Assembly: GCA_029866325.1 (NCBI GenBank)
Contig: JARWZO010000019.1
Span: 124,001 to 188,000 of the forward strand
Direction of reading: 5' to 3'
Origin: Fluviicola sp.
Lineage (GTDB): Bacteria; Bacteroidota; Bacteroidia; Flavobacteriales_D; Crocinitomicaceae
DNA: 64,000 nucleotides
Part shown: piece by piece, positions 1 to 64,000 of the stretch
How the letters are laid out: every line of letters starts with the position of its first letter
Position numbering within the stretch: position 1 is the first letter of the stretch
Notes under the pieces: generated by a model
Database searches by the model: none
What the model saw: only the letters and a program-made list of their open reading frames with translations
What the model was told of the DNA's origin: nothing
Program-made: the position numbers and the translations under genes

Positions 1-2
1 TC

Positions 3-377
3 GCAGTGTCTGGAGCATATGGTTATTATTTGAACATCAAACAAGAGGCTCGAATGAAGAGTGGTCACCCTTTGATTAAAGCAATGGAGGCTGGTAATTC
101 TGATTACATCAAGTGGTTTTATGTCACGGTTTTAACACACAAGCAAACCATCAAAGCGGCTAATTTTAAGACGTATTATATTGATGCTTATGATGATAAA
201 AAGAATGTTTTGGACATTGGTTTAAAGGATGAAGAGGAATGCGATCGAATGGCGGCATTATTAGCATCAAAGTTCCCGGATGCCGTTCAAGGTTTTTCAG
301 AGGATATTCGGTTGGAGATGATCTTAAAATATAATTATAAAGGAATCAAGGATCGATATGAGCCCGCAGGTGATTGA
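3..377 (+). CDS. C-terminal part of a hypothetical protein (cut by window start)
   Basis: The frame is open to the first base of the window, so the visible 123-124 residues are probably the tail of a longer protein; a GTG at position 6 is a possible but unlikely start. The visible part has a short hydrophobic beginning (SGAYGYYLNI) and then a charged soluble domain ending KDRYEPAGD. I do not recognise a family. A 10-base repeat lies at its stop codon. Confidence 0.55.
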   Translation, partial: AVSGAYGYYLNIKQEARMKSGHPLIKAMEAGNSDYIKWFYVTVLTHKQTIKAANFKTYYIDAYDDKKNVLDIGLKDEEECDRMAALLASKFPDAVQGFSEDIRLEMILKYNYKGIKDRYEPAGD

Positions 378-390
378 CACGCAGGTGATT
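365..390. repeat. Short tandem direct repeat at a gene end
   Basis: CGCAGGTGATT occurs at 365-375 and again at 380-390, a 15-nt period spanning the stop codon of the first gene. Small, perhaps a local duplication. Confidence 0.5.
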
Positions 391-424
391 TTACGCAATC
401 TATACTAAAGACCTGATTTCGATT

Positions 425-826
425 GTGAAACAAGCAAAAAATAGTAATGAATTGGTTAAAGGAGATGTAAGTGAATTCATTGATTTATTTGGTAAAGATT
501 TTAAATCGCAAAAACATAAAGTTGTGGTATCAGAACAAAGCACTCTAGATGATTCAATCAAAAATCACCTTATGATTAAAGAAGATGCAATAAAAATAGC
601 GCAAGAATACATTGATAACAGTTTCAATATGCACGCATCTATTACAGGTCGTGCACAATATATGAATGAATGGGTAATGGATGCGAATTTACATACCGTT
701 GACCACCCTGTTTGGATAGTGTTTGCCGAAAATCTTAAAACAGGTCCTTTTATAGATGGCGTGAATGAATATTCAATTGTTGTAAGTACCAAAACAAGAA
801 AAGTTGAAGATGTTAGATTAACGTAA
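425..826 (+). CDS. Hypothetical 133-aa protein, possibly PepSY-like at its C-terminus
   Basis: Starts at GTG 425. The N-terminal 45 residues are charged and low in complexity. The second half (EDAIKIAQEYIDNSF, then HPVWIVFAENL, EYSIVVSTKTRKVEDV) has the helix-then-two-strands pattern of PepSY-like or small immunity-type domains, but no motif is decisive. No signal peptide. It is a stand-alone short plus-strand gene followed by an attC-like palindrome at 888-961, which fits a cassette gene. Function unknown. Confidence 0.6.
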   Translation: MKQAKNSNELVKGDVSEFIDLFGKDFKSQKHKVVVSEQSTLDDSIKNHLMIKEDAIKIAQEYIDNSFNMHASITGRAQYMNEWVMDANLHTVDHPVWIVFAENLKTGPFIDGVNEYSIVVSTKTRKVEDVRLT

Positions 827-887
827 ACTGAAACGATTTGCAAAATGGTATTTACTTTATTGTAATCGCAGAAAAATAAAACGAAAT

Positions 888-961
888 GCTAACATCAACT
901 AAAAGCCACAGGCTGAACAACTTTAACCAAGAAGCCGCGTCTCCTAGTTGAGAACAGTTAC
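888..961 (+). repeat. attC-like imperfect palindrome (weak)
   Basis: Opens with GCTAACATCAACTAA and closes with TTAGTTGAGAACAGTTAC. The arms pair once a few unpaired bases are allowed, which is the asymmetric stem expected of an integron attC site. It lies exactly between two plus-strand genes. Weak member of the set. Confidence 0.35.
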
Positions 962-974
962 ACAATTGACCGGA

Positions 975-1580
975 ATGGAAAAACAACTAAAAAGAGTGAT
1001 TTTATCAATGTTCATGATGATAACTTATGTTGTCATAGGACAAAAGGATTCTTCTTACTCCTTTATTGTTCATGTTAATACCGTTTATGGCGACTTAAAC
1101 AAGGATGGTCTTATTGATGTCGCCACTGTTACTCAAGATACATTAAATGAAAACGCTCCGTATAAATTGGACATCTTCTTTAAACAACCAAATGGAGATT
1201 TAAAACTGATTACATCATCTATAAAAGCAATCGGCCCTCAGTTTCCAAATGGCAGAGAAAGCCATACGTGGGGAGATGGATTCGGTCAATTAAGTATTCA
1301 TAATGGAGTGCTATGGATTGAAACAGGATTTATTCGGGGACACATGGAGCATAAATTTCGATATCAGAATGATAAATTTGAACTTATCGGGTATAGCTTT
1401 GCTAATGTTACCGCGGGTCAAATAACAATTATTGACTATAATTTATCTACGGGTAAAAGAATTGTGAAAGAAGGAGCAATCAGTGATGATGACTACAAAG
1501 TGACAGAGGATAAAATCATTAAACTTAATCCGTTACCAAGTCTTGATGAATTTGAACCCTATGTGAATGACTTGTATTAA
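975..1580 (+). CDS. Secreted protein with one FG-GAP/dockerin-like calcium loop
   Basis: Start ATG 975 (MEKQLKRVILSMFMMI) gives a normal signal peptide ending near YVVIGQ. A TTG start at 948 would run the gene into the attC-like element, so I reject it. After the signal comes YGDLNKDGLIDVATV, a DxNxDGxxD loop as in FG-GAP/VCBS or dockerin repeats, followed by a beta-rich domain of about 150 residues. The product is probably periplasmic or outer-membrane associated. Role unknown. It sits between two attC-like elements as a single-gene cassette. Confidence 0.7.
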   Translation: MEKQLKRVILSMFMMITYVVIGQKDSSYSFIVHVNTVYGDLNKDGLIDVATVTQDTLNENAPYKLDIFFKQPNGDLKLITSSIKAIGPQFPNGRESHTWGDGFGQLSIHNGVLWIETGFIRGHMEHKFRYQNDKFELIGYSFANVTAGQITIIDYNLSTGKRIVKEGAISDDDYKVTEDKIIKLNPLPSLDEFEPYVNDLY

Positions 1581-1708
1581 TAACACCGGTTTGGCTAAAC
1601 GCCTTTAATCTCGCTTCGAAAACCGATTTTTATGAAAGAAAACAATCTAACTTCGGGTTTGTGTTTATTTTTAAAAGTCGGCACGCCGCCAAGCCAGAAA
1701 CCGTTAGC
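1581..1708 (+). repeat. attC-like palindrome between cassette genes
   Basis: Left arm TAACACCGGTTTGGCTAAAC, right arm GCCGCCAAGCCAGAAACCGT followed by TAGC. The outer boxes (TAAC / GTTA) and inner boxes (GGTTTGGC / GCCAAGCC) pair with extra-helical bases, as in attC R and L boxes. The left box begins right after the upstream stop codon, typical of gene cassettes. Confidence 0.55.
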
Positions 1709-1746
1709 AGCTAATTATTTGACAGGTAGTAACTTAAAAAATAACT

Positions 1747-2475
1747 ATGGACAAGACCGAAACAACTTTTGACATCATCAGATTCACCGGCGACAAAACG
1801 CTTTATTACGGAGCTTCTATTGAAATGCCCGACATTCTACTCGAGGCAAGAAACTATAAGAAACATACTGAAGTAAATATTCCACTTGGACACTCACGAT
1901 ATGGTGGACCCATTGTTGACTTACCGACTGGTGTTGAGTATCCACAAGGACTTTTTTTCGCTGCTCAACTTGACCTTTCTAAGTTTTCGCCCTTTGACAA
2001 AACAGGTTTACTTCCCACGACTGGACAACTAATATTTTTCGCAGACATTAGGACTGACACAGGTAAAGTTATTTATGCCGACATCCCTAACAGTGATTTA
2101 GTGCGCCACATAAAAGAGCACGAAGACAATTTTTTCTCTGGCATGTTGGTTGACCAAATTTTTGCTGACACAGAAACGTTTTCAGAGCGTTTACGCGACC
2201 CAGAGAACGACGAGGAGAAAGAATACGCAAACAAAGACGGCAAACTTTGGGATTACTTTGCAGGTAGCGACAAATCCAAAATCTTTGGCATTTACACACA
2301 TTGCCAACTCGGACAAGAGGAGATAGAACAGATAACTTTCTCCGACAAAGTTTTACTCTTACAAGTTGGTGAGAATGATTTTAATGACGAAGGAGTTTTC
2401 AGCGTTTTGATACCAAAGAAAGATTTAGAGAACAAAAATTTTGACAATTGTGATTTTGCTTGGGGACAATCATAA
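1747..2475 (+). CDS. DUF1963 (YwqG-like) protein
   Basis: The 242-aa protein matches the DUF1963/YwqG pattern: SRYGGPIVDLP and FFAAQLDLSKF near residues 55-80, GQLIFFAD near 95-102, and the typical ending KVLLLQVGENDF...FSVLIPKKDLENKNF. The family is of unknown function and common in variable regions; some members lie in toxin-immunity loci. No signal peptide, so cytoplasmic. Flanked on both sides by attC-like palindromes with nothing else between, so this is a clear single-gene cassette. Confidence 0.8.
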   Translation: MDKTETTFDIIRFTGDKTLYYGASIEMPDILLEARNYKKHTEVNIPLGHSRYGGPIVDLPTGVEYPQGLFFAAQLDLSKFSPFDKTGLLPTTGQLIFFADIRTDTGKVIYADIPNSDLVRHIKEHEDNFFSGMLVDQIFADTETFSERLRDPENDEEKEYANKDGKLWDYFAGSDKSKIFGIYTHCQLGQEEIEQITFSDKVLLLQVGENDFNDEGVFSVLIPKKDLENKNFDNCDFAWGQS

Positions 2476-2494
2476 CGGACGAAATACAACATCC

Positions 2495-2623
2495 GCTAAC
2501 ACGGGTTTGGCAAAAAAGCGGGTCAGTGCTTAAATGAAGCTTTGTGCTTCGCATCAAGCGCAGTGCTGGCAGACAGTTTTCGTCTCCGAAATCGCCAACT
2601 TCTTGTAGCTGTAAATCGTTATC
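2495..2623 (+). repeat. attC-like palindrome
   Basis: Opens GCTAACACGGGTTTGGCAAA and closes with ATCGCCAACTTC then a GTTATC box at 2618-2623. Inside is a second hairpin (GAAGCTTTGTGCTTC). The left arm matches the elements at 4635 and 10397 almost base for base. Confidence 0.5.
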
Positions 2624-2651
2624 GGCAACCGTAGTGACCAAAACTAAGAGC

Positions 2652-2908
2652 ATGCAGGACAAAACAGAACTGACACAAATAGAATACCTAAAAAAAGCAG
2701 AATTTATAATAGGGGTCATTATAAGATAAACCACGACACTTTAATTATCGGATACGCCTTAGATAGCAATAGAAATTTAATAGGTGCAAATTATTACAAA
2801 ATGGATAAAAATTCGTTTTACTTAATCAAAGAGAAAAGTGATTTTATTTACAGAAAACCGAACAAGGAATCAAAAGTTTTGGAACTCGTTAATAAATCAG
2901 AACATTGA
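2652..2908 (+). pseudogene. Frameshifted cassette gene (hypothetical protein)
   Basis: ATG 2652 opens MQDKTELTQIEYLKK and then runs into a stop at 2727. The +2 frame stays open from there to the stop at 2906, giving a sensible sequence (YKINHDTLIIGYAL, then NRNLIGANYYKMDKNS). A run of seven A at 2690-2696 is where one indel would join the frames into a protein of about 85 residues. Either a disabled cassette or a homopolymer sequencing error. Attc-like elements lie on both sides. Confidence 0.55.
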
Positions 2909-2920
2909 AGTAAATCTACC

Positions 2921-3018
2921 CATAGCAAAGCCTACAAGAAATTGGCGGTTCGTTCTCCGCAGATCAACCGCGGTTGATGGTGAAAATCGCTAACTTCGCC
3001 AAGCCGGAAACCGTTAGC
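2921..3018 (+). repeat. attC-like element with degraded left end
   Basis: The right arm is well preserved: TTCGCCAAGCCGGAAACC then GTTAGC at 3013-3018. The left outer box is degraded (AGCAAAGCC). The inner segment 2948-2980 is nearly identical to 4663-4695 (GGTTCGTTCTCCGCAGATCA then ACyGCGGyTGATGGT), so the two elements share ancestry. Confidence 0.45.
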
Positions 3019-3061
3019 AGAAATTTTACCGATACCCTCACAACAAGAAACAACAGAATAA

Positions 3062-4189
3062 ATGACAGAAACAGTAACCATAATTGGGGCAGGAATTGGC
3101 GGACTGACAACTGCCTTGACACTGAAACAGAAAGGTCTTAGTGTAACTATTTTTGAAAGTTCGGCAGAAATAAAACCTGTTGGAGCAGGAATAATAATTG
3201 CAAACAATGCAATGCAAGTGTTTCAAAAATTGGGTATTCAAGACAAAATTGAAAAAGCAGGAAATAAAATTTCCTATATGAAAATTACGGATACTCAACT
3301 CAATAACATTTCCGTAGTTGACCTTACCGAATATGAAAAAAAATATGGCGTTCATAATATTGCCATTCATAGAGGAGAATTGCAAAAAATACTTGCCAAC
3401 GAAGTTGGTTACGACACTATAAACTTATCAAAACGGCTTTCCAAAATTGAGAAAACAGACCTTTTTAAATTGACTTTTGAGGACAATTCAACCATAGAGA
3501 GTAAACTTTTAATTGGTGCAGATGGCATAAAATCGATAGTTAGAAACCAATTATTTGAAGAAAGCACACTGCGAAATGCAAACCAAAAATGTTGGAGAGG
3601 AATTTGTGAAATTGATTTGCCAGAAAAATATCATACCGAACTTAACGAAGCGTGGGGAAAGGGAAAACGATTTGGATTTGTAAAAATTAGCGACCATAAA
3701 GTGTATTGGTATGCTTTGACAAATTCAAAAAACACTAAATCTGACGAAGTGAATTTGACTGAAATGTTTAGTGAATTTCACAGCGATATTTTAAAAATTA
3801 TTTCTGCAACAGGCAAAGAACAAATAATTGTAAGCGACATTATCGACCTAAAACCAATTTACAAATGGCAAGGCGAAAATGTTTGTTTGATTGGCGATGC
3901 AGCTCACGCCACTACACCAAATTTGGGACAAGGTGCTTGCCAAGCCATTGAAGATGCTTATGTTTTAGGAAAATTACTTGACACCGGAATAGCAATAGAA
4001 AATACGTTTAAAGAATATGAAAATTTAAGACGAAAAAAGGCTCACACGATTGTAAACACAAGTTGGACAGTTGGAAAAATGGCACACATAGAAAATAGTT
4101 TTGGAATTTTCTTGCGTAATATGATTATGAAAAATCTACCAAGATCTGCCAATAAGAAACAAATGGATATGATTTTTAACTTAAACTAA
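3062..4189 (+). CDS. FAD-dependent monooxygenase (PHBH/TetX-like family)
   Basis: A 375-aa flavoprotein hydroxylase. The Rossmann motif GAGIGG is at residues 9-14, the DG motif (GADGIKSIVR) near 151, and the GD motif (LIGDAAHATTPNLGQGACQA) near 276-295, in the order of the class A flavin monooxygenases. Such enzymes use NAD(P)H and O2 to hydroxylate aromatic or polyketide compounds; TetX and urate or salicylate hydroxylases are relatives. The substrate cannot be told from sequence. The next gene starts 2 nt after the stop, so the two form one unit, downstream of an attC-like element. Confidence 0.88.
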   Translation: MTETVTIIGAGIGGLTTALTLKQKGLSVTIFESSAEIKPVGAGIIIANNAMQVFQKLGIQDKIEKAGNKISYMKITDTQLNNISVVDLTEYEKKYGVHNIAIHRGELQKILANEVGYDTINLSKRLSKIEKTDLFKLTFEDNSTIESKLLIGADGIKSIVRNQLFEESTLRNANQKCWRGICEIDLPEKYHTELNEAWGKGKRFGFVKISDHKVYWYALTNSKNTKSDEVNLTEMFSEFHSDILKIISATGKEQIIVSDIIDLKPIYKWQGENVCLIGDAAHATTPNLGQGACQAIEDAYVLGKLLDTGIAIENTFKEYENLRRKKAHTIVNTSWTVGKMAHIENSFGIFLRNMIMKNLPRSANKKQMDMIFNLN

Positions 4190-4191
4190 AA

Positions 4192-4626
4192 ATGACAACG
4201 ATAATCGCAATAGTATTAATCACCATTTTTATGTTCCTATCAGGCATTCATATTTATTGGGGTTTTGGCGGACAATGGGGTAATGGTGCTGTAATACCAA
4301 CAAAAGACGACAACGTAAAAGTAATGATGCCAGGCGTTTTGCCGACATTTATAGTTGCATTTGGGTTGTTAGGTTTTGGACTTGTTGTATTGATGAATGT
4401 TGTAGAATTAGACTTTAAACTTCCTATGTGGCTTGACATAATACGAAAATACGGACTTTGGATAATTGCAAGTATTTTCATTTTAAGAGCCATTGGAGAA
4501 TTTAATTATGTTGGTTTTTTCAAGAAATATAAACAGACAAAATTCGGACAAAATGACACAAAATATTATTCGCCTTTATGCTTGACAATTGGAATACTGA
4601 CAATAATCATAGAACTTTCAAAATAA
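4192..4626 (+). CDS. DUF3995 integral membrane protein
   Basis: 144 residues with about four hydrophobic helices. It matches DUF3995: HIYWGFGGQWG near residue 20, VMMPGVLPTFIVAFGLL in the middle, and the closing block FNYVGFFKK...KYYSPLCLTIGIL. Inner membrane, function unknown. The start lies 2 nt after the monooxygenase stop, so translational coupling is likely. The two may have arrived together as one cassette; an attC-like left half begins 9 nt after the stop. Confidence 0.82.
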   Translation: MTTIIAIVLITIFMFLSGIHIYWGFGGQWGNGAVIPTKDDNVKVMMPGVLPTFIVAFGLLGFGLVVLMNVVELDFKLPMWLDIIRKYGLWIIASIFILRAIGEFNYVGFFKKYKQTKFGQNDTKYYSPLCLTIGILTIIIELSK

Positions 4627-4634
4627 AAACTTCT

Positions 4635-4740
4635 GCTAACAGGTTTGGCAAAAGTGGTGGTTCGTTCTCCGCAGATCAACTGCGGCTGATGGTTAATCAA
4701 ACATTGGTGGCAATTGAAAAAACAACAGTAACTACATACA
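4635..4740 (+). repeat. attC-like element, right end not resolved
   Basis: GCTAACAGGTTTGGCAAAAG opens the element 9 nt after the upstream stop. The internal segment 4663-4695 repeats that at 2948-2980. No clear GTTAGC closing box is seen before the next ATG; a weak GTAAC lies at about 4731. The right half may be decayed or deleted. Confidence 0.4.
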
Positions 4741-4743
4741 ACA

Positions 4744-5322
4744 ATGCAAGACATCCTATTTGACTTTATATCCAACTACGTTTCTCTTACAGATGATGAG
4801 AAGAACGCATTACTTTCGTTAGATCTGTTTCACTCGGTAAAGAAAGGAACGGTTTTACTCAAAGAAGGACAGAAAACACAAGACAGCTTTTTTGTTTTAA
4901 AAGGCTGTATTCGGGTTTATTACATCATAGACGGAGAAGAAAAAACAACAGCTTTCTACACAGAACTTGGTGCCTTAACACCTCATTGTGTGATCAATAA
5001 AGAGCCATCTGATTATTTCATTAGTTGTGTTGAAGACAGTATTATTCTAGTTTCAAATGCTGATATGTCAATAGAAGTAAACGCTAAATTTCCAAAGTTT
5101 GATGTCATGTGCAGAATGTTGTCGGAAGAATTGTTAGCCAAACAACAAATAGACTTTGATGCGTTTAAGACTTCATCACCGGAACAACGATACCTGAACT
5201 TATTACAAAAAAGGCCGGACCTTCTTCAGCGTGTTCCGCAACATCAATTAGCGAGTTATCTTGGTATAAAACCTCAATCATTAAGCAGACTAAGAGCAAG
5301 AATTCTTGAAAAAAAGAACTAA
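4744..5322 (+). CDS. Crp/Fnr-family transcriptional regulator
   Basis: 192 residues. The N-terminal 115 form a cNMP-binding-type beta barrel (KKGTVLLKEGQKTQDSFFVL, then GCIRVYYIIDGEEKTTAFY). The C-terminus is the short winged-helix typical of Bacteroidota members (SSPEQRYLNLLQ, then HQLASYLGIKPQSLSRLRAR). No cysteine cluster for an Fe-S centre is apparent. A 16-bp palindrome at 5376-5391 downstream, in front of the next gene, is a likely operator; near-identical boxes lie at 18043 beside the second Crp/Fnr gene and at 20019. Confidence 0.87.
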   Translation: MQDILFDFISNYVSLTDDEKNALLSLDLFHSVKKGTVLLKEGQKTQDSFFVLKGCIRVYYIIDGEEKTTAFYTELGALTPHCVINKEPSDYFISCVEDSIILVSNADMSIEVNAKFPKFDVMCRMLSEELLAKQQIDFDAFKTSSPEQRYLNLLQKRPDLLQRVPQHQLASYLGIKPQSLSRLRARILEKKN

Positions 5323-5375
5323 AAACCTGAGCACGGTTTTAAATTTAGCTTCAGAATTCAGGTTAAAACACATTT

Positions 5376-5391
5376 CTTAACTTAAGTGAAC
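5376..5391 (+). promoter_or_regulatory. Crp/Fnr-like box upstream of the 5451 gene
   Basis: CTTAACTTAAGTGAAC: imperfect dyad with centre TTAA, 60 nt before the 5451 start and 54 nt after the Crp/Fnr stop. It agrees with TTTGACCTAAGTCAAA (18043-18058) and CTTAACCCAAGTCAAC (minus strand, 20019-20034); consensus yTTrACyyAAGTsAAm. Confidence 0.55.
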
Positions 5392-5450
5392 GAGTTTGCG
5401 TAGCTCGCCAATCCACTTTTGCAGTATCGTTTCACATAAAAAGAAAAGAA

Positions 5451-6080
5451 ATGCAAAAGAAAATTTTATTCATTGGTTTTGTCTTCATGTTGACAAGTAC
5501 GCTTCACCTCAGAGCTCAATATGCCGCAACAGACAGCACTTACAAACGGTGGTTCGTTGGCAGTTCATTATTTGTTTTATTGGGCAATATTGACACTAAA
5601 AACCCGCCTAACTTCGCTCAACTCAATATCGGCTATCGGATTACAGCAAAAGATGTCATTACATTAGAACCAAAAACATGGAAGTATGCTTGGCCCAATG
5701 GCATTCACCCATTTTTTAGCAAATCATACAAAGATCCGGAAGAACAATTTCCGGGGTATGTTCGTGAGTTTGGCTTATCTGTATCTTATCAACGCTTTTT
5801 TTGGAAAGGTTTATATGCCGAACTGAATGTAATGCCAACCTTGCAAAAATTTGTGAATGACAACGGCAAGAAAATTGACAACGGATTTCAGATTTTCAAT
5901 ACTTACCGTGTGGGTTATCACATCAAACTTTTCAAGGACAGGTTTTTTATTCAACCGTCAATTGCAATTACTCACCGTGCTTATCACACACAATTGCCTG
6001 ACGGATTTAAACAGTTGGATGATAAATGGTCGAAATTCATCTTCGGAGAACCGGGATTTCATTTTGGGTTTAATTTTTAA
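5451..6080 (+). CDS. Secreted outer-membrane-type protein, possibly Crp/Fnr-controlled
   Basis: 209 residues with a signal peptide (MQKKILFIGFVFMLTSTLHLRAQ). The rest alternates aromatic and polar residues as in a small beta-barrel (RWFVGSSLFVLLGNI, FGLSVSYQRFFWKGLYAEL, YRVGYHIKLFKDRFFIQPSI) and ends in ...FHFGFNF with a terminal aromatic, as outer-membrane proteins do. No family name recognised. The box at 5376 and the position next to the regulator suggest it is that regulator's target. Confidence 0.7.
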   Translation: MQKKILFIGFVFMLTSTLHLRAQYAATDSTYKRWFVGSSLFVLLGNIDTKNPPNFAQLNIGYRITAKDVITLEPKTWKYAWPNGIHPFFSKSYKDPEEQFPGYVREFGLSVSYQRFFWKGLYAELNVMPTLQKFVNDNGKKIDNGFQIFNTYRVGYHIKLFKDRFFIQPSIAITHRAYHTQLPDGFKQLDDKWSKFIFGEPGFHFGFNF

Positions 6081-6107
6081 CTGATTAGTCTTAATCATAA
6101 CACTAAT

Positions 6108-6124
6108 TGATTTTAGTAAAATCA
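6108..6124. terminator. Small hairpin after the 5451 gene
   Basis: TGATTTTAGTAAAATCA followed by AAAATT, 28 nt after the stop. An AT-rich stem of seven pairs without a strong T run, so only a possible terminator. Confidence 0.3.
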
Positions 6125-6201
6125 AAAATTCGTAACACATTGCCTTCTATTAATCGATTATTTAGCTTAAGGACAGCGCCAATTCAAGGAAGCGACGTAA
6201 G

Positions 6202-6330
6202 AAAAATGGCTGTTTCGTTGTGTTTTGTCAAAAGCGCGAAAACGTACAGCGTTTGCCAAAACTGCTGTGCGTTGCGTTTCAGATCCTGATCTGCCACTTT
6301 TGACCTTAAAACACAGAAAGAGCCATTTTT
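6202..6330. repeat. Long imperfect inverted repeat in a gene-free stretch
   Basis: Outer arms AAAAATGGCTGTTTCGTTGT (6202-6221) and the reverse complement of ACAGAAAGAGCCATTTTT (6313-6330). Pairing continues inward through TGTTTTGTCAAAAG / CTTTTGACCTTAAAACA. This fills most of the 372-nt gap between genes at 6081-6452. It looks like a dispersed palindromic element rather than attC: there are no GCTAAC/GTTAGC boxes. Confidence 0.6.
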
Positions 6331-6366
6331 CACGAGCGGCTTAGAATGGCGCAAAAGGATGTTTTG

Positions 6367-6403
6367 CTTACTTTTTCATCAGCCTGAGGCTGAAAAAAGT
6401 AAG
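6367..6403. repeat. Strong hairpin before the DUF6326-like gene
   Basis: CTTACTTTTTCATCAGCC, loop TGA, GGCTGAAAAAAGTAAG: a nearly perfect stem of about 17 pairs. It could act as a terminator in either direction or be part of the dispersed element just upstream. Confidence 0.55.
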
Positions 6404-6452
6404 AGAAAATTGTGGTACGATTGAGGCCAATCAAATTTTTAATACATAATTT

Positions 6453-6890
6453 ATGAATACACAAAAATCACAACAAAACACACTGGAAGACATCAAAATC
6501 AGTGTAAAACTGAAGCTTGCTGCACTATGGACGAGTTTTATGTTCCTCTATGCCTATGTAGATTATTTCCATTTATATATGCCGGGTACACTAGAAGATT
6601 TACTGGCAGGCAAGGTATTTGTATTTGACATTTCTCAAACATTTATATTGATAGCACTTGCCGCTTTGACGATTCCGGTATTAATGATTTTCCTTTCTGT
6701 TGCACTGCCGGCTAAAGCAAATCGCTGGACAAACATCATTGTGGCTACGGTTCACATTCCGTATATGTTGTTTAATTTGGCAGGAGAGGCTTGGATCCAC
6801 ATGGTGTTTGGCGCTGTTGTAGAAGTTATTCTTCTTTGTCTAATTATTCGTTATGCGTGGAAATGGCCTCGTAACCAAGCGTCTAACTAA
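6453..6890 (+). CDS. Four-helix membrane protein, DUF6326-like
   Basis: 145 residues. After a polar N-terminus (NTLEDIKISVKLK) come about four membrane helices. The pattern FMFLYAYVDYFHLYMPGTLEDLLAG is what I associate with DUF6326 proteins. Inner membrane, function unknown. The next gene begins 37 nt downstream, so the two are probably co-transcribed. Confidence 0.7.
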   Translation: MNTQKSQQNTLEDIKISVKLKLAALWTSFMFLYAYVDYFHLYMPGTLEDLLAGKVFVFDISQTFILIALAALTIPVLMIFLSVALPAKANRWTNIIVATVHIPYMLFNLAGEAWIHMVFGAVVEVILLCLIIRYAWKWPRNQASN

Positions 6891-6927
6891 ACAGACAATT
6901 TTAACGAAATTTCAAGTGAATGGAATA

Positions 6928-7332
6928 ATGAAAAAACTGATAAACTATTTTTCCGAAAAACAAAAGACACTTTTTCTTATTGACAGTATAGGAGCGTTTA
7001 TGACTGCATTTTCTCTCTTTGTTATTGTGCGACAATTTAATGCGTATGTCGGAATCCCAAAAAATGAATTGACTCTCCTTTCGGTAATAGCAGTTTGTTT
7101 TTCTACTTATTCCGCTGCTTGTTTTTTGTTTTTAAAAAGAGGTTTGACACCTTTTATCAAGTTCATTGGTATTGCAAACTTAATCTACTGTGCATTGACA
7201 ATCGGGCTACTGATGAAATACTCCCATTCGTTGACAATTCTGGGAACAACCTATTTTTTGATTGAAATAGTAATTATTTTAGGACTTAGTTATGTCGAAC
7301 TTAGGGTGGCAACAAGAAATAAAGAAAAATAG
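6928..7332 (+). CDS. Small integral membrane protein, unknown
   Basis: Start ATG 6928 (MKKLINYFSEKQKTLFLIDS). An ATG at 6853 in the same frame would overlap the upstream gene by 38 nt and add an unlikely polar leader. 134 residues with four predicted membrane helices (SIGAFMTAFSLFVIV, LLSVIAVCFSTYSAACFLFL, FIKFIGIANLIYCALTIGLL, TTYFLIEIVIILGLSYVEL). No family recognised. An attC-like element follows. Confidence 0.72.
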   Translation: MKKLINYFSEKQKTLFLIDSIGAFMTAFSLFVIVRQFNAYVGIPKNELTLLSVIAVCFSTYSAACFLFLKRGLTPFIKFIGIANLIYCALTIGLLMKYSHSLTILGTTYFLIEIVIILGLSYVELRVATRNKEK

Positions 7333-7372
7333 ATCGCTTGACAAGTAAAGGAATGAGAAGAAAACACGGCTC

Positions 7373-7498
7373 GTAACAGCTGTTTTAAGCAATGGCTAGT
7401 TTATTTTTCTTAGCCGGAAAGTACAAAAAAGTTAATTCTATATCTTTACAACTATACACTAATAGTATCCGCACTAAGTAAAACTGCGCCGAGTTAGT
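7373..7498 (+). repeat. attC-like palindrome
   Basis: Left GTAACAGCTGTTTTAAGC, right GTAAAACTGCGCCGAGTTAGT. The arms match in structure rather than exact sequence (GTAAC...TGTTTTA / TAAAACTGCG...GTTAG), as attC sites do. It separates the membrane-protein gene from the metallo-beta-lactamase gene. Confidence 0.4.
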
Positions 7499-7539
7499 GG
7501 TAATTTAAGAGCGCCCATAATCAATAGACAAGAAACTGA

Positions 7540-8277
7540 ATGAAAACAATAATAATGACAATAACTTTCTTCTTCTCGTTGACCATTTTTTTTGGACAGA
7601 GCGAAGAACCTAAACTTAAAATAGCACACCTGACAGGTGACTTTTATATTTATACAACTTACAATACTTACGAAGGAAATCAACTACCAGCAAATGGGAT
7701 GTATCTCGTTACGAATAATGGTGTAGTACTGTTTGACACGCCTTGGGATACAACGCAATTTCAACCTTTGCTTGATAGTATAAAATTGAACCATAACAAA
7801 AATGTGGCAGTTTGTATTGCAACACATTGGCATAGCGACAGAACTGATGGCCTTGAATATTACAAAGAGAAAGGAATTAAAACCTACACAACCAAACTAA
7901 CAGATGAGTTGAGCAAAAAGAATAATAAGAAAAGGTCTGAATTTTTAATTGAGAAGGATACAATTTTCAACATTGGACAATATACATTTGAAACTTATTA
8001 TCCGGGACAAGGACACACAGAAGACAATATCGTTTTGTGGTTTAATGAAGACCATATTCTTTATGGAGGTTGTTTGATAAAAGGTGCCGAAGCCGAAAAT
8101 TTAGGCTATTTAGGAGACGGTAATGTTTCTGAGTATGAAACAACACTCAAAAATGTACAGCAAAAATATCCTGACCCCAAATTTGTTATTGTATCACATC
8201 ACGATTGGAATAATATAAACTCATTGAAACATTCCATCAAGATGGCAAAAAAACTTAAAAGGAAAAATAGAAAATAA
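7540..8277 (+). CDS. Subclass B1 metallo-beta-lactamase
   Basis: 245 residues with a signal peptide ending near FFGQ20. All B1 zinc ligands are visible: H96-x-H98-x-D100 (ATHWHSDR), H159 (GQGHTEDN), C178 (YGGCLIKG) and H220 (VSHHDW). The C178 ligand is what marks subclass B1 over B3 and generic MBL-fold hydrolases. B1 enzymes hydrolyse penicillins, cephalosporins and carbapenems in the periplasm; the nearest well-known relatives by motif are the chromosomal flavobacterial enzymes (IND, BlaB, JOHN types). The gene stands alone between two attC-like elements, so it looks like a cassette. Activity is inferred, not shown. Confidence 0.88.
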   Translation: MKTIIMTITFFFSLTIFFGQSEEPKLKIAHLTGDFYIYTTYNTYEGNQLPANGMYLVTNNGVVLFDTPWDTTQFQPLLDSIKLNHNKNVAVCIATHWHSDRTDGLEYYKEKGIKTYTTKLTDELSKKNNKKRSEFLIEKDTIFNIGQYTFETYYPGQGHTEDNIVLWFNEDHILYGGCLIKGAEAENLGYLGDGNVSEYETTLKNVQQKYPDPKFVIVSHHDWNNINSLKHSIKMAKKLKRKNRK

Positions 8278-8284
8278 AACTGCC

Positions 8285-8333
8285 GCTAAACACCGGTTTA
8301 GCTTCGCTGATTTTCAATTAGCAATATGTTAGC
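8285..8333 (+). repeat. Short attC-like palindrome
   Basis: GCTAAACACCGGTTTAGC opens 7 nt after the lactamase stop; GCAATATGTTAGC closes at 8333. The left part is itself a small palindrome. At 49 nt it is compact compared with the others. Confidence 0.4.
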
Positions 8334-8414
8334 ACTTCCATCAAAACCACTAATTGTTCCAAGCAGACAAACAATTCCGACTTTTTAATCTTCTGACAAA
8401 AATTTGAGAATAAA

Positions 8415-8450
8415 TTTGCGAAACCGAAAAGTTGCACATATATTTGCAAC
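8415..8450 (+). promoter_or_regulatory. Promoter and dyad operator of the first ArsR-SRPBCC pair
   Basis: Bacteroidota-type promoter: TTTG (8415-8418), 20-nt spacer, TATATTTG (8439-8446). A dyad GTTGC-N10-GCAAC (8431-8450) covers the -7 element, and TTTGC(g)AAaCCGAA is repeated at 8415 and 8444. A repressor bound here would block the polymerase, as for ArsR-family autoregulation. The layout matches the promoter at 20299-20345. Confidence 0.6.
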
Positions 8451-8480
8451 CGAATGGTTTCACGAATAAAAAACAGACAA

Positions 8481-8801
8481 ATGAGACGAGACATTTTTCA
8501 AGCTATTTCAGACCCGACAAGACGAGCAATCATCGTTTTAATTGCATTACAGGCAATGACACCAAACGCCATTGCCGAACACTTTGACACGACCCGACAG
8601 GCTGTTTCAAAACATCTTCGCATTTTAACAGAGTGTGAACTCGTAAAACAAGAACAACAAGGACGAGAAATTTACTACTCACTTGAAATCAACAAAATGA
8701 AAGAAATAGACAAGTGGCTTGAACAGTTCAGAAAAATTTGGGAAACCCGTTTCAACCAACTTGACCAAGTATTATCAACAATTAAAAAACAGAAAAAATG
8801 A
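8481..8801 (+). CDS. ArsR-family winged-helix regulator
   Basis: Start chosen at ATG 8481 ([17 protein letters not shown]), where the paralogue at 20349 also begins its conserved sequence; ATG 8454 is only 8 nt past the -7 box. About 106 residues: winged helix with recognition helix [21 protein letters not shown] and wing [10 protein letters not shown]. No metal-binding cysteines, so this belongs to the ArsR subgroup that pairs with SRPBCC proteins rather than sensing arsenic. It overlaps the next start by 4 nt and is translationally coupled to it. Confidence 0.88.
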
Positions 8802-9295
8802 ATAATCTATTATTTGACTTCACATTAGACAAATCAACAAAGACGGTATTCATAACAAGAGAATTTGATGCCGACCAATCATTGGTATGGGATGCCTTTA
8901 CCAAAAAAGAAATTCTTGACCAATGGTGGGCTCCTAAACCCTTTGAATCAAGAACAAAAGTTATGGACTTTAAAGTAGGTGGACGGAGATTTTATGCAAT
9001 GGTAAGTGCAGAAGGGCAGGAATTAAATTATTCAATTCAAACTTATACAGCTATTTCACCAAAAACTAATTTCAAGTTTGAAAGTGTGTTTGCTGATAAA
9101 GACGAAAATCCTTTTCCTCCTGGTTCAAATTGGGATTTAACTTTTAGCGAAGAAAATGGAATAACAAAAGTGAGTATTTCTATTTATAACGAATCGCTTG
9201 AAAGAATGGAAAAGATGATAGAAATGGGCTTCAAAGAAGGTTTCACAGCTACCTTGAATGAATTAGGGAGTTTATTACAAACACTTAATAAATAA
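8798..9295 (+). CDS. SRPBCC / AHSA1-like protein
   Basis: 165 residues of the START-like SRPBCC superfamily. [36 protein letters not shown] is the classic AHSA1 (activator of Hsp90 ATPase 1-like) beginning; the rest is the antiparallel sheet and long C-terminal helix ([18 protein letters not shown]). These proteins bind hydrophobic ligands in a cavity. The ATGA overlap with the ArsR gene is the standard arrangement of this two-gene module. Ligand unknown. Confidence 0.87.
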
Positions 9296-9299
9296 CACT

Positions 9300-9902
9300 A
9301 TGAAAAATACACTTAAATTATTGACAGCCGTAATAATAGCGACTGTAGTGGGTTGTGGAAATTCTCAACAGAATTCACACGAAAACGGTAAAACTAATAC
9401 AACCTCAAATCAAACTGCAGTAAAGAAGACTGATATGATTTCGCAAAAAATAACTCCTTGCCTTTGGGTTGAAACAACAGACGCAAAAGCAGTAGCGGAT
9501 TATTACTTATCAATATTTAAAGACGGTAAATTAAAAGGGCATCATAAATACACAAATCCACCAGAAGCAGGTGGCGGAAACTTTGAAACTGCCATTATTG
9601 AAATTGCAGATATGGAATTAAGTATTTTGGCAGCAGGGCCATTTTTTAAATTTAATGAATCTGTTTCGCTTGTCATTAACTGCAAAGACCAAGCAGAAGT
9701 AGATTATTATTGGAATGCCTTGACTTCAAACAGTGGACAAGAAAGTTCTTGTGGTTGGTGTAAAGACAAATATGGCTTATCGTGGCAGGTTGTTCCTGTT
9801 GAATATTTTGACCTAATTAACAGCGATAACCCTAAGGTTAGAGAAAAGGCATTGAAAAATACACTTACCCAGAAAAAAATAATTTTATCCGAACTTAAAT
9901 AA
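9300..9902 (+). CDS. Lipoprotein-anchored VOC (PhnB-like) protein
   Basis: 200 residues. A lipoprotein signal (ATVVGC19) and a Ser/Thr/Asn-rich linker precede a VOC/PhnB-like domain from about residue 46: KITPCLWVETTDAKAVADYY, FETAIIEIADMELSIL, then DKYGLSWQVVPVEYFDLI. Members of this clade are normally cytoplasmic, so export by a lipobox is unusual. It follows the SRPBCC gene by 4 nt and is probably in the same transcript; a second VOC gene follows. Confidence 0.8.
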   Translation: MKNTLKLLTAVIIATVVGCGNSQQNSHENGKTNTTSNQTAVKKTDMISQKITPCLWVETTDAKAVADYYLSIFKDGKLKGHHKYTNPPEAGGGNFETAIIEIADMELSILAAGPFFKFNESVSLVINCKDQAEVDYYWNALTSNSGQESSCGWCKDKYGLSWQVVPVEYFDLINSDNPKVREKALKNTLTQKKIILSELK

Positions 9903-9926
9903 TAACGATCAAAACAAATAGAATCA

Positions 9927-10352
9927 ATGGCACAAATTAATCCGCACATCAATTTTAATGGTAATGCAGAAGAAGCATTTACCTTTTACAAATCAGTATT
10001 TGGAGGAGAATTTTCAAAGGTTGTTCGCTTTAAAGAAATTTCAAGCCCTGAATATCCTATACCTGCAAACGAAGAAAACAAGCTAATGTATATTTCTTTA
10101 CCTATTGGTAGTAGTGTTCTAATGGCTAACGACATTTTAGAGGTTATGGGTAAAGTAAGTGAAGAAGAAAATAGAAGCAAAATTTCAATAAGCGCAGAAA
10201 GCAAAGAAGAAGCCTACAAATTGTTTAACGAACTTTCAACAGGTGGACAAGTTGAAATGCCTATTGACGAAAATCACGATGGGACTTATTTTGCTATGTT
10301 TAGAGACAAATATGGAATTGAGTGGATGGTGAAATTTGACCCGAAGAAATAA
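9927..10352 (+). CDS. VOC family protein (PhnB-like glyoxalase fold)
   Basis: 141 residues with the PhnB-like pattern INPHINFNGNAEEAFTFYKSVFGGEF at the start, an internal ...ISLPIGSSVLMANDIL strand, and the ending MFRDKYGIEWMVKFDPKK. Cytoplasmic, about the usual length for the family. It lies 24 nt after the lipoprotein VOC gene, giving a four-gene unit ArsR-SRPBCC-VOC-VOC (8481-10352) that ends at the best attC-like element in the window. Confidence 0.85.
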   Translation: MAQINPHINFNGNAEEAFTFYKSVFGGEFSKVVRFKEISSPEYPIPANEENKLMYISLPIGSSVLMANDILEVMGKVSEEENRSKISISAESKEEAYKLFNELSTGGQVEMPIDENHDGTYFAMFRDKYGIEWMVKFDPKK

Positions 10353-10396
10353 CGTATAATTCAACTGTGTTCACCGACAGAAAAAGAAAAATGGAT

Positions 10397-10490
10397 GCTA
10401 ACAGCGGTTTGGCGTAATGGCGGGTGGTGTTCTTCTTCGAAAACATTTGTGGTAAAAATCCGCCACTACGCCAAGTCGCAAACCGTTAGC
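10397..10490 (+). repeat. Best-preserved attC-like site
   Basis: 94 nt. Left arm GCTAACAGCGGTTTGGCGTA then ATGGCGG; right arm CCGCCACTACGCCAAG, TCGCAAACC, GTTAGC. The boxes read R'' GCTAAC, L'' GGTTTGGC, L' GCCAAG, R' GTTAGC. The right arm has unpaired extra bases (the TCG in AAGTCGCAAACC), like the extra-helical bases that set attC polarity. The closing box differs from the strict GTTRRRY consensus at one base. Confidence 0.7.
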
Positions 10491-10527
10491 TGACGGAATT
10501 CGAATGCATATTTTTGCTCACAACAGC

Positions 10528-10560
10528 AGAAGCTTTTAGGACAAGTTATTCAGGCTTTTC
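10528..10560 (+). repeat. 33-bp direct repeat, copy 1
   Basis: AGAAGCTTTTAGGACAAGTT followed by ATTCAGGCTTTTC. The second copy at 12101-12133 differs at one base. Both copies lie 3' of an attC-like element and upstream of a gene. Confidence 0.7.
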
Positions 10561-10593
10561 CCCCGAACGCGAAGTCATGAAACCTTATAAATC

Positions 10594-10842
10594 ATGAAGT
10601 AAAAACTCAGCGTAATACTATTAACTCTCATTTGTTTCAATTCCGAAAGTCAAGTGACCAATTGACAAATAGAATTTCAAAACGAGATAACCATTTTTGA
10701 AGTTGTTATTGTTGAACTAGCTGGAATTAAAACTTTATGTGACTCTTCGGGGCATTTCACAGTTAAAAATTATACTGCGAAATCACTACTTTCGTGTAGC
10801 TTAACTAAAATTGACTACTCTTCAATCTTAACAATTAGATAA
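10594..10842 (+). pseudogene. Broken secreted-protein gene (CarboxypepD_reg-like fragment)
   Basis: One frame runs 82 codons with two in-frame stops: TAA at codon 3 and TGA at codon 25. Between them are a signal-peptide-like stretch (KLSVILLTLICFNSESQ) and then ITIFEVVIVELAGIKT and LCDSSGHFTVKNY, which resembles the beta-sandwich CarboxypepD_reg domain ('...V.G....T.tde.G.F.l'). A single-base change (AAA to TAA) at codon 3 would explain the first stop. This fills the 420-nt gap before the Na/Pi gene. Confidence 0.4.
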
Positions 10843-10910
10843 AATTGCATTTACTTGTTTGACTCTTAAATAACTTAAAATTACGCGCTAAATTATTACT
10901 TAACTAGTGT

Positions 10911-11852
10911 ATGACAGAAATTTTCCTTTCAATTATTGCAGGTTTGGTTTTGTTTCTGTTTGCTGTAACCAATTTGTCTGAAACACTTAAATCTGCACTA
11001 GGTGAAAATGCCAATAGTTGGATTAAAAAATATACATCCAACTCTTTTAGTAGCCTACTAGTTGGCATAGTTGTTACCGCTTTACTTGATTCTTCGTCTG
11101 CCGTAATTATAATTACAATTGTACTAGTCAATTCGAAGATATTGACTTTTAGACAAGCAATGGGTATTGTTTTAGGAGCAAATATTGGAACAACGGTCAG
11201 CAGCCAAATAATAGCAATGGACGTAGGCAAGTATTCCCCTATTTTTCTTCTAATAGGGTTCATACTTCTCTTTGTAGCAAAAACGGAAAAACTAAGTAAC
11301 ATTGGAAAGACTATCTTATTTTTTGGCGTTTTGTTTTTTGGACTTTTTACGATGGAAAATGCAGTAGAACCGCTCAAGGATGAGGCTTTTTTTTCTGAAT
11401 GGATGAAAAAAACAGAAAATCCATTCCTAGGAGCAATGATCGGAGCGGTTGTAACTTTAGTAATTCAGTCTTCATCAGCAACTGTTGGAATGGCAATCAT
11501 TTTATCCAAAAAGGGTCTTATCAGTCTAACTGGTGGCATAGCAGTAATGTTAGGAGCGGAATTAGGAACATGCAGCGACACACTCTTAGCAACAATTAAA
11601 GGAAGCAGACAGGCACTCAAAACAGGATTATTTCATATCACATTTAACCTTCTATCGATCATATTAGGTCTTGTTTTGTTTTATCCGTTTGTTGAATTAG
11701 TAAAAACCATAAGTTCAGGGGTATCGATAGAACGAACAGTTGCTAATGCACACATGTTTTTTAATATCTTCGGTGTTTTAATTTTTATTTGGACTATCCC
11801 ATTTTTTGAAAGGATACTCAATAAAATATTGCCTGATAAACTACCAACATAA
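10911..11852 (+). CDS. Na/Pi cotransporter family protein (NptA-like)
   Basis: 313 residues with two inverted PF02690-type repeats. Repeat 1 has VVTALLDSSSAVIIITIVLV and GANIGTTVSSQ; repeat 2 has VVTLVIQSSSATVGMAIIL and GAELGTCSDT. The duplicated (Q/D)SSS motifs form the substrate and sodium site in this family. It is an inner-membrane transporter, probably for phosphate, and lacks the C-terminal PhoU-like domain seen in longer bacterial members. The start ATG follows a 420-nt gene-poor stretch. Confidence 0.85.
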   Translation: MTEIFLSIIAGLVLFLFAVTNLSETLKSALGENANSWIKKYTSNSFSSLLVGIVVTALLDSSSAVIIITIVLVNSKILTFRQAMGIVLGANIGTTVSSQIIAMDVGKYSPIFLLIGFILLFVAKTEKLSNIGKTILFFGVLFFGLFTMENAVEPLKDEAFFSEWMKKTENPFLGAMIGAVVTLVIQSSSATVGMAIILSKKGLISLTGGIAVMLGAELGTCSDTLLATIKGSRQALKTGLFHITFNLLSIILGLVLFYPFVELVKTISSGVSIERTVANAHMFFNIFGVLIFIWTIPFFERILNKILPDKLPT

Positions 11853-11863
11853 ATGAGCAAACG

Positions 11864-12066
11864 CATAACGTGGGTTTTGCGTTAGTGGGCAGACATCTCC
11901 CCTATCTTCAAGTATGCAATTTATTCAAGGAGAAATGGCGAGTCATCTCTGCGAAATACAACGAAGCAGATGAATGTTTTATGGATTTCTGACTGGAATT
12001 CTTTTATCAAACTCACATTATTAACCTGAGATCAGCCACGCCAAAAGGTGCCTCCGACTTAGTCGC
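11864..12066 (+). other. Possible long attC-like element in a gene-free gap
   Basis: ATAACGTGGGTTTTGCGTTA at the left and CAGCCACGCCAAAAGGTGCC then TCCGACTTAG at the right pair weakly. The position just after the Na/Pi stop fits an attC, but at about 200 nt the arms are poor. The rest of the gap to 12228 holds the second 33-bp repeat and nothing else I can support. Confidence 0.2.
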
Positions 12067-12100
12067 GATGGACACGGCTTTAAATTTTGTTCAGAGCACT

Positions 12101-12133
12101 AGAAGTTTTTAGGACAAGTTATTCAGGCTTTTC
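12101..12133 (+). repeat. 33-bp direct repeat, copy 2
   Basis: AGAAGTTTTTAGGACAAGTT followed by ATTCAGGCTTTTC, one mismatch to 10528-10560. The two copies flank the Na/Pi cotransporter gene at a distance of about 1.57 kb. Confidence 0.7.
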
Positions 12134-12228
12134 TTTCTTCAGTGAATAACAACTTCCTTCAGCCAGAATACTGACCTTTAAATTGTCAACTACAATAGGG
12201 GTTATATTATTCACTTCGTTTACATTAC

Positions 12229-12618
12229 TTGAATGAAATTTCTGAGCCATCAATCAGAATCACCATGCCTGAGCCGATTGAATCTCAGCCGGGAGAAAAC
12301 AGGAGTTCTTCCATCCACATTGATTTATCCCACCATGATTCCACAATTTTAATTGTTATCGAAGATGCTGAATCAGAAATACCTGCCACTTATAAATTCC
12401 AAGGGAAATATTCAATTGACCAAGGAGGTTCCGTCCGGTTTTCAGAAAGTTCACCGTTCAAAAACGACCACTGTCAGATAAGCATGTGGCATGGTAAACG
12501 ATCACAGCATTTGAGCTATAAATTCAACGAGAAATTCCAGGTTATTTTTTCACGTCGTCCACAAAGCGCATACTGTGAAGGAGAAAAATTTGAATTAGAT
12601 GAATGTATAGATCCATGA
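12229..12618 (+). CDS. Hypothetical soluble protein
   Basis: The frame starts at TTG 12229; ATG 12265 (MPEPIESQPGENRSSS) is a plausible alternative. Up to 129 residues, polar, with a beta-rich character (HHDSTILIVIEDAESEI, CQISMWHGKRSQHLSY, FQVIFSRRPQSAY). No motif recognised, no signal peptide. A degraded attC-like left arm (TGCCGATTTGGAAAAAGTGG) follows at about 12632, so it may be an old cassette. Confidence 0.45.
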   Translation: MNEISEPSIRITMPEPIESQPGENRSSSIHIDLSHHDSTILIVIEDAESEIPATYKFQGKYSIDQGGSVRFSESSPFKNDHCQISMWHGKRSQHLSYKFNEKFQVIFSRRPQSAYCEGEKFELDECIDP

Positions 12619-12773
12619 AAAATGACCTCAAATGCCGATTTGGAAAAAGTGGTGGTTCACATACATTTTACCATCAATATGATTCACTTATAAGCATAAC
12701 AACCAGTATAAGTTTAACACATGTTAATTTCAAGATGTTTCAAAAAATGATACTTGAGTGGGAGAAAACGGAC

Positions 12774-12781
12774 TAATTTTG
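12774..12781 (+). promoter_or_regulatory. Putative -7 box of the LytS/LytTR operon
   Basis: TAATTTTG fits the Bacteroidota -7 consensus TAnnTTTG and ends 6 nt before ATG 12788, so the transcript may be nearly leaderless. No well-spaced -33 TTTG is seen. Confidence 0.35.
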
Positions 12782-12787
12782 CAATTA

Positions 12788-13765
12788 ATGAAAAAAATCA
12801 GCTTTCATTTTCTTTTTTGGATATTCATTGCATTATATGTTTTTGATTATGTCATTGATCTGTATGATCTAAAATACAGTATTCTCTTTACCCTTTTTGA
12901 AACTGCCATTTATGCGCTGGTATTTTATGTCAATCTCCTTGTTTTATTGCCGCTTGTTTTAGAAAAAAAAGGGAAACTTCTTTACGCAGCTAGCTTATCA
13001 TTCTTATTTGCTATCACTTATGGGTTGGTTGTTGTAGCCGGATTAAAAGAGAACTTACTGTCTTCAGATTTCGCGAGGTCAATCGCTTCCTTTCTATTAA
13101 ACAATTCGCTCTTTATTGTAATCGCCTACTTCGTGTGGTATTTTAATAAATTTGAACAGGAGAAACAAAAACGACTACAAACAGAAAATGAAAAATTGCA
13201 GTCTGAATTATTGTTTTTAAAATCTCAAATAAATCCCCATTTTTTGTTCAATTCGCTCAATAATATTTACACGCTAACCTTATTGAAAAATGATAATGCT
13301 CCTAAAATGCTCGCCGCTTTATCAGAAATACTTCGCTATTTTATTTATGAGGGAAACAAAGAAACCGTTTTTTTAGATGCCGAAATTGAAGTAATTTCAA
13401 AATACATCGAATTGCAAAAATACCGGCAAATCGTAGGCATGAATAATATTCATTCTGAGGTAGTCGGAAGTACATCCGGATTAAAAGTACCACCCTTATT
13501 GTTCATCACATTAATAGAAAATGCGTTTAAACACAGCGATATTATTGAAGATGCAACTGGCTTTGTTGACATTCGATTTAATATAACCGAAGATAAAATC
13601 GAATTTAAGATCAGCAATTCCTATCATCCGAAAGAAAAAAGCGAGGGCATTGGATTAAAAAATGTGGAATCTCAATTGGCGATATTATACGGCGAAAATT
13701 ATGTTTTTAATGTAACTGAAGAAAACAACAACTTTACGATCAATCTTTGCTTATATGGAAGCTAA
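12788..13765 (+). CDS. LytS-type sensor histidine kinase
   Basis: Start ATG 12788 (MKKISFHFLFWIFIAL) chosen over GTG 12758 because of the -7-like box between them. About 325 residues: four N-terminal membrane helices to about residue 120, a short coiled coil (KFEQEKQKRLQTENEKLQSE), then the His_kinase domain with SQINPHFLFNSLNNIYTL (H about 151). An ATPase with LLFITLIENAFKHS as N-box and EGIGLKNVESQL as G-box follows. It phosphorylates the regulator encoded by the next gene, overlapped by 11 nt. The stimulus is unknown. Confidence 0.9.
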   Translation: MKKISFHFLFWIFIALYVFDYVIDLYDLKYSILFTLFETAIYALVFYVNLLVLLPLVLEKKGKLLYAASLSFLFAITYGLVVVAGLKENLLSSDFARSIASFLLNNSLFIVIAYFVWYFNKFEQEKQKRLQTENEKLQSELLFLKSQINPHFLFNSLNNIYTLTLLKNDNAPKMLAALSEILRYFIYEGNKETVFLDAEIEVISKYIELQKYRQIVGMNNIHSEVVGSTSGLKVPPLLFITLIENAFKHSDIIEDATGFVDIRFNITEDKIEFKISNSYHPKEKSEGIGLKNVESQLAILYGENYVFNVTEENNNFTINLCLYGS

Positions 13766-14483
13766 AACAAAATATACCTGTTTGATAGTTGATGATGAAG
13801 CGATTGCCCGGCAGTTAATCCAAAGGCATTTACTACAATTTCCAAGCATCGAAGTTGCTCAATCCGTTGGTTCAGCCATTGAAGCAAACGACTATCTAAA
13901 AACGCATGAAGTTGATTTGTTGTTTTTAGATATCCACATGCCGAAACTTTCAGGATTGGATTTTTTAAAATCATTATCAAATCCGCCCAAAGTTATCTTT
14001 ACAACTGCCTATTCAGAATTCGCATTAGAAGGTTTCGAATTAAATGTAATCGATTATTTATTAAAGCCCATTACGATAGAACGTTTTACCAAAGCAGTAA
14101 CGAAAGTCCTTGAAATCTTTAAGCTCGAAAATCAGATAAAGGAACCTTCGAGTGTAAATTCAACGAACACATCAATCGTCATTAAGTCAAGCCACCAATT
14201 AATAAAGGTTGATCTTTGTGATATACTCTACATTGAAGGTCTTCATAAATATGTCAAAATCATCACCAACGACAAAAAATACACTTCACTGATTGGCCTT
14301 ACTGCATTTGAAAAAGAACTAGTAACAGAAACGTTTTATCGATGCCACCGATCCTATATCATCAATCTTGAAAAAATAAAACTCATCGATGGCAATCAAG
14401 TCATGATCGGTTCTTTCAATATCCCGATTAGCAAAAATAACAGGGCGGAATTGATTGCAAAAATGGGGAAAAAGATAGGGTAA
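13755..14483 (+). CDS. LytTR response regulator
   Basis: 242 residues. Receiver domain 1-120: acidic pocket DDE at 13-15, phospho-acceptor D59 (LLFLDIHMPKLSG), T-loop TTAYSEFALEGF, conserved K in LLKPITIERF. LytTR DNA-binding domain about 140-242 (IVIKSSHQLIKVDLCDILYI, then YRCHRSYIINLEKI). Partner of the kinase just upstream. Such pairs act on the nearest genes; the exported deiminase-like gene 100 nt downstream is the obvious candidate target. Confidence 0.92.
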   Translation: MEAKTKYTCLIVDDEAIARQLIQRHLLQFPSIEVAQSVGSAIEANDYLKTHEVDLLFLDIHMPKLSGLDFLKSLSNPPKVIFTTAYSEFALEGFELNVIDYLLKPITIERFTKAVTKVLEIFKLENQIKEPSSVNSTNTSIVIKSSHQLIKVDLCDILYIEGLHKYVKIITNDKKYTSLIGLTAFEKELVTETFYRCHRSYIINLEKIKLIDGNQVMIGSFNIPISKNNRAELIAKMGKKIG

Positions 14484-14585
14484 TTGGATTTCCGTACCCA
14501 AAACCGGTCGTTTGGGAGAAAAGATTTTTATTCATTGAAATGCAACAATAAGTTTGTGTCATACAATCGTTAAAACAGTTCCATT

Positions 14586-16004
14586 ATGAAATCAATTTAT
14601 AAATTATCAACCGTGTTATTTGTTCTTTTAGGAATGAACACCAACTTAGTAGCTCAAACTTATACTATGCCAGCTGAAACCTTAGAGCATGAAGGAACCT
14701 GGCTGCAATGGCCACATCAATATGAATACGGGATTACTTATCGCAACAGATTGGATGCCACTTGGGTTGCCATGACAAGCGCTTTGGTAGGCAGCGAAAG
14801 GGTTCACATTATAGCCTACAACGCAACGGAACAAACCCGAATCACGAACTTGTTGACAGCAGCTAGTGTCAATATGACACAGGTTGATTTTAGGTTATTT
14901 CAAACAAATGATGTTTGGGTAAGAGACAACGGCCCAATTTTCGTAAGAGATACAGACGGAGATTTGACCATTGAAGATTGGGGCTTCAACGGTTGGGGAG
15001 GCGATTATAATTATGAGCTATGCGATCCAATACCTACAGCTGTGGCAAACGCGATGAGTATGCCAATAGTAAACTTGAATTCAGTGATGACAATTGAGGG
15101 CGGATCCTATGAATTAGATGGCACCGGAGTTCTTTTGGCAACAAAAAGCTCCATCTTGGCTCAAACAAATTCTGGTGGTGCGCTAGCAATCAGAAATCTC
15201 GGAATGACGCAATCACAGGCAGAAACTATTCTGACGCAATACATCGGAGCAACCAAATTTATCTGGCTCGACGGTTTTTTAGGTCCGGATGACATTACCG
15301 ATGCTCATATTGATGGCTTCGCTAAGTTTGCCAACGACAGCACATTGGTAACTATGAGCAATTCCGATTTAACTAATTGGGGACTCTCAGCAACGGACAT
15401 TGCTACGCTTTATGCAGCAAGCGATGTGGATGATCTTCCTTACTTTAAAGTGTATGTTCCGCTGACGCAAAATAATGTGGTAACAACTTACGGATACGAC
15501 TTAGGATATAAAGGTTCGTATTGTAATTATTACATTGCTAACAATGTTGTATTAGTGCCAAACTACAATGACCCTAATGATGCTGTTGCCAACGCTATCA
15601 TCCAAGATTTGTATCCGGATAGAACCGTTGTAGGTATTGATTGCCGGAATTTATATGAAAACGGCGGAATGGTTCATTGCGTAACACAACAACAACCTGT
15701 AGCTTCTGAAACATCGGGGGTTAACGACAAGCTAAAAGGTGAATCAAAAGTTGGACGAAACTTCCCAAACCCTTTTAATCAAACAACAACAATTAACTTA
15801 GCTCTTGTTAACAACGCAAATATTCAAATCATCATCTATAATTCTTTGGGACAAATAATTTCTAAACCAATTAACTCAAATTATTCGGCAGGCAATAATT
15901 CATTGACAATTAGTGCTGACGACTTACAAAATGGTATTTATACTTATGTGGTGACAATTGACAATCAAAATTCCATGAGCGGACGAATGGTAGTTTCAAA
16001 ATAA
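14586..16004 (+). CDS. Secreted agmatine deiminase / PAD-family protein with T9SS tail
   Basis: 472 residues. A signal peptide ends near LVAQT. The catalytic domain (about 27-375) is the bacterial peptidyl-arginine deiminase/agmatine deiminase fold: NDVWVRDNGPIFVRD, DAHIDGFAKF and the nucleophile C365 in GGMVHCVTQQQ. After it comes a type A T9SS sorting domain (NFPNPFNQTTTINLAL, ending GRMVVSK). Typical agmatine deiminases are about 350-370 residues and cytoplasmic; this one is exported and probably released or attached at the cell surface. The substrate may be agmatine or peptide arginine. TAAGTTTG at 14549-14556 is a possible -7 box. Confidence 0.88.
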   Translation: MKSIYKLSTVLFVLLGMNTNLVAQTYTMPAETLEHEGTWLQWPHQYEYGITYRNRLDATWVAMTSALVGSERVHIIAYNATEQTRITNLLTAASVNMTQVDFRLFQTNDVWVRDNGPIFVRDTDGDLTIEDWGFNGWGGDYNYELCDPIPTAVANAMSMPIVNLNSVMTIEGGSYELDGTGVLLATKSSILAQTNSGGALAIRNLGMTQSQAETILTQYIGATKFIWLDGFLGPDDITDAHIDGFAKFANDSTLVTMSNSDLTNWGLSATDIATLYAASDVDDLPYFKVYVPLTQNNVVTTYGYDLGYKGSYCNYYIANNVVLVPNYNDPNDAVANAIIQDLYPDRTVVGIDCRNLYENGGMVHCVTQQQPVASETSGVNDKLKGESKVGRNFPNPFNQTTTINLALVNNANIQIIIYNSLGQIISKPINSNYSAGNNSLTISADDLQNGIYTYVVTIDNQNSMSGRMVVSK

Positions 16005-16034
16005 ATTGGTATGATGAACGAAGATAGCACAGCA

Positions 16035-16081
16035 GGTAACAGCAGATTTGCTCATCGTTGGGCTGAGTTGCAAACTTGAAA
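16035..16081 (+). repeat. Degenerate attC-like palindrome
   Basis: GGTAACAGCAGATTTGCTCA and CTGAGTTGCAAACTTGAAAC pair imperfectly. It sits between the deiminase and the lipoprotein gene. Weak. Confidence 0.25.
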
Positions 16082-16142
16082 CTTTGTGCTCTGAAATTCG
16101 TCTTATCACAAGGCAAAACCATTTACAGATAACTCAATGCCA

Positions 16143-16727
16143 ATGCAAAAAAACATCATAATTATACTCATATCTACCATTATGGTAGCGTGTGGAAATG
16201 ATAACTCTTCAAACGCTAACAAGAATATTCCTAATTTGGATTTATTAACCGGATTGAGCTGGTACGAAAGAGTTTTGGAAACGAACAACCTAATTAACAC
16301 CAATACTAAAAATCCAATTCCTGAAAATCTCACCCATTACTTGCAATCAATTGACAGTAATTTTAGGTTGGCAAGTGATGGTGAGATCTGGCGATCAGGA
16401 TGCACTCCAATTCTGATTGTCGATACCAACAATACTGTGGCCCGTCGCGATGAAAAGACAGGCAAAATTTGGTTAACTAGTAGTTATATTGAAGTTGATG
16501 CACCAACACGGAAATTGGTTTATTTCGGACAAAATGAAAAAATGGCTGCTTTGATATATATGTCAGGTGGAATTGGGGTAATGCAACATTTATTTTTATT
16601 CAAGCTTAAAAAAGGTAAGATCGTAGAGTATTGGCACGGAAATACAAACGGAGATATTAGCACTCAAAAAGAAATACTGAAGAAGATAAAAAACAAAGAA
16701 CTCGAAGAAATTTCAAGTTACATTTAA
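16143..16727 (+). CDS. Lipoprotein of unknown function
   Basis: Start ATG 16143 (ATG 16137 is equally possible). A signal of about 16 residues ends in the lipobox IMVAC. The mature part of about 175 residues has DLLTGLSWYERVLETNNL and WLTSSYIEVDAPTRKLVYFG. No family recognised. It is likely anchored in a periplasm-facing membrane leaflet. A perfect 8-bp-arm palindrome follows 18 nt after the stop. Confidence 0.65.
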   Translation: MQKNIIIILISTIMVACGNDNSSNANKNIPNLDLLTGLSWYERVLETNNLINTNTKNPIPENLTHYLQSIDSNFRLASDGEIWRSGCTPILIVDTNNTVARRDEKTGKIWLTSSYIEVDAPTRKLVYFGQNEKMAALIYMSGGIGVMQHLFLFKLKKGKIVEYWHGNTNGDISTQKEILKKIKNKELEEISSYI

Positions 16728-16744
16728 GAACGAATTGTCACTAA

Positions 16745-16762
16745 CTTTGATTACAATCAAAG
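16745..16762. promoter_or_regulatory. Perfect palindrome resembling an FNR box
   Basis: CTTTGATTACAATCAAAG: 8-bp perfect arms. The inner TTGATtacaATCAA has the same form as the classical FNR site TTGAT-N4-ATCAA. No T run follows, so it is a poor terminator. It lies 67 nt before the next gene. Confidence 0.4.
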
Positions 16763-16828
16763 GTCTGAGATGTAATAGATCGGTAGGATCAAAGCATTTA
16801 GCAACAAACCGCCAGTGCCCAATTCTAA

Positions 16829-17344
16829 ATGAACAAGTTAACTGACACGACAAAGCAGACATTTTACCGATTTCTTAATGGTGACTTACCAATTAAGGAC
16901 TTTGAACAATGGGTTTATACATCAAGCGACAACCTTGAGGCAGAATTACAACCCGACTTCCATCTTGACTTGATATCCTTTAATTACAACCAAAAGGACA
17001 ATTTTCGACAAATTGGAAATAAAATTAAAACGCACATAGACGCGAAAGAATTTACTATTTGGAGAACAAAAAGACTGTTGAACGACATTATTGAAAACAA
17101 GATTGACTTGGTGTTGGCGACAAGAAAACTCAGAGAACTATACTTAGAAACAGGCGAAAACTTTATGCCCATAACTCTTGGCGTCGGTTATGAAAGTGTC
17201 CTAGATGATGTGCCGACACCTGCTGAGTATAAACAATGGGAAAGTGAGGCATTGAAACACGTATTAAAAAAAGTTGATTGGTATAAAGACGACATCATTA
17301 GAGACACAAAACAGTTTCTTGACACTTTGAACAGAATGAAATGA
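16829..17344 (+). CDS. Hypothetical cassette-type protein, 171 aa
   Basis: A soluble, all-helical looking protein: FYRFLNGDLPIKDFEQWVYT near the start, WRTKRLLNDIIENKIDLVLATRKLRELY in the middle, ENFMPITLGVGYESVLDDVP, then a closing helix. This plan (short capture helix 'dFE.WvY', then a helical body) is common in small stand-alone Bacteroidota genes of unknown function, some of them immunity-like, but I cannot name a family. No signal peptide. Confidence 0.65.
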   Translation: MNKLTDTTKQTFYRFLNGDLPIKDFEQWVYTSSDNLEAELQPDFHLDLISFNYNQKDNFRQIGNKIKTHIDAKEFTIWRTKRLLNDIIENKIDLVLATRKLRELYLETGENFMPITLGVGYESVLDDVPTPAEYKQWESEALKHVLKKVDWYKDDIIRDTKQFLDTLNRMK

Positions 17345-17463
17345 ATACATCTGGGCACTTGACAAAATTCTCTTATCTTTCATTCTTCGAGTGAAGGACA
17401 AGAACTTCAGCAAAGCGGCGGAGAATTTAACAGCCATTCTAAACCGGCAAACCGATACGAATA

Positions 17464-18030
17464 ATGACACTTTACATTGACAAAATAAACAATTACATTA
17501 AAGCTCTTGATACCGAGACCTTGATGGCTTTAGAAGGTATTTCATCCGATAAAAAATATAAAAAAGGTGATTTGCTTTTACAACAAAATGAAATCTGCGG
17601 AAAAAGCTTTTTGTTGATTGATGGCATTGCTCGAAAATACTATCTAAATGACGGTAAAGAAATTACAACCGAACTGTACTTTGAAAACGACTTAGCGGTT
17701 TCATTTGATAGTTATACGTTGCAACAACCAAGCAGAGAGTTTATAGAAGCTCTGACTGATGTTAGCGTTTCGATAACTCACTACCGTGCATTTGAGGAAG
17801 CTAAAGCAAGGTTCCCAAAGTTGGTTCATTTGGATTTAATGTTTGTAGAACACTATGGGATGTGGGTTGAAAACAGATTGTTTCAATTTCATACCATGAC
17901 GGCAACAGAACGTTATTTAGACATTCTTAAAAAAAGTCCACACATTGTTCAAACCGTTCCGCTCACAATTATCGCTTCTTACCTTGGCATTTCTTTAGAA
18001 ACATTAAGCAGGATAAGAGCCAAAATTTAA
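17464..18030 (+). CDS. Crp/Fnr-family transcriptional regulator (second copy)
   Basis: 188 residues with the same plan as the protein at 4744: sensor barrel (KKGDLLLQQNEICGKSFLLI, ARKYYLNDGKEITTELYF) and C-terminal winged helix (TATERYLDILKKSPHIVQTV, then IIASYLGISLETLSRIRAKI). No iron-sulfur cysteines. A 16-bp dyad, TTTGACCTAAGTCAAA, begins 13 nt after the stop and precedes the DUF418 gene. A related box stands in front of the minus-strand DUF4386 gene at 20019, suggesting a local regulon. Confidence 0.87.
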   Translation: MTLYIDKINNYIKALDTETLMALEGISSDKKYKKGDLLLQQNEICGKSFLLIDGIARKYYLNDGKEITTELYFENDLAVSFDSYTLQQPSREFIEALTDVSVSITHYRAFEEAKARFPKLVHLDLMFVEHYGMWVENRLFQFHTMTATERYLDILKKSPHIVQTVPLTIIASYLGISLETLSRIRAKI

Positions 18031-18042
18031 TCGTGTTCATTA

Positions 18043-18058
18043 TTTGACCTAAGTCAAA
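18043..18058 (+). promoter_or_regulatory. Crp/Fnr-like box upstream of the DUF418 gene
   Basis: TTTGACCTAAGTCAAA: perfect 6-bp arms around CTAA, 56 nt before the 18114 start. Same consensus as 5376-5391 and 20019-20034. Confidence 0.6.
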
Positions 18059-18113
18059 TTACCGGTGTTTTTCTATGTTGAAATTTGTAACCGAATGAAA
18101 ATTATATAGAAAA

Positions 18114-19208
18114 ATGAATACTCGAATAATAGGATTTGATTTGGCAAGAGCATACGCGATTTTCGGAATGTTTATCGTGAATTTTAATACCGCTTTTGGC
18201 AGTCATACCAATCACAATGGAATAAGTGGTTTTCTGAACCTATTCAATGGCAATTCGAGCACCGTTTTTGTAATGCTGGCAGGCATGGGTGTTTCGTTAA
18301 TGACCAACAGAAACGATTACACCCTCGAAGAAAGAAAAAATATCAAAAGCATCATTACAAAGCGCTCGTGGTTTCTATTTGTTTTGGGTGTGGTCTTTTA
18401 CCTTTGGTGGCCTGCCGATATTTTGCATTTTTATGGCGGCTACATGCACATTGCCTTGCTACTTATTTTCTTTCCGAAGAAATACTTCTTATATGCAGCA
18501 GCGGCAGCTATCATTATCTTCCACGTACTATTGGCTATGGTTCCTTATGACACAGGCTGGAATTTTGAAACCTTGATGTACAATGACTTTTGGACGTTAA
18601 AAGGATTTCTACGAAACACGTTTTACAATGGTTGGAATTCAATTTTCCCATGGATAGCTTTTTTCTTACTAGGTATGTATTTAGGACGTTTAGACTGGAA
18701 AGACAACAAAACACCTAAAAGGACATTACTAATTGGTATTGCGGGCTACCTTATCACGTTTGTTATTCAAACATACGCTACTTCAATTACGCAAGACAAA
18801 GACTTGGTGTTTTACTTGACTGCGGATTATCTTCCACCATTTGTACCATTTATGGTGGGGACTGCTTCATTCGGATTAATACTCATAAGCATTTTTATCT
18901 TTATTGGGAATAAAGTCGGAGAAACCAAAATTGCCAAGATCTTGGCATCAACAGGACAAATGACCTTGACACATTACATCGCCCATTTAGTAGTTGGACT
19001 TCTTTTTTTATCAATCATTACAGGCAAAACGCTTGGTTATGATTTGCTAAAAGAAACACCTACAAACCCAATTACCATCTTGACTTTTGCAATCACCTAT
19101 TTTTTCCTAAGTTGCGTATTTAGTTATCTTTGGACAAAAAAATTTAAGAATGGGCCACTAGAAATGATCATGAGAAAAATATCGGACCGACAGAAGAGCA
19201 GCAGCTAA
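18114..19208 (+). CDS. DUF418 / YeiB-like multipass membrane protein
   Basis: 364 residues with about ten membrane helices. The N-terminus GFDLARAYAIFGMFIVNFNT is the hallmark of the YeiB/DUF418 and related acyltransferase-like group. Other features are YGGYMHIALLLIFF, FPWIAFFLLGMYLGRLDW and the C-terminal STGQMTLTHYIAHLVVGLL. Inner membrane; an acyl-transfer role is proposed for the wider superfamily, unproven here. A Crp/Fnr-like box lies upstream and an attC-like element overlaps the stop codon. Confidence 0.85.
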   Translation: MNTRIIGFDLARAYAIFGMFIVNFNTAFGSHTNHNGISGFLNLFNGNSSTVFVMLAGMGVSLMTNRNDYTLEERKNIKSIITKRSWFLFVLGVVFYLWWPADILHFYGGYMHIALLLIFFPKKYFLYAAAAAIIIFHVLLAMVPYDTGWNFETLMYNDFWTLKGFLRNTFYNGWNSIFPWIAFFLLGMYLGRLDWKDNKTPKRTLLIGIAGYLITFVIQTYATSITQDKDLVFYLTADYLPPFVPFMVGTASFGLILISIFIFIGNKVGETKIAKILASTGQMTLTHYIAHLVVGLLFLSIITGKTLGYDLLKETPTNPITILTFAITYFFLSCVFSYLWTKKFKNGPLEMIMRKISDRQKSSS

Positions 19209-19288
19209 CTTCGGTTTTGCAAAATTTGACGGTTGAAGTGCTTCCACGATTAGCAGTGCGGATCGTTTATCAAAACTTTAACCGTTTA
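19204..19288. repeat. attC-like palindrome between convergent genes
   Basis: GCTAACTTCGGTTTTGCAAA at the left overlaps the DUF418 stop; ATCAAAACTTTAACCGTTTA at the right overlaps the 3' end of the minus-strand DUF4386 gene. The arms pair imperfectly (AACttCGGTTTTG / AAAACTTTAACCGTTT). Confidence 0.35.
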
Positions 19289-19955
19289 CATGCTGCTTCG
19301 AGAAATCAAATCCTTTGATAATCAACCAAAAACTTAAGAATAGCTCAAATAAACCTCCGGGAATATCTAAAATCACATCAATGCTGATTCCAAAAAGTGC
19401 AAATATGGCTCCTGAAACAAAAATGACATAGCCTATCAATCCCCAAATGGATAGCCATTTAGGAACCAATTTCGACACGAATAGCAAATAAGAAAAAATC
19501 AATCCGCCAAGTCCCCAAACAACCATGGCTAGTTGGTAAGAAAAGAAATTCGCCTTTTTACACAATACAAATAACAGTTCATACTGTTTCGTATCGCCAT
19601 TACCAACTTTGCCAAACTCTTCGCTTAATGGCACAAGCAATAGTAAAAAAATGGCCCCAACAATTAAAAGAACCGTTGATACAATTGTAGCGCTCAAATA
19701 ACCGTACGCCAACGTTCGATTAAAGCGCTTAAATATCGGAGTCATGATTACTCCTAATATGATATTTACAGGTGCAAATACAGCCATCATAATAGCCGCT
19801 TCAACAATGAAAAGATTCTTTGAATGAAAGATCGAGGCAAGACTACTTGAAGAATCAATCTGCGTGTTTAACATTCCGAAACCGATACCGTAAGAAAAAT
19901 AACCGATTAGAAAGGCTATTCCAAAAGTTCTCGCAGCAATTTTGTTTGAATTCAT
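19278..19955 (-). CDS. DUF4386 membrane protein
   Basis: 225 residues with six membrane helices, start codon at 19955. The pattern is that of DUF4386: ARTFGIAFLIGYFSYGIGFG, FIVEAAIMMAVFAPVNIILGVIM, YELLFVLCKKANFFSYQLAMVVWGLGGLIF, then LVPKWLSIWGLIGYV. Inner membrane, unknown function. It is the first minus-strand gene in an otherwise plus-strand array. A Crp/Fnr-like box lies 64 nt upstream of its start on the minus strand. Confidence 0.82.
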   Translation of the reverse strand: MNSNKIAARTFGIAFLIGYFSYGIGFGMLNTQIDSSSSLASIFHSKNLFIVEAAIMMAVFAPVNIILGVIMTPIFKRFNRTLAYGYLSATIVSTVLLIVGAIFLLLLVPLSEEFGKVGNGDTKQYELLFVLCKKANFFSYQLAMVVWGLGGLIFSYLLFVSKLVPKWLSIWGLIGYVIFVSGAIFALFGISIDVILDIPGGLFELFLSFWLIIKGFDFSKQHVNG

Positions 19956-20018
19956 AATACGTGTTTTATGTAAATTAATAATGACAGCACAAAACTACCT
20001 CGGCATTTTTCTATCTTC

Positions 20019-20034
20019 GTTGACTTGGGTTAAG
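20019..20034 (-). promoter_or_regulatory. Crp/Fnr-like box upstream of the DUF4386 gene
   Basis: On the minus strand CTTAACCCAAGTCAAC; differs from the 5376 site (CTTAACTTAAGTGAAC) at three positions. It lies 64 nt from the DUF4386 start. Confidence 0.5.
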
Positions 20035-20058
20035 AAATGAATCCAATAGGATAAATAG

Positions 20059-20215
20059 GCTAACAGCAGTTGAGCAAAAGTGGTGTTTCGTGCTTCTTGG
20101 ATCAGTTGTGACAGATGGTAACTGATAGTTCAGTTCTTCCTTGCCTGAATAGAGCAGTCGGACAGGGAATAACGTGTAGTGCTAAAGATCTACGCTATCC
20201 CCCAAATGCGTTAAC
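20059..20215 (+). repeat. attC-like element upstream of the second ArsR gene
   Basis: GCTAACAGCAGTTGAGCAAA opens and CCCAAATGCGTTAAC closes. The left arm continues AAGTGGTG as in the 4635 element. The sequence between holds an inner near-palindrome (GTGTAGTGCTAAAGATCTACGC minus a few bases). This is the last convincing member of the set in the window. Confidence 0.4.
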
Positions 20216-20298
20216 GGCAAGCCAAACAGAACGCAAATCTCCACAAGCTTCACCCACAATTTTCATACTTGTATTTCTCGACAAAAAAAGAAGAAAAA

Positions 20299-20345
20299 TT
20301 TGCGTAGTCAAATAACTACACTTACATTTGTAGCCAAATAACTAC
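20299..20345 (+). promoter_or_regulatory. Promoter with two tandem operators for ArsR-SRPBCC pair 2
   Basis: TTTG (20299-20302), 20-nt spacer, TACATTTG (20323-20330). Operator 1, GTAGTCAAATAACTAC (20304-20319), fills the spacer. Operator 2, GTAGCCAAATAACTAC (20330-20345), runs from the -7 box to 3 nt before the ATG. The two are 15/16 identical, 26 bp apart, each with GTAG/CTAC dyad ends, so a bound repressor would occlude the polymerase. Confidence 0.7.
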
Positions 20346-20348
20346 GCA

Positions 20349-20678
20349 ATGAATTTAAGACGAGACGTATTTCAAGCCATATCCGACCCGACAAGACGGG
20401 CAATTCTTCTTTTGCTGACCACACAGACAATGACTGCGGGTGCAATTGCTTCAAACTTTGACACGGCAAGACCAACAGTTTCAAAACATCTCCAAATATT
20501 GACAGAGTGTGAACTGCTAAAACAAGAGCAAAACGGTAGAGAAGTCTACTATCAGATAAATGCTAACAAAATGAAAGAAGTTGCAGACTTTTTAGAACCG
20601 TTTAGACAATTGTGGGACGACAGATTTAATAAATTAGAAACGGTTATGAAAAGCTACCAATCAAAAAAGAAAAAGTAA
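20349..20678 (+). CDS. ArsR-family winged-helix regulator (second copy)
   Basis: 109 residues, closely similar to the protein at 8481: [20 protein letters not shown], recognition region [20 protein letters not shown], wing [10 protein letters not shown]. No metal-site cysteines. The start ATG 20349 is fixed by the operator ending 3 nt before it. Its stop overlaps the ATG of the SRPBCC gene by 1 nt (TAATG). Probably autoregulated through the tandem GTAG-N8-CTAC sites. Confidence 0.9.
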
Positions 20679-21142
20679 TGGAACAAAAAACAAAAATAAC
20701 CGCTGAAAATGGAAAGCAAGAACTCTTCATTACAAGAGAATTTGACTTGCCTGTTGAGTTACTTTTTAAAGCCTACACCGAAAGCGAATTTATTGAGCAA
20801 TGGATGGGAACGAAGGTTCTTAAACTTGATAGTAAAAAACACGGTAGTTATCAATTTGAAACTTCCTACAATGGCAATGTAGTTTTTAAAGCAAATGGCA
20901 CCATTCACGAATTCATTCCAAATCAAAATATCATACGAACATTTGAAATGGAAAATATGCCAATTGGTGTTCAACTTGAATTTCTAGAGTTTGTGCATCT
21001 GACTGAAAATACAAGTCAATTAAACATCCAAATCATTTACAAATCAACAGAACATAGGGAACATCAATTAAAATTGCCATTTGCCTTTGGTTTGAGTATG
21101 GCACACGACAGACTACAAGAAATCTTAAACATCCTAAAATAA
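20678..21142 (+). CDS. SRPBCC / AHSA1-like protein (second copy)
   Basis: 154 residues: ELFITREFDLPVELLFKAYTESEFIEQWMGTKVLKLDSKKHGSY is the AHSA1-like opening, with a C-terminal helix FGLSMAHDRLQEILNIL. It pairs with the ArsR gene upstream by overlapping stop and start, and with a DoxX gene 6 nt downstream. Hydrophobic-ligand binding is inferred from the fold; the ligand is unknown. Confidence 0.87.
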   Translation: MEQKTKITAENGKQELFITREFDLPVELLFKAYTESEFIEQWMGTKVLKLDSKKHGSYQFETSYNGNVVFKANGTIHEFIPNQNIIRTFEMENMPIGVQLEFLEFVHLTENTSQLNIQIIYKSTEHREHQLKLPFAFGLSMAHDRLQEILNILK

Positions 21143-21148
21143 CGAACT

Positions 21149-21532
21149 ATGACTAAGAGAAATAAAATGATTTATTGGATAGCGACTATATTCCTTTCAA
21201 TCGGAATGTTGGCAGGCGGTATTCAGCAAACGCTACAAATAGGCGGTTACAACGAAATTGTTACCAATCTCGGGTATCCATTATACTTTTTAAGCATTAT
21301 CGGAATATGGAAAATATTAGGCGTTATTATTATTCTTGTTCCGAAATTTTCGTTACTTAAAGAATGGGTATACGCAGGTTTTTTCTTTGTGTTATCAGGT
21401 GCATTTATTTCGCATTTAGCAGTTGGACAATCATTTGCTGAAGTAATTCCTGCAATAGTATTGTTAGTTCCAACAATTGTGTCGTGGTATTTCAGACCTG
21501 ATAGTAGAAAAGTGAAAATTGAAAAAATATGA
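21149..21532 (+). CDS. DoxX-like membrane protein
   Basis: 127 residues, four helices. IATIFLSIGMLAGGIQQTLQIGG, LGYPLYFLSIIGIWKILGVIIIL and LKEWVYAGFFFVLSGAFISHLAVGQ are the usual DoxX/DoxD-like blocks, here of the short DoxX_2 kind. Inner membrane; DoxX proteins are linked to redox and thiol stress in other bacteria, but the role here is unknown. Fourth base-coupled gene of the ArsR-SRPBCC-DoxX-YdeI unit; the next ATG overlaps its stop by 4 nt. Confidence 0.85.
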   Translation: MTKRNKMIYWIATIFLSIGMLAGGIQQTLQIGGYNEIVTNLGYPLYFLSIIGIWKILGVIIILVPKFSLLKEWVYAGFFFVLSGAFISHLAVGQSFAEVIPAIVLLVPTIVSWYFRPDSRKVKIEKI

Positions 21533-22116
21533 ATATACCTAATCCAACAGTAAATTGGTTTTTTGACAAATCGACCAAATGGCAAGAAGCCTACCAAGAG
21601 TTAAGAGATTTGGCACTTTCTTTTGATGTGACCGAAGAATTAAAATGGGGCTGTCCTTGCTATACCATCGGGAAAAACAACATTTTTCTGATCCACGGTT
21701 TCAAAGACTATTGTGCGCTATTGTTTATGCAAGGTGCTTTACTGAAAGACCCTGAAAAGATGCTCATTCAACAAACGGAAAATGTGCAATCGGCAAGGCA
21801 ACTCCGTTTCACCAGTGTTGACGAAATTGTGAACAACCAATCAATCATAAAGGCATTCATCAAAGAAGCCATTGAACTTGACAAAGCCGGACTGAAGGTA
21901 ACCTTAAAAAAGACAACCGAATTCAAGATGCCGTCAGAGTTTCAAGATGCATTAAACGAAATGCCCGAGCTAAAAACGGCATTTGAAGCATTAACGCCCG
22001 GCAGACAAAGAGGCTATTTGTTATACTTTTCATCTGCCAAACAATCCAAGACAAGAACTGAACGAATTGAAAAACACATCCCGAAAATACTTGACGGGAA
22101 AGGCTTAGATGATTGA
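21529..22116 (+). CDS. YdeI/OmpD-associated family protein (DUF1801 + OmdA)
   Basis: 195 residues. The first two thirds are DUF1801 (WQEAYQELRDLALSFDVTEELKWGCPCYTIGKNNIFLIHGFKDYCALLFMQG, a YdhG-like alpha/beta domain). The C-terminal third is the OmdA/YdeI helical hairpin (FQDALNEMPELKTAFEALTPGRQRGYLLYFSSAKQSKTRTERIEKHI). Cytoplasmic. ATGA overlap with the DoxX gene. In some bacteria YdeI affects peptide resistance; not testable here. Confidence 0.88.
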   Translation: MNIPNPTVNWFFDKSTKWQEAYQELRDLALSFDVTEELKWGCPCYTIGKNNIFLIHGFKDYCALLFMQGALLKDPEKMLIQQTENVQSARQLRFTSVDEIVNNQSIIKAFIKEAIELDKAGLKVTLKKTTEFKMPSEFQDALNEMPELKTAFEALTPGRQRGYLLYFSSAKQSKTRTERIEKHIPKILDGKGLDD

Positions 22117-22216
22117 CAATGAATGTGAGTTCCGGTTTATTTACCGTGAATAAGGCCAATTCATACCGGCAGTTTCATCTACCTCAATCAACAATTTTCA
22201 TTTTTATCCGATCTAT

Positions 22217-23218
22217 TTACGTTGTCGAATGGCTACTTACAAATTCATCCAACGGCACTGCAAATTCGGTTGGATTCGCATCAATCCATTGACAAATTGC
22301 AGTGTATTCGGCCTGCTCGTTGTTGAAATCCAAAATACCATAGTTAGTGGCCAATCGAGGAATGTTTACAGTAATTGACTGTGCCAAAGGTCCATTTTTA
22401 GACTGCCACGCCTGAATATTCGTTAAGAACGTCAGAAAGGCGTCAAACGAAATCCCGGCTGCCAATTCACTAAGCTTATCTTTTAAAAACTCCTTTATCC
22501 CGATTCGCGTCAACCCTTCTTCCAACTGCGCTTCCTCTGTGGTTCCTGATTCACGCATTGGGCTAATGATATCAATTGATTCAAATGGTCCGTTTGCCAG
22601 CACATACGCGCCAATGGTGTCTTCAAAATTCTTGAACTGCCCCTGAGTTCCCCCATCATTAAAGTCCCCGCCCGGGAAATTGCGCAAGCTGCTATTTGTG
22701 TCGCCAATTTTCTGCCATGGAAAAACTACCGGAATGGCAGTTGAAGCCATAAATAAATCGGAGGCATCTAAGACCTTTTGATTGGTAGGCAAAAAGTTAT
22801 TCGCCCATTCTGTAGTCTTTGCCTGATCAGACAAGGTTAACACAAACGATTGGAACGGCAGATCGCCCAAGGTTGTAAATCCGGCCTGGCCTAAAAAGCC
22901 ATTCAACGTTTGACGCAATGGAGCGGTGTCTAATAGAGAAAGATGCAAGCCACCATGTTTAAAAACCTTATCGTTTGTCAATGTCCACAACAAGTTGGCT
23001 TTGTAATCATTGTCCCAACTCAGCGGGTTATTATCTCTAAAACAAGCGTTTAATGCCAATAAATTGAGTGATCCGGAACTAAACCCTGCCAGGATGGTAT
23101 TTTCCTGCGAGATCTTCAATCCCTTTTCGGATATAAGTTTGTCAATGCAAGCTACTTCCTGCGAAATACGCGCTGCTGCGCCTGTGATCATGATCAAGTT
23201 TTTGTTGTTGGATGCCAT
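22217..23218 (-). CDS. Patatin-like phospholipase
   Basis: 333 residues. Oxyanion/Gly-rich start NLIMITGAAARISQEVACID, nucleophile elbow GFSSGSLN (about residues 45-52), and the catalytic Asp in GGDFNDGGTQGQF (about 185). Serine-aspartate dyad lipases of this family cleave acyl chains from phospholipids. No signal peptide. It is isolated on the minus strand, with its 3' end facing the DoxX-YdeI unit. The gap to the next gene (23219-23414) holds nothing clear. Confidence 0.82.
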   Translation of the reverse strand: MASNNKNLIMITGAAARISQEVACIDKLISEKGLKISQENTILAGFSSGSLNLLALNACFRDNNPLSWDNDYKANLLWTLTNDKVFKHGGLHLSLLDTAPLRQTLNGFLGQAGFTTLGDLPFQSFVLTLSDQAKTTEWANNFLPTNQKVLDASDLFMASTAIPVVFPWQKIGDTNSSLRNFPGGDFNDGGTQGQFKNFEDTIGAYVLANGPFESIDIISPMRESGTTEEAQLEEGLTRIGIKEFLKDKLSELAAGISFDAFLTFLTNIQAWQSKNGPLAQSITVNIPRLATNYGILDFNNEQAEYTAICQWIDANPTEFAVPLDEFVSSHSTT

Positions 23219-23414
23219 AGAGTTGAGATTCGAGAATTAGTTATTAGGTTACTAATATACAAATAAAGACCATCCAACCTGTTTCCACAAAACGATAAAT
23301 CGACGTGACGAAACACAATCTAATCAGCGAATACTTCCCTTGTTTTTTGGTTGGAATTAGCGGTAAGTCCTTGACCGAAGCCAACTAACCTGCCACTAAC
23401 GCCAAAAAACGCGA

Positions 23415-24338
23415 TTATCCAACCACGAGCACAACCTTTCCATTCACACCACCAGCCGAAACCAAATCTTGGGCTTGTGCCGCTTCCTCAAGTTTAAACG
23501 TAGCTGAAACAAGGGCTTTTAATTTTCCTTCGCTCACCAACGACAAGCCATTTTCTAAACTCTTGGCAGACAAATCCGATGAAATAAACCGGGCATCTAC
23601 ATGGTGTTTTTCGGCTAATTCTGCTGAAGGCATGCCGGCAATGCTTAATAATTTACCACCCGACTTTACAACCTCAAAAAGTGTAGCTTGCGATTCACCA
23701 CCGGCGCAGTCGGCAACCAAATCAACATCTTTCACAAGCTTAGAAACATCTTGTGTTTTATAATCAATTACTTCATCTGCGCCGAGACTTTTCACTAAGT
23801 CGACTCCTTTGCCCGATGCTGTTGCAATCACATACAACCCATTGCTTTTGGCAAGTTGCACCATGGTAGCTCCCACAGAACCGGCAGCGCCTTGAATCAA
23901 CACTTTTTGCCCGCTAGATAATTTCCCTTCTGTAAACAAAATGGTTTGTGCCGTTCCAATGTTTACGGCCAATGAAGTTGCTTCTTCAAAAGAAACATTC
24001 CCGGGTTTCAACGAAACAACATTTTCGTTCGTCACCACGTATTCTGCATAGGCATTTCCCATTGTTGCCGCAATGACTTCATCACCGACTTTAAACTTCG
24101 TAATCGCCGATCCGATTGCCGTCACTATTCCGGAAACATCTAAGCCCGGAGTAATAGGCAATTCAACAGGACGCATTTTTTGCATGTAGCCCAACCGAAT
24201 TTTCACATCCAAAGGGTTTACGCTTGCTGCTTTCACTTTAATTAAAACGTCATTCTCATTTTTAACTTCGGGTGTTGGAATGTCTACTAATTCAATTACG
24301 TCTGAATTGCCAAAGTTGTTGTATTGTATCGCTTTCAT
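23415..24338 (-). CDS. NADP-dependent quinone-oxidoreductase-like MDR enzyme
   Basis: 307 residues, zinc-free medium-chain dehydrogenase/reductase. MKAIQYNNFGNSDVIELVDIP opens; SVNPLDVKIRLGY and GLDVSGIVTAIGSAITKFKVGDEV belong to the catalytic fold; the Rossmann motif is IQGAAGSVGATMVQLAK; the NADPH-binding end is GKVVLVVG. Such enzymes reduce quinones or enones. It is transcribed divergently from the HxlR regulator at 24448 and is almost certainly its target; the two share a 109-nt promoter gap with dyads. Confidence 0.88.
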   Translation of the reverse strand: MKAIQYNNFGNSDVIELVDIPTPEVKNENDVLIKVKAASVNPLDVKIRLGYMQKMRPVELPITPGLDVSGIVTAIGSAITKFKVGDEVIAATMGNAYAEYVVTNENVVSLKPGNVSFEEATSLAVNIGTAQTILFTEGKLSSGQKVLIQGAAGSVGATMVQLAKSNGLYVIATASGKGVDLVKSLGADEVIDYKTQDVSKLVKDVDLVADCAGGESQATLFEVVKSGGKLLSIAGMPSAELAEKHHVDARFISSDLSAKSLENGLSLVSEGKLKALVSATFKLEEAAQAQDLVSAGGVNGKVVLVVG

Positions 24339-24363
24339 GTTATTGGTATAAAGAATTTATTGT

Positions 24364-24422
24364 AAAACTACGTTATTAAGTATATATTTACTACTTAGTA
24401 GCAATAAAACACAAGTAGTTTT
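24364..24422. promoter_or_regulatory. Shared operator region of the HxlR/oxidoreductase pair
   Basis: The divergent gap contains nested dyads: AAAACTAC (24364-24371) with GTAGTTTT (24415-24422), and the near-palindrome CTACTTAGTAG (24391-24401) at the centre. The symmetry suggests an HxlR-dimer operator controlling both genes. Confidence 0.5.
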
Positions 24423-24447
24423 TAAGATACTTAATGCTCAACAAGAC

Positions 24448-24789
24448 ATGGAAATAAAGAATAAACAGCAAGGAATCATGATTGTAGCCGATGTTTTAGA
24501 CATTGTTGGTGGCAAATGGCGCGGACAAATATTGGCTCACTTATGCGACGATCCTAAACGTTTCAATGAATTGAAAACGGTTTTAAACAAGATTACCTCC
24601 TCTACCCTGACCAAAGAATTACGTTATTTAGAAGACATTAAAATGGTTGAGCGGAAGATCATTCAAGACAAACCGATCGTAATAGAATATAAACTCACAG
24701 ATCACGGTATGTCAATCAAAGATTTGATCGTTCATATAGTAGAATGGGGACAAAAACACAGAGATTCTGTTTTCAAAAAAGACGAATGA
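24448..24789 (+). CDS. HxlR-family transcriptional regulator
   Basis: 113 residues, single winged-helix domain: ADVLDIVGGKWRGQILAHLCDDPKRFNELKTVLNKITSSTLTKELRYLED is the HxlR signature. Lacks the conserved N-terminal redox cysteine near residue 10, though C35 is present in LCDD. Divergently transcribed from the MDR oxidoreductase gene; this pairing is typical for HxlR regulators that answer to quinones or electrophiles. Confidence 0.9.
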   Translation: MEIKNKQQGIMIVADVLDIVGGKWRGQILAHLCDDPKRFNELKTVLNKITSSTLTKELRYLEDIKMVERKIIQDKPIVIEYKLTDHGMSIKDLIVHIVEWGQKHRDSVFKKDE

Positions 24790-24872
24790 ATCGCATGAAA
24801 GAAATAACTTAGAAATGCTCATGTTCAAAACGTTGTCGTAAATTAGAAACGGCGAATTAAACAAAAGAGACA

Positions 24873-25304
24873 ATGGCCGACATATTTCATTACTTTCCAA
24901 TAAACGTTTCTATTGACAGCGTATTTGAAACCATATCAACACCAAATGGATTGGACAAATGGTGGGCAAAAACCTCATCAGGCAAAGCGGCAGTTGGTGA
25001 AACATTCCAATTTTTCTTTGAACCCAACTATCATTGGACAGCAGTTGTTTCAAAATGTATTGCTAACAACGAATTTGAATTAACGATGCAAACATCTGAC
25101 GAGGATTGGGAAGGTAGCAAAGTTGGTTTTCGTTTAACAGAAAAAAACGGTTTTACCGAAGTTCAATTTTACCATACAAATTGGAAAGAAAACAACGAAC
25201 ATTTTCGAATTTCGAATTTTTGCTGGGCAATGTATTTGAGAATATTGAAACGAAATCTTGAGTTTGGTGAATTTGTGCCTTATGCAGACAGGCTCAATGT
25301 TTAA
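24873..25304 (+). CDS. SRPBCC-domain protein (third copy)
   Basis: 143 residues: FHYFPINVSIDSVFETISTPNGLDKWWAKTSSGKAAVGETFQFFF is an SRPBCC opening, followed by the sheet (WTAVVSKCIANNEFELTM, GFRLTEKNGFTEVQFYH) and the C-terminal helix (FCWAMYLRILKRNLEFGEF). No ArsR gene adjoins this copy; the nearest upstream is HxlR, 83 nt away. A KOW gene follows by 17 nt. Confidence 0.82.
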   Translation: MADIFHYFPINVSIDSVFETISTPNGLDKWWAKTSSGKAAVGETFQFFFEPNYHWTAVVSKCIANNEFELTMQTSDEDWEGSKVGFRLTEKNGFTEVQFYHTNWKENNEHFRISNFCWAMYLRILKRNLEFGEFVPYADRLNV

Positions 25305-25321
25305 CTTAACATTAGTATAAA

Positions 25322-25510
25322 ATGACAACAACAAATTTAAAAGACGGTGACTTTTGCATCGTAATTGCAGGAACCCATAAAGGAAAGTCGGGCTTTGTTC
25401 AAGACATAAACACAAGCAAAACAGGCCATATTACCATTACAGTTTTGCAGAAGAATGGAGTTCGATTTAAAACACTTGGAAAAAGCGTAGAAGTGACGAA
25501 AGAAGAATAA
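25322..25510 (+). CDS. Small stand-alone KOW-motif protein
   Basis: 62 residues comprising little more than one KOW motif: GDFCIVIAGTHKGKSGFVQDINTSKTGHITITVLQ, then a basic strand and a short acidic end. KOW domains (NusG C-terminus, ribosomal proteins L24 and L26) bind RNA or partner proteins. A free-standing one of this length is unusual. It is probably co-transcribed with the SRPBCC gene upstream. Confidence 0.72.
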   Translation: MTTTNLKDGDFCIVIAGTHKGKSGFVQDINTSKTGHITITVLQKNGVRFKTLGKSVEVTKEE

Positions 25511-25730
25511 GAACTTCTTCTAACAACAGAATAAAAGACCGATGGGGTGCCATTATAACGATTTTTGCGTCTAATGAAATTTGATAGATAAGTCCTCAAA
25601 TAAGGTGAGGAATTTTGTCCGATTTTGTGTCAGCTGGGGCTTTCACTTTTAATGATTCAAAAAAACACGAACCCTAAACATATCCTAGCAATAATGTGGT
25701 AATAGTAATTCAACCAAAATAAATTGTACT

Positions 25731-26237
25731 ATGAAAAAACTAATTTTCTTTCTTTTCATCTTATTAGCGCAGCAAACCATGGCACAACAAACTAAACATC
25801 TAAAAAATGAGTACCACCAGTTTGACTTTTGGCTTGGGAAATGGGATGTTTACATCTACGGAACTGATACACTTGCCGGAAAAAGTCACATCGAATCGAT
25901 CATTGATAGTGTTGGGTTACAAGAAAACTACTCTGTGGTTAATGGCAAATACACGGGCAAAAGTTTTAACAAATACAACCCGGAGAAAAAACGTTGGGAA
26001 CAATACTGGATAGACAATTCCGGACTTACGCTTTTTTTAACCGGCAGTTTTATAAATGGGAAAATGATACTTGACGATACCGAATACGGCGATTCAAAAA
26101 AAGGGCTGAATCAAATTGTATGGGAAAAAATGGAAAACGGTTCAGTAAGGCAAACATGGAACGTAAGCAACGACAAAGGAAAAACCTGGTCTACGGTATT
26201 TGATGGTGAATATAAAAGAACGGACGAAAGTGAATGA
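25731..26237 (+). CDS. Secreted DUF1579-like protein
   Basis: 168 residues with a signal peptide (MKKLIFFLFILLAQQTMAQ). The mature part opens HQFDFWLGKWDVYIYGTDTLAG, the 'F.fwlGkWd' beginning of DUF1579-type lipocalin-like sandwiches, and ends RQTWNVSNDKGKTWSTVFDGEY. Periplasmic, ligand unknown. A gap of 220 nt before it holds no clear signal. Confidence 0.75.
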   Translation: MKKLIFFLFILLAQQTMAQQTKHLKNEYHQFDFWLGKWDVYIYGTDTLAGKSHIESIIDSVGLQENYSVVNGKYTGKSFNKYNPEKKRWEQYWIDNSGLTLFLTGSFINGKMILDDTEYGDSKKGLNQIVWEKMENGSVRQTWNVSNDKGKTWSTVFDGEYKRTDESE

Positions 26238-26296
26238 TCGGTATCTTGAAAAATGGTCAATAATTGGTCAACAATCGACCTGATTTATCTGACACC

Positions 26297-26761
26297 ATGA
26301 AACAACTCAACTATGTAATTATCCCATTTGTAGCTTTAGGATTGGTTTTGTCTTTAGCCATTGGTATTGAATACAATTGTAAGTGTCAAGAAATGTTTCC
26401 AACCTATTATGGAAGTCCTTTCGTGTTTAAACAAAAATCGTTGGGAAGTTCAATGGAATACTTCTACAGTATTTCGGGGCTAATACTAAATGTGCTGGTT
26501 TGGAGTCTTGCACTTTTCCTTATTGACAAGGCCATACAACGTATGATTGGAAAATTAAATAAACCGAAATTGACGCGTATCTCGTACAACATTCTGATCG
26601 GTATGTTGATCGCTTTTACAACGCTGAATATAGCAATGAACGCAAAAATGATTGGCCGCGGATTTGAAAAGGAATCAAATTACTGGTATTGGGACATCGA
26701 TAAAGAAGCTGAAAACGCGGGAGCAACTTGCGAAGGAGAAATGGTATTATTTACAAACTGA
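26297..26761 (+). CDS. Membrane protein of unknown function
   Basis: Start ATG 26297 (MKQLNYVIIPFVALGLVLSLAIG) rather than the in-frame ATG 26264, which would put a polar leader before the first helix. 154 residues with three membrane helices and a loop containing CKC (residues 29-31) and MFPTYYGSPFVF. No family recognised. The next ATG follows its stop by 1 nt. Confidence 0.65.
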   Translation: MKQLNYVIIPFVALGLVLSLAIGIEYNCKCQEMFPTYYGSPFVFKQKSLGSSMEYFYSISGLILNVLVWSLALFLIDKAIQRMIGKLNKPKLTRISYNILIGMLIAFTTLNIAMNAKMIGRGFEKESNYWYWDIDKEAENAGATCEGEMVLFTN

Positions 26762-26762
26762 A

Positions 26763-27302
26763 ATGAAACAAAAAGAACACATTGAGATTCCATTGAGTAA
26801 AACTAAAATGACGTTGACTCTTTTAGGCTCGCTTGCTTTTGTAGGAATTGGAATTTGGTTTTTAATAAAGCCACCAAAAATCAGTAATCCAATTTTAGGA
26901 AATCCGACACTGATAATTGCAGTAGGATTAGCTTCCATCCTATTTTTTGGATTTGTAGCGGTAAGTATTTTTCGTAAATTGTCAAGTAAAAATGTAGGGT
27001 TAATTATAAGCCGACAAGGAGTTACAGATAATTCTAGTGGTGTTTCAGCCGGACTAATTCCCTGGACAGATATTCAAGAAATCAACGTTTCGCAGGTCAT
27101 GAGCCAAAAATTCTTACTATTGATTGTTCGAAATCCACAGGAATATTTAGATAACGTTAGAAACCCCATTAAACGAACTGCCATGAAAGCGAATTATAAA
27201 ATGTATGGTTCACCCATCAGCATTTCAGCAAAGGTTTTAGATACTGACTTTGACAGATTGCACCAATTAATGGTGGAAAAATTGAAGGAATATAAAGCTT
27301 AA
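26763..27302 (+). CDS. STM3941-like membrane protein
   Basis: Start ATG 26763 (MKQKEHIEIPLSKTKMTLTL). The longer frame from 26652 overlaps the previous gene by 110 nt and is rejected. 179 residues: a KxK-polar start, two helices, then a soluble PH-like domain (GLIISRQGVTDNSSG, GLIPWTDIQEINVSQ, KFLLLIVRNPQEYL). This architecture is what I know as STM3941-type proteins, of unknown function. Confidence 0.75.
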   Translation: MKQKEHIEIPLSKTKMTLTLLGSLAFVGIGIWFLIKPPKISNPILGNPTLIIAVGLASILFFGFVAVSIFRKLSSKNVGLIISRQGVTDNSSGVSAGLIPWTDIQEINVSQVMSQKFLLLIVRNPQEYLDNVRNPIKRTAMKANYKMYGSPISISAKVLDTDFDRLHQLMVEKLKEYKA

Positions 27303-27308
27303 TAACGA

Positions 27309-27701
27309 ATGGAACCAACTTCCAGATTTGCCCAAACCAACGCAATTAAAGAATTAGCGGAAGAACTAAGTCTTCCCTACAATGTTAGTATGCAAGATTG
27401 GTCTTACGAAGTTTCAGATCCAAACGACATTGACAACTATATATCACATTACAAAGTGACAGCAGACGATGACAAGAAGTTTGTTTTAATGGAAATGATA
27501 TTGCAAGCAATAGTTGACCAAGACACCGAAGAGCAACTCGTGTTTTATTGGGAAAAAGTCCGCCAAATTTTAACAGACGATTTTAAAATTCACGAATACA
27601 CCATCTACTATTGGAAAAAACTTACGGAAATTAATTTTGAGAATTGTAAAACGCTAAGTCCGCTACTAAGAACGTTATGGACAATTCAGACTTCAAACTA
27701 G
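27309..27701 (+). CDS. Hypothetical cytosolic protein
   Basis: 130 residues, helical: ELAEELSLPYNVSMQDWSYEVSDPNDIDNYISHYKVTADDDKKFVLMEMILQAI, then YWEKVRQILTDDFKIHEYTIYYWKKL. The aromatic 'mqDWsyEvsd' segment recurs in small Bacteroidota accessory genes as far as I know, but I cannot assign a function. It follows the STM3941-like gene by 6 nt. Confidence 0.68.
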   Translation: MEPTSRFAQTNAIKELAEELSLPYNVSMQDWSYEVSDPNDIDNYISHYKVTADDDKKFVLMEMILQAIVDQDTEEQLVFYWEKVRQILTDDFKIHEYTIYYWKKLTEINFENCKTLSPLLRTLWTIQTSN

Positions 27702-27858
27702 AGATCAATAACAAGTATTAAAAAATGTCCATTACTCCTACTTCAAAGTAAAATTGAGACCACTAATTTGGCTGAATTAAGATCACGACTCAAAAAACTA
27801 CATAACCATTTGTGATCATTGTAAACTAATTCGTAACTAACAGATAAAGATGTGATTT

Positions 27859-28308
27859 ATGAAACTATTCAACTTCTTAAAAAACAGTGAAATAAAACCA
27901 AAATCAGATCCTTCCTTAGATGAAGTGACAGAAATTAACTTATTTGAATATGATATTCATAGCGAGGTCTTTTTGCAAAAAGTGAGAGAACTTAAGGACG
28001 TAAATAAAAAATATCAAAAAGGATTTAATCTTCTTCATTTTGCTTGTGAATACTATAACATTCGATTGGCAAAAGAATTACTTGAAAGACACATCAACAT
28101 TGAGGAAAAAAATATTTATGGGAACACTCCTTTGTGGACAGCTGTTTTCAACTCAAAAGGGAACTATGAAATGGTTGATCTCCTTTTATCACAGAATGCC
28201 AACCCAAACTCGATCAACAATGCGGACAATACTCCGCTAAAGTTTGCCATAACAATAGATGATAAAACATTAATTCAAAAACTAACAGAATCAACAACAA
28301 ACCTATAA
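27859..28308 (+). CDS. Ankyrin-repeat protein
   Basis: 149 residues with three to four ankyrin repeats: KGFNLLHFACEYYNIRLAKELLERHINIEEKN, YGNTPLWTAVFNSKGNYEMVDLLLSQNANPNSIN, ADNTPLKFAITIDDKTLIQKL. No signal peptide. Likely a protein-binding scaffold; short soluble ankyrin proteins of this size often occur as immunity partners, which is only a guess here. Gaps of about 157 nt before and 200 nt after show no clear signal. Confidence 0.82.
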   Translation: MKLFNFLKNSEIKPKSDPSLDEVTEINLFEYDIHSEVFLQKVRELKDVNKKYQKGFNLLHFACEYYNIRLAKELLERHINIEEKNIYGNTPLWTAVFNSKGNYEMVDLLLSQNANPNSINNADNTPLKFAITIDDKTLIQKLTESTTNL

Positions 28309-28509
28309 CACGTAATTGCAAAACGCAAAATAACATTCATGAAAATCACTACTCAAATTTACGCGGGGTTGTTTTTCAGCCATTTTGTTGAATGTGAAGG
28401 CTGTTCAAGCAGATCAATCCCAAAAATACTACTCCCCTAAATTTGAACCACACTACTAAAACTTGTCATTAATCCTAAAAACAGCTATTTTAGAGGAAAG
28501 TATCTCTTC

Positions 28510-29301
28510 ATGAAACAAGCCTGCCTGATCTTCTGTTTTCTATCATACATCTTACCGGCACAATGTCAATTGGATGCCTCAAGTGGTATTGCATTTCGCA
28601 CTCCTAAAGGCTTTGAAATGAGTTCGATTAACTTTATGTTTTTTAGACTTGACATCAAAAAAAAGAACTGGGTCTGGAACAATGAAATCTCATTTTGCAA
28701 GCATCAAACGTATGAATCCTATAGCTACAGCGGATATTCAACCGGTGGTGGATCAAGCGCTTATTATTCCACATTAACAAGGTATCACTCGTATATTCGC
28801 TACACACCATTGGTTATTCGCGAAGGTGTTGATTATAGCTTTGACGGGGCGAATCTTTTTTCAAAAAAAGGAACGGCATCACTCAGACTTGGAGCCTTTC
28901 TGCAAGTAGACATTCCACTTGAAGCTGAAGAATACGATAAAAACTGCGTTAAAACATCAGGCAATAACAGCAATCCAAACCACGAATATGTGGTAAGCGC
29001 AATAGATACTACGCACGATTTCACTTCAGCAAAGCCTCGGATACCTTATGTAGCGCTCGGTTTGAAATTATCACGCCAAATTTATTTTCAACACTTCTTT
29101 TTCAGTTGTCAAGTAGGCACCGGTGTTTATTATAAATCGCGTTTCCGATCAACTTTCCAAAAAGAGAGTATGCTCTATGATAACCAAAATCTTGAGCGTC
29201 AAAAACTAATTTACTTTAAATCTTTCGCTGAAATTACGTTTGGTATCGGTTATCGATTTCCGTCAAAGAAGAAAGCGGTCGAACCTTCCGTTGTAGAATA
29301 A
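28510..29301 (+). CDS. Exported beta-barrel-like protein, unknown
   Basis: 263 residues with a signal peptide (MKQACLIFCFLSYILPAQCQ). Alternating aromatic strands (KKKNWVWNNEISFCKHQTYESYSYSGYSTGGGSSAYYSTLTRYHSYIRYTPL) and a closing strand FAEITFGIGYRF suggest an outer-membrane barrel. No family name. The short polar tail after the last strand is unusual for a barrel and may be periplasmic. Confidence 0.6.
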   Translation: MKQACLIFCFLSYILPAQCQLDASSGIAFRTPKGFEMSSINFMFFRLDIKKKNWVWNNEISFCKHQTYESYSYSGYSTGGGSSAYYSTLTRYHSYIRYTPLVIREGVDYSFDGANLFSKKGTASLRLGAFLQVDIPLEAEEYDKNCVKTSGNNSNPNHEYVVSAIDTTHDFTSAKPRIPYVALGLKLSRQIYFQHFFFSCQVGTGVYYKSRFRSTFQKESMLYDNQNLERQKLIYFKSFAEITFGIGYRFPSKKKAVEPSVVE

Positions 29302-29388
29302 CCGCATTATGCTTGGTCATGTAACAAAAACGATTTCAACCGATATTGGGTATATTCGTGAATAGGAATCTAGTCTAGAAACAATCAT

Positions 29389-29820
29389 TTGAAAAGAATA
29401 TTCGAAATAGAAAATGACCCTGAAAAAGTGAATCGAATTCTCACTTCACTTAAAAAAGACAATCATCTGGCAAAGACATTTGAAGGGAGCGCAAAAAATG
29501 GTTGTTTAACCGGATTTTACACACAATTGGCTTTAATAAATGGAATGGTAATTGGCTATGTGAAAATTAAAGGACAATATGACCTAGAAAAAGGAGATTT
29601 AAAAATTCAAGTGATTCCAAGTAATTTATGCTGGGTTGTTATCGCTTTCAACCTCATAGCTATAACCATTTTGACAACGAAGGGAATAACTGGCGATTTC
29701 TCCCTGTTTATCGGATCTTTTCTTTTTTTGTTAATGACTTTGGTGATTATGATCGCTTTCATAGTAGAAAGTAGAAGTTTCATCAAACAAATTATTAGAA
29801 TTAGTCATTATAACAAATGA
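29389..29820 (+). CDS. Small membrane protein, unknown
   Basis: 143 residues from TTG 29389 (KRIFEIENDPEKVNRILTSL). A soluble N-terminal half contains LTGFYTQLALINGMVIGYVKIKG; two membrane helices follow (CWVVIAFNLIAITIL, LFIGSFLFLLMTLVIMIAFIV). The next gene starts 4 nt inside its end (ATGA), so they are coupled. No family recognised. Confidence 0.58.
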   Translation: MKRIFEIENDPEKVNRILTSLKKDNHLAKTFEGSAKNGCLTGFYTQLALINGMVIGYVKIKGQYDLEKGDLKIQVIPSNLCWVVIAFNLIAITILTTKGITGDFSLFIGSFLFLLMTLVIMIAFIVESRSFIKQIIRISHYNK

Positions 29821-30536
29821 GAATAAACAAACAAATTGTCTTTATACTATTCCTGCTTTTTAATGCAACTAGGGTATTCAGCCAAACCATTGTTCTTGTT
29901 GATCAGAAGAATAACATCTTAACTGTTGATTGGGATTATTCCGTTACGATAACTCTTGATCGAAAGACCTCTCTTTCGTTTAAATCAGAAAAAGCACTCA
30001 TACTAGTTCCTCAACTAAAATGTGATAGTCTAATTGAAATTGAGATTTCAGGTCCGCGTATTCAAACCTACTACTACCAATATTATTGCGAACAATTCAA
30101 TCAACTTGATACAATTCAACTTGCTGATAGAACGCTAATAAAAGGGCAGACTCCAAGATTATTATTGGGCAAAACTCTTGAGCTGGATTCAATTTACAAC
30201 AATCAATTATGGTTGAAAGATTGGCTCCTCGAATACAAAGATATTGTTGATGGTATTTCATTTAGCGTCTACAATACTGAACCGTTAACAAAGAAAGAAA
30301 AACGTTTCGTAAAGCAATCCATTGAACGCTATTGCCAACTAATTGACAAAAATGAATTTCGAGACAAGGTGTTTTTTAAGAATGAATGTTACACCACCGG
30401 TCAGGAAGATTTGTTTAACGCAGATAGCCAAATAACCAGAAGCTTCATTGACAATCAAAACACAACGGATATGAAGATTATAGCAGAAAAATATAGCATT
30501 GTGGTAACAGTTAAAATAGAATGGAAAAAGCAATAA
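29817..30536 (+). CDS. Exported protein of unknown function
   Basis: 239 residues with a signal peptide (MRINKQIVFILFLLFNATRVFSQ). The mature part starts like a beta sandwich (TIVLVDQKNNILTVDWDYSVTITL) and ends with a mixed domain (EYKDIVDGISFSVYNTEPL). Overlaps the upstream gene by 4 nt. Function unknown. Confidence 0.62.
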   Translation: MRINKQIVFILFLLFNATRVFSQTIVLVDQKNNILTVDWDYSVTITLDRKTSLSFKSEKALILVPQLKCDSLIEIEISGPRIQTYYYQYYCEQFNQLDTIQLADRTLIKGQTPRLLLGKTLELDSIYNNQLWLKDWLLEYKDIVDGISFSVYNTEPLTKKEKRFVKQSIERYCQLIDKNEFRDKVFFKNECYTTGQEDLFNADSQITRSFIDNQNTTDMKIIAEKYSIVVTVKIEWKKQ

Positions 30537-30649
30537 AATGGCGCTAACTACCATCAAGAACAATCGAACATTTCACTTAGTGGAAGCAATAAATTTGAAA
30601 TTAAACACTTTAATTTCGGAAAAATCAGTTAATAGTTGAATCTTTCATC

Positions 30650-30865
30650 AAGTGATTTTTAGCCATTTTAATCTTAAGATCGATACCTCTCAGGCTAAAC
30701 ATCAACTTCACCGTTTCCCTACTTTCAAAACCTCGTTTCCACGCCGTTTCGCGAGAATCATTATATTTGATAAATATCTGGCCGTTAGCTACCTTCTCAA
30801 GAATTGCTACTAATGGTTTTGTATTGGAATAAAACAAGTGAACTTTCACCAAACGAATACAAAAC
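30650..30865 (+). pseudogene. Degraded 5' fragment of a DUF1826 gene
   Basis: DNA from 30650 matches the leader and start of the intact DUF1826 gene (32064 onward): AAGTGATTTTTAGC, GATCGATA-CTCTCAGGCT, AAACATCAA. The start codon is changed (ATG to AAG). Translated pieces still resemble the intact protein (QNLVSTPFRENHYI against FQDLISTPFHGEMNAI), with stops and frame changes after it. It occupies most of the gap at 30537-30870. Confidence 0.6.
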
Positions 30866-30870
30866 TTAGC

Positions 30871-31956
30871 ATGAAAACGACTCTTTTTTTCTTCTTCCTG
30901 TTGTTGGTTTCAAACCGCGCTTTAAGTCAATCGGCATATATACAAGTAAATGGCGAAGCTAATCTTTCCGTATTTTTAAATGGTAAGATGGCCGGAAAGA
31001 CCACTGCAGAATTGGGCGGCTTAATTATTGAAAATGTTACTGCCGGCAATAACCTGATTAAAGTAGTCAAAGAAGGTTTTACGCCATTCGAAGAAACCAT
31101 TACCATAAAACCGGGTGAAGTTTTTGCCTATAAAGTAAAACCGTTTACAAAGCACGTCGTGAATATTTCCGAGGAAGGAAATTCCGGTGAAACGGACAAT
31201 AAAGCAACGATAAAAACAGGTAACCTTGTTATTCAATCTGTACCCATCGAAATTAAAATTACGATTCCGGATATAGAAGGGATCAACAATATGCCTAAAA
31301 CGAAAGACAAATGGCAGGCTGACAAAATTCCGGCAGGAATCTATGACATCACCTTTACATTTAATCAAAAAGTAATCAGTAAACAACTTGAGATCGTTGG
31401 AGACGACACAACAAGCATTTTCATCAATATGCTAAACGGCGAATTTAAGACGACCAATACACAGGATATAAGAAAAGAGAACGAACGGTTGGAACAACTG
31501 AAAGTATCAAAAGTGGAGCATTTTTGTGACAGTTTGTTTGCCGTTTATAAATTCAATCCAAGAATGAAAAGGGATGACTTTTGGTTGTACAACGCAGAAG
31601 CCCGTGCGATGAAAGATTCAAAGAAATGCGAAAACCCCTATAGTTCAACGGGAATTACGTATAGTTTATACAACAACAAATACAATCATGGCCCCGGTTA
31701 CATTTGCTTTGATGCAGGATATGAGCTTGTCTACTATTCTTATACTCTTTATGATAAACAACGATTACAAGCTGAAGAATTTCTTAAAACGGTCAAACAA
31801 AAGATAGAAGCAACTGTCCCGAAAGAATATATCCGACGAAACGGCGAGAATCTTATTGGAGTTTATTATGCCAAGTATAATATCCATATATCCTATTACC
31901 TAAGTTATGACTTTGAGACATCGTTAGTGATTCGGTTTGATGTGCTTGGCGATTGA
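30871..31956 (+). CDS. Secreted PEGA-domain protein
   Basis: Start ATG 30871 (MKTTLFFFFLLLVSNRALSQ) gives a clean signal peptide; ATG 30838 falls in the DUF1826 remnant. About 361 residues. The PEGA-type domain is AYIQVNGEANLSVFLNGKMAGKTTAELGGLIIENVTAGNNLIKVVKEGFTPFEETITIKPGE (about 22-85), a second similar region is near 125-180 (GNLVIQSVPIEIKI). The C-terminal half is unrecognised. Probably surface-associated. Confidence 0.75.
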   Translation: MKTTLFFFFLLLVSNRALSQSAYIQVNGEANLSVFLNGKMAGKTTAELGGLIIENVTAGNNLIKVVKEGFTPFEETITIKPGEVFAYKVKPFTKHVVNISEEGNSGETDNKATIKTGNLVIQSVPIEIKITIPDIEGINNMPKTKDKWQADKIPAGIYDITFTFNQKVISKQLEIVGDDTTSIFINMLNGEFKTTNTQDIRKENERLEQLKVSKVEHFCDSLFAVYKFNPRMKRDDFWLYNAEARAMKDSKKCENPYSSTGITYSLYNNKYNHGPGYICFDAGYELVYYSYTLYDKQRLQAEEFLKTVKQKIEATVPKEYIRRNGENLIGVYYAKYNIHISYYLSYDFETSLVIRFDVLGD

Positions 31957-32089
31957 GCCATCGCTGTAGAACGTTTTCTCTTCGGTAAATCATTTTCGTG
32001 CCTGACTTGACCATTCATTTGATTCGTTTTTCGATTCAATAGTTGCGTGTTCCAACTTTCGTTAAGTGATTTTTAGCTATTTTAACCTT

Positions 32090-32788
32090 ATGATCGATAA
32101 CTCTCAGGCTAAACATCAATTTCAAGTTGTCACCAATTTCCAAGACCTCATCTCCACCCCTTTTCATGGAGAAATGAATGCAATTTGCTGGAAGCATGAA
32201 TTAACAGGTGATTTTTCGGAGATTGTTCAGCAGGTAGAACTCACCGAAAATATAGTGGTATTGGATGAAGCCGAACTTCGTACATTTCAGTTAAGTGAAC
32301 AAGGTCAACTTGCCCGTGAAATCCTGCTGGAAGACATGAAGCTTTTGAAAGCTCATGGCGCAGATCCTATTCTGAATGTAATCAAGTGTTATGAGCGCGA
32401 TAACGTTTTTCCGTTTTTTCCCACCGATGTGTATTCGTTTCATGTAGATCGCTCGCCGGTGCCAACGGATACTTTTTTGTGCACGTATTATGGCGCGTCG
32501 AGCGAAATATTGCCCAATTCGCAAGCTACACAAAAGATCCTCGTTCCTGAAATACGGGAAGAACTCAACAAACTCTACCATGGTCCGGATGAAGGTTTTG
32601 AGGCATTTTTAACCGAACATTTCTTTGACCTGCATTATCAGCCCAAACCGGACGCTCAACTGATTCAATGCGGAATCGGTCACTTGTGGCGATTGGCGGT
32701 TGATCATCCCGGGAGTAGCGTGCTTCCTTGCCTTCACCGCGCACCAACAGAAAACCCCGGAGAGAAACGGTTGTTGTTGATTTGTTGA
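32090..32788 (+). CDS. DUF1826 protein
   Basis: Start ATG 32090 (MIDNSQAKHQFQVVTNFQDL); the earlier ATG 32066 is inside the conserved leader shared with 30650. 232 residues. Diagnostic pieces: NAICWKHELTGDFSEIV, FHVDRSPVPTDTFLCTYYGASSEILPN and LIQCGIGHLWRLAVDHPGSSVLPCLHRAP. The Hx..., DT and late H residues resemble an iron/2-oxoglutarate-type jelly roll, but the family has no established function. Cytoplasmic. Confidence 0.82.
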   Translation: MIDNSQAKHQFQVVTNFQDLISTPFHGEMNAICWKHELTGDFSEIVQQVELTENIVVLDEAELRTFQLSEQGQLAREILLEDMKLLKAHGADPILNVIKCYERDNVFPFFPTDVYSFHVDRSPVPTDTFLCTYYGASSEILPNSQATQKILVPEIREELNKLYHGPDEGFEAFLTEHFFDLHYQPKPDAQLIQCGIGHLWRLAVDHPGSSVLPCLHRAPTENPGEKRLLLIC

Positions 32789-32947
32789 ATACGCTTTAAA
32801 AGTGAAGTCTAGTATTCACATTTTGTTCTTTCATTAACTTTAGCCTCAATTGAGCAACGATAACGAATCAGGTAATTTTATCAATATTGATGTGCTTGAA
32901 GCGGCAATACGTTATGGGTTGAAGCAAGAAAAACAGCAAACAAAAAA

Positions 32948-33292
32948 ATGAGCAATATACCATTTCAAGCAATCGACTGGACTTCTATTGAAAAAGTTGA
33001 ACACAAAGGAGAGCAAGGAGTTGCACTCTGGCAGACCATTCAATTTGACGGACTCAGAATACGTCTTGTAGAATATTCTCCCGGATATTTGGCCGACCAT
33101 TGGTGTCAGAAAGGGCACATCGTGCATTGTTTGGAAGGAGAATTCATCAGTGAATTAGAAACCGGTGAGCACATACAGCTTACGAAAGGTGAAACCTATG
33201 TTGTGTCAGACGAACTCAGCTCTCATCGTTCGAGCTCTACAGCCGGAGTTAAATTGCTTATCATAGACGGTGACTTTTTGAAAAACGGGTAG
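32948..33292 (+). CDS. DHCW-motif cupin-fold protein
   Basis: 114 residues. The motif ADHWCQKGHIVHCLEGEFISELETGE is the metal-binding strand pair of this cupin group (here DHWC), followed by LTKGETYVVSDELSSHRSSS. Cytoplasmic, metal-binding likely; reaction unknown. A short palindromic remnant (GCGGCAATACGTTATGGG, 32902-32919) precedes it and may be a decayed attC-like right arm. Confidence 0.82.
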   Translation: MSNIPFQAIDWTSIEKVEHKGEQGVALWQTIQFDGLRIRLVEYSPGYLADHWCQKGHIVHCLEGEFISELETGEHIQLTKGETYVVSDELSSHRSSSTAGVKLLIIDGDFLKNG

Positions 33293-33384
33293 TTTGTGCA
33301 CTTTCAGAGCAAAAGAAAAACGACCTTACATCTTCCCTATTCAAAGAATTAACGATCTTTATTCCCGACCAAATAACACTATGA

Positions 33385-33876
33385 ATGGAAACCGAAAAAA
33401 TATTCAAAACCAAAACAGGCTATTGTCACATCCTCCCCGATAAAATCGTTTTCACACGTGATGGTGTTATCGGGAATTTGGCCAGTACAGTAAGCGGCAA
33501 TCACATTTATCAGTCGGTGATCATTTACCTAGCAGCGGTCGGTTTCCTCACGTATTTATTGATCAATAACTACGCAGAGAAGAATTACGTTCTTGTTGGT
33601 TTAGATGCCGGGTTGATTGCTTTGCTGTTGTATTACATCGTGCGTGCATTCAGTTATTCAGTAACACCGGTGATTGAGCGCAGCAGCATTCAACAAATTG
33701 TTTACAAAAAAGCAGTTCCTATGCTCACCCGCTCTAGTTTTGAAATTCATTTCACCAACGAAAAAGGTCGTACTAAAAAACGCTTGGTTTTTCTTCCGGG
33801 CTCACTCACCAACAGTGAATCCATTGCCAATGAAGCGCTCACAATCATGCGTTCCGAACATTTAATAAACGATTAA
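33385..33876 (+). CDS. Membrane protein, unknown (two helices)
   Basis: 163 residues from ATG 33385. KTGYCHILPDKIVFTRDGVIGNL precedes two membrane helices (SVIIYLAAVGFLTYLLI, YVLVGLDAGLIALLLYYIVRAF), then a soluble tail with TKKRLVFLPGSLTNSES. A recurrent Bacteroidota hypothetical that, as I recall, is sometimes labelled PurC-like without cause. Its stop overlaps the start of the next gene (TAATG). Confidence 0.7.
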   Translation: METEKIFKTKTGYCHILPDKIVFTRDGVIGNLASTVSGNHIYQSVIIYLAAVGFLTYLLINNYAEKNYVLVGLDAGLIALLLYYIVRAFSYSVTPVIERSSIQQIVYKKAVPMLTRSSFEIHFTNEKGRTKKRLVFLPGSLTNSESIANEALTIMRSEHLIND

Positions 33877-35447
33877 TGAAATCATTCTTTTTATCCATCG
33901 GACTCGTTTCTGTTTTGTGCAATTGTACCGTAGCTCAAACACCGAAAAAGGAAGTGGCTACAGTTGCCGATCTAAAAGCCAAACTGGAACAATCGCTTTC
34001 GCTGTATCGCGCTACAGTTGGTGTTTCGGTAAAAGTGCTGGAAGACGGTGAAACTTTTACCATCAACGATACGGCGCATCATCCTACGTTGAGTGTGTAC
34101 AAATTTCCGTTGGCGTTAGCCGTTTTACATCAAGTGGATCAACGCAAATTGAAACTGAATAAAAAAATTCACGTCACCAAAGAAATGCTGCATCCCGGAA
34201 CGTGGAGTCCTTTCCGTGATGAATACCCGGAGGGAAAAAACGACGCCACTATTGCTGAGTTATTGAGCTATACGATCTTGCGCAGCGATAACAATACAAC
34301 GGATATCCTTTTCGATTTATTAGGCGGACCTTCAGAGGTTCAGAAATACATTTCCGATCTGGGAATCAAAGACATGGCTATTGTGGCCAACGAATACGAA
34401 ATGGGTGAAAACGGAAAACTCTACGACAATTGGTCTAAATCAGCAGCAATGGTTGATTTATTAGAACAATTTTACACCAAAAAAGTGCTCTCGGAAGAAA
34501 ACACGGCGTTTTTGCTCAAATTGATGACGGATACACCAACCGGCATGAATCGCCTGAAAGGATTATTGCCCGCATCGGCAATGGTAGCGCACAAAACCGG
34601 AACTTCCGGCACCAACGAAGAAGGCATTACTGCAGCTGTCAACGATGTCGGAATCATTACCCTTCCCAACGGAAAACACTTAGCCATTGCAGTTTTTGTA
34701 ACCAATTCCAAAGAATCGTTCGAAACCAATGAATACATCATTGCACATGTTGCCGCAGCAGTTTGGAATCATTATGCCGGTCTGTCAAAACCTGCTATGC
34801 GTACCGTTGATCTAAACGACAATGCACGTAACAGAGACATTCCGCTCAAAATCTACGAATCCGCTGCTCTTGATAATCAAAAAGTCGTGATCCTCAGCGG
34901 TGGTTATCTTTCCACCAACGATGAATACAGCTTTATTGCCAACAGACTTGCAGAAGAAGGATATTTGGTGGTGAGTATCCAGCACGATTTGCCCGGTGAT
35001 GCTCCGATAGCCCAAGAAGGTAATATATACGACCTCCGAATGCCTGTTTGGAAACGCGGTGACAGTACCATGCAATTTGTACGCGATCAGCTCAAATCCA
35101 TGTACCCAAATCGCAATTTTAATGCGCTGGTCTTGATCGGTCATTCCAACGGAGGAGATATGTCGTTGCTCTTTGCAAAAAACCATCCGAAATGGGTTAG
35201 TCACGTCATTACACTCGATCACCGTCGTTTCCCCATTCCAACAAATACTTGGCCCAAGGTATTGTCTTTTCGCGCAAGTGATTTTGAAGCCGATCCGGGG
35301 GTATTACCAACCTCCGAAGCGCAAGAAATGTATGGAATTCGTATCGTAGATCTGGGTAAAAATGCCAAACATGGCGATTTATGCGATACCGGAAGCAACG
35401 AATTGAAACAGCAGATCTTGAAAGAAATAGCCCGTTTTTTGAAGTAA
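33876..35447 (+). CDS. Class A beta-lactamase fused to an alpha/beta hydrolase
   Basis: 523 residues. After a signal peptide, residues about 28-300 are a class A serine beta-lactamase of the PER/CfxA-like (A2) kind: S73-V-Y-K76, S137-D-N139, E173 (VANEYEM) and K240-T-G242 (AHKTGTSGTNEEG) are all in place. Residues about 320-523 are an alpha/beta hydrolase with nucleophile S424 (IGHSNGGD), D448 (TLDH) and H499 (AKHGDL). Class A enzymes normally end near 300 residues, so this is a two-enzyme fusion. Periplasmic. Coupled to the gene upstream by TAATG. Confidence 0.87.
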   Translation: MKSFFLSIGLVSVLCNCTVAQTPKKEVATVADLKAKLEQSLSLYRATVGVSVKVLEDGETFTINDTAHHPTLSVYKFPLALAVLHQVDQRKLKLNKKIHVTKEMLHPGTWSPFRDEYPEGKNDATIAELLSYTILRSDNNTTDILFDLLGGPSEVQKYISDLGIKDMAIVANEYEMGENGKLYDNWSKSAAMVDLLEQFYTKKVLSEENTAFLLKLMTDTPTGMNRLKGLLPASAMVAHKTGTSGTNEEGITAAVNDVGIITLPNGKHLAIAVFVTNSKESFETNEYIIAHVAAAVWNHYAGLSKPAMRTVDLNDNARNRDIPLKIYESAALDNQKVVILSGGYLSTNDEYSFIANRLAEEGYLVVSIQHDLPGDAPIAQEGNIYDLRMPVWKRGDSTMQFVRDQLKSMYPNRNFNALVLIGHSNGGDMSLLFAKNHPKWVSHVITLDHRRFPIPTNTWPKVLSFRASDFEADPGVLPTSEAQEMYGIRIVDLGKNAKHGDLCDTGSNELKQQILKEIARFLK

Positions 35448-35491
35448 CTAATCGTATTTCAGGTTTCATCTTCTGTTAGAAAAAACAAAAA

Positions 35492-35534
35492 AGGTAACTT
35501 TACTTGTTTTGAAAGGTAATTTTACCTAAATTTG
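35492..35534 (+). promoter_or_regulatory. Operator-promoter of the RES/Xre toxin-antitoxin pair
   Basis: AGGTAATTTTACCT (35514-35527) is a palindrome, and AGGTAACTTTACTT (35492-35505) a weaker copy 22 bp upstream. TAAATTTG (35527-35534) is a -7 box; CTTG (35503-35506) lies 20 nt upstream as a -33. The antitoxin probably represses its own operon here. Confidence 0.6.
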
Positions 35535-35554
35535 TTTGTATTAAGATAACAGGC

Positions 35555-35980
35555 ATGATTCGTCAACAACATAACAAGGTTTTCAAAACCATTCCCAACA
35601 GCATGAATGATGCTGATATACTGCTCTACCTTCAAGGAGATGCCGTTAATTGGGAACATGTTCAAACACTCAAAGAAAGCACTCAATTTAAAGATGAGGT
35701 ACTTTCAGGCTGGTTAAACGTTAGCGTAAAAACATTTCGTTCGTATAAAAAACCCGATCAAGAAATCAATATCAACATCAAAGAGCATGTTCTCTTGCTG
35801 TTGTCGCTCGTGCAACACGGCAAAAAAATCTTTCTTTCAATGGAAAAATTCGGCGAATGGCTAAACGCAGAAAATTTTTACTTCAACAAAAAAGCCCCGA
35901 TTGATTATCTAAGAACAATTACGGGTATTCGCTTTATCGATGACCGGCTTACCGCTATGGAATACGGCGATAACGTTTAA
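35555..35980 (+). CDS. Xre/MbcA/ParS-type antitoxin (DUF2384)
   Basis: 141 residues. An N-terminal helix-turn-helix region (NWEHVQTLKESTQFKDEVLSGWLNVSVKTFRSYKKPD), then the MbcA/ParS toxin-binding domain (FGEWLNAENFYFNKKAPIDYLRTITGIRFIDDRLTAMEYGDNV). Antitoxin and autorepressor for the RES toxin that starts 3 nt after its stop. The palindromes upstream are the expected targets. Confidence 0.88.
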   Translation: MIRQQHNKVFKTIPNSMNDADILLYLQGDAVNWEHVQTLKESTQFKDEVLSGWLNVSVKTFRSYKKPDQEININIKEHVLLLLSLVQHGKKIFLSMEKFGEWLNAENFYFNKKAPIDYLRTITGIRFIDDRLTAMEYGDNV

Positions 35981-35983
35981 TTC

Positions 35984-36436
35984 ATGGAGCTGTTCAGAAT
36001 TTCAGCTGCGGCATATTCCAGCGAATTAACATCTTCCGGAGCAGCAAACAGATGGAATAAAAAAGGCGAATATGTTATTTATACTGGAGCTTCTAGATCA
36101 CTATCGACTCTTGAATCGGTTGTTCACCGGAGTTTCATCAAACCAGACATTACCTACAAAGTAATGATCTTATCTGTAACCGATTCTGATCGTCTCATCA
36201 AAACAATCGGAACAAGCGACTTGCCTAAAAATTGGAGACAGTTCGAAGCATATTCTAAACTGCAGGAGATTGGCAGCGCATGGATTACCAGTAAAGAAAC
36301 ATTGATCCTTAAAGTGCCTTCTGTTGTCATTCCACAAGAATACAATTACGTCATTAATACCGAGCATCCTGATTTTAAAGCGAATGTACTGCTCGTGAGA
36401 ACGGAAAATTATTTTTGGGACGAAAGGCTGTTGTGA
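35984..36436 (+). CDS. RES-domain toxin (NAD+-degrading type)
   Basis: 150 residues covering the RES domain: ELFRISAAAYSSELTSSGAANRWNKKGEYVIYTGASRSLSTLESVVH includes the family's Arg and Tyr-Ser-rich pocket; TSDLPKNWRQFEAYSKLQEIGSAWITSKETLILKVPSVVIPQEYNYVINTEHPDF is the conserved second half. RES toxins in other bacteria degrade NAD+ as part of RES-Xre toxin-antitoxin systems. It starts 3 nt after the antitoxin stop. Confidence 0.9.
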   Translation: MELFRISAAAYSSELTSSGAANRWNKKGEYVIYTGASRSLSTLESVVHRSFIKPDITYKVMILSVTDSDRLIKTIGTSDLPKNWRQFEAYSKLQEIGSAWITSKETLILKVPSVVIPQEYNYVINTEHPDFKANVLLVRTENYFWDERLL

Positions 36437-36471
36437 TCCCACAAACTTCTTTTTACAAATGGTACAACTTT

Positions 36472-36599
36472 TTGCCACAGATCATCCGGAGGCTGTCACC
36501 ATGGTTCAGATGCACACAGATTGGAATGCTATTGCATTCCTTAATGATAAGAAATTACTTGGATACATCATCCGAGAAAATCTGAGACATCTGTGGCAA
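36472..36599. repeat. Dispersed inverted repeat with TTGCCACAGAT ends
   Basis: TTGCCACAGAT (36472-36482) and ATCTGTGGCAA (36589-36599) are perfect 11-bp ends. I have seen this kind of inverted repeat often between Bacteroidota genes. A 60-codon frame inside (36459-36641) is a by-product of the repeat, not a gene. Confidence 0.6.
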
Positions 36600-36647
36600 C
36601 AATATGTAATCGAATCACTTTCAGAGGAAGATCAATCGTAATTCAAC

Positions 36648-37037
36648 TCATCGTGGTGCTACCAGTACCGTATCGTTGGCTTTTCCGTAAGAAATCGTCA
36701 GCGCGTTGACTTCCTTGGTCAACGAATCCATTACTTCGGTATAAATACTTTGCAATTCGTCCTGGCGCGAGGTATAGTAGTTATAAGAGCGTTCAAACCG
36801 TCGCGGATCAATGCGGTATTTATCAAGGCAAACCCTCCCGGACGATTTCATTACTTTGTGGTAGTTATTGACCAACTGATAACGCGTTTGAGCATACGAT
36901 TCCAGTACCGACAAATCGCGAATCACCATTACCATCGTATCACGGCCTATCAAATCATCCGGAGCACTAGGCGTGTCTATTTGATTGGAACACCTTACCG
37001 CTAAAAAGCCTAGTACGATCAACAACAGAATTCTCAT
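36648..37037 (-). CDS. DUF4296 lipoprotein
   Basis: 129 residues with lipobox AVRC17 and a mature part opening PSAPDDLIGRDTMVMVIRDLSVLESYAQTRYQ, the typical DUF4296 pattern (Bacteroidota-specific lipoprotein, unknown role). Its start overlaps the dihydroorotase gene by 4 nt. It is the last gene of the dpm1-pyrC-DUF4296 operon. Confidence 0.82.
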   Translation of the reverse strand: MRILLLIVLGFLAVRCSNQIDTPSAPDDLIGRDTMVMVIRDLSVLESYAQTRYQLVNNYHKVMKSSGRVCLDKYRIDPRRFERSYNYYTSRQDELQSIYTEVMDSLTKEVNALTISYGKANDTVLVAPR

Positions 37038-38374
37038 CTATTGAACGTTAATCGCATTCCGGCTTCGCGATAAACACAGTCTTTTCCGTGTTCGTATACC
37101 GGAATTCCGTTTACAAAAGTCGCTTCGATTCGGTTTGAAAAAGTGGTGCCTTCCAGCGGCGACCATCCACAGTGATAAAACAATGATTCTTTCGTCACCG
37201 AAGTGGCAGCATCAGGATTTACCAAGACTAAGTCGGCATAATAACCTTCGCGGATAAATCCTCTTTCTTCCAACTGAAAACAAGTTGCAACAGCATGTGC
37301 CATTTTTTCAACCACACGTGTTCGGGCAATTTTGCCTTCTTTACTTGCTTCCAACATCGCTAACAAAGCATGTTGCACAAGTGGTCCGCCCGAAGGTGCA
37401 CCAAGATACGATTGCGATTTTTCTTCTAAGGTATGCGGTGCGTGGTCGGTAGCAATCACATCGATGCGATCATCGAGTAACGCACGCCAAATTTCATCTT
37501 TATCCGCTTGTGTTTTCACCGCAGGATTCCATTTGATCAGTGAACCTTTTGTAGCGTAATCGGCATCGGTGAACCACAAATGATGGATACATGCTTCAGA
37601 AGTAATCCGTTTTTGTTCAAGCGGAATGTCGTTGCGGAACAAGTGTGTTTCTTTTCCGGTAGAAATGTGCAGAATATGCAAACGGGTATTGTGTTTTTTA
37701 GCCAATTCAACCGCTTTGGAAGACGACAAATAACAGGCTTCCTCATTTCTAATCAGTGGATGAGCGCTCATCGGAATGTTGTCGCCATACTTTTCTTTAT
37801 ACAATTCCAGGTTGGCACGAACCGTGGCTTCATCTTCGCAATGCGTTGCAATCAACAAGGGCACTTCAGCAAATAAACGCTCCAAAACAGCCGTGTTGTC
37901 TACCAACATGTTTCCGGTAGAAGACCCCATAAAAATCTTAACTCCACAAACGGTTTTTCCATCTGTTTTCAAGACCTCCTCCAAGTTATCGTTAGACGCG
38001 CCCATGAAAAATGAATAGTTGGCAAAAGCCGTTCGTTGGGCAATTTGGTATTTATCTTCCAATAAAGTCTGTGTCAACGCATTCGGAACCGTGTTGGGCA
38101 TTTCCATAAACGACGTGATTCCGCCGGCAACTGCAGCCCGAGATTCGGAGGCGATGTTTCCTTTATGGGTTAATCCCGGTTCGCGGAAATGAACCTGATC
38201 GTCGATACAACCGGGCAACAATAACAATCCGGAACAATCGCGCTCGTCAACCTTTCCTTCAACTGTAAGATCGGTTCCTATTTTGGCAATTCGACCGTTT
38301 TCAATCAGTACATCCGCAACGCGCTCTGTACCTTCATTGACAAGCGTTGCCGCTTTTAATAAAATTCGTGACAT
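37034..38374 (-). CDS. pyrC: Dihydroorotase
   Basis: 446 residues, amidohydrolase fold, converts carbamoyl-aspartate to dihydroorotate in pyrimidine synthesis. VHFREPGLTHKGNIASESRAAVAGGITSFMEMPNT, the metal-site region THCEDEATV, HILHIST and DVIATDHAPHTLEEK are visible. The usual first His of the D-x-H-x-H motif is Gln (DDQVHFREPG); I recall this as normal for Bacteroidota enzymes, so it is not taken as loss of function. ATGA-type overlaps with both neighbours show one operon. Confidence 0.9.
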   Translation of the reverse strand: MSRILLKAATLVNEGTERVADVLIENGRIAKIGTDLTVEGKVDERDCSGLLLLPGCIDDQVHFREPGLTHKGNIASESRAAVAGGITSFMEMPNTVPNALTQTLLEDKYQIAQRTAFANYSFFMGASNDNLEEVLKTDGKTVCGVKIFMGSSTGNMLVDNTAVLERLFAEVPLLIATHCEDEATVRANLELYKEKYGDNIPMSAHPLIRNEEACYLSSSKAVELAKKHNTRLHILHISTGKETHLFRNDIPLEQKRITSEACIHHLWFTDADYATKGSLIKWNPAVKTQADKDEIWRALLDDRIDVIATDHAPHTLEEKSQSYLGAPSGGPLVQHALLAMLEASKEGKIARTRVVEKMAHAVATCFQLEERGFIREGYYADLVLVNPDAATSVTKESLFYHCGWSPLEGTTFSNRIEATFVNGIPVYEHGKDCVYREAGMRLTFNR

Positions 38375-39087
38375 CAGACTTTTAGTTTACGCATTTTCCA
38401 CACACCGAAAAGTGCTTCTTTGAAAATGCTGGACGACATTTTAGATTCGCCGTATTGTCTATCAATAAACGTAATCGGCACCTCAATAATCTTAAATCCT
38501 TTGCGCTTGGCGGCGTATTTCATTTCGATCTGAAAGGCATATCCTTTAAAATGAATTTGATCCAAATTGATTGCTTCCAACACCTTCGAAGAATAGCACA
38601 TGAATCCTGCGGTGGTATCCGAAATACCCAAAAACAAAATCAAGCGCACATACACCGAAGCAAAATACGAAAGCATCACCCGACCAAAAGGCCAGTTCTT
38701 TACTTTTCCTCCGCGGCAATAACGTGAACCGATGCTCAACTGCGCACCTTGTTCGGTACAGGCAGCCAACAAACGCGGTAAATCGGATGGATTGTGCGAA
38801 AAATCGCAGTCCATCTCAAAGATATAATCGTACTGCTGTTTCATCGCCCACTTAAATCCGTGAATGTAGGCCGTTCCAAGACCTAACTTCCCGGTACGCT
38901 CTTCTAAAAAAATACGATCAGGATACTCGGATTGTTTTTCTCGGATGAGATCTGCAGTGCCGTCAGGAGAGTTATCGTCGACAAAAAGAATGTGAAACGG
39001 GTCGCCCAAAGCCATTACAGCATCAGCCATTCGCTGAACGTTATCACGTTCGTTATAAGTAGGAATAATGACGACAGTACGAATCAC
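38374..39087 (-). CDS. Polyprenol-phosphate mannose synthase-like GT2
   Basis: 237 residues, GT-A glycosyltransferase of the dolichol-phosphate mannosyltransferase (DPM1) kind: VVIIPTYNERDNVQRMADAV, substrate motif DDNSPDGT, catalytic MDCDFSHNPSDLPRLL, then GSRYCRGGKVKNWP and the ending IEVPITFIDRQYGESKMS. No C-terminal membrane helices, like yeast-type DPM1 rather than the long bacterial fusions. It starts the operon; the upstream gap (39088-39198) holds no recognised promoter on this strand. Confidence 0.88.
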   Translation of the reverse strand: MIRTVVIIPTYNERDNVQRMADAVMALGDPFHILFVDDNSPDGTADLIREKQSEYPDRIFLEERTGKLGLGTAYIHGFKWAMKQQYDYIFEMDCDFSHNPSDLPRLLAACTEQGAQLSIGSRYCRGGKVKNWPFGRVMLSYFASVYVRLILFLGISDTTAGFMCYSSKVLEAINLDQIHFKGYAFQIEMKYAAKRKGFKIIEVPITFIDRQYGESKMSSSIFKEALFGVWKMRKLKV

Positions 39088-39186
39088 ATGGGTTTTATTG
39101 TGGGGTAAAATTAATGATTAATCCAGTCACAGGCTTCATTTTTGACATACTTTAGTAAATGATCCCTTAAAACACCACGGCTTTCG

Positions 39187-39194
39187 TATTTTTG
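39187..39194 (+). promoter_or_regulatory. -7 box of the LVIVD-type gene
   Basis: TATTTTTG matches TAnnTTTG and ends 4 nt before ATG 39199, implying a leaderless or very short leader. TTTG at 39141 is too far upstream to be its -33. Confidence 0.4.
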
Positions 39195-39198
39195 CGGT

Positions 39199-40593
39199 AT
39201 GTTGATTGTTCGAAACATCATCTTCCTCTTTGCTTGTCTGATCGTGCTAAACACATCATTTGCTCAGACTTCGTTGAACATGGAATTGCTTGACCGTTGG
39301 CACCAGGATTCGCTGATTAACAATACGAGCGAGGTGCGGTACAGTGATTGCTACGGGTTTGTTTGGAACGGAAAAGAATATGCCGTGGCCGGATCAACCG
39401 AAGGAACGCATGTTTTTGAGATTACTGCCAACAATACCTTTGTACCGAAAGGATTCGTCAAAGGACGATTTTCAGATCCGTCGGTTTATCATCGTGATTA
39501 TTCTGTTTACCAAAATTACCTTTACGCCGTCTGCGACGAAGGTGTAAGTAGCTTACAGATCATTGATTTTCAGTATCTCCCCGACTCCATCCATCTAGTA
39601 GCCGAAGACACCACCTTGTTCGGTCGGGTTCACAATGTTTTCATTGACACAGCTCAAGCCAAGCTGTATTCGTGCATTCACCGATCAACCTCCAATACAC
39701 AAACGATAGAAGCTCCGATGAAAATCTTTTCGTTGAACAACCCGCTTCAGCTAACGGAATTATGGTCGGGACCCGATGATGTGGTTGAAGTACACGATTG
39801 TTATGTCCGCAACGGAAAAGCCATTTTGAACTGCGGATTCGACGGATTACGCGTGTACGATTTCACCAATACAGCATCGCCGGCTTACCTCGACTCGAAA
39901 ACCTTTTACCAGGATCAAGGTTACAATCACCAGGGCTGGCTCACTCCCGATGGAAAAACCTACGTCTTTGCCGACGAGACCAATGGAAAACAGGTGAAAA
40001 AATGTGCTTTTAATGGAACTACCGTTACCACAAACCCTATGCAACTCTTCGGTTACAATCACCTCAACGGATCGGTTCCACACAACATTATGGCGAATGA
40101 CACTTTTGCGTTTGTCGCATACTACAACGAAGGATTACGTGTGTTCGATTTACGTTATACACCACCGATTGAAGTAGCCCATTACGACACTTATCCTGAG
40201 GACAATTTCTTCAAAATGAACGGAAACTGGGGTGTTTACAGCAACCTACCCAGTAAACGAATTTTAGCCATGGATCGCCAATATGGCTTGTTTCTCCTGC
40301 ATTTCGACCAGCAAGCTTTTTTAGCTCCGCCGAATGAAGAAGTTTCATTCGTGTACCCGAATCCGGTGGAGGAAAATGGTCAATTGACCGTTCGTTTACC
40401 CAATTCGGTTACCGCTTTTGAGTGGGAATTGGCAGATGAATCAGGAAAGATGGTATTTGCGGGAAGTTTAAAAGATCAGAATTATTTACAGCTGCAACCC
40501 ACCATTGCAAGCGGCATCTACTTTTTGCGTTTGCGTTACCGCGATTATTTGGATGATGAGCAAGAGGAAGTGGTGAAAATCATTATTTTGTAG
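39199..40593 (+). CDS. T9SS-exported LVIVD-repeat (choice-of-anchor-B-like) protein
   Basis: 464 residues with a signal peptide (NIIFLFACLIVLNTSFAQ). Repeated beta-propeller-like blocks (EVRYSDCYGFVWNGKEYAVAGSTEGTHVFEI, VVEVHDCYVRNGKAILNCGFDGLRVYDFT, NTFAFVAYYNEGLRVFDLRY) resemble LVIVD repeats. The end (FVYPNPVEENGQLTV to VVKIIIL) is a type A T9SS sorting domain. Exported to the cell surface. Function unknown. Confidence 0.82.
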   Translation: MLIVRNIIFLFACLIVLNTSFAQTSLNMELLDRWHQDSLINNTSEVRYSDCYGFVWNGKEYAVAGSTEGTHVFEITANNTFVPKGFVKGRFSDPSVYHRDYSVYQNYLYAVCDEGVSSLQIIDFQYLPDSIHLVAEDTTLFGRVHNVFIDTAQAKLYSCIHRSTSNTQTIEAPMKIFSLNNPLQLTELWSGPDDVVEVHDCYVRNGKAILNCGFDGLRVYDFTNTASPAYLDSKTFYQDQGYNHQGWLTPDGKTYVFADETNGKQVKKCAFNGTTVTTNPMQLFGYNHLNGSVPHNIMANDTFAFVAYYNEGLRVFDLRYTPPIEVAHYDTYPEDNFFKMNGNWGVYSNLPSKRILAMDRQYGLFLLHFDQQAFLAPPNEEVSFVYPNPVEENGQLTVRLPNSVTAFEWELADESGKMVFAGSLKDQNYLQLQPTIASGIYFLRLRYRDYLDDEQEEVVKIIIL

Positions 40594-40613
40594 CAACCAA
40601 TCTCGTTTTTGCC

Positions 40614-40793
40614 ATGCGCATTTTCTTCGCTTTAGTAATACTTCTATCGTTCACTTCCTGCGGCGACAGCACGATAACCTCCGAATACGACACCGTAAAA
40701 GCCAAAAAGATCATTCTTGAGGGAGAAGATGGGAAGGACTATGAAATTACGGTTGATCGTGAGGGAGAGGTGAAGGCGAAGGAGGTTCGTTGA
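40614..40793 (+). CDS. Tiny lipoprotein, 59 aa
   Basis: ATG 40614 opens MRIFFALVILLSFTSCGDST with lipobox SFTSC17, then 42 charged residues (VKAKKIILEGEDGKDYEITVDREGEVKAKEVR) and TGA 40791. It follows the exported LVIVD gene by 20 nt on the same strand. Hypothetical but well-formed. Confidence 0.6.
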   Translation: MRIFFALVILLSFTSCGDSTITSEYDTVKAKKIILEGEDGKDYEITVDREGEVKAKEVR

Positions 40794-40916
40794 ACACTCA
40801 TACTCATCATTCTTATTTTTTCAGGAACTGTGTTTATCTGAAATCTCCTGAATAAGTTTCAAGGGTCATATTCCAAATATTATTTTTTAAAGGATTAATG
40901 ACAACCCCGAAAAATC

Positions 40917-43235
40917 TTAAAAACTATATATAATCGGAGCTACTTTAGGTTGTTCAAATCCCAGTTTTCTAAAATAACGAAAAGAGACAGAGTCTTTGAG
41001 TTTATTAACTTTTTCTTCCTCAGACATAGCTCGCATCCAAGTAACATCTTCCGCAATAAATTCATCTATTAAGCTACCATTCCCTGCAAAACCTTGAATA
41101 TCAAAAAATTCGTAACCATCAATCATATTCTTATCCATCCATTCTCCATCAGGAATTTCTTCAATTATTGTACCCATATCTGATTTATCCAAGAGCATCA
41201 TAGATTCCCAATTACTAGATCTTGTGAAAATTTCATAAACTGGTATTCCTTTATATGTACCAACAAACCCGCAAACATTAAATCCAGTAGAAACATACTC
41301 CGCAGAATAATCTTCCACATCTCTAAAAACATCGTATGAAATTCTAAAGTTCTTAGCTATTATAATTTTATTTGAGAGGTCCTTTTCTTGCAAACTTTCC
41401 AAAATCTCTAATAAACGGTGTTTAGGACATTTCTCCCTTTTTGCGATTTTACTCAATTCATGAGTTAAAAAACCCTCAATGTTCTCTGAAATCAGTCTAG
41501 CATGGCTATTCGGCCAGTCAACATAAACACCACCTGAATCTTCAACAAAATATCCTTTTGGTTCAAGTTGAGTAACTCCAATAAATCTAGATTCGAGGTG
41601 TAGGTTTTTTTCATGTTCAACGTGCTTATATTTCTTATAAATATTCCATAATGATGGAAACGAATAAATCCCCTTTTTGACTTCCTTTTTGAAATCGTCA
41701 ATTATACTAGGACTAACTGGTTGCTCAAGCCAACTTTTTTGTAAGTCCTGATCTAACTCACTTTTAAGATCGTAAATTGCTTTTTTAAAATCAGCAACAA
41801 ACTCCAAAGTAAATATTGTGAAAACTTTTTCTGAAAGAATTTCATCAAACTTACTTTGATTTACTTTTTGAATAAAATCTTGAAAGCGAGTTTTTTCTCC
41901 TTTGTTAAAATTAATTGAGCTTAGGTTGAATTCTTTCCTACTGTAGAAATATATTCTTGCTAGCAGAATTAACAACATATCATACAAAAAAGGTCCATTA
42001 TCAACATGATTCTCCCATAAAAAGAAAAAACGATGTTCTATTGAATGTCTCCTAATTCCTAACTCTTTTAAATCATTCAAATTAACCGGTAAAATATCTT
42101 TATTAGCAAAAGAACTAGAATTTCCTAACGGTTGATTATAATTTAAGAAGCTATATATGAGGTTATATTTTTCTTTATGCAATGCATAAGAAAGTATATG
42201 AATTATATTTATTTGTATGTTATTGTAAATGAAATTTTCTTGTATTGTCCGCTCAATATGCTTTATAAGATTTTTGAATTCCGTCAAATAATTTTCGGTA
42301 ATGCTTGACCTCAATTCATCCCAAACAGAATTGATTTTTTTAATTTGCTCCTCATATTCATTTATTAGATAAATACTGCGAGATCTGTATATTGTATCAT
42401 GAAGAATAGTATCAAGGTCACGCCTTCTATTTTTCTCGCCCCATTCTCTTCGCTCTATGAAATTATATTCAATGTTAGAATCTGTAACAAGAATTCCATC
42501 AATTAATTTTTTTGCCAAAGATTCAATTACTAAAGATTCATTTTGATTAATTGCTGTTTTCATTGATCTGAAGAACTGTTCATCCAATGTAGTCAAGAGT
42601 TTTTTAAAGTGAAAATCTTCAGTATAAAGACATGATAAATACCAAAAATAATAGCCTTGTCTTTTTAGAAAAAGATACTGAATGCTACTTTCAAACGACT
42701 GGTTTACTAAATCATCTATCAATAACCCTAATTCATATAAAAACCCAATATGTTTGTCTGGAGCAAACTTGGTTTGGCTTATTTTCATTAGAAGCTCTAT
42801 TATTCCTTCATTCAATGTCTCTGCTAGATCAATTCGTCCAAATTTGATACATTCCCTCCTCAAAGATGAAATCGCACTAACAAGACTATAGAAACCATAC
42901 CTAACACTTTTCCTTGAAATTAGATTTTTTTCATTGCTTCGTTTTGAAATTGCAAAATCAAATTTTTTCGGATCATCCGTACTAAAAATCTCTGTGTAAT
43001 CTAAATCATACTCATCTGAAAGAATTCCCTCTGGATTAAATAGCCTATTATAACTGTTTTGATTTGAAACTATCAGACTTAAACTTTTAGCGAGAATTTC
43101 ATTGAGCTCATTTAGTGACTTGAAAAACAATTGATCTCTCCTTGTTTCAAGTGCAATGAAACCGGCAATTTTAATTCTATCAATTGCACGAAAAAACTCT
43201 TCATGATCCTTAATTATTTCTGATTCAGTTTTCAT
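40917..43235 (-). CDS. Large unknown protein of an accessory island
   Basis: Start ATG 43235 (MKTESEIIKDHEEFFRAIDR); the in-frame ATG 43253 would overlap the next gene by 29 nt instead of 11. 772 residues, strongly helical and charged, AT-rich codons. Recognisable stretches (RHSIEHRFFFLWENHVDNGPFLYDMLL; SFPSLWNIYKKYKHVEHEKNLHLESRFIGVTQLEP) do not match a family I know. No signal peptide, no clear catalytic motif. It is the downstream partner of a membrane protein, overlapped by 11 nt. Function unknown; a two-component membrane-plus-effector design is one possibility. Confidence 0.7.
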   Translation of the reverse strand: MKTESEIIKDHEEFFRAIDRIKIAGFIALETRRDQLFFKSLNELNEILAKSLSLIVSNQNSYNRLFNPEGILSDEYDLDYTEIFSTDDPKKFDFAISKRSNEKNLISRKSVRYGFYSLVSAISSLRRECIKFGRIDLAETLNEGIIELLMKISQTKFAPDKHIGFLYELGLLIDDLVNQSFESSIQYLFLKRQGYYFWYLSCLYTEDFHFKKLLTTLDEQFFRSMKTAINQNESLVIESLAKKLIDGILVTDSNIEYNFIERREWGEKNRRRDLDTILHDTIYRSRSIYLINEYEEQIKKINSVWDELRSSITENYLTEFKNLIKHIERTIQENFIYNNIQINIIHILSYALHKEKYNLIYSFLNYNQPLGNSSSFANKDILPVNLNDLKELGIRRHSIEHRFFFLWENHVDNGPFLYDMLLILLARIYFYSRKEFNLSSINFNKGEKTRFQDFIQKVNQSKFDEILSEKVFTIFTLEFVADFKKAIYDLKSELDQDLQKSWLEQPVSPSIIDDFKKEVKKGIYSFPSLWNIYKKYKHVEHEKNLHLESRFIGVTQLEPKGYFVEDSGGVYVDWPNSHARLISENIEGFLTHELSKIAKREKCPKHRLLEILESLQEKDLSNKIIIAKNFRISYDVFRDVEDYSAEYVSTGFNVCGFVGTYKGIPVYEIFTRSSNWESMMLLDKSDMGTIIEEIPDGEWMDKNMIDGYEFFDIQGFAGNGSLIDEFIAEDVTWMRAMSEEEKVNKLKDSVSFRYFRKLGFEQPKVAPIIYSF

Positions 43236-43737
43236 GCAGTTTCGATTTAGCAATGTTCGCTGATAAATTAATAATCATCGTTTCTGTGTCCACGGATATA
43301 TCGATAATAGTACGGAAATACTTGTATGACATTACTAATGTATAAATTGAAAAACCCAAAACCACTAGACATCCAAAGCCGTTATTTATGTCCGCAAATA
43401 GAAGTAATAATATGTACGCCATAAATATTGGTAAAAAAACACGTTGATAATAAACCTCCCATCTATTTTTAAACCAATCAACTATTGCCTTATCTCCGTA
43501 TGGTGTTAATTTTCTCGAAACAATGTTAATCGTAAGTGGTAGCACAAGGGCATACATACTAACTAACATACCTAAAACAGATCCAAGAAACGAATCAGAA
43601 CTACAAAATTCTAAATACTTTGACCAAGTCTTTTGATAAGGAATATAATCCCCTGCATAAACACTTAAAAAAACAGTACCTCCAGTTAAAACACCCCAAA
43701 TCAAGATTATATATTTTAGCTTTCTATCAATTAACAT
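43225..43737 (-). CDS. Membrane protein of the accessory island
   Basis: 170 residues with three to four helices (YIILIWGVLTGGTVFLSVYAG, FLGSVLGMLVSMYALVLPLTINIVS, VFLPIFMAYILLLLFADI, FGCLVVLGFSIYTLVMSY). Its stop overlaps the start of the large partner gene, and its ATG 43737 overlaps the end of the small upstream frame by 11 nt. The repeated 11-nt overlaps on both sides suggest a single translationally coupled operon. Confidence 0.72.
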   Translation of the reverse strand: MLIDRKLKYIILIWGVLTGGTVFLSVYAGDYIPYQKTWSKYLEFCSSDSFLGSVLGMLVSMYALVLPLTINIVSRKLTPYGDKAIVDWFKNRWEVYYQRVFLPIFMAYILLLLFADINNGFGCLVVLGFSIYTLVMSYKYFRTIIDISVDTETMIINLSANIAKSKLHEN

Positions 43738-43925
43738 AAGAATACAATTTATAGATCACGTAACAAACACTGATCGAAACAATAAAAGCAATTAGCCACA
43801 AAAGTATGTCAGGAACGAGAAATAGTGCTTCTTCAAAACGCTTAAATCTTTCGAGATATTTTTTCAAAATATTGGCTAAGTAATCTTCATTTTTAATGTG
43901 CTCAAAAAACGAAAATCAAGTTCAT
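43727..43925 (-). pseudogene. Small membrane ORF with a one-base frameshift
   Basis: The frame ending at TGA 43727 encodes HIKNEDYLANILKKYLERFKRFEEA and then a membrane helix (LFLVPDILLWLIAFIVSISVCYVIYKLY). It has no ATG. An ATG at 43925 is out of frame; deleting one T from the T-run at about 43904-43909 gives an uninterrupted 65-codon gene starting MNLIFVFEHIKNEDYL. Either a true frameshift or a homopolymer error; its end overlaps the 43737 ATG as coupled genes do. Confidence 0.45.
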
Positions 43926-44048
43926 TTTTTTGAATTCATGGTTATTTATTGTCACATAGTTAGGTAATTTAGTTGATTTATTCAAATCCCTTAACTTTAC
44001 AGCAATCTATCATAAACTTACTTTTCATTTATAATAGTGTATGATCGC

Positions 44049-44525
44049 TTATGATACTTCACTCTCCTTCATCGCCTCCTGAATCAAATCAAATTCAAAG
44101 CCTTTGCTCATCAGGTAGCGCTGCAATTTCGCGCGTTTTTTCCAAGGGTCTGTTTCGCGGGTGAGGTCACGGAGTTTTTTGGCGGTTTCTTTGAGCAAGA
44201 TGGCGTAATATTCATCGCCATCGATGGTTTTTAAACCACGTTGAATGGAAACTTCGCTGACGAATTTTTGTTTGAGTCCTTGTTTGATTTTGAGTCGACC
44301 CCAATGTTTGATGCGTAGTTTGCCCGAAACGAATGCTACGGCAAAACGTTCTTCGTCAAGGAATCGGTTGCTGATCAAATGCGCCATCAAGCGATCTTTC
44401 TGATCTTCATCCATGCCCCATGAGCGCAGTTTATTCACTACTTCATAGTGGCACCTTTCCTGATAGGCGCAATAGGCTTCAATTTTCGCCTTTGCTTCCA
44501 GAAACGAAAAATTGCTCTCTGACAT
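44049..44525 (-). CDS. recX: Regulatory protein RecX
   Basis: 158 residues of three-helix RecX repeats: [75 protein letters not shown], and [24 protein letters not shown]. RecX inhibits RecA filament growth. It overlaps the RNase G stop codon by one base and shares a transcript with it. Confidence 0.88.
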
Positions 44526-46072
44526 CAGAGAGCAATTTCATTATTATTTGCATCCAAAAAGCTGTATTCCAACAGATTTTGAGCTGTTACGCCCCGCACG
44601 TCGATCCACTTTTTGTATTTGAAGAACCATTTACGTTGCTTCGACATCACGCCTTTCTTGAAGTAAGCTTCCAGATAAGGGTGAACGAGCAAAGTCAATT
44701 TCTTTTCCTTACGATCTTGCAGCAAGTAGTTGAGATTATTCTCAATTTCCTCGGCATACAAGATCGATGCTTGAATTTCACCCGTTCCGTTACATGTAGG
44801 ACACATTTCAGAAGTGTTGATATCAGTTTCCGGACGCACACGCTGACGGGTAATTTCTACCACACCGAATTTAGACGGAGGAAGGATATTGTGTTTCGCT
44901 CGATCCGACTTCATAAACTCCTTCAATTTCTCGAAGAGAATCTTGTTGTTTTCACGGTCGTGCATATCAATAAAGTCAATGCACACAATTCCACCCATAT
45001 CGCGCAATTGCAATACACGGGCTATTTCCTCGGCAGCTTCAATGTTTGTTGCCAATGCGTTCGATTCCTGACCATCAGCACCTTTACGGTTTCCGCTGTT
45101 CACATCCACCACATGCATGGCTTCGGTGTGTTCAATAATCAGGTAACCACCACTTTGAAGCGGTACTTTTTTACCGAACATGGTCTTGATTTGCTTGCTG
45201 ATTCCGAAACGCTCGAAGATGTCTAACTTACCGTCGTACAACTTCACGATTTTCTCACGTCCGGGAGCAATTCCGCTAATGTATTCTTTCAATTCTCCCA
45301 TGAGTTTTTCGTCGCTCACATGGATATTGGTAAAATCAGCGTTCAATAGATCGCGCAGGATAGACGATGTTTTATCGATTTCTCCTAATACGCGTCGAGG
45401 TGGTTTTGCAGTCTTTAGATTAGCATGCATGTTTTTCCACTTCTCGAGCAGATTGCGTAAATCCTGATCAATAGCTTCCACCTTTTTGGTAGCTGCTACG
45501 GTGCGGATGATTACGCCAAAATTCTTTGGTTTGATATCTTCCATCAAATCACGCAAACGCTCACGCTCTTCAGGTGATTTGATTTTTTGGGATATCGAAA
45601 TTTTGTCCGAAAACGGAACGAGCACCAAATAACGACCGGCCAGTGTAAGTTCTGCGCACAAACGCGGACCTTTACTGGAAATGGGTTCTTTGGCAACTTG
45701 CACCAAAATCGGGGAAGATGTGGAGATTATATCTCCGATTTTTCCATCTTTTGGGATGTCTTTCTCTGACTTGAAATACAACAAATCAGCGACGTTTTGC
45801 TTCCCTTGCAAGGTATCTCGTGTGAATTTATCCAACGATTGAAATTGTGGGCCCAAATCGAGGTAATGCAAAAACGCATCTTTCTCGTAACCCACATCAA
45901 CAAAGGCTGCATTGAGGCTGGGAACTACTTTTCGTACCTTCCCGAGGTAAATATCACCAACCGCAAAGTCGGTGTTTCCTTGTTCCTCATGTAATTCAAC
46001 CAATTTACCATCGCGTAGGAGCGCAAGCCAGACACCCGAGGGACGAGCATCTACAACAAGTTCTAAACTCAC
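44525..46072 (-). CDS. rng: Ribonuclease E/G family protein (RNase G)
   Basis: 515 residues. S1 RNA-binding domain about 35-125 ([36 protein letters not shown]), then the RNase E/G catalytic domain: first Asp in [14 protein letters not shown], second in [11 protein letters not shown], and [29 protein letters not shown] with the zinc-link cysteines. Cleaves single-stranded A/U-rich RNA; matures 16S rRNA and degrades mRNA. No long C-terminal scaffold, so RNase G size. A 268-codon frame on the opposite strand is a shadow. Confidence 0.93.
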
Positions 46073-46154
46073 GAAAGTATAATTAGAAAGTGACTAAAAC
46101 AGAAAAACTTAGTAAGCGCTTACCTACTAAGTTCTCTGAACTTCTTAAAGAAAA

Positions 46155-46247
46155 TTATTTCTTCTTCTTATGACGGTTTTTTCTTAGTCGTTTCTTACGC
46201 TTGTGCGTAGCCATCTTATGTCTTTTTCTTTTTTTACCGCTTGGCAT
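46155..46247 (-). CDS. 30-aa COX24/AURKAIP1-like (mS38-type) basic protein
   Basis: Begins MPSGKKRKRHKMATHKRKKR and ends NRHKKKK: 30 residues, nearly all Lys, Arg and His. This is the short Bacteroidota homologue of the mitochondrial small-subunit protein AURKAIP1/mS38 (DUF1713/COX24), a probable ribosomal component. Encoded between rng and HU. It is below the usual length cut-off, so it is easy to miss. Confidence 0.85.
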   Translation of the reverse strand: MPSGKKRKRHKMATHKRKKRLRKNRHKKKK

Positions 46248-46306
46248 AGCAATGTTATTTATGGTTATTAATACTGTTATTACAATTCAATAGCTTCTAA
46301 AATGAA

Positions 46307-46333
46307 GCACTCCCGTCGATTAAACAGGAGTGC
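46307..46333 (-). terminator. Hairpin downstream of the HU gene
   Basis: GCACTCC (46307-46313) and GGAGTGC (46327-46333) form a 7-bp stem, followed on the minus strand by a T-rich stretch (TTCATTTTAG). It lies between the HU and COX24-like genes. Confidence 0.5.
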
Positions 46334-46386
46334 AAAGATATAAAAATAAGTTTTTCCACATCCATTGGATGCGAAAAAGACGGAAA

Positions 46387-46677
46387 TTATTTCACTACTA
46401 CCTTATTTTTCACTTCTTCAACAAACGTTTTAGCCGGTTTAAAAGAAGGAATATTGTGTGCTGGAATAATAATCGTGGTATTTTTTGAAATATTACGACC
46501 TGTTTTCTCCGCTCTCACCTTCACTACGAAGCTTCCGAAACCTCTCAAATAAACATTCTCGTTTTTAGCAAGAGAACTTTTAATGGAAGTCATGAATGCT
46601 TCAACAGCTTTCTGCACTTCGTTTCTTTCCAACCCTGTCTCCTCTGCGATTTCAGCAACAATATCTGCCTTTGTCAT
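46387..46677 (-). CDS. HU/IHF family DNA-binding protein
   Basis: Start ATG 46677 (MTKADIVAEIAEETGLERNEVQKAVEAF), which fits the family; the frame runs further up to 46722 but adds a non-homologous leader. 96 residues: helical base, then the flexible arm (VYLRGFGSFVVKVRAEKTGRNISKNTTIIIPAHNIPSFKPAK). Dimeric, bends DNA in the nucleoid. Confidence 0.9.
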   Translation of the reverse strand: MTKADIVAEIAEETGLERNEVQKAVEAFMTSIKSSLAKNENVYLRGFGSFVVKVRAEKTGRNISKNTTIIIPAHNIPSFKPAKTFVEEVKNKVVVK

Positions 46678-46784
46678 TTTACTTGTATTAAAGATTTTCA
46701 ACAATTTGATTTTCAAGCGCAAAAGTAGTTCGTTAAAAGCGTTTATTTTTGCTTTCGATGATTTTTTATTAATATTTTCCCTAA

Positions 46785-47813
46785 ATGGCTGATTTTGTTC
46801 TACAAATTACCGAATGGTACAGACTAAATGCTCGGGCACTCCCTTGGCGCGAAACAAAAAATGCCTATTTCATTTGGTTGTCGGAGATAATTCTGCAACA
46901 AACGAGGGTCGATCAAGGGATGAAATACTACTTTTCGTTCGTTACCAATTTTCCGACAGTTGAACAATTGGCACTCGCCGACGAAGAGCAGGTATTGAAA
47001 TTGTGGCAAGGATTAGGCTATTACTCTAGAGCCCGAAACCTGCACAAAACGGCTCAGCAAGTAACCGAACAGTTTAATGGCGTATTTCCTGCGTCTTATG
47101 AGGATTTACTTTCACTGAAAGGAGTTGGTCCTTATACAGCCGCCGCAATTGCTTCTTTTGCATTCGATTTACCGCACGCAGTGGTGGATGGAAACGTCTA
47201 TCGCATTTTGAGTCGCTATTTCGGTATTGATCTTCCCATCGATTCTACCGAAGGGAAAAAAGCTTTTCAGGAACTGGCTTCAGAGCTCATTCCTGCAAAT
47301 GATCCGGCGCTTTTCAATCAATCGGTGATGGAATTTGGTGCCTTGCAATGTACACCGACCAATCCTTCCTGTGAAACCTGCGTGCTTCTTCAAAGTTGCG
47401 CTTCTGGAAAGAATGAACGCTGGAAAGAACGTCCTGTCAAATCGAAAAAAACAGCGGTTCGTGATCGTTTTTTCCATTATTTCCACATCGAGCACGAAGG
47501 AAAAATTGCCGTAACCAAGCGCGTTGACAAAGATGTTTGGCAGCATTTGTATGAATTCCCAATGATTGAAACGCTTTCTGCCGAATTGCTGGAATCGGAT
47601 TTAGCTCAATTTCCGGTTCAGAATATGGATTTCGCTACCGTTTCTTCTTCGAAACACATTCTGAGTCATCAGCGGATTTACGCAACCTTTCATCGGCTTA
47701 CAATCACTAAACCATCTGATTTGGAACATTTTGAAGCAAACGACATCGGTTCTTTCCACGAATTGCCCATTCACCGATTGATGCACCGATATGTTGAAAA
47801 GTACATGAATTAG
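46785..47813 (+). CDS. mutY: A/G-specific adenine glycosylase
   Basis: 342 residues. LSEIILQQTRVDQ with the catalytic Glu region, the helix-hairpin-helix (LLSLKGVGPYTAAAIASFAF), Asp in AVVDGNVYRILSRYF, and the [4Fe-4S] cysteines in CTPTNPSCETCVLLQSC. The last 110 residues are the NUDIX-like 8-oxoG recognition domain. Removes A opposite 8-oxoguanine. First of mutY-ssb-gldE-gldD. Confidence 0.93.
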   Translation: MADFVLQITEWYRLNARALPWRETKNAYFIWLSEIILQQTRVDQGMKYYFSFVTNFPTVEQLALADEEQVLKLWQGLGYYSRARNLHKTAQQVTEQFNGVFPASYEDLLSLKGVGPYTAAAIASFAFDLPHAVVDGNVYRILSRYFGIDLPIDSTEGKKAFQELASELIPANDPALFNQSVMEFGALQCTPTNPSCETCVLLQSCASGKNERWKERPVKSKKTAVRDRFFHYFHIEHEGKIAVTKRVDKDVWQHLYEFPMIETLSAELLESDLAQFPVQNMDFATVSSSKHILSHQRIYATFHRLTITKPSDLEHFEANDIGSFHELPIHRLMHRYVEKYMN

Positions 47814-47839
47814 GCGTTTAATTTTCCTTATATTTGTAA

Positions 47840-48001
47840 GAGCCTGTTTAAAATTGTTTAATGAAATAAATTAGCTAGGCATTTTGATGTGGGATGAGGC
47901 AAATTTTGCAGTCATAGCACGCGTCTCTGGCGAAAAAATTGAACGAAATAACACACAAAATGGCTGCTAAGAATGAAATTACAATAAATTTGAACAGGCT
48001 C
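47840..48001. mobile_element. MITE-like element inserted in the ssb leader
   Basis: 162 bp with terminal inverted repeats GAGCCTGTTTAAAATT and the reverse complement of AAATTTGAACAGGCTC (14 of 16 matching). A TAA lies at 47837-47839 and again at 48002-48004, consistent with a 3-bp target duplication. No ORF inside. A -7-like box TATATTTG at 47829-47836 lies just outside the left end, and the ssb ATG is 5 nt after the right end. Confidence 0.65.
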
Positions 48002-48005
48002 TAAA

Positions 48006-48455
48006 ATGGCAGGTAGCGTAAATAAAGTAATACTGATTGGAAATCTGGGGAAAGACCCGGAAATTCGACGATTGGAAAATGGCGCTGTTGTGGCAAATTT
48101 TCCGCTTGCCACTTCTGAAACTTATGTTGATAAAGCTACCGGTGAACGCCGCGAAACAACCGATTGGCACACCATTGTTTTATGGAGAGGTTTGGCTGAA
48201 GTTGCCGAAAAATACGCCCGAAAAGGTCAGAAAATTTACGTGGAAGGAAAATTGAAAAATCGCTCCTGGCAGGATAAAGATGGAAACACGCGTTACACAA
48301 CCGAAGTATTGGGTGAATCGATGACCTTGTTGACTCCAAAGAGCGAAAGTGATCGTCCTGCACCCACAAACACAGCTCCTTATCCCACAGAGCCGAGTTC
48401 CAATCCAAGTCCATTGGATTTGAACGCTAATTTTGAAGACGATTTACCGTTTTAA
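48006..48455 (+). CDS. ssb: Single-stranded DNA-binding protein
   Basis: 149 residues. OB fold about 1-110 (NKVILIGNLGKDPEIRRLENGAVVANFPLATSETY, TDWHTIVLWRGLAEVAEKYARKGQKIYVEGKL), a Pro/Ser-rich linker and the acidic tip EDDLPF that recruits repair and replication partners. A MITE-like element fills its leader. Confidence 0.95.
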   Translation: MAGSVNKVILIGNLGKDPEIRRLENGAVVANFPLATSETYVDKATGERRETTDWHTIVLWRGLAEVAEKYARKGQKIYVEGKLKNRSWQDKDGNTRYTTEVLGESMTLLTPKSESDRPAPTNTAPYPTEPSSNPSPLDLNANFEDDLPF

Positions 48456-48463
48456 CGATAGAA

Positions 48464-49792
48464 ATGGCAGAACCACTCAGTAGCGACCCTGTTCCCGTCA
48501 TCTTGCAGTCTGGAATGTACTTTTCCGACTGGATGTTCTACATCATCACATTACTCCTTCTTTTTGGTTGTTCGGCACTTTTTTCCGCTTCGGAAGTTGC
48601 GTTTTTTGCATTGAGTCCCTCTGATAAAGATGAATTAAAAGCCGATGGAACGCGCAGAAGTAACCAAACCTTAAATCTACTTGAAAAACCCAAAGATTTA
48701 TTGGCAACCATTCTCATTTCCAACAACTTGGTAAATGTTTGTATCATTATCATTTCCACCGGATTCATAGATCAATTGTACCCCATTCACAATGATAATC
48801 ACACGATTCGTTTTCTGATTGAAGTCATCGGGATCACACTTTTGCTCTTGTTATTAGGCGAGGTTGCTCCCAAAATTTACGCTTCGCGCAACACCAAATT
48901 TGCGGCACGGTTCATGGCTCCACCGCTTACTTTATTAAACGTCCTTCCTCCTATTTCATGGATTAGGCTATTTTTGGTTTCGGGTACGAATCTGATAAAA
49001 CGCCGTGCCGGAAAACGCGGCATTAACCTCTCTTCAGATGATTTGGAACAAGCACTCGCTCTAACCAAAGAAGAAAGCACTTCCGAGGAAGAGCATCGCA
49101 TTTTGGAGGGAATTATCAAATTCGGAAACACCGATGTGAAACAAATCATGTGTTATCGGCAAGAAGCCGTTGCCATTTCCAATGACCTGACCTTTCCCGA
49201 AGTATTGGAAGTCATTTTAGAAGCCGGTTACTCGCGCATTCCTGTCTATGAAGACTCGTTCGACAACGTGATCGGAATTCTTTACATCAAAGACTTATTG
49301 CCTTTCCTTGGTGATGAGGAATACGACTGGATGCAGCTGATCCGCAAACCTTATTTTGTTCCCGAGAATAAAAAAATAGACGATTTGCTCAAAGAATTTC
49401 AAGGCATGAAAATGCACATGGCTATTGTGGTGGATGAATACGGCGGTTCTGGTGGTTTGGTAACGTTGGAAGATGTTTTGGAAGAAATTGTAGGCGATAT
49501 CACTGATGAATTCGACGACGACGAAATTGTGTACACCAAAATAGATGAAAACACCTATTTGTTTGAAGGACGCACCGCACTTGTTGACTTTTACAAAGTG
49601 ATGAACCTCGACGGAAAAGAATTTGAGATCAACAAAGGCGAAGCCGATACCTTGGGCGGTTTTGTAACCGAACTCGCCGGACGTATTCTTAGAAATAATG
49701 AATACATTCGTTTCGACGGATTAAAACTCGTCGTAGAATCGTCAGACAAACGTCGCATTAAAATGATCAAAGCCTTAATAGAACATGAATAA
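48464..49792 (+). CDS. gldE: Gliding-motility-associated CNNM-type protein GldE
   Basis: 442 residues: DUF21 membrane domain about 20-200 (FSASEVAFFALSPSDKDEL and four helices), two CBS domains (VKQIMCYRQEAVAISNDLTFPEVLEVILEAGYSRIPVYEDSFDNVIGILYIKDLL and onward to VVDEYGGSGGLVTLEDVLEEIVGDI), and a CorC-type C-terminus (GEADTLGGFVTELAGRIL). Placed 8 nt after ssb and overlapping gldD by 8 nt, the known Bacteroidota order. Needed for gliding with GldD in the model flavobacterium; also resembles CNNM/CorC magnesium transporters. Confidence 0.9.
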   Translation: MAEPLSSDPVPVILQSGMYFSDWMFYIITLLLLFGCSALFSASEVAFFALSPSDKDELKADGTRRSNQTLNLLEKPKDLLATILISNNLVNVCIIIISTGFIDQLYPIHNDNHTIRFLIEVIGITLLLLLLGEVAPKIYASRNTKFAARFMAPPLTLLNVLPPISWIRLFLVSGTNLIKRRAGKRGINLSSDDLEQALALTKEESTSEEEHRILEGIIKFGNTDVKQIMCYRQEAVAISNDLTFPEVLEVILEAGYSRIPVYEDSFDNVIGILYIKDLLPFLGDEEYDWMQLIRKPYFVPENKKIDDLLKEFQGMKMHMAIVVDEYGGSGGLVTLEDVLEEIVGDITDEFDDDEIVYTKIDENTYLFEGRTALVDFYKVMNLDGKEFEINKGEADTLGGFVTELAGRILRNNEYIRFDGLKLVVESSDKRRIKMIKALIEHE

Positions 49793-50372
49793 CTTCCGTA
49801 TTTCCCAACTGTTTTCCATCCTTCTACTTTTGTTTGTAATGGCTGCATGCGGCGAAGAAATGCCCATTCCAAAGCCACCAACGTATTTACGTACCGATTT
49901 TCCGGAACACACTTATAAACGCACCAATCTTGATTGTCCGTACAGTTTTGAATTGTCGGAAGCATACAACTACAATCCGGTCATCGAAAACGGGGTTCGT
50001 ACTTGTCATTTGGATATTAACCTCGGGCAACTCAACGGTGTGATCAATTTTTCGTACATCGAGATGGAACATCCGCTCAAAGACTACATTGATTATTCCA
50101 TCAATAAAGTGGAAGAACACAAGGTAAAAGCTGATGCCATTGAAGATAAACAATTTCTTCATCCTGAAAAACGGGTATTCGGAACCTTTTTCGAACTCAA
50201 AGGAAATGTAGCTTCGCCGTTTCAGTTTTACCTCACCGATTCTACCAATCGATTTGTAAGCGCGGTTGTTTATTTCAATGCTCGCCCAAATTACGATTCA
50301 TTACGCCCGAGTTTGGAATACTTGAAGCAGGATTTGATGCATTTGGTGGAGACTTTTGAGTGGAAGAAATAA
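49785..50372 (+). CDS. gldD: Gliding-motility lipoprotein GldD
   Basis: 195 residues. Lipobox MAAC (MNNFRISQLFSILLLLFVMAAC), then PKPPTYLRTDFPEHTYKRTNLDCPYSFELSEAYNYNP and ENGVRTCHLDINLGQLNGVINFSY, the GldD pattern. Membrane-anchored, required for gliding in model species, neighbour of gldE. Overlaps gldE by 8 nt. Terminator-like repeat follows. Confidence 0.88.
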   Translation: MNNFRISQLFSILLLLFVMAACGEEMPIPKPPTYLRTDFPEHTYKRTNLDCPYSFELSEAYNYNPVIENGVRTCHLDINLGQLNGVINFSYIEMEHPLKDYIDYSINKVEEHKVKADAIEDKQFLHPEKRVFGTFFELKGNVASPFQFYLTDSTNRFVSAVVYFNARPNYDSLRPSLEYLKQDLMHLVETFEWKK

Positions 50373-50380
50373 TTTTACAA

Positions 50381-50450
50381 GGGAACTAGGATTTGGAGAA
50401 CTAAGGAACTAGGCTTGGAAACATCCCAGTTCCCCAGTTCCCTATTTTTT
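50381..50450 (+). terminator. Inverted repeat with T run after gldD
   Basis: GGGAACTAGG is repeated as GGAACTAGG at 50405, and CCCAGTTCCCCAGTTCCC follows at 50425-50442, so at least two alternative stems form. The right arm ends ...CCCTATTTTTTCC. Serves as the gldD terminator and may be a dispersed palindrome. Confidence 0.6.
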
Positions 50451-50504
50451 CCTATTTCCCCAAAAAATCTGTAAATTTATCCAAACTATAAGGCTAGAAT
50501 AATT

Positions 50505-52856
50505 ATGAAAAAACTACTCCTGATAGCATCTCTCTCCATTTCGATGTTATCACAGGCTCAGGAATACTCCCGGGCTAAAATCCTCACCGACAGCAGGGGC
50601 TTGCAAACACTAGCAGAACTTGGTGTAGCTGTCGATCACGGAACTGTAAAACGCGAAACTTTTTTTATCAGCGATTTTTCTGCTGCTGAAATTCAATTGA
50701 TCAAAGACGCCGGTTTCGAAGTCGAAATTCTGATTCCGGATGTGAAACAGTATTACGTAGATCGCAATGCGACGCAAACAGAACCTTCTCGAAATGCAGG
50801 CTGCTCCGGACAGCAAGGAGGTAACAATTTTATTCCGGAAGTGCCTGTCAATTTCAACCTCGGAACGATGGGCGGTTTTTACAAGTACCAGGAATTCATT
50901 GACGAAATCGATGCGATGGCTGCGCAATACCCTAATCTCATTACGGTAAAAGACACAATCGGTAATCATGTAAGTATTGAAAATCGTCCGATTTACTATA
51001 TGCGTATGTCCGACAATCCCAACACGGATGAAAGCGAACCTGAAATCTTGTACACTTCCATTCACCATGCCCGCGAACCGAATTCACTTTCGGAAGTGAT
51101 TTTCTACATGTGGTACTTGCTCGAAAACTACGACAACAGCGAAGAAATTCAGTTCTTGCTCGACAATACGGAATTGTATTTTGTACCGATGATTAATCCT
51201 GACGGGTACATATACAACGAAACTACCGACCCGAACGGTGGCGGAATGTGGCGTAAAAACCGCAGAAATAACGGAGGAAGCTATGGTGTCGATTTAAATC
51301 GAAACTATTCTTACCAGTGGGGAACCACAGGAATCAGTATGACGCCTTCGGCAGATACTTACCCCGGAACAGCTGCATTTACGGAACCTGAAACACAAGC
51401 TATTAAATGGTTCTGTGAAAACCGCGATTTTGTATTTGCGTTCAATGCGCATACGTATGCTGATGATATTCTTCACCCGATTGGAACCACAATAGCAGAA
51501 TTTGCAGTCGATCACGATTATTTCCAGGCCTTTACAGGACACATGGTTCAGTACAACGGGTATTCAAACACCAAAAGTTCAGACCTTTATCCTGCTTCAG
51601 GTGATTCTGACGATTACATGTATAAAGTAGATACGGTTCAAAAACCAAAAATCTTCGCCATGACACCAGAAGTTGGTAGTGACGGTGACGGATTTTGGCC
51701 TGCTTCTGCTGACATTACCGGCATTTGTCAGGAAATGGTATTCCCGAATCTGATCTTATCGCACATGGCACACAAATACGTGGTTGTAACAGATACCGAT
51801 CCTTCTACAGTAGAAACAATGACCGGAAACTTCAACCACTCGGCTTATCGATTGGGGCAAGAAAACGGACCAGTTACTGTTTCGATTGAAGCGTTGGATG
51901 GAATTCAAAGTGTCGGCACCGGTATTTCGCATGATTTGGCAATTATGGAAACGGCTAACGGAGCTATTTCTTACACACTTAATCCGGCAATTCAATACGG
52001 AGACCAAATTCGTTATGTATTGAATACCGAATATGTTTTGTGGACCAAAAGAGATACGATTGTAAAAACCTTCGGGTCGATTAACTCTCAGTTTATTGAT
52101 GATGCTTCCACGATAGTGAACTGGACAGGAAACTGGAGCACTACAAGCAACGAATACGTCTCTCCTTCTCAATCGTTCACTGAATCTCCATCGGGCGATT
52201 ACAACAATAATACAACACGTACTTACACATTCAATGATGTGGTTGATTTATCGCACGTGACGGAAGCCGCTGTGAATTATTATGCCAAATGGGAAATTGA
52301 AAGCGATTACGATTTCTGCCAATTTCAAGTTTCTACAGACGGTGGAACAACTTGGATTGGACAATGTGGTTTGTACACCTCTACAGCAACAAGCCCGGAC
52401 GGAGTTCAACCTGTTGGAGAACCGGTTTACCAAGGTGCACAAAGTGCTTGGGTATTGGAAGAAATCAGTTTGAGTGATTATATCGGTGAAACGGATGTTC
52501 GTTTGCGTTTTGTATTAAAATCAGACGGTGGTGTTCGTATGGACGGTTTCTACTTTGATGATTTCGAACTGATGTACAACATTGATTATACAGGTGTGGA
52601 AGAAAATGTTTTGGGTGCTAAAAGCATGCCTAATCCGGCAAACACTTACGCGCAGATTGCTTTTGATCAACCGATATCAACAGGTTTGGTTAGTGTTTAC
52701 AGCATGACAGGCGAATTGATTCACACTGAAAAAGTAACTGATTTGACCAATAAGATTGTGTTAAACACCGAAAAGTGGAGCGAAGGAATGTACACGGTTG
52801 TTGTTTCTGAAACGGCACAGTTTATTTCACCGGCAAAATTGGTAGTTGTTCACTAA
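50505..52856 (+). CDS. T9SS-exported M14 zinc carboxypeptidase
   Basis: 783 residues with a signal peptide (KKLLLIASLSISMLSQAQ). M14 domain about 115-425: zinc motif HHAREPNS (about 186-193; H and E), third ligand H in NAHTYADDILHP (about 314), catalytic Glu in AMTPEVGSDGDG (about 387). Then a beta-sandwich (SHVTEAAVNYYAKWEIESDYDFCQFQVSTDGGTTWIG, MAM/immune-inhibitor-A-like) and a type A T9SS sorting domain (SMPNPANTYAQIAF to SPAKLVVVH). Cleaves C-terminal residues outside the cell. Confidence 0.9.
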   Translation: MKKLLLIASLSISMLSQAQEYSRAKILTDSRGLQTLAELGVAVDHGTVKRETFFISDFSAAEIQLIKDAGFEVEILIPDVKQYYVDRNATQTEPSRNAGCSGQQGGNNFIPEVPVNFNLGTMGGFYKYQEFIDEIDAMAAQYPNLITVKDTIGNHVSIENRPIYYMRMSDNPNTDESEPEILYTSIHHAREPNSLSEVIFYMWYLLENYDNSEEIQFLLDNTELYFVPMINPDGYIYNETTDPNGGGMWRKNRRNNGGSYGVDLNRNYSYQWGTTGISMTPSADTYPGTAAFTEPETQAIKWFCENRDFVFAFNAHTYADDILHPIGTTIAEFAVDHDYFQAFTGHMVQYNGYSNTKSSDLYPASGDSDDYMYKVDTVQKPKIFAMTPEVGSDGDGFWPASADITGICQEMVFPNLILSHMAHKYVVVTDTDPSTVETMTGNFNHSAYRLGQENGPVTVSIEALDGIQSVGTGISHDLAIMETANGAISYTLNPAIQYGDQIRYVLNTEYVLWTKRDTIVKTFGSINSQFIDDASTIVNWTGNWSTTSNEYVSPSQSFTESPSGDYNNNTTRTYTFNDVVDLSHVTEAAVNYYAKWEIESDYDFCQFQVSTDGGTTWIGQCGLYTSTATSPDGVQPVGEPVYQGAQSAWVLEEISLSDYIGETDVRLRFVLKSDGGVRMDGFYFDDFELMYNIDYTGVEENVLGAKSMPNPANTYAQIAFDQPISTGLVSVYSMTGELIHTEKVTDLTNKIVLNTEKWSEGMYTVVVSETAQFISPAKLVVVH

Positions 52857-52882
52857 CAAAAACAATCATTAAAATAGGTAAA

Positions 52883-52911
52883 GGCCGTTCGAAAGAGCGG
52901 TCTTTTTTTTT
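52883..52911 (+). terminator. Terminator of the carboxypeptidase gene
   Basis: GGCCGTTC-GAAA-GAGCGGTC: an 8-bp stem (two G-T wobbles) with a GAAA tetraloop, then eight T. 26 nt after the stop. A copy stands at 53174-53200. Confidence 0.9.
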
Positions 52912-52930
52912 AGGATTTGTCTAACAAGAA

Positions 52931-52963
52931 AAAGGCATGGAAACGGGAGTCTCCATGCCTTTT
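52931..52963. terminator. Second hairpin, bidirectional-looking
   Basis: AAAGGCATGGA (52931-52941) and TCCATGCCTTT (52952-52962) make an 11-bp stem around ACGGGAGTC. A on one side and T on the other would serve either strand. Confidence 0.65.
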
Positions 52964-53062
52964 ATTCAACCTAACCTAACCACCTAAATCATAAGTAAAA
53001 CAATAGGAGGTCAAAAAAGTTCAACTTATTGCAAAAAAATAAATCTTATTTACGAAAGGATT

Positions 53063-53200
53063 GCGCGCCGATTGCTTTCGATCAGCCTATTTCAGCAGGT
53101 TTGGTGAAGTGTTACAGTAAGAACTGCAAAATTGGTGGTGATTCACCAAATAAATGACACACTAATTTTGAAGAGGCCGTTCGAAAGAGCGTGTTTTCTT
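53063..53200 (+). pseudogene. Degraded copy of the carboxypeptidase 3' tail plus terminator
   Basis: 53063-53119 aligns to 52649-52705 of the carboxypeptidase gene (ATTGCTTTcGATCAgCCtAT, then CAGGTTTGGT...GTGTTACAG). The next segment (AAATTGGTgGTgaTTCACc) matches the last codons, and GGCCGTTCGAAAGAGCG at 53174-53190 matches the terminator at 52883. The middle of the tail is deleted. A truncated duplicate or the stump of a lost paralogue. Confidence 0.7.
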
Positions 53201-53239
53201 TATTTAGCTTGGGATCCTAAAAATGGTTTTGGATACCAA

Positions 53240-53638
53240 GTCCAGTAGGGACAAAATATGCTAGCCAAAAATATCCGAAATTCAATTCGCCCATAAGGGC
53301 AATGTCATTAAGTTAAGCTCTAGAATTAATGCACAACCAATTAATAAATGAGTGTTAAAATCTCCATTTCCGTCCTGTAGGGACGAAATATGGTAACACT
53401 AGGCTACCAAATAATCCATCACCTCGTAGGGGTGAAACTAAACAACAACTATATAGACAGTATATCTTACCCCTAGTGGGGTAAAAAAACGTGGTTTACG
53501 TCCCTTTTACGTCCCGATGGGACTTCATTTATTGCGCAACTTGTTTATATAAGACATCAAGCTTAACTTAATGACATTGCCCTAAGGGGTGGAGTTTGAC
53601 AGGGAGCAGACTTGTTACAATATTACGTCCCTACGGGA
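53240..53638. repeat. Cluster of short GTCCC...GGGAC palindromes
   Basis: Repeated 13-18 nt palindromes: GTCCAGTAGGGAC (53240), CGTCCTGTAGGGACG (53371), CACCTCGTAGGGGTG (53420), TTACCCCTAGTGGGGTAA (53468), CGTCCCGATGGGACT (53510) and GTCCCTACGGGAC (53626). All follow R-YCCC-tn(a)GGG-RY. This occupies nearly all of the 53220-53660 gap, which has no gene. Confidence 0.75.
53296..53583. repeat. Perfect 24-bp inverted repeat enclosing the palindrome cluster
   Basis: 53296-53319 is AGGGCAATGTCATTAAGTTA plus AGCT; 53560-53583 is its exact reverse complement. Four or five of the short palindromes lie between. Total span 288 bp. Confidence 0.85.
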
Positions 53639-53662
53639 CTTTTAGTGGGAAATAATAACACT

Positions 53663-53690
53663 AAAAAAGCCCTGAGATAATATCAGGGCT
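53663..53690 (-). terminator. Terminator of the 63-aa gene
   Basis: On the minus strand GCCCTGA TATTATC TCAGGGC then TTTTTT: perfect 7-bp stem and T run, 37 nt after the stop at 53727. Confidence 0.85.
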
Positions 53691-53726
53691 CTAAAGATTA
53701 TACATATCTGCAATACGATTCATGAA

Positions 53727-53918
53727 TCAATCAATCCATTTATCATCTTTCATTTCTCCGAGAATCACCACATCCTTCGTGCGTGAGTAATCTTCTGCTG
53801 CAAGTAGCATTTGTTCACGTGTGTCGCGGCGAATGCGTATGCCCTGAGACCCAGAGTTGCGCACTTCAATGTAGAATCCGTCGCGCAATCGTGCTGGCTT
53901 TGTTGGAGGTCTTCCCAT
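53727..53918 (-). CDS. Conserved small basic protein, 63 aa
   Basis: Complete from ATG 53918: RPPTKPARLRDGFYIEVRNSGSQGIRIRR, then TREQMLLAAEDYSRTKDVVILGEM. Basic N-terminus and an amphipathic rest; I recall similar short proteins across Bacteroidota, without function. A terminator of its own follows, which supports that it is expressed. Confidence 0.75.
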   Translation of the reverse strand: MGRPPTKPARLRDGFYIEVRNSGSQGIRIRRDTREQMLLAAEDYSRTKDVVILGEMKDDKWID

Positions 53919-53986
53919 GATGTTCTGTAAATTTCGTTCGACTAATATAGCAAAAGACTGACTGAAATGTTAAAAATTATATTTTT

Positions 53987-54484
53987 TTATGAGTCCAACA
54001 GATCATTGCTTGGATTCTTAATCGCCTTTTTCTGTTTTCCAAACCGTACACTTTGCACCAAACCAACGATGGAAAATGCCAATGCAATCATTGCATAAAA
54101 CATCAATCCGCCACCGCCTTCATCAAAACTTGAAAAGCCAGGTGAAAGAATCATCATTACATCAACCAACAAAAATATTCCACCGAAAGATAAACCAATA
54201 ATGCTCAGAACTTTTGAAGTGCGTGTTTTGATTTTCAACAGACCTAATAGATCCGATGTTATAAAAAACAAGATGAAAAACACTGAAATCAATGCACCTT
54301 CAAGCGTGTATTCTGAGGCCAATCCATCTGAATAATAGCTTGAATAGCTACTATAACTATCATATCCGTAGGAACTAAAACTACTAATCCATCTTGACGA
54401 CTCAACAGATTCAACATAATAACCTATAATCCCCATAAAAATGACAGAGAGCGCAATTCCTGCTATGTAAAATACTTTATTCAT
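53987..54484 (-). CDS. Four-helix membrane protein with Ser/Tyr-rich loop
   Basis: 165 residues. First helix VFYIAGIALSVIFMGIIGYYV, then a 25-residue Ser/Tyr/Gly run (SSFSSYGYDSYSSYSSYYSD) in the first loop, then three helices. The C-terminal half (FYAMIALAFSIVGLVQSVRFGKQKK) is similar to the protein encoded next at 54641; they are tandem paralogues. Unknown function. Confidence 0.72.
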   Translation of the reverse strand: MNKVFYIAGIALSVIFMGIIGYYVESVESSRWISSFSSYGYDSYSSYSSYYSDGLASEYTLEGALISVFFILFFITSDLLGLLKIKTRTSKVLSIIGLSFGGIFLLVDVMMILSPGFSSFDEGGGGLMFYAMIALAFSIVGLVQSVRFGKQKKAIKNPSNDLLDS

Positions 54485-54640
54485 AGTATTAATTTTCGGC
54501 GAATATAGATTTTTTTACTACAAGTAACAACTTGGTTTACTGTAAACTACTCATTCATACAGGTTATCAAAACACTTTAACGATTTAATATCTTCCTGCC
54601 AAGGAATTCAAAAAAAATCACCTTTGAAAGTTCTGAAGCA

Positions 54641-55036
54641 CTATTTTTTTAAGCGAATACTTTGAATCAATCCAATAATAGAAAAAGTAAAGGAAATGAT
54701 CGCATAAGGAAAAAACAGCATCCCTACTTCATCAAAACTCATTGAAGCAGGATCATTCAATATCAATGCGGCCAATGCAGAAGCCAGCAAACTCAAAGAG
54801 ATTCCAATGATTGAAAGCACTTTTACAATTGTTGTTTTCACTCTTATCAAACCGATCAAATCCATGAGAATGGCATATCCGAAAAAGGCAAAAAGGTAGA
54901 CAACGGCACTGACTGTCCTAAATGGTTTAGACATTCCAAGCGTTCCAGCAATGTAAACGTTACCTATACTGTGAAAAATAAACCAGCACAAAATAGCTGA
55001 AGATAGGATTCCGGTAGCGTAGAGTATTTTATTCAT
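54641..55036 (-). CDS. Four-helix membrane protein, paralogue of the 53987 product
   Basis: 131 residues with the same plan (ILYATGILSSAILCWFIF; KTTIVKVLSIIGISLSLLAS; FFPYAIISFTFSIIGLIQSIRLKK) but lacking the Ser/Tyr loop. The shared block is the ...KVLSIIG(L/I)S... helix and the SIxGLxQSxRxxK end. Confidence 0.72.
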   Translation of the reverse strand: MNKILYATGILSSAILCWFIFHSIGNVYIAGTLGMSKPFRTVSAVVYLFAFFGYAILMDLIGLIRVKTTIVKVLSIIGISLSLLASALAALILNDPASMSFDEVGMLFFPYAIISFTFSIIGLIQSIRLKK

Positions 55037-55097
55037 AAGATTTTAGCATAAACTAAAGGAAAATTACTCAAAAACAATCAATCTGTCCATGAACTTT

Positions 55098-55724
55098 TTA
55101 TTCAATAATTGAATAGAATGTTCCCAATTCTGAAATTTCCATGCGAATCAATTTCCAGCAAATAAACAAGACCATTAAGTGATCGATTCTATTTTTGGGC
55201 AATTTACTTGATCGATAAAGTTTACTCAATGTAACAGGTTCATTTTCGGCAATCAATCCCAATAATTGTGTTTCTTCTTCCCCGAATTTTTCAGGTCGAG
55301 CGCTTGGTCTTTTTTCCTGTTTCCAAACATTGAGCAAGATTTTGTTTGCCAGCAAGGTGTGATCTTGTCGACGGATATAAACTCGCCATTTTCCTTCTTC
55401 ATCGGGCGAAGAAACCGGTTTTTCTGATGTTGGTAGAATATGAATTTCCAACACCAATCGCATGTCTTCTTGCCACACACGCGATTCAAAAGAAAGTTTC
55501 GGTTTACAGTACATATCTACTGCCGCATCGATCATGTGAATTTCTTCAGACGGATCTATTCCGGTGATTTTCCCGTTGTCTTTTACACCGATCAACAAAC
55601 GACCGCCATCCGTATTTGCAAAAGCCGAAAGCGTGCGTGCGATCTTCTTTGAATCGTCGATTCTGAACTTAAAATCAAGCTGCTGGTGTTCACCTTGTTG
55701 AATGATGGATTTTAACGTTTCCAT
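55098..55724 (-). CDS. AlbA_2 / Schlafen-like putative DNA-binding protein
   Basis: 208 residues. AlbA_2 domain about 5-125: LDFKFRIDDSKKIARTLSAFANTDGGRLLIGVKDNGKITGI and DPSEEIHMIDAAVDMYCKP. The rest ends in a winged-helix-like segment (TLSKLYRSSKLPKNRIDHLMVLFICWKLIRMEI). Proteins of this kind are widespread putative DNA/RNA-binding or NTPase-like regulators. Stand-alone, adjacent to aroE on the same strand, 59 nt apart. Confidence 0.8.
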   Translation of the reverse strand: METLKSIIQQGEHQQLDFKFRIDDSKKIARTLSAFANTDGGRLLIGVKDNGKITGIDPSEEIHMIDAAVDMYCKPKLSFESRVWQEDMRLVLEIHILPTSEKPVSSPDEEGKWRVYIRRQDHTLLANKILLNVWKQEKRPSARPEKFGEEETQLLGLIAENEPVTLSKLYRSSKLPKNRIDHLMVLFICWKLIRMEISELGTFYSIIE

Positions 55725-55783
55725 GCCACGAAGTTAAGATTTCTATAGAAAATTTGAGACTCGAAGTGACTGAGGAACGAAGT

Positions 55784-56515
55784 CTACTTCTGAGTCCAGA
55801 TTTGCCACGCTTTGTTGGCCTGTTCTTTGAGCATGGAAAGTCCGTTGAGGGTTGTTGCTCCTGCAGCAGCACTTTGAGCCAAAAATCGAGTTTGAGAAGG
55901 ATTGTAAATCAAATCAATCACCAAGTGTTCTTCGGTTAAATGCGCGAAGGGAAAAGGAACGCTTTCATCCACATTCGGAAACGTGCCAACAGGCGTACAA
56001 TTCACAATTACTTTGCAGGCATTCAGCATGTGTTCATTGATGTCGGAATAAGCAAATTGTTTGACTTCATGCGGAACCCTCGATGCATAAATCACATCCA
56101 ATCCGATGGATTGAAACACGTAAGCAACTGCTTTGGAAGCTCCGCCAGTACCTAAAATCAACGCTCGTTCATGTCGATTGGTCAGAAACGGTTTAATGGA
56201 TTGATGAAACCCGAATGCATCGGTATTGTGACCAATTGTTTTTCCATTCTGAAACGCAATAACGTTGACGGCTCCAATGGCTTTTGCTTCGTCGGAAAGT
56301 TCATCCAAATAAGGAATTACGACTTCTTTGTATGGAATGGTTACGTTCAATCCGGAAAAAGAACCGGTATCAAAAACGGATTTGATTTCATTGATCTCCG
56401 GAAGTTCAACGTTCTCGTAAACAGCAGAAATGTTCTCTTGTTGAAACTTTTCGGTGAAAAATGCCTTTGAAAAAGAATGTCCAAGTTGTTTCCCGATCAA
56501 CCCGAATTTACGCAT
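55784..56515 (-). CDS. aroE: Shikimate dehydrogenase
   Basis: Start ATG 56515 (MRKFGLIGKQLGHSFSKAFFTEKF) rather than 56536. 243 residues: substrate site SxS in GHSFSKAF, NVTIPYKE with catalytic Lys, NTDAFGF with Asp, and the NADP motif LGTGGASKAVAYVF. Reduces dehydroshikimate with NADPH in aromatic amino-acid synthesis. Its start overlaps the DedA stop by 8 nt, so the two are coupled. Confidence 0.9.
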   Translation of the reverse strand: MRKFGLIGKQLGHSFSKAFFTEKFQQENISAVYENVELPEINEIKSVFDTGSFSGLNVTIPYKEVVIPYLDELSDEAKAIGAVNVIAFQNGKTIGHNTDAFGFHQSIKPFLTNRHERALILGTGGASKAVAYVFQSIGLDVIYASRVPHEVKQFAYSDINEHMLNACKVIVNCTPVGTFPNVDESVPFPFAHLTEEHLVIDLIYNPSQTRFLAQSAAAGATTLNGLSMLKEQANKAWQIWTQK

Positions 56516-57167
56516 GTTTCTTACCGAATTTAGCACGTAAAAAGCTAATAATCATCGGTAAAACGGAAATGAATATGATCCCCAAACATACTTTTTCGAT
56601 GTTGTGTTTGATCCAATCTACATTCCCAAGGAAATAACCTGCAAGCGTTAAGCTGAAAATCCACAGAAAACCACCGATTACATCAAACAGTAAAAACTTG
56701 CGGTAGTTCATTTTACCAATTCCGGCTGCAAACGGCGTAAAAGTTCTTACCAACGGAACAAAACGCGCCATAATGATGGCCTTCACTCCATTTTTCTCGA
56801 AAAAAGCTTCTGTTTTTTCCAATAACGATTGTTTCACCAACTGACGGCCTCTGATTTTCCAATTGAACACACCAAGCCCCAGTTTCCGACCTATCCAATA
56901 ATTAACGTTATCTCCAAGAACCGCTGCAATGACTAAAAGTCCGAGCACCATGGCTAGACTCAACTCACCAGGAGTACCATCGATAGCTGGAGCGGCAAAC
57001 AAACCGGCAGTAAACAGTAAGGAATCGCCGGGCAAGAATGGCATGATTACCAATCCTGTTTCCACAAAAATTACCAGAAACAGAATAACATAAATATAAT
57101 TTTCATAGTTCCTTACGAACGTTCCGAAATGTTCCAGATCAAACAGCTGGTGAAAAAAGTCTAACAT
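56508..57167 (-). CDS. DedA family membrane protein
   Basis: 219 residues. The DedA/VTT motifs are present: VIMPFLPGDSLLFTAGLFA, the G(x)2-R-x5-G segment WIGRKLGLGVFNWKI, and ARFVPLVRTFTPFAAGIGKMNYRKFLLFDVIGGFLW. These are undecaprenyl-phosphate and phospholipid flippases in other bacteria. Coupled to aroE by an 8-nt overlap. Confidence 0.9.
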   Translation of the reverse strand: MLDFFHQLFDLEHFGTFVRNYENYIYVILFLVIFVETGLVIMPFLPGDSLLFTAGLFAAPAIDGTPGELSLAMVLGLLVIAAVLGDNVNYWIGRKLGLGVFNWKIRGRQLVKQSLLEKTEAFFEKNGVKAIIMARFVPLVRTFTPFAAGIGKMNYRKFLLFDVIGGFLWIFSLTLAGYFLGNVDWIKHNIEKVCLGIIFISVLPMIISFLRAKFGKKHA

Positions 57168-57358
57168 ACTGCGAAAATAACTTTTTTTACCTCCGGTGAT
57201 GTTGGATAGATAATGTTTGATGCTTGATGTTGGATTTTTTGATTGGATTCGTTCTTCGATTAACTGAGTTTTTACTTCTTCAACTTACTAAGAATAGTTG
57301 TTCAAAATTTGTTTCTGAAGACTGTAATATTACCTAAAGCCTCATCCAACATCAAGAA

Positions 57359-57826
57359 TCATTTAATTTTCACACTGATTTCCATCACAAAAGTCGCAAC
57401 CGATTCACCATCAGAAGTAGCTTCAACGGTAACAAACGCATTTTGTCGTTCACCGGTTTGTTGCGCCAACAGCACCAATTCCTTGACTTTATCGCCTTCG
57501 TCGGAAGTGAAAAACACGGTTGACATGGCACGCTTGTGGAAAGTTGCCTGCATCGATTTGAACACAAACGACGGTTTCACACCGAGTTCATCCGAAAAAT
57601 AAAAAGCGTGTAAACCGGCTGCTACATCGGCTCCAACGGCCAGCGAACCAAAATACATGCTTTTCAAGTGATTGCGGGTACGTCTTCTGAGTCGAATGGA
57701 AAGTACCGCTTTTTGATCGTCAATCGATTCCAATTTGGGACGCACGTAACCGATCAATGGAATGTACCACCATCCCATAATGCGCAGCATCCAACGCCAT
57801 TGCGAAAGTGTTTTACGCTTTGCCAT
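57359..57826 (-). CDS. DUF4442 (hotdog-like) protein
   Basis: 155 residues: RWMLRIMGWWYIPLIGYVRPKLESIDDQKAVLSIRLRRRTRNHLKSMYFGSLAVGADVAAGLHAF is the DUF4442/PaaI-like hotdog pattern; then ATFHKRAMSTVFFTSDEG. No confirmed thioester-cleaving residue set. It overlaps the nitronate-monooxygenase-like gene by 14 nt. Confidence 0.8.
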   Translation of the reverse strand: MAKRKTLSQWRWMLRIMGWWYIPLIGYVRPKLESIDDQKAVLSIRLRRRTRNHLKSMYFGSLAVGADVAAGLHAFYFSDELGVKPSFVFKSMQATFHKRAMSTVFFTSDEGDKVKELVLLAQQTGERQNAFVTVEATSDGESVATFVMEISVKIK

Positions 57827-58781
57827 CTTCGACTAATTCGTTGACAATTTGCGCAACCGGACGGATCGTATGCACATGTTCTATACTAGGACCCGCGCAC
57901 CAAACAGTTTTATATGTCGCTCCGAAAGCTGCCTTTTTGAGGCTTTGCATTCCGCGGTAAAACACTATGGCTTTTACCCATTTTTTGATGCGTTTGTTTT
58001 TATTGAGAATCCGTTCGAGCCAGTTTTGAGTTGTCCCGATTTCCTTTACATAAGGTGTTCTGATTACCGTACAAGGAGTACCTGAAAGCTTCGTAGTTGT
58101 TACGATATCCTTCGCTCCGAAATCCACACAAGCTTGTTTGTATTCTTGCGACACATCTGCTTCTTCAGAGGCGATGAAAATACTTCCTATGGAAAAACCG
58201 TCTGCACCATAAGATGCGATCAAATCCAAATCGGCCTTACACCCTACTCCACCAGCCGAAATCACCGGAATGGAAACCGCAGCTTTGATTGCTTGAATGA
58301 GTGCTTGTGGCGATAAATCACCTAAATGTCCACCGGCTTGGTTATTTACTGCAATCACGGCATCAGCGCCAAGATCTGCTACTTTCTGAGCATATTTCAC
58401 ATCGGTAACATCACAAAATACCTTGATTCCGATTTTGTGTGCTTCTTCGATCACTTTGGCTGGCGAACCTAATGAAGTAATGAAAAAATCGACCTTTTCT
58501 TCGCAACAAACCTGCAATTGTTCTTCCATCAAAAAGTTGGAAGCATTTACGATCAAGTTGATGCCAATAGGTCCGGTGGCCGAAGCTTTGATGGTTTTGA
58601 TACCTGCTCTCAATTCTTCAACCGTACGGTAATTCAAGGCGGGAATAGCCCCTGCGATACCGGCTTGTGAAGCAGCAATCAGCATTTTCTCGTTGGAAAC
58701 CAAAAACATGGGCGCCATGATGATCGGATACTTGATATTTAGTAAACGGCAAAGGGGTAAATCAGAGAGGGGATTTTCCAT
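57813..58781 (-). CDS. Nitronate monooxygenase / NPD-like flavoprotein
   Basis: 322 residues, FMN TIM barrel: YPIIMAPMFLVSNEKMLIAASQAGIAGAIPALNY, DAVIAVNNQAGGHLGDLSPQALIQAI, VISAGGVGCKADLDLIASYGADGFSIGSIFIASEEA. Members oxidise nitronates or act on enoyl-type substrates; which one is not determined. Overlaps the DUF4442 gene by 14 nt, so the two form one unit. Confidence 0.86.
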   Translation of the reverse strand: MENPLSDLPLCRLLNIKYPIIMAPMFLVSNEKMLIAASQAGIAGAIPALNYRTVEELRAGIKTIKASATGPIGINLIVNASNFLMEEQLQVCCEEKVDFFITSLGSPAKVIEEAHKIGIKVFCDVTDVKYAQKVADLGADAVIAVNNQAGGHLGDLSPQALIQAIKAAVSIPVISAGGVGCKADLDLIASYGADGFSIGSIFIASEEADVSQEYKQACVDFGAKDIVTTTKLSGTPCTVIRTPYVKEIGTTQNWLERILNKNKRIKKWVKAIVFYRGMQSLKKAAFGATYKTVWCAGPSIEHVHTIRPVAQIVNELVEDGKA

Positions 58782-58975
58782 AGGTCGAAGTTACCGAAAA
58801 TTTTGAACGAAAATGAGCTCTCAAAAATACGTATGTAAAATTCCGTAATATTGCGGGATTACTGAATTTAATCATTTGAAAATCAAAATTTTAATGATAA
58901 ATTCTTTCGCAAATTTAATTTTCTTAACAAGTCAAAATACCCCATTTGCTGTAGCGAATAGTCACCGTTTTAGAA

Positions 58976-58983
58976 TAGCTTTG
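58976..58983 (+). promoter_or_regulatory. -7-like box of the OmpA/PD40 gene
   Basis: TAGCTTTG fits TAnnTTTG and is followed by the dyad GTTACAAAGTAAC (58983-58995). It lies 16 nt before ATG 59000. Confidence 0.4.
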
Positions 58984-58999
58984 TTACAAAGTAACAATC

Positions 59000-61036
59000 A
59001 TGCAATCAACAGCTTCCGGCAAACTGGTTTTCTTCTGTTTAGTTAGTATTTTTTGTCTCATGACGATAGAAATTTCCGCTCAATCACAATGGGCTTCATC
59101 AGTTATCGGTTATTCATCGGTTTCTGCCAGTGGAACAAAAAAACAATACCAACCCGAGCAAGTATTGGGAAAACCGAATAAACTTCCCGCAACCGGATCG
59201 GCAACAACAGCATGGTCACCTTTAAACGATGACGGCGGAACCGAGTACATTCACGTAGCGTTTACGAAGGCTCAAAAGGCTCAACAAATTGCTGTTGCAG
59301 AGAATTTTAACCCAGGAAGTATTGCCAAAATTGAAGGCTACGACTCTTTGGGAACATCTTACCTCATTTATGAAAACAGCGCTCCGGGAGCCATTTTGAA
59401 CACGCAAGGAAGAATGTTCCATCACTTTTTTCCACTGACAAATTACACAGTAAAATCAGTAAAAATCACCTTGAACACATTGGCTGTTCCGGGTTCCAAT
59501 CAACTTGACGCTATCGGAATTTCCGCAAGCACCGATTCGCTCAAAGCATTGATTAATCTGGTTAAATCAACTGAAACGGTTGAAGAAAAAGTGAATTTGG
59601 GAGAAACGATCAACAGTGCTACCGACGACTTATTACCAGTCATTTCGCCCAACGGTAAAACCTTGTACTTCACACGGCAATCGCATCCCGATAACACTGC
59701 TCCTACCAGCAATCAGGACATTTGGTTTTCATCCATCAACGAAAAAGGTGAATTCAGTGCGGCGCAAAACATAGGTGCTCCACTGAATAATAGTGAAAAC
59801 AGCGCAACTACCTCTATTACCCCCGACGGACAACGCATGCTGTTACTCAATGTCTACAACCCCGACGGCACGATGGAAAAAGGTGTCTCCATTTCACATT
59901 TCAACGGCACCACTTGGGGATTTCCGCAAAAAGTAATCATCGACAGTTTTTACAACGACAATATCTACGGCGAGTACATCCTTTCCAACAGTGGTCGTTT
60001 TTTGCTCATGACACTTGAACGCAACGATGCAGTCGGTTCAAAAGACCTGTATGTTTCTTTTATAAAACCGGATGGAACTTGGACAGCTCCGAAACAGATG
60101 GGAAAAACCCTCAACTCGGCCGAAAGTGAAACGTCACCCTTTCTATGCGCCGACGAACGAACGCTCTATTTTTCATCGAAAGGACGAAGTGGTTTTGGCT
60201 CGAATGACATGTTTGTCACACATCGTTTGGACGATACATGGCTTAATTGGAGCGAACCTGAAAATCTTGGAAACGCTATTAACACTTCCGGTTGGGACGC
60301 CTATTTCAGCTTGCCTGCCAATGGTGAATACGCGTATTATGTTTCCTATTCCAATTCGCTGGGCGGAGCCGATATTTTCCGTCAAAAATTGCCAACCTGG
60401 GCAAAACCAACTCCGGTGGCATTGGTCAACGGACAGGTACTTCACGCTAAAACCAAGCAACCGATGCGCGCCAAAATCACCTACAAAAATCTCACAAACG
60501 GTTTGATTCTGGGTGAAGGTTACTCCGATTCCCTTACCGGAAAATTCGAGATTGCCTTGCCTTCGGGATTCAAATACGCAATTGTTGCTGACAAAAACGA
60601 ATTCTATTCTGTCAATGAAACCGTTGATCTCACGCAACTGAAAGCCTATAAGGAATTGACAAAAAACATCTACATGGTGCCAATTGAAGTGGGAGAAACA
60701 GCGCGCTTGAACAACTTGTTTTTTGACTTCAACAAGGCCGTGCTAAAACCCGAATCATTTGTAGAATTGGATCAGCTCGTTCAATTGATGAAACAAAAAC
60801 CGGCGCTCGAAATCCAAATTTCCGGACACACCGATGATGTGGGCGAAGTGCAGTACAACATCGATTTGAGTTTAAAACGCGCCAAAGCGGTGCGTGATTA
60901 CCTCATCTCAAAAGGAATTGCCGCCAATCGTATTACACACAAAGGCTTCGGTGAATCAAAACCATTGGCGCAGGGAACAAGCGAAGAAAGCAGGCAATTA
61001 AACCGACGAGTTGAATTTCTGGTTTTGAAGAAATAA
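59000..61036 (+). CDS. OmpA-family envelope protein with PD40 repeats
   Basis: 678 residues with a signal peptide. Order: an N-terminal discoidin-like region (about 28-175), PD40/WD40-like beta-propeller blades (LPVISPNGKTLYFTRQSHPD, TSPFLCADERTLYFSSKGRSGFGSNDMFVTHR), a CarboxypepD_reg domain (NGQVLHAKTKQPMRAKITYKN), and a C-terminal OmpA peptidoglycan-binding domain (LFFDFNKAVLKPESFVELDQL, GHTDDVG, SLKRAKAVRDYLISKGI, KGFGESKPL). Outer membrane to peptidoglycan tether. Same plan as the many OmpA-PD40 proteins of Bacteroidota, some of which assist T9SS and gliding. Confidence 0.9.
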   Translation: MQSTASGKLVFFCLVSIFCLMTIEISAQSQWASSVIGYSSVSASGTKKQYQPEQVLGKPNKLPATGSATTAWSPLNDDGGTEYIHVAFTKAQKAQQIAVAENFNPGSIAKIEGYDSLGTSYLIYENSAPGAILNTQGRMFHHFFPLTNYTVKSVKITLNTLAVPGSNQLDAIGISASTDSLKALINLVKSTETVEEKVNLGETINSATDDLLPVISPNGKTLYFTRQSHPDNTAPTSNQDIWFSSINEKGEFSAAQNIGAPLNNSENSATTSITPDGQRMLLLNVYNPDGTMEKGVSISHFNGTTWGFPQKVIIDSFYNDNIYGEYILSNSGRFLLMTLERNDAVGSKDLYVSFIKPDGTWTAPKQMGKTLNSAESETSPFLCADERTLYFSSKGRSGFGSNDMFVTHRLDDTWLNWSEPENLGNAINTSGWDAYFSLPANGEYAYYVSYSNSLGGADIFRQKLPTWAKPTPVALVNGQVLHAKTKQPMRAKITYKNLTNGLILGEGYSDSLTGKFEIALPSGFKYAIVADKNEFYSVNETVDLTQLKAYKELTKNIYMVPIEVGETARLNNLFFDFNKAVLKPESFVELDQLVQLMKQKPALEIQISGHTDDVGEVQYNIDLSLKRAKAVRDYLISKGIAANRITHKGFGESKPLAQGTSEESRQLNRRVEFLVLKK

Positions 61037-61063
61037 GTCGCATTAAATACCGAAATTTACAGC

Positions 61064-61987
61064 ATGGCTCAGTTTAAAGATTGGATTCATGCCGCACGTT
61101 TGCGAACGCTTCCTTTATCGGTTTCAGGTATTTTGACAGGTTCACTATTGGCGTTGCAAAACGGACATTGGAACCCGGTTGTGTTTGTATTGGCACTTTC
61201 AACTACCTTGCTGTTTCAAATTCTGTCGAACCTCGCGAATGATTTGGGTGACACGCTCAAAGGTGCAGACAATGCCAATCGGGTTGGTCCGGAACGCGCC
61301 GTGCAATCAGGAGCTATTTCCATTTCGGCCATGAAAACAGCTGTGGCAATCACAGCAACTTTATCATTTATTAGTGCCGGTCTGCTCATTTGGAAAGGAA
61401 CATCCAACCTAAGTGTGAACAGCGTTTATGGTTACATCGGTTTGGCAATTGCATGCGTGTTGGCAGCCATTACATACACCATGGGAAAACGCGCTTACGG
61501 CTATTTCGGCTTGGGTGATGTGTTTGTGTTTATCTTTTTCGGTTGCGTAAGTGTGATTGGCGTTTACCCGCTTTTTGCCGATGAGTTAATTCCTGAATTG
61601 GTCTTTCCGGCAATCACAATCGGATTACTGAGCACAGCCGTTCTAAACCTCAATAACATGCGCGATCAGGTCAACGATGCCGCTGTAGGAAAACGAACGT
61701 TGGTTGTAAAACTCGGTTTCAACAACGCAAAAACCTACCACCTTAGCTTGGTAATCATAGCGATGTTAAGCTGGATTGCTTTTTTGATTTTCAAACAACA
61801 TTGGATTGGTTTTATCTCTTGTTTGCCTTTTATTTTATTGTTGAAACACCTTCTTTTTGTTGCGAAAAACAACGAACCCCGCGCTTTTGATCCTGAATTG
61901 AAAAAAGTAGCGTTATCGACCTTTTTTATTGCGGTTTTATATACCATTTCAGTTGTTATAGTCACATGGAAAACTCTAGCTTACTAG
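61064..61987 (+). CDS. menA: 1,4-dihydroxy-2-naphthoate polyprenyltransferase
   Basis: 307 residues, UbiA family with eight to nine helices. First Asp-rich motif NLANDLGDTLKGADNANRVGPERAVQSG, second NLNNMRDQVNDAAVGKRTLVVKLG. Attaches the isoprenoid side chain in menaquinone synthesis. The menC gene overlaps its end by 22 nt. Confidence 0.92.
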   Translation: MAQFKDWIHAARLRTLPLSVSGILTGSLLALQNGHWNPVVFVLALSTTLLFQILSNLANDLGDTLKGADNANRVGPERAVQSGAISISAMKTAVAITATLSFISAGLLIWKGTSNLSVNSVYGYIGLAIACVLAAITYTMGKRAYGYFGLGDVFVFIFFGCVSVIGVYPLFADELIPELVFPAITIGLLSTAVLNLNNMRDQVNDAAVGKRTLVVKLGFNNAKTYHLSLVIIAMLSWIAFLIFKQHWIGFISCLPFILLLKHLLFVAKNNEPRAFDPELKKVALSTFFIAVLYTISVVIVTWKTLAY

Positions 61988-63024
61988 GCGAAATCCCTTA
62001 CGGACTTAGGGCTTCTTTTGAAGCACACACGTTGTTATTCAAACAACCGAGTGGCACCAGTCGAGGAATTCTCACCGAAAAAAAACTGTGGTTGATTCGC
62101 TTGTCGTCTGCGACAGATGAAAAGATTATCGGAACGGGCGAATGCAGCATTATACACGGACTTTCACCTGATTTCACTAATGTAGAACACTACGAAAACG
62201 AACTCAGAACCATTATCGAAAATCCTGTGCATTTTTTGCAAAACCCACATTTATTGAGTACCAAACCATCCATTCTCTTCGGACTTGAAACAGCATTCAT
62301 CGATTGGAAAAACGGTGGGAAAGGTGAGTTTTTTGATACGGCTTTTTCCCGAGGAGAACAATCCATTCCTATCAACGGCTTGGTCTGGATGGGAAGCGAA
62401 CAATTTATGCACGAGCAAATTGAACAGAAACTGGAACAAGGATTCTCGTGCATTAAAATGAAAGTCGGGGCTATTGATTTTGAAACCGAAATCGCCTTAT
62501 TGGAAAGTATCCGAAAACGCTATTCTGCTAATCAAATCACCTTACGTGTGGATGCAAACGGCGCTTTTTCCCTTAATGAAGTCGACGAAAAACTACAACG
62601 TCTGGCAGATTTGGAAATTCATTCCATTGAACAACCGATAGCTGTAGGGCAACATAATGCATTGCGCGATTTATGTCAACGTACGCCACTTCCAATTGCA
62701 CTCGATGAAGAACTGATTCCCATTTTCGAATCGCACAAACGGGCTGCGTTACTCGAGTATGTAAAACCGCAATACATCATCTTGAAACCGAGCTTACATG
62801 GTGGTTTTTCGGGCTGCTTGGAATGGATAGAACTCGCTGAAAAAAACGGCATTCCCTGGTGGATGACCTCGGCGCTGGAATCGAATATCGGGTTGAATGC
62901 CATTGCGCAGTTTACGGCTACGTTTGATCCGGTTATTCCGCAAGGATTGGGTACAGGTGGGTTGTATGAAACGAATTTTGAAACGCGGTTGATGATAGTA
63001 AACGGGGCGCTTTTTAGGAGGTAA
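61966..63024 (+). CDS. menC: o-succinylbenzoate synthase
   Basis: 352 residues, enolase superfamily. Catalytic Lys in CIKMKVGAIDFETE (K-x-K), metal ligands D in RVDANGAF, E in SIEQPI, D in IALDEELI, and second Lys in YIILKPSLHGG. Forms o-succinylbenzoate in the menaquinone pathway. Overlaps menA by 22 nt. The large hairpin after it is a probable terminator. Confidence 0.9.
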   Translation: MENSSLLGEIPYGLRASFEAHTLLFKQPSGTSRGILTEKKLWLIRLSSATDEKIIGTGECSIIHGLSPDFTNVEHYENELRTIIENPVHFLQNPHLLSTKPSILFGLETAFIDWKNGGKGEFFDTAFSRGEQSIPINGLVWMGSEQFMHEQIEQKLEQGFSCIKMKVGAIDFETEIALLESIRKRYSANQITLRVDANGAFSLNEVDEKLQRLADLEIHSIEQPIAVGQHNALRDLCQRTPLPIALDEELIPIFESHKRAALLEYVKPQYIILKPSLHGGFSGCLEWIELAEKNGIPWWMTSALESNIGLNAIAQFTATFDPVIPQGLGTGGLYETNFETRLMIVNGALFRR

Positions 63025-63027
63025 CAA

Positions 63028-63090
63028 CCCACGTAATATTGCAAAATTACGTGCTCGTTTCATCTACGTCATTTTGCAATATTACGTGGG
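63028..63090. repeat. 20-bp perfect inverted repeat after menC
   Basis: CCCACGTAATATTGCAAAAT (63028-63047) and its exact complement (63071-63090), with ACGT further inside on both sides. It sits 4 nt after the menC stop. It has no T run, so its function as a terminator is uncertain; it may be a dispersed element. Confidence 0.75.
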
Positions 63091-63200
63091 ATAGAAAATT
63101 AGCATTACTTAAACAAACATACTCTTTTACTTTTCAACAATCAAAATACTTGCTTAAAAGATTTCGTAGATTTATTTCATTATACATAATAATATAATTC

Positions 63201-63770
63201 ATGAATATTATTGAGAAAAAAGCAAAAAAATTAGTTGACTTACGCCTAAGTGATGGAAGAATCAGTGATGAGAAATTGTTTCTTAAAGCAGTCCAAAATG
63301 ATTTATTCAATGTAGATAGTGAAAGTGATAAAGCGTCTTATTTAACTATTATTTTGGAAGCCAATGACCGTACTTTATATGAACATTCTAAAAGATGTAA
63401 TATTGAATCCTGTAGGACAGAGGAAAAGCATGAAACAATCAATTATTTCCTACAGCAAGAATTAAAAAGACTAGGCATTCAAGTAACTGAGGATGCATTT
63501 AATCGAGATGAAAAAGAATCAATAGTAGATTACCTTGATAAAGTTTTGTCAGAACTTAAAGATTTGAAGGATGGTCATGAAATCATTTATAATGACTTGA
63601 AAGAAGAAATGGAAGAATTGAAGAAGCTGTTTATTTTAGGTAAAAAGAACTGGAGACAAATAGCTCTTGGTAAATTTGGTGAAATGATAATTGGGGGCGT
63701 TATTTCGGAAGCAACAGCAAAACCTATCTTAGAAACTTTAAAAGGAACAACTTCCAACTTAATTGGTTAG
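63201..63770 (+). CDS. Hypothetical coiled-coil protein
   Basis: 189 residues: KKAKKLVDLRLSDGRISDEKLFLKAVQNDLFNVDSESDKASYLTIILEANDRTLYEHSKRCN, then a heptad-rich coiled coil (KESIVDYLDKVLSELKDLKDGHEIIYNDLKEEMEELKKLF) and an amphipathic Gly-rich helix (LGKFGEMIIGGVISEATAKPILETL) that may insert in a membrane. AT-rich, isolated, no family recognised; an accessory gene. Confidence 0.65.
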   Translation: MNIIEKKAKKLVDLRLSDGRISDEKLFLKAVQNDLFNVDSESDKASYLTIILEANDRTLYEHSKRCNIESCRTEEKHETINYFLQQELKRLGIQVTEDAFNRDEKESIVDYLDKVLSELKDLKDGHEIIYNDLKEEMEELKKLFILGKKNWRQIALGKFGEMIIGGVISEATAKPILETLKGTTSNLIG

Positions 63771-63878
63771 TCGACATTTAATTATAGAAAAGATGGGGTG
63801 TTCAACATAGGGTGTCATTGTTATATTCTATGATTTAAGTATTGATTCAATCTCTCTTTCTTGACGATTTTTTTAAAC

Positions 63879-63905
63879 AAAAAAAGGCCGCAATTTCTCG
63901 CGACC
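63879..63905 (-). terminator. Terminator of the gene running off the window end
   Basis: On the minus strand GGTCGC GAGAAATT GCGGCC then TTTTTTT: a 6-bp stem and T run, 25 nt after the stop at 63930. Confidence 0.8.
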
Positions 63906-63929
63906 TTCTTCATAAAAACCCAACTTTAA

Positions 63930-64000
63930 TTATCTAATCAATTCCACAAATCCGTGACCTTCTAACTTATCACCGGTAACACCTGTCACTGTATATTCAT
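63930..64000 (-). CDS. 3' end of a gene, possibly lipocalin/AttH-like
   Basis: Only the last 23 codons are visible (EYTVTGVTGDKLEGHGFVELIR, then TAA). The ending resembles the ...G.GyvEltgy end of AttH/CrtC-like lipocalins, but this is too short to be sure. Followed by its own terminator. Confidence 0.35.
   Translation of the reverse strand, partial: EYTVTGVTGDKLEGHGFVELIR

Follow-up and report, generated by a model that had tools for sequence, protein, structure and literature searches.

Two genes for small Crp/Fnr-family regulators, Crp1 and Crp2, occur in a 64,000-nucleotide stretch of the Fluviicola sp. genome (hereafter the window), together with three 16-bp boxes that share the consensus YTTRACNNNAGTSAAM. 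The question raised by this locus is whether both regulators act through one common palindromic site on a small local regulon, as the initial annotation had proposed, or whether each box belongs to a regulator of its own.

Boxes in the window and in the genome

A motif scan of the window recovered all three boxes exactly where they had been reported (Table 1), with boxes 1 and 2 between a Crp/Fnr gene and the next gene and box 3 in front of a gene for a DUF4386 protein. Their description as near-identical was generous: the consensus is indeed shared, but box 1 differs from box 3 at 3 of 16 positions and from box 2 at 5 of 16. With two mismatches allowed, the window contained 7 matches versus 3.08 expected, a number reached by 5 of 100 shuffles. 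At one mismatch or fewer, 100 matches were found genome-wide, compared to 182 for the reversed control, and we therefore dismissed enrichment of the bare motif as proof of the boxes. Its number of occurrences does not lift the motif above background, and the evidence lies in position and conservation. The initial annotation had held that a background rate genome-wide, or a lack of conservation next to orthologues, would speak against its proposal; the former is formally what was observed, while the latter is clearly contradicted by boxes 1 and 2, which recur beside the majority of the Crp1 and Crp2 orthologues identified.

Table 1. Features of the locus, in window coordinates
Feature	Position	Strand	Remarks
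Crp1, small Crp/Fnr-family regulator, 192 aa	4744..5322	+	PF00027 E 1.6e-8; 3dn7_A E 4e-24, FNR next
Box 1, predicted Crp1-type operator	5376..5391, core TTAACTTAAGTGAA 5377-5390	+	recurs behind Crp1 orthologues
-7-like element CACTTTTG	5414..5421	+	23 nt past box 1 core
Predicted box 1 target, 209-aa protein	5451..6080	+	signal-peptide-like start (by eye)
DUF6326 protein	6453..6890	+	Pfam search
Crp2, small Crp/Fnr-family regulator, 188 aa	17464..18030	+	PF00027 E 4e-7; 3dn7_A E 7e-15
Box 2, predicted Crp2-type operator, FNR-like	18043..18058, core TTGACCTAAGTCAA 18044-18057	+	recurs behind Crp2 orthologues
-7-like element GAAATTTG	18080..18087	+	22 nt past box 2 core
Predicted box 2 target, DUF418 / acyltransferase-like protein	18114..19208	+	PF04235 E 1.2e-18
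Predicted box 3 target, DUF4386 protein	19278..19955	-	PF14329 E 1.7e-33
-7 element TAGTTTTG	19990..19997	-	22 nt past box 3 core
Box 3, predicted PESLSR-type operator	20019..20034, core TTAACCCAAGTCAA 20033-20020	-	identical 16-mer at C9:80030

Spacing and conservation of the composite

All three boxes lie 22–23 nt ahead of a -7 element, and their centers are thus near -41, the position of a class II activator. We defined a composite as a box followed after 22–23 nt by NAnnTTTG, the Bacteroidota-type -7 element; the -7 consensus, together with a -33 motif that was not detected in F. johnsoniae, is described in PMC2483708 and PMC7366714. The elements of boxes 1 and 2 are imperfect, with CA in place of TA in the former (TAnnTTTG occurs in all 15 other Gln-type composites from the 81 genes) and GA in place of TA in the latter. 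In the genome of the window, 4 of the 100 motif matches had the composite, and these were the four intergenic exact boxes; the same 100 matches were the set on which its occurrence away from Crp/Fnr genes was checked. Among 81 related Crp/Fnr genes, the composite adjoined 51 (0.03 expected by shuffle), lying behind the regulator in 35 cases and before a convergent neighbor in 16. In a held-out set it adjoined 23 of 49 Crp/Fnr genes, with 22 distinct boxes (0.04 expected). No strict composite was found beside the other 30 and 26 regulators, respectively, which include two close relatives of Crp1, L091 (none seen) and L226. When boxes were picked without regard to the -7 element, 44 were found in 40 of the 81 genes, and where TAnnTTTG followed such a box within 0–60 nt, the spacing was 22 or 23 nt in 23 of 24 cases. 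Relative to the predicted start, this spacing would place the operator near -41.5 and in phase with the core promoter, as is characteristic of class II activation.

These data bear on two other explanations. One is that the boxes have nothing to do with Crp/Fnr proteins and are either ordinary promoter parts, such as an atypical -33 region, or cassette-end sequence. Repeated cassette-end-like sequences do lie between genes of this region and the bare motif is at background; however, the frequency of the composite at Crp/Fnr genes in both sets, compared to shuffles, argues strongly against this explanation, as do box letters that track the regulator rather than the target (see below), and we regard it as very improbable. 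The other is that the box blocks the polymerase, so that the modules stay silent until a signal frees the protein. The polymerase can also be blocked from a site that covers the -33 region, and the computed evidence is compatible with either sign, but class II activation needs the precise 22/23-nt distance from the -7 element and repression does not, which makes a repressor role unlikely.

Within the genome of the window, the composite was present at 6 of 14 genes with PF00027, and one further gene (C6) has a box with an imperfect -7 element; none was found at the other 7 genes (L031, L036 and L042 were scanned with a simple pattern only). With regard to autoregulation, no divergent-upstream site was found ahead of the regulator's own gene in 82 genes. 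Direct-upstream sites at L049, L057 and L117 proved to be artefacts of genes cut at the locus edge, and the composites sit behind these genes. Reverse-oriented operators, sought with a pattern of TTC/TTG upstream and a TTAA-end downstream, numbered zero in the first set.

Box letters and the recognition helix

The recognition helix reads GIKPQSLSRL in Crp1 (PQSLSR type) and GISLETLSRI in Crp2 (LETLSR type). We found that, in strict composites and held-out genes together, a helix with Gln was accompanied by GTGAA in 23 of 23 cases and a helix with Glu by GTCAA in 43 of 44, an association that comprises few independent switches (one in the strict set, three with relaxed boxes) and, when corrected for descent, gave no significance for co-evolution because the switches were too few. 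At base 12 of the box, Gln went with G in all 16 and Glu with C in all 34 strict composites; the corresponding held-out counts were 7 of 7 and 9 of 10. Exceptions were L093 (Gln with GTTAA, in the relaxed set) and L218 (Glu with GTTAA), as well as L209 and L231, which had TTCAC in the upstream half-site.

The predicted target of box 1 was informative in this respect. No Pfam family matched this 209-aa protein, and its homologues form a 21-member family, the commonest target among 74 extracted. Eighteen of them are located behind PQS/PPS regulators, all with GTGAA, two behind KPET regulators with TTGAC..GTCAA, and one behind a KPES regulator with TTAAC..GTCAA. Because homologous targets behind different types of regulator have different boxes, we rejected the possibility that the box is a conserved promoter part of the target; judged from these sequences, box letters follow the regulator, not the target. 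A homologue of the DUF6326 protein (77–81% identical) lies directly behind a Crp1-type box in L054–L058. The search for loci related to Crp2 yielded 5 loci.

Since the letters track the recognition helix, the sites of Crp1 and Crp2 appear to be separate: box 1 is a predicted Crp1-type site and box 2 a predicted Crp2-type site, rather than one common site, and the two regulators differ in class by helix as well as by box. The alternative, that Crp1 and Crp2 share a palindrome and jointly control three promoters, draws on the fit of all three boxes to a single consensus within 15 kb, on the fact that they are three of only five exact matches to it in the whole 4.68 Mb genome, and on the half-site differences that Crp/Fnr proteins can tolerate. 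In contrast, box letters partition by recognition helix, held-out genes included, the box changes with the regulator within one target family, and box 3 is the box of a Crp/Fnr pair on contig C9, not that of Crp1 or Crp2. We thus consider joint control improbable. The idea of regulators acting on nearby genes holds in part: at boxes 1 and 2, the promoter of the following gene very probably contains a Crp/Fnr site, but box 3 does not appear to be linked to Crp1 or Crp2, and separate regulator–target modules plus an orphan promoter replace the single regulon. The term palindromic also needs a reservation, as nearly every Crp1-type box shows an asymmetry of the same orientation.

Box 3 and the DUF4386 gene

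Box 3, 63 nt from the ATG of the DUF4386 gene, represents a third type, TTAAC..GTCAA, which is found with [K/Q]PESLSR regulators. Among the 11 regulators of this genome whose helix was read (14 PF00027 genes), only that on contig C9 has KPESLSR, and the box of the C9 pair is the same 16-mer as box 3. Elsewhere, DUF4386 targets accompany KPES, QPES or KAES regulators in seven cases (TTAAC..GTCAA) and TPES or TAES regulators in two (TTGAC..GTCAA). Among the 74 targets, the best match to the DUF4386 protein of the window was the DUF4386 partner of the L112 regulator (33%), whose promoter carries the same core box and -7 element (TTAACCCAAGTCAA and TAGTTTTG) as box 3; the C9 and L112 regulators are 55% identical. 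In 2 of 5 DUF4386 homologues outside this genome (L120 and L122), no box was present in the DNA examined, and a Crp2-type gene is located 3.5 kb from the L120 homologue.

Because box 3 is of the PESLSR type, the DUF4386 promoter would most likely be served in trans by the C9 regulator, or its partner may now be lost. It is possible, though doubtful, that Crp2 or Crp1 serves box 3 despite the atypical site. Crp2 is only 2 kb off, and the box combines a downstream half GTCAA, as in box 2, with an upstream half TTAAC, as in box 1; however, DUF4386 partners elsewhere are PESLSR-type regulators, and the genome has its own regulator of this type on C9 with an identical box.

Relation to known regulators

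Crp1 and Crp2 both have an N-terminal cNMP-binding-type sensor domain (PF00027 over cut-off). A C-terminal winged helix is suggested because Crp1 and FNR align across the recognition helix; Pfam reported no separate HTH domain in either protein. Both appear to lie outside the FNR subfamily proper: Crp1 scored 26 bits against a cut-off of 228 with the NCBIfam FNR model, Crp2 had no match, and no 4Fe-4S cysteine cluster was evident by eye in either sequence. At class II promoters of E. coli, FNR, represented in the PDB by “FNR type regulator” chains, occupies TTGAT-N4-ATCAA near -41.5. The systems share the Crp/Fnr family, with the FNR helix vETisRL aligned with pQSlsRL of Crp1, and the class II distance. 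The Crp2-type TTGAC..GTCAA is FNR-like, and so is TTGATTTnnATCAA of the TPET/TLET regulators L034, L039 and L104. Unlike FNR, Crp1 and Crp2 have about 190 aa and no evident iron-sulphur cysteine cluster, their modules have the Bacteroidota -7 element and a local target, and the Crp1 and PESLSR types show a fixed operator asymmetry. The closest solved chain to both proteins, PDB 3dn7 (“Cyclic nucleotide binding regulatory protein”), is of the same length class, but its recognition helix reads TPEYLSEIR. According to PMC12750200, HcpR of Porphyromonas gingivalis, a Crp/Fnr heme/NO sensor from the same phylum, also activates a specific target gene, hcp; it differs in target families, and the likeness is one of description.

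Proposed mechanism and wider implications

Overall, we consider it highly probable that boxes 1 and 2 are operators of the preceding Crp/Fnr proteins for class II activation, with separate sites for Crp1 and Crp2; box 3 is most likely used by the C9 regulator in trans, or belonged to a partner now lost. The evidence consists of sequence, conservation, fixed spacing and the association between box letters and helix. That the regulators bind the boxes, that they activate and do not repress, where transcription starts, that a signal is involved and that box 3 is served in trans are inferred from it. A Crp/Fnr regulator, presumably a homodimer switched by some signal, would bind a box centered ~41 nt before the transcription start and contact RNA polymerase at a promoter with the Bacteroidota -7 element, and would turn on the next gene in the manner of class II activation. 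Together, the gene for the regulator and its local target would make up a self-contained module, in which the recognition helix would set the box letters and keep Crp1 and Crp2 on separate sites. The DUF4386 promoter with box 3 would work likewise, but as one of the PESLSR type, with the trans-acting C9 regulator or a lost partner.

A broader and quite tentative proposal, whose parts are put forward jointly, is that Bacteroidota may have many plug-in switches, each a small Crp/Fnr gene with its own operator at a constant class II spacing and one exchangeable target gene. Paralogues within the same cell might be kept apart by a helix-to-base code (Glu with GTCAA, Gln with GTGAA, and Thr after Glu with TTGA in both halves) and also by one-directional operator asymmetry, and some switches might reside in integron-like gene cassettes and move with them. 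If so, targets could be swapped or, like DUF4386, could move alone and answer to a regulator encoded at another place in the genome. No published description of such modules was found in the literature searched, mostly outside subscription journals, and one may exist in print. For this locus, two nameless regulators and several proteins of “unknown function” become predicted regulator–target pairs whose predicted promoter elements have exact coordinates, and the association of helix and box predicts, in a testable way, the base read by each Crp/Fnr paralogue in this phylum.

With regard to cassettes, matches to the integron integrase (TIGR02249) in this genome were below cut-off, and therefore no integron is claimed. 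The boxes themselves were ruled out as attC-like cassette-end repeats, which are different sequences. Partial copies of the cassette-end-like repeats are located before Crp1 and beyond box 3.

Probable operators and promoters beside the Crp/Fnr genes

Three near-identical 16-bp boxes had been reported beside two Crp/Fnr genes and a DUF4386 gene; a scan of the window located all three, and the gene arrangement around them matched the description in the initial annotation. As evidence the bare motif proves little: there were 7 matches in the window versus 3.08 expected, and with at most one mismatch 100 matches in the whole genome versus 182 for the reversed pattern. Exact matches in the whole genome numbered five, three of which were the window boxes. 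Another, on contig C11, lay apparently within a reading frame (judged by eye), and the one at C9:80030 was the same 16-mer as box 3 and preceded a zinc-type dehydrogenase gene; next to that gene, and convergent with it, is another Crp/Fnr gene. A one-mismatch match on contig C6 was immediately 3' of a further Crp/Fnr gene.

Regulators, boxes, predicted targets and repeats in the window and before it (L192, fetched locus; C12, contig of the same genome)
Feature	Coordinates	Strand	Description
Crp1	window 4744-5322	plus	PF00027 regulator, 192 aa, helix PQSLSR
Box 1	window 5376-5391	plus	
Box 1 target	window 5451-6080		209-aa protein without Pfam family
Crp2	window 17464-18030	plus	PF00027 regulator, 188 aa, helix LETLSR
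Box 2	window 18043-18058	plus	
Box 2 target	window 18114-19208		DUF418 protein
Box 3	window 20019-20034	minus	
Box 3 target	window 19278-19955	minus	DUF4386 protein
Third Crp/Fnr gene	L192:16382-17035 = C12:121382-122035		helix ITLETLSRI, 2 kb before window
Tyrosine recombinase	L192:9318-10397 = C12:114318-115397	minus	before window
141-nt repeat, three copies	L192:11213-11353, 12931-13071, 16228-16368		between genes, before window
Further, less perfect repeat copies	window about 1581-1706, 2497-2530, 2939-3016, 4635-4696, 10399-10488, 20061-20122		

In all three window promoters a -7-like element starts 22 or 23 nt past the 14-base core of the box. Box 3 has the full TAnnTTTG, which passages of PMC2483708 and PMC7366714 give as the -7 box of the phylum, and the elements of boxes 1 and 2 deviate from it in the first base. 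Among the flanks of the 100 genome matches, NAnnTTTG occurred at spacing 22 or 23 in four, namely the four intergenic exact boxes, and 27 times in total across all 100 spacings tested. When boxes behind Crp/Fnr genes were chosen without regard to the -7 element (44 boxes, at 40 of 81 genes), 23 of 24 TAnnTTTG and 34 of 36 NAnnTTTG elements within 0-60 nt of them were at spacing 22 or 23. For a -7 element running from about -11 to -4, the centre of the box would come to lie near -41, where Crp/Fnr proteins such as CRP and FNR sit as class II activators. For F. johnsoniae, the relevant part of PMC7366714 describes a confirmed -7 and a -33 that could not be identified; this, we infer, fits promoters where an activator substitutes for -33.

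Composites of box, spacer and NAnnTTTG were found behind 35 Crp/Fnr genes of the first set of loci and, at 16 more, in front of the adjacent gene converging on the regulator, giving 51 of 81 versus 0.03 expected by chance (100 shuffles of 2-base blocks); this count leaves out the truncated duplicate L117 and the second gene of L057, an index artefact, and is 53 of 82 with them. Because the pattern had been tuned on part of these loci, the rules were fixed in writing and a new sample was drawn with the C9 regulator, a Crp/Fnr protein of the same genome with a KPESLSR helix. In this held-out set, scanned with bases 3 and 12 free and at least four of five half-site pairs symmetric, composites occurred at 23 of 49 new genes versus 0.04 expected (22 distinct boxes, one shared by two L220 genes). 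As judged from sequence, the three boxes are very probably true operators.

Box letters and recognition helices

The proposal of a common site for both regulators was not borne out, since box letters follow helix type and box 3 represents a third type. The single local regulon should thus give way to separate regulator-target modules, predicted to be of the Crp/Fnr class II kind. Among the strict composites in the first set, regulators with Gln where FNR has Glu had GTGAA boxes (16/16), those with Glu there had GTCAA (34/34) and Val went with GTTAA (n=1). The held-out set gave 7/7 for Gln and 9/10 for Glu, with GTTAA at L218, and its Pro helices had three GTGAA and two GTTAA boxes. The upstream half was TTG for Glu-Thr helices (15/15 in the first set, 5/5 held-out), TTA for KPES or QPES helices (16/16 and 3/3) and TTA for KPQS helices (13/13 and 5/7, the exceptions L209 and L231 having TTC); TPES and TAES went with TTG (3/3 and 1/1) and TPQS with TTA (3/3).

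On a regulator tree built leaving out the helix columns, the strict set showed one Gln/Glu switch and the relaxed boxes three, the box matching each. L073 has Gln inside the Glu clade and box TTCACTTAAGTGAA, and L100 has Glu inside the Gln clade and a GTCAA box. When corrected for descent, the helix-box association did not reach formal significance, and L093 (Gln, GTTAA, relaxed set) contradicts the rule. The change of box with regulator inside one target family is the stronger argument. Homologues of the box 1 target had 18 GTGAA boxes behind PQS or PPS regulators, two TTGAC..GTCAA behind KPET and one TTAAC..GTCAA behind KPES. The DUF6326 group had six GTGAA behind KPQS and one GTCAA behind KPES (L075, tied to the DUF6326 protein of the window solely via another member). 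DUF4386 targets had seven TTAAC..GTCAA boxes behind KPES, QPES or KAES regulators and two TTGAC..GTCAA behind TPES or TAES (L076, assigned by Pfam, and L233, by a BLAST link to L076).

PQS and PES types mostly have TTAAC upstream and GTGAA or GTCAA downstream. Reverse-oriented composites were sought in the first set and none were found; the symmetric TTCAC..GTGAA form occurred at L073, L209 and L231. A one-way operator would be unexpected for a presumed homodimer regulator.

By its letters, box 3 belongs to the type found beside PESLSR regulators, not to that of Crp1 or Crp2, and is a putative orphan promoter. Since Crp2 is close by, it or Crp1 might serve the box, though less probably than the C9 regulator. 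DUF4386 relatives are located directly behind or opposite PESLSR-type regulators in L062, L064, L107, L112, L113, L121 and L200; for homologues L120 and L122 no box was present within the DNA fetched. Among 74 extracted targets, the one closest to the window DUF4386 protein was that of L112 (33%). The L112 promoter matches that of box 3 exactly in box core and -7, and the L112 regulator is 55% identical to the C9 regulator. The three PF00027 genes in C12:105-188 kb are of types other than PESLSR. Based on the box type, the likeness to the L112 partner and these differing regulators nearby, we place box 3, with somewhat better than even confidence, in one regulon with the C9 pair.

Conservation and genomic setting

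Conservation beside orthologues held for most relatives of Crp2 and Crp1, exceptions among those of Crp1 including L091 (76% identical), where a box was looked for and none seen, and L097, with only a degenerate box. Behind Crp2 orthologues (52-86% identity) the site is retained 4-63 nt past the stop codon, as TTGACCTAAGTCAA in L045, L047 and L049 and as variants in L048, L083, L084, L086 and L087; in L046 ATGACC replaces TTGACC, and L085 has one additional base (by eye). Downstream of Crp1 orthologues box TTTCTTAACTTAAGTGAACG recurs with few changes. L088 and L089, also Crp1 orthologues, carry a second composite box with the same core 820-875 nt past the first, which suggests that one regulator may have two local targets. 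In L045, L047 and L086, Crp2-type boxes precede a gene group replacing DUF418 (the L045 member scanned was a small multidrug resistance (SMR) transporter), so that the target was apparently exchanged behind the same regulator and site.

The third Crp/Fnr gene has its own FNR-like box, TTGATTTACATCAA, overlapping the stop codon and followed after 22 nt by a -7-like element. Repeats up to 141 nt separate small gene groups, and the tyrosine recombinase heads the array. The three 141-nt copies are 91-96% identical with mutually complementary ends (TAAC..TTTGGC / GCCAAG..GTTA); the window copies have the same orientation, and partial ones adjoin Crp1 and box 3. A similar repeat end was present at most 400 nt upstream of 4 of 79 regulators versus 0.02 expected. 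This recombinase and repeat array in a Bacteroidota genome looks integron-like in layout. The nearest models of the recombinase were XerA and integron integrase, both below their cut-offs, and because of the latter no integron is claimed. The window also has, at 8454-9295 and again at 20349-21142, an ArsR-type regulator gene followed by a gene for about 160 aa; the two pairs resemble each other, and their regulator genes are 74% identical over 194 nt (family scan of the second regulator).
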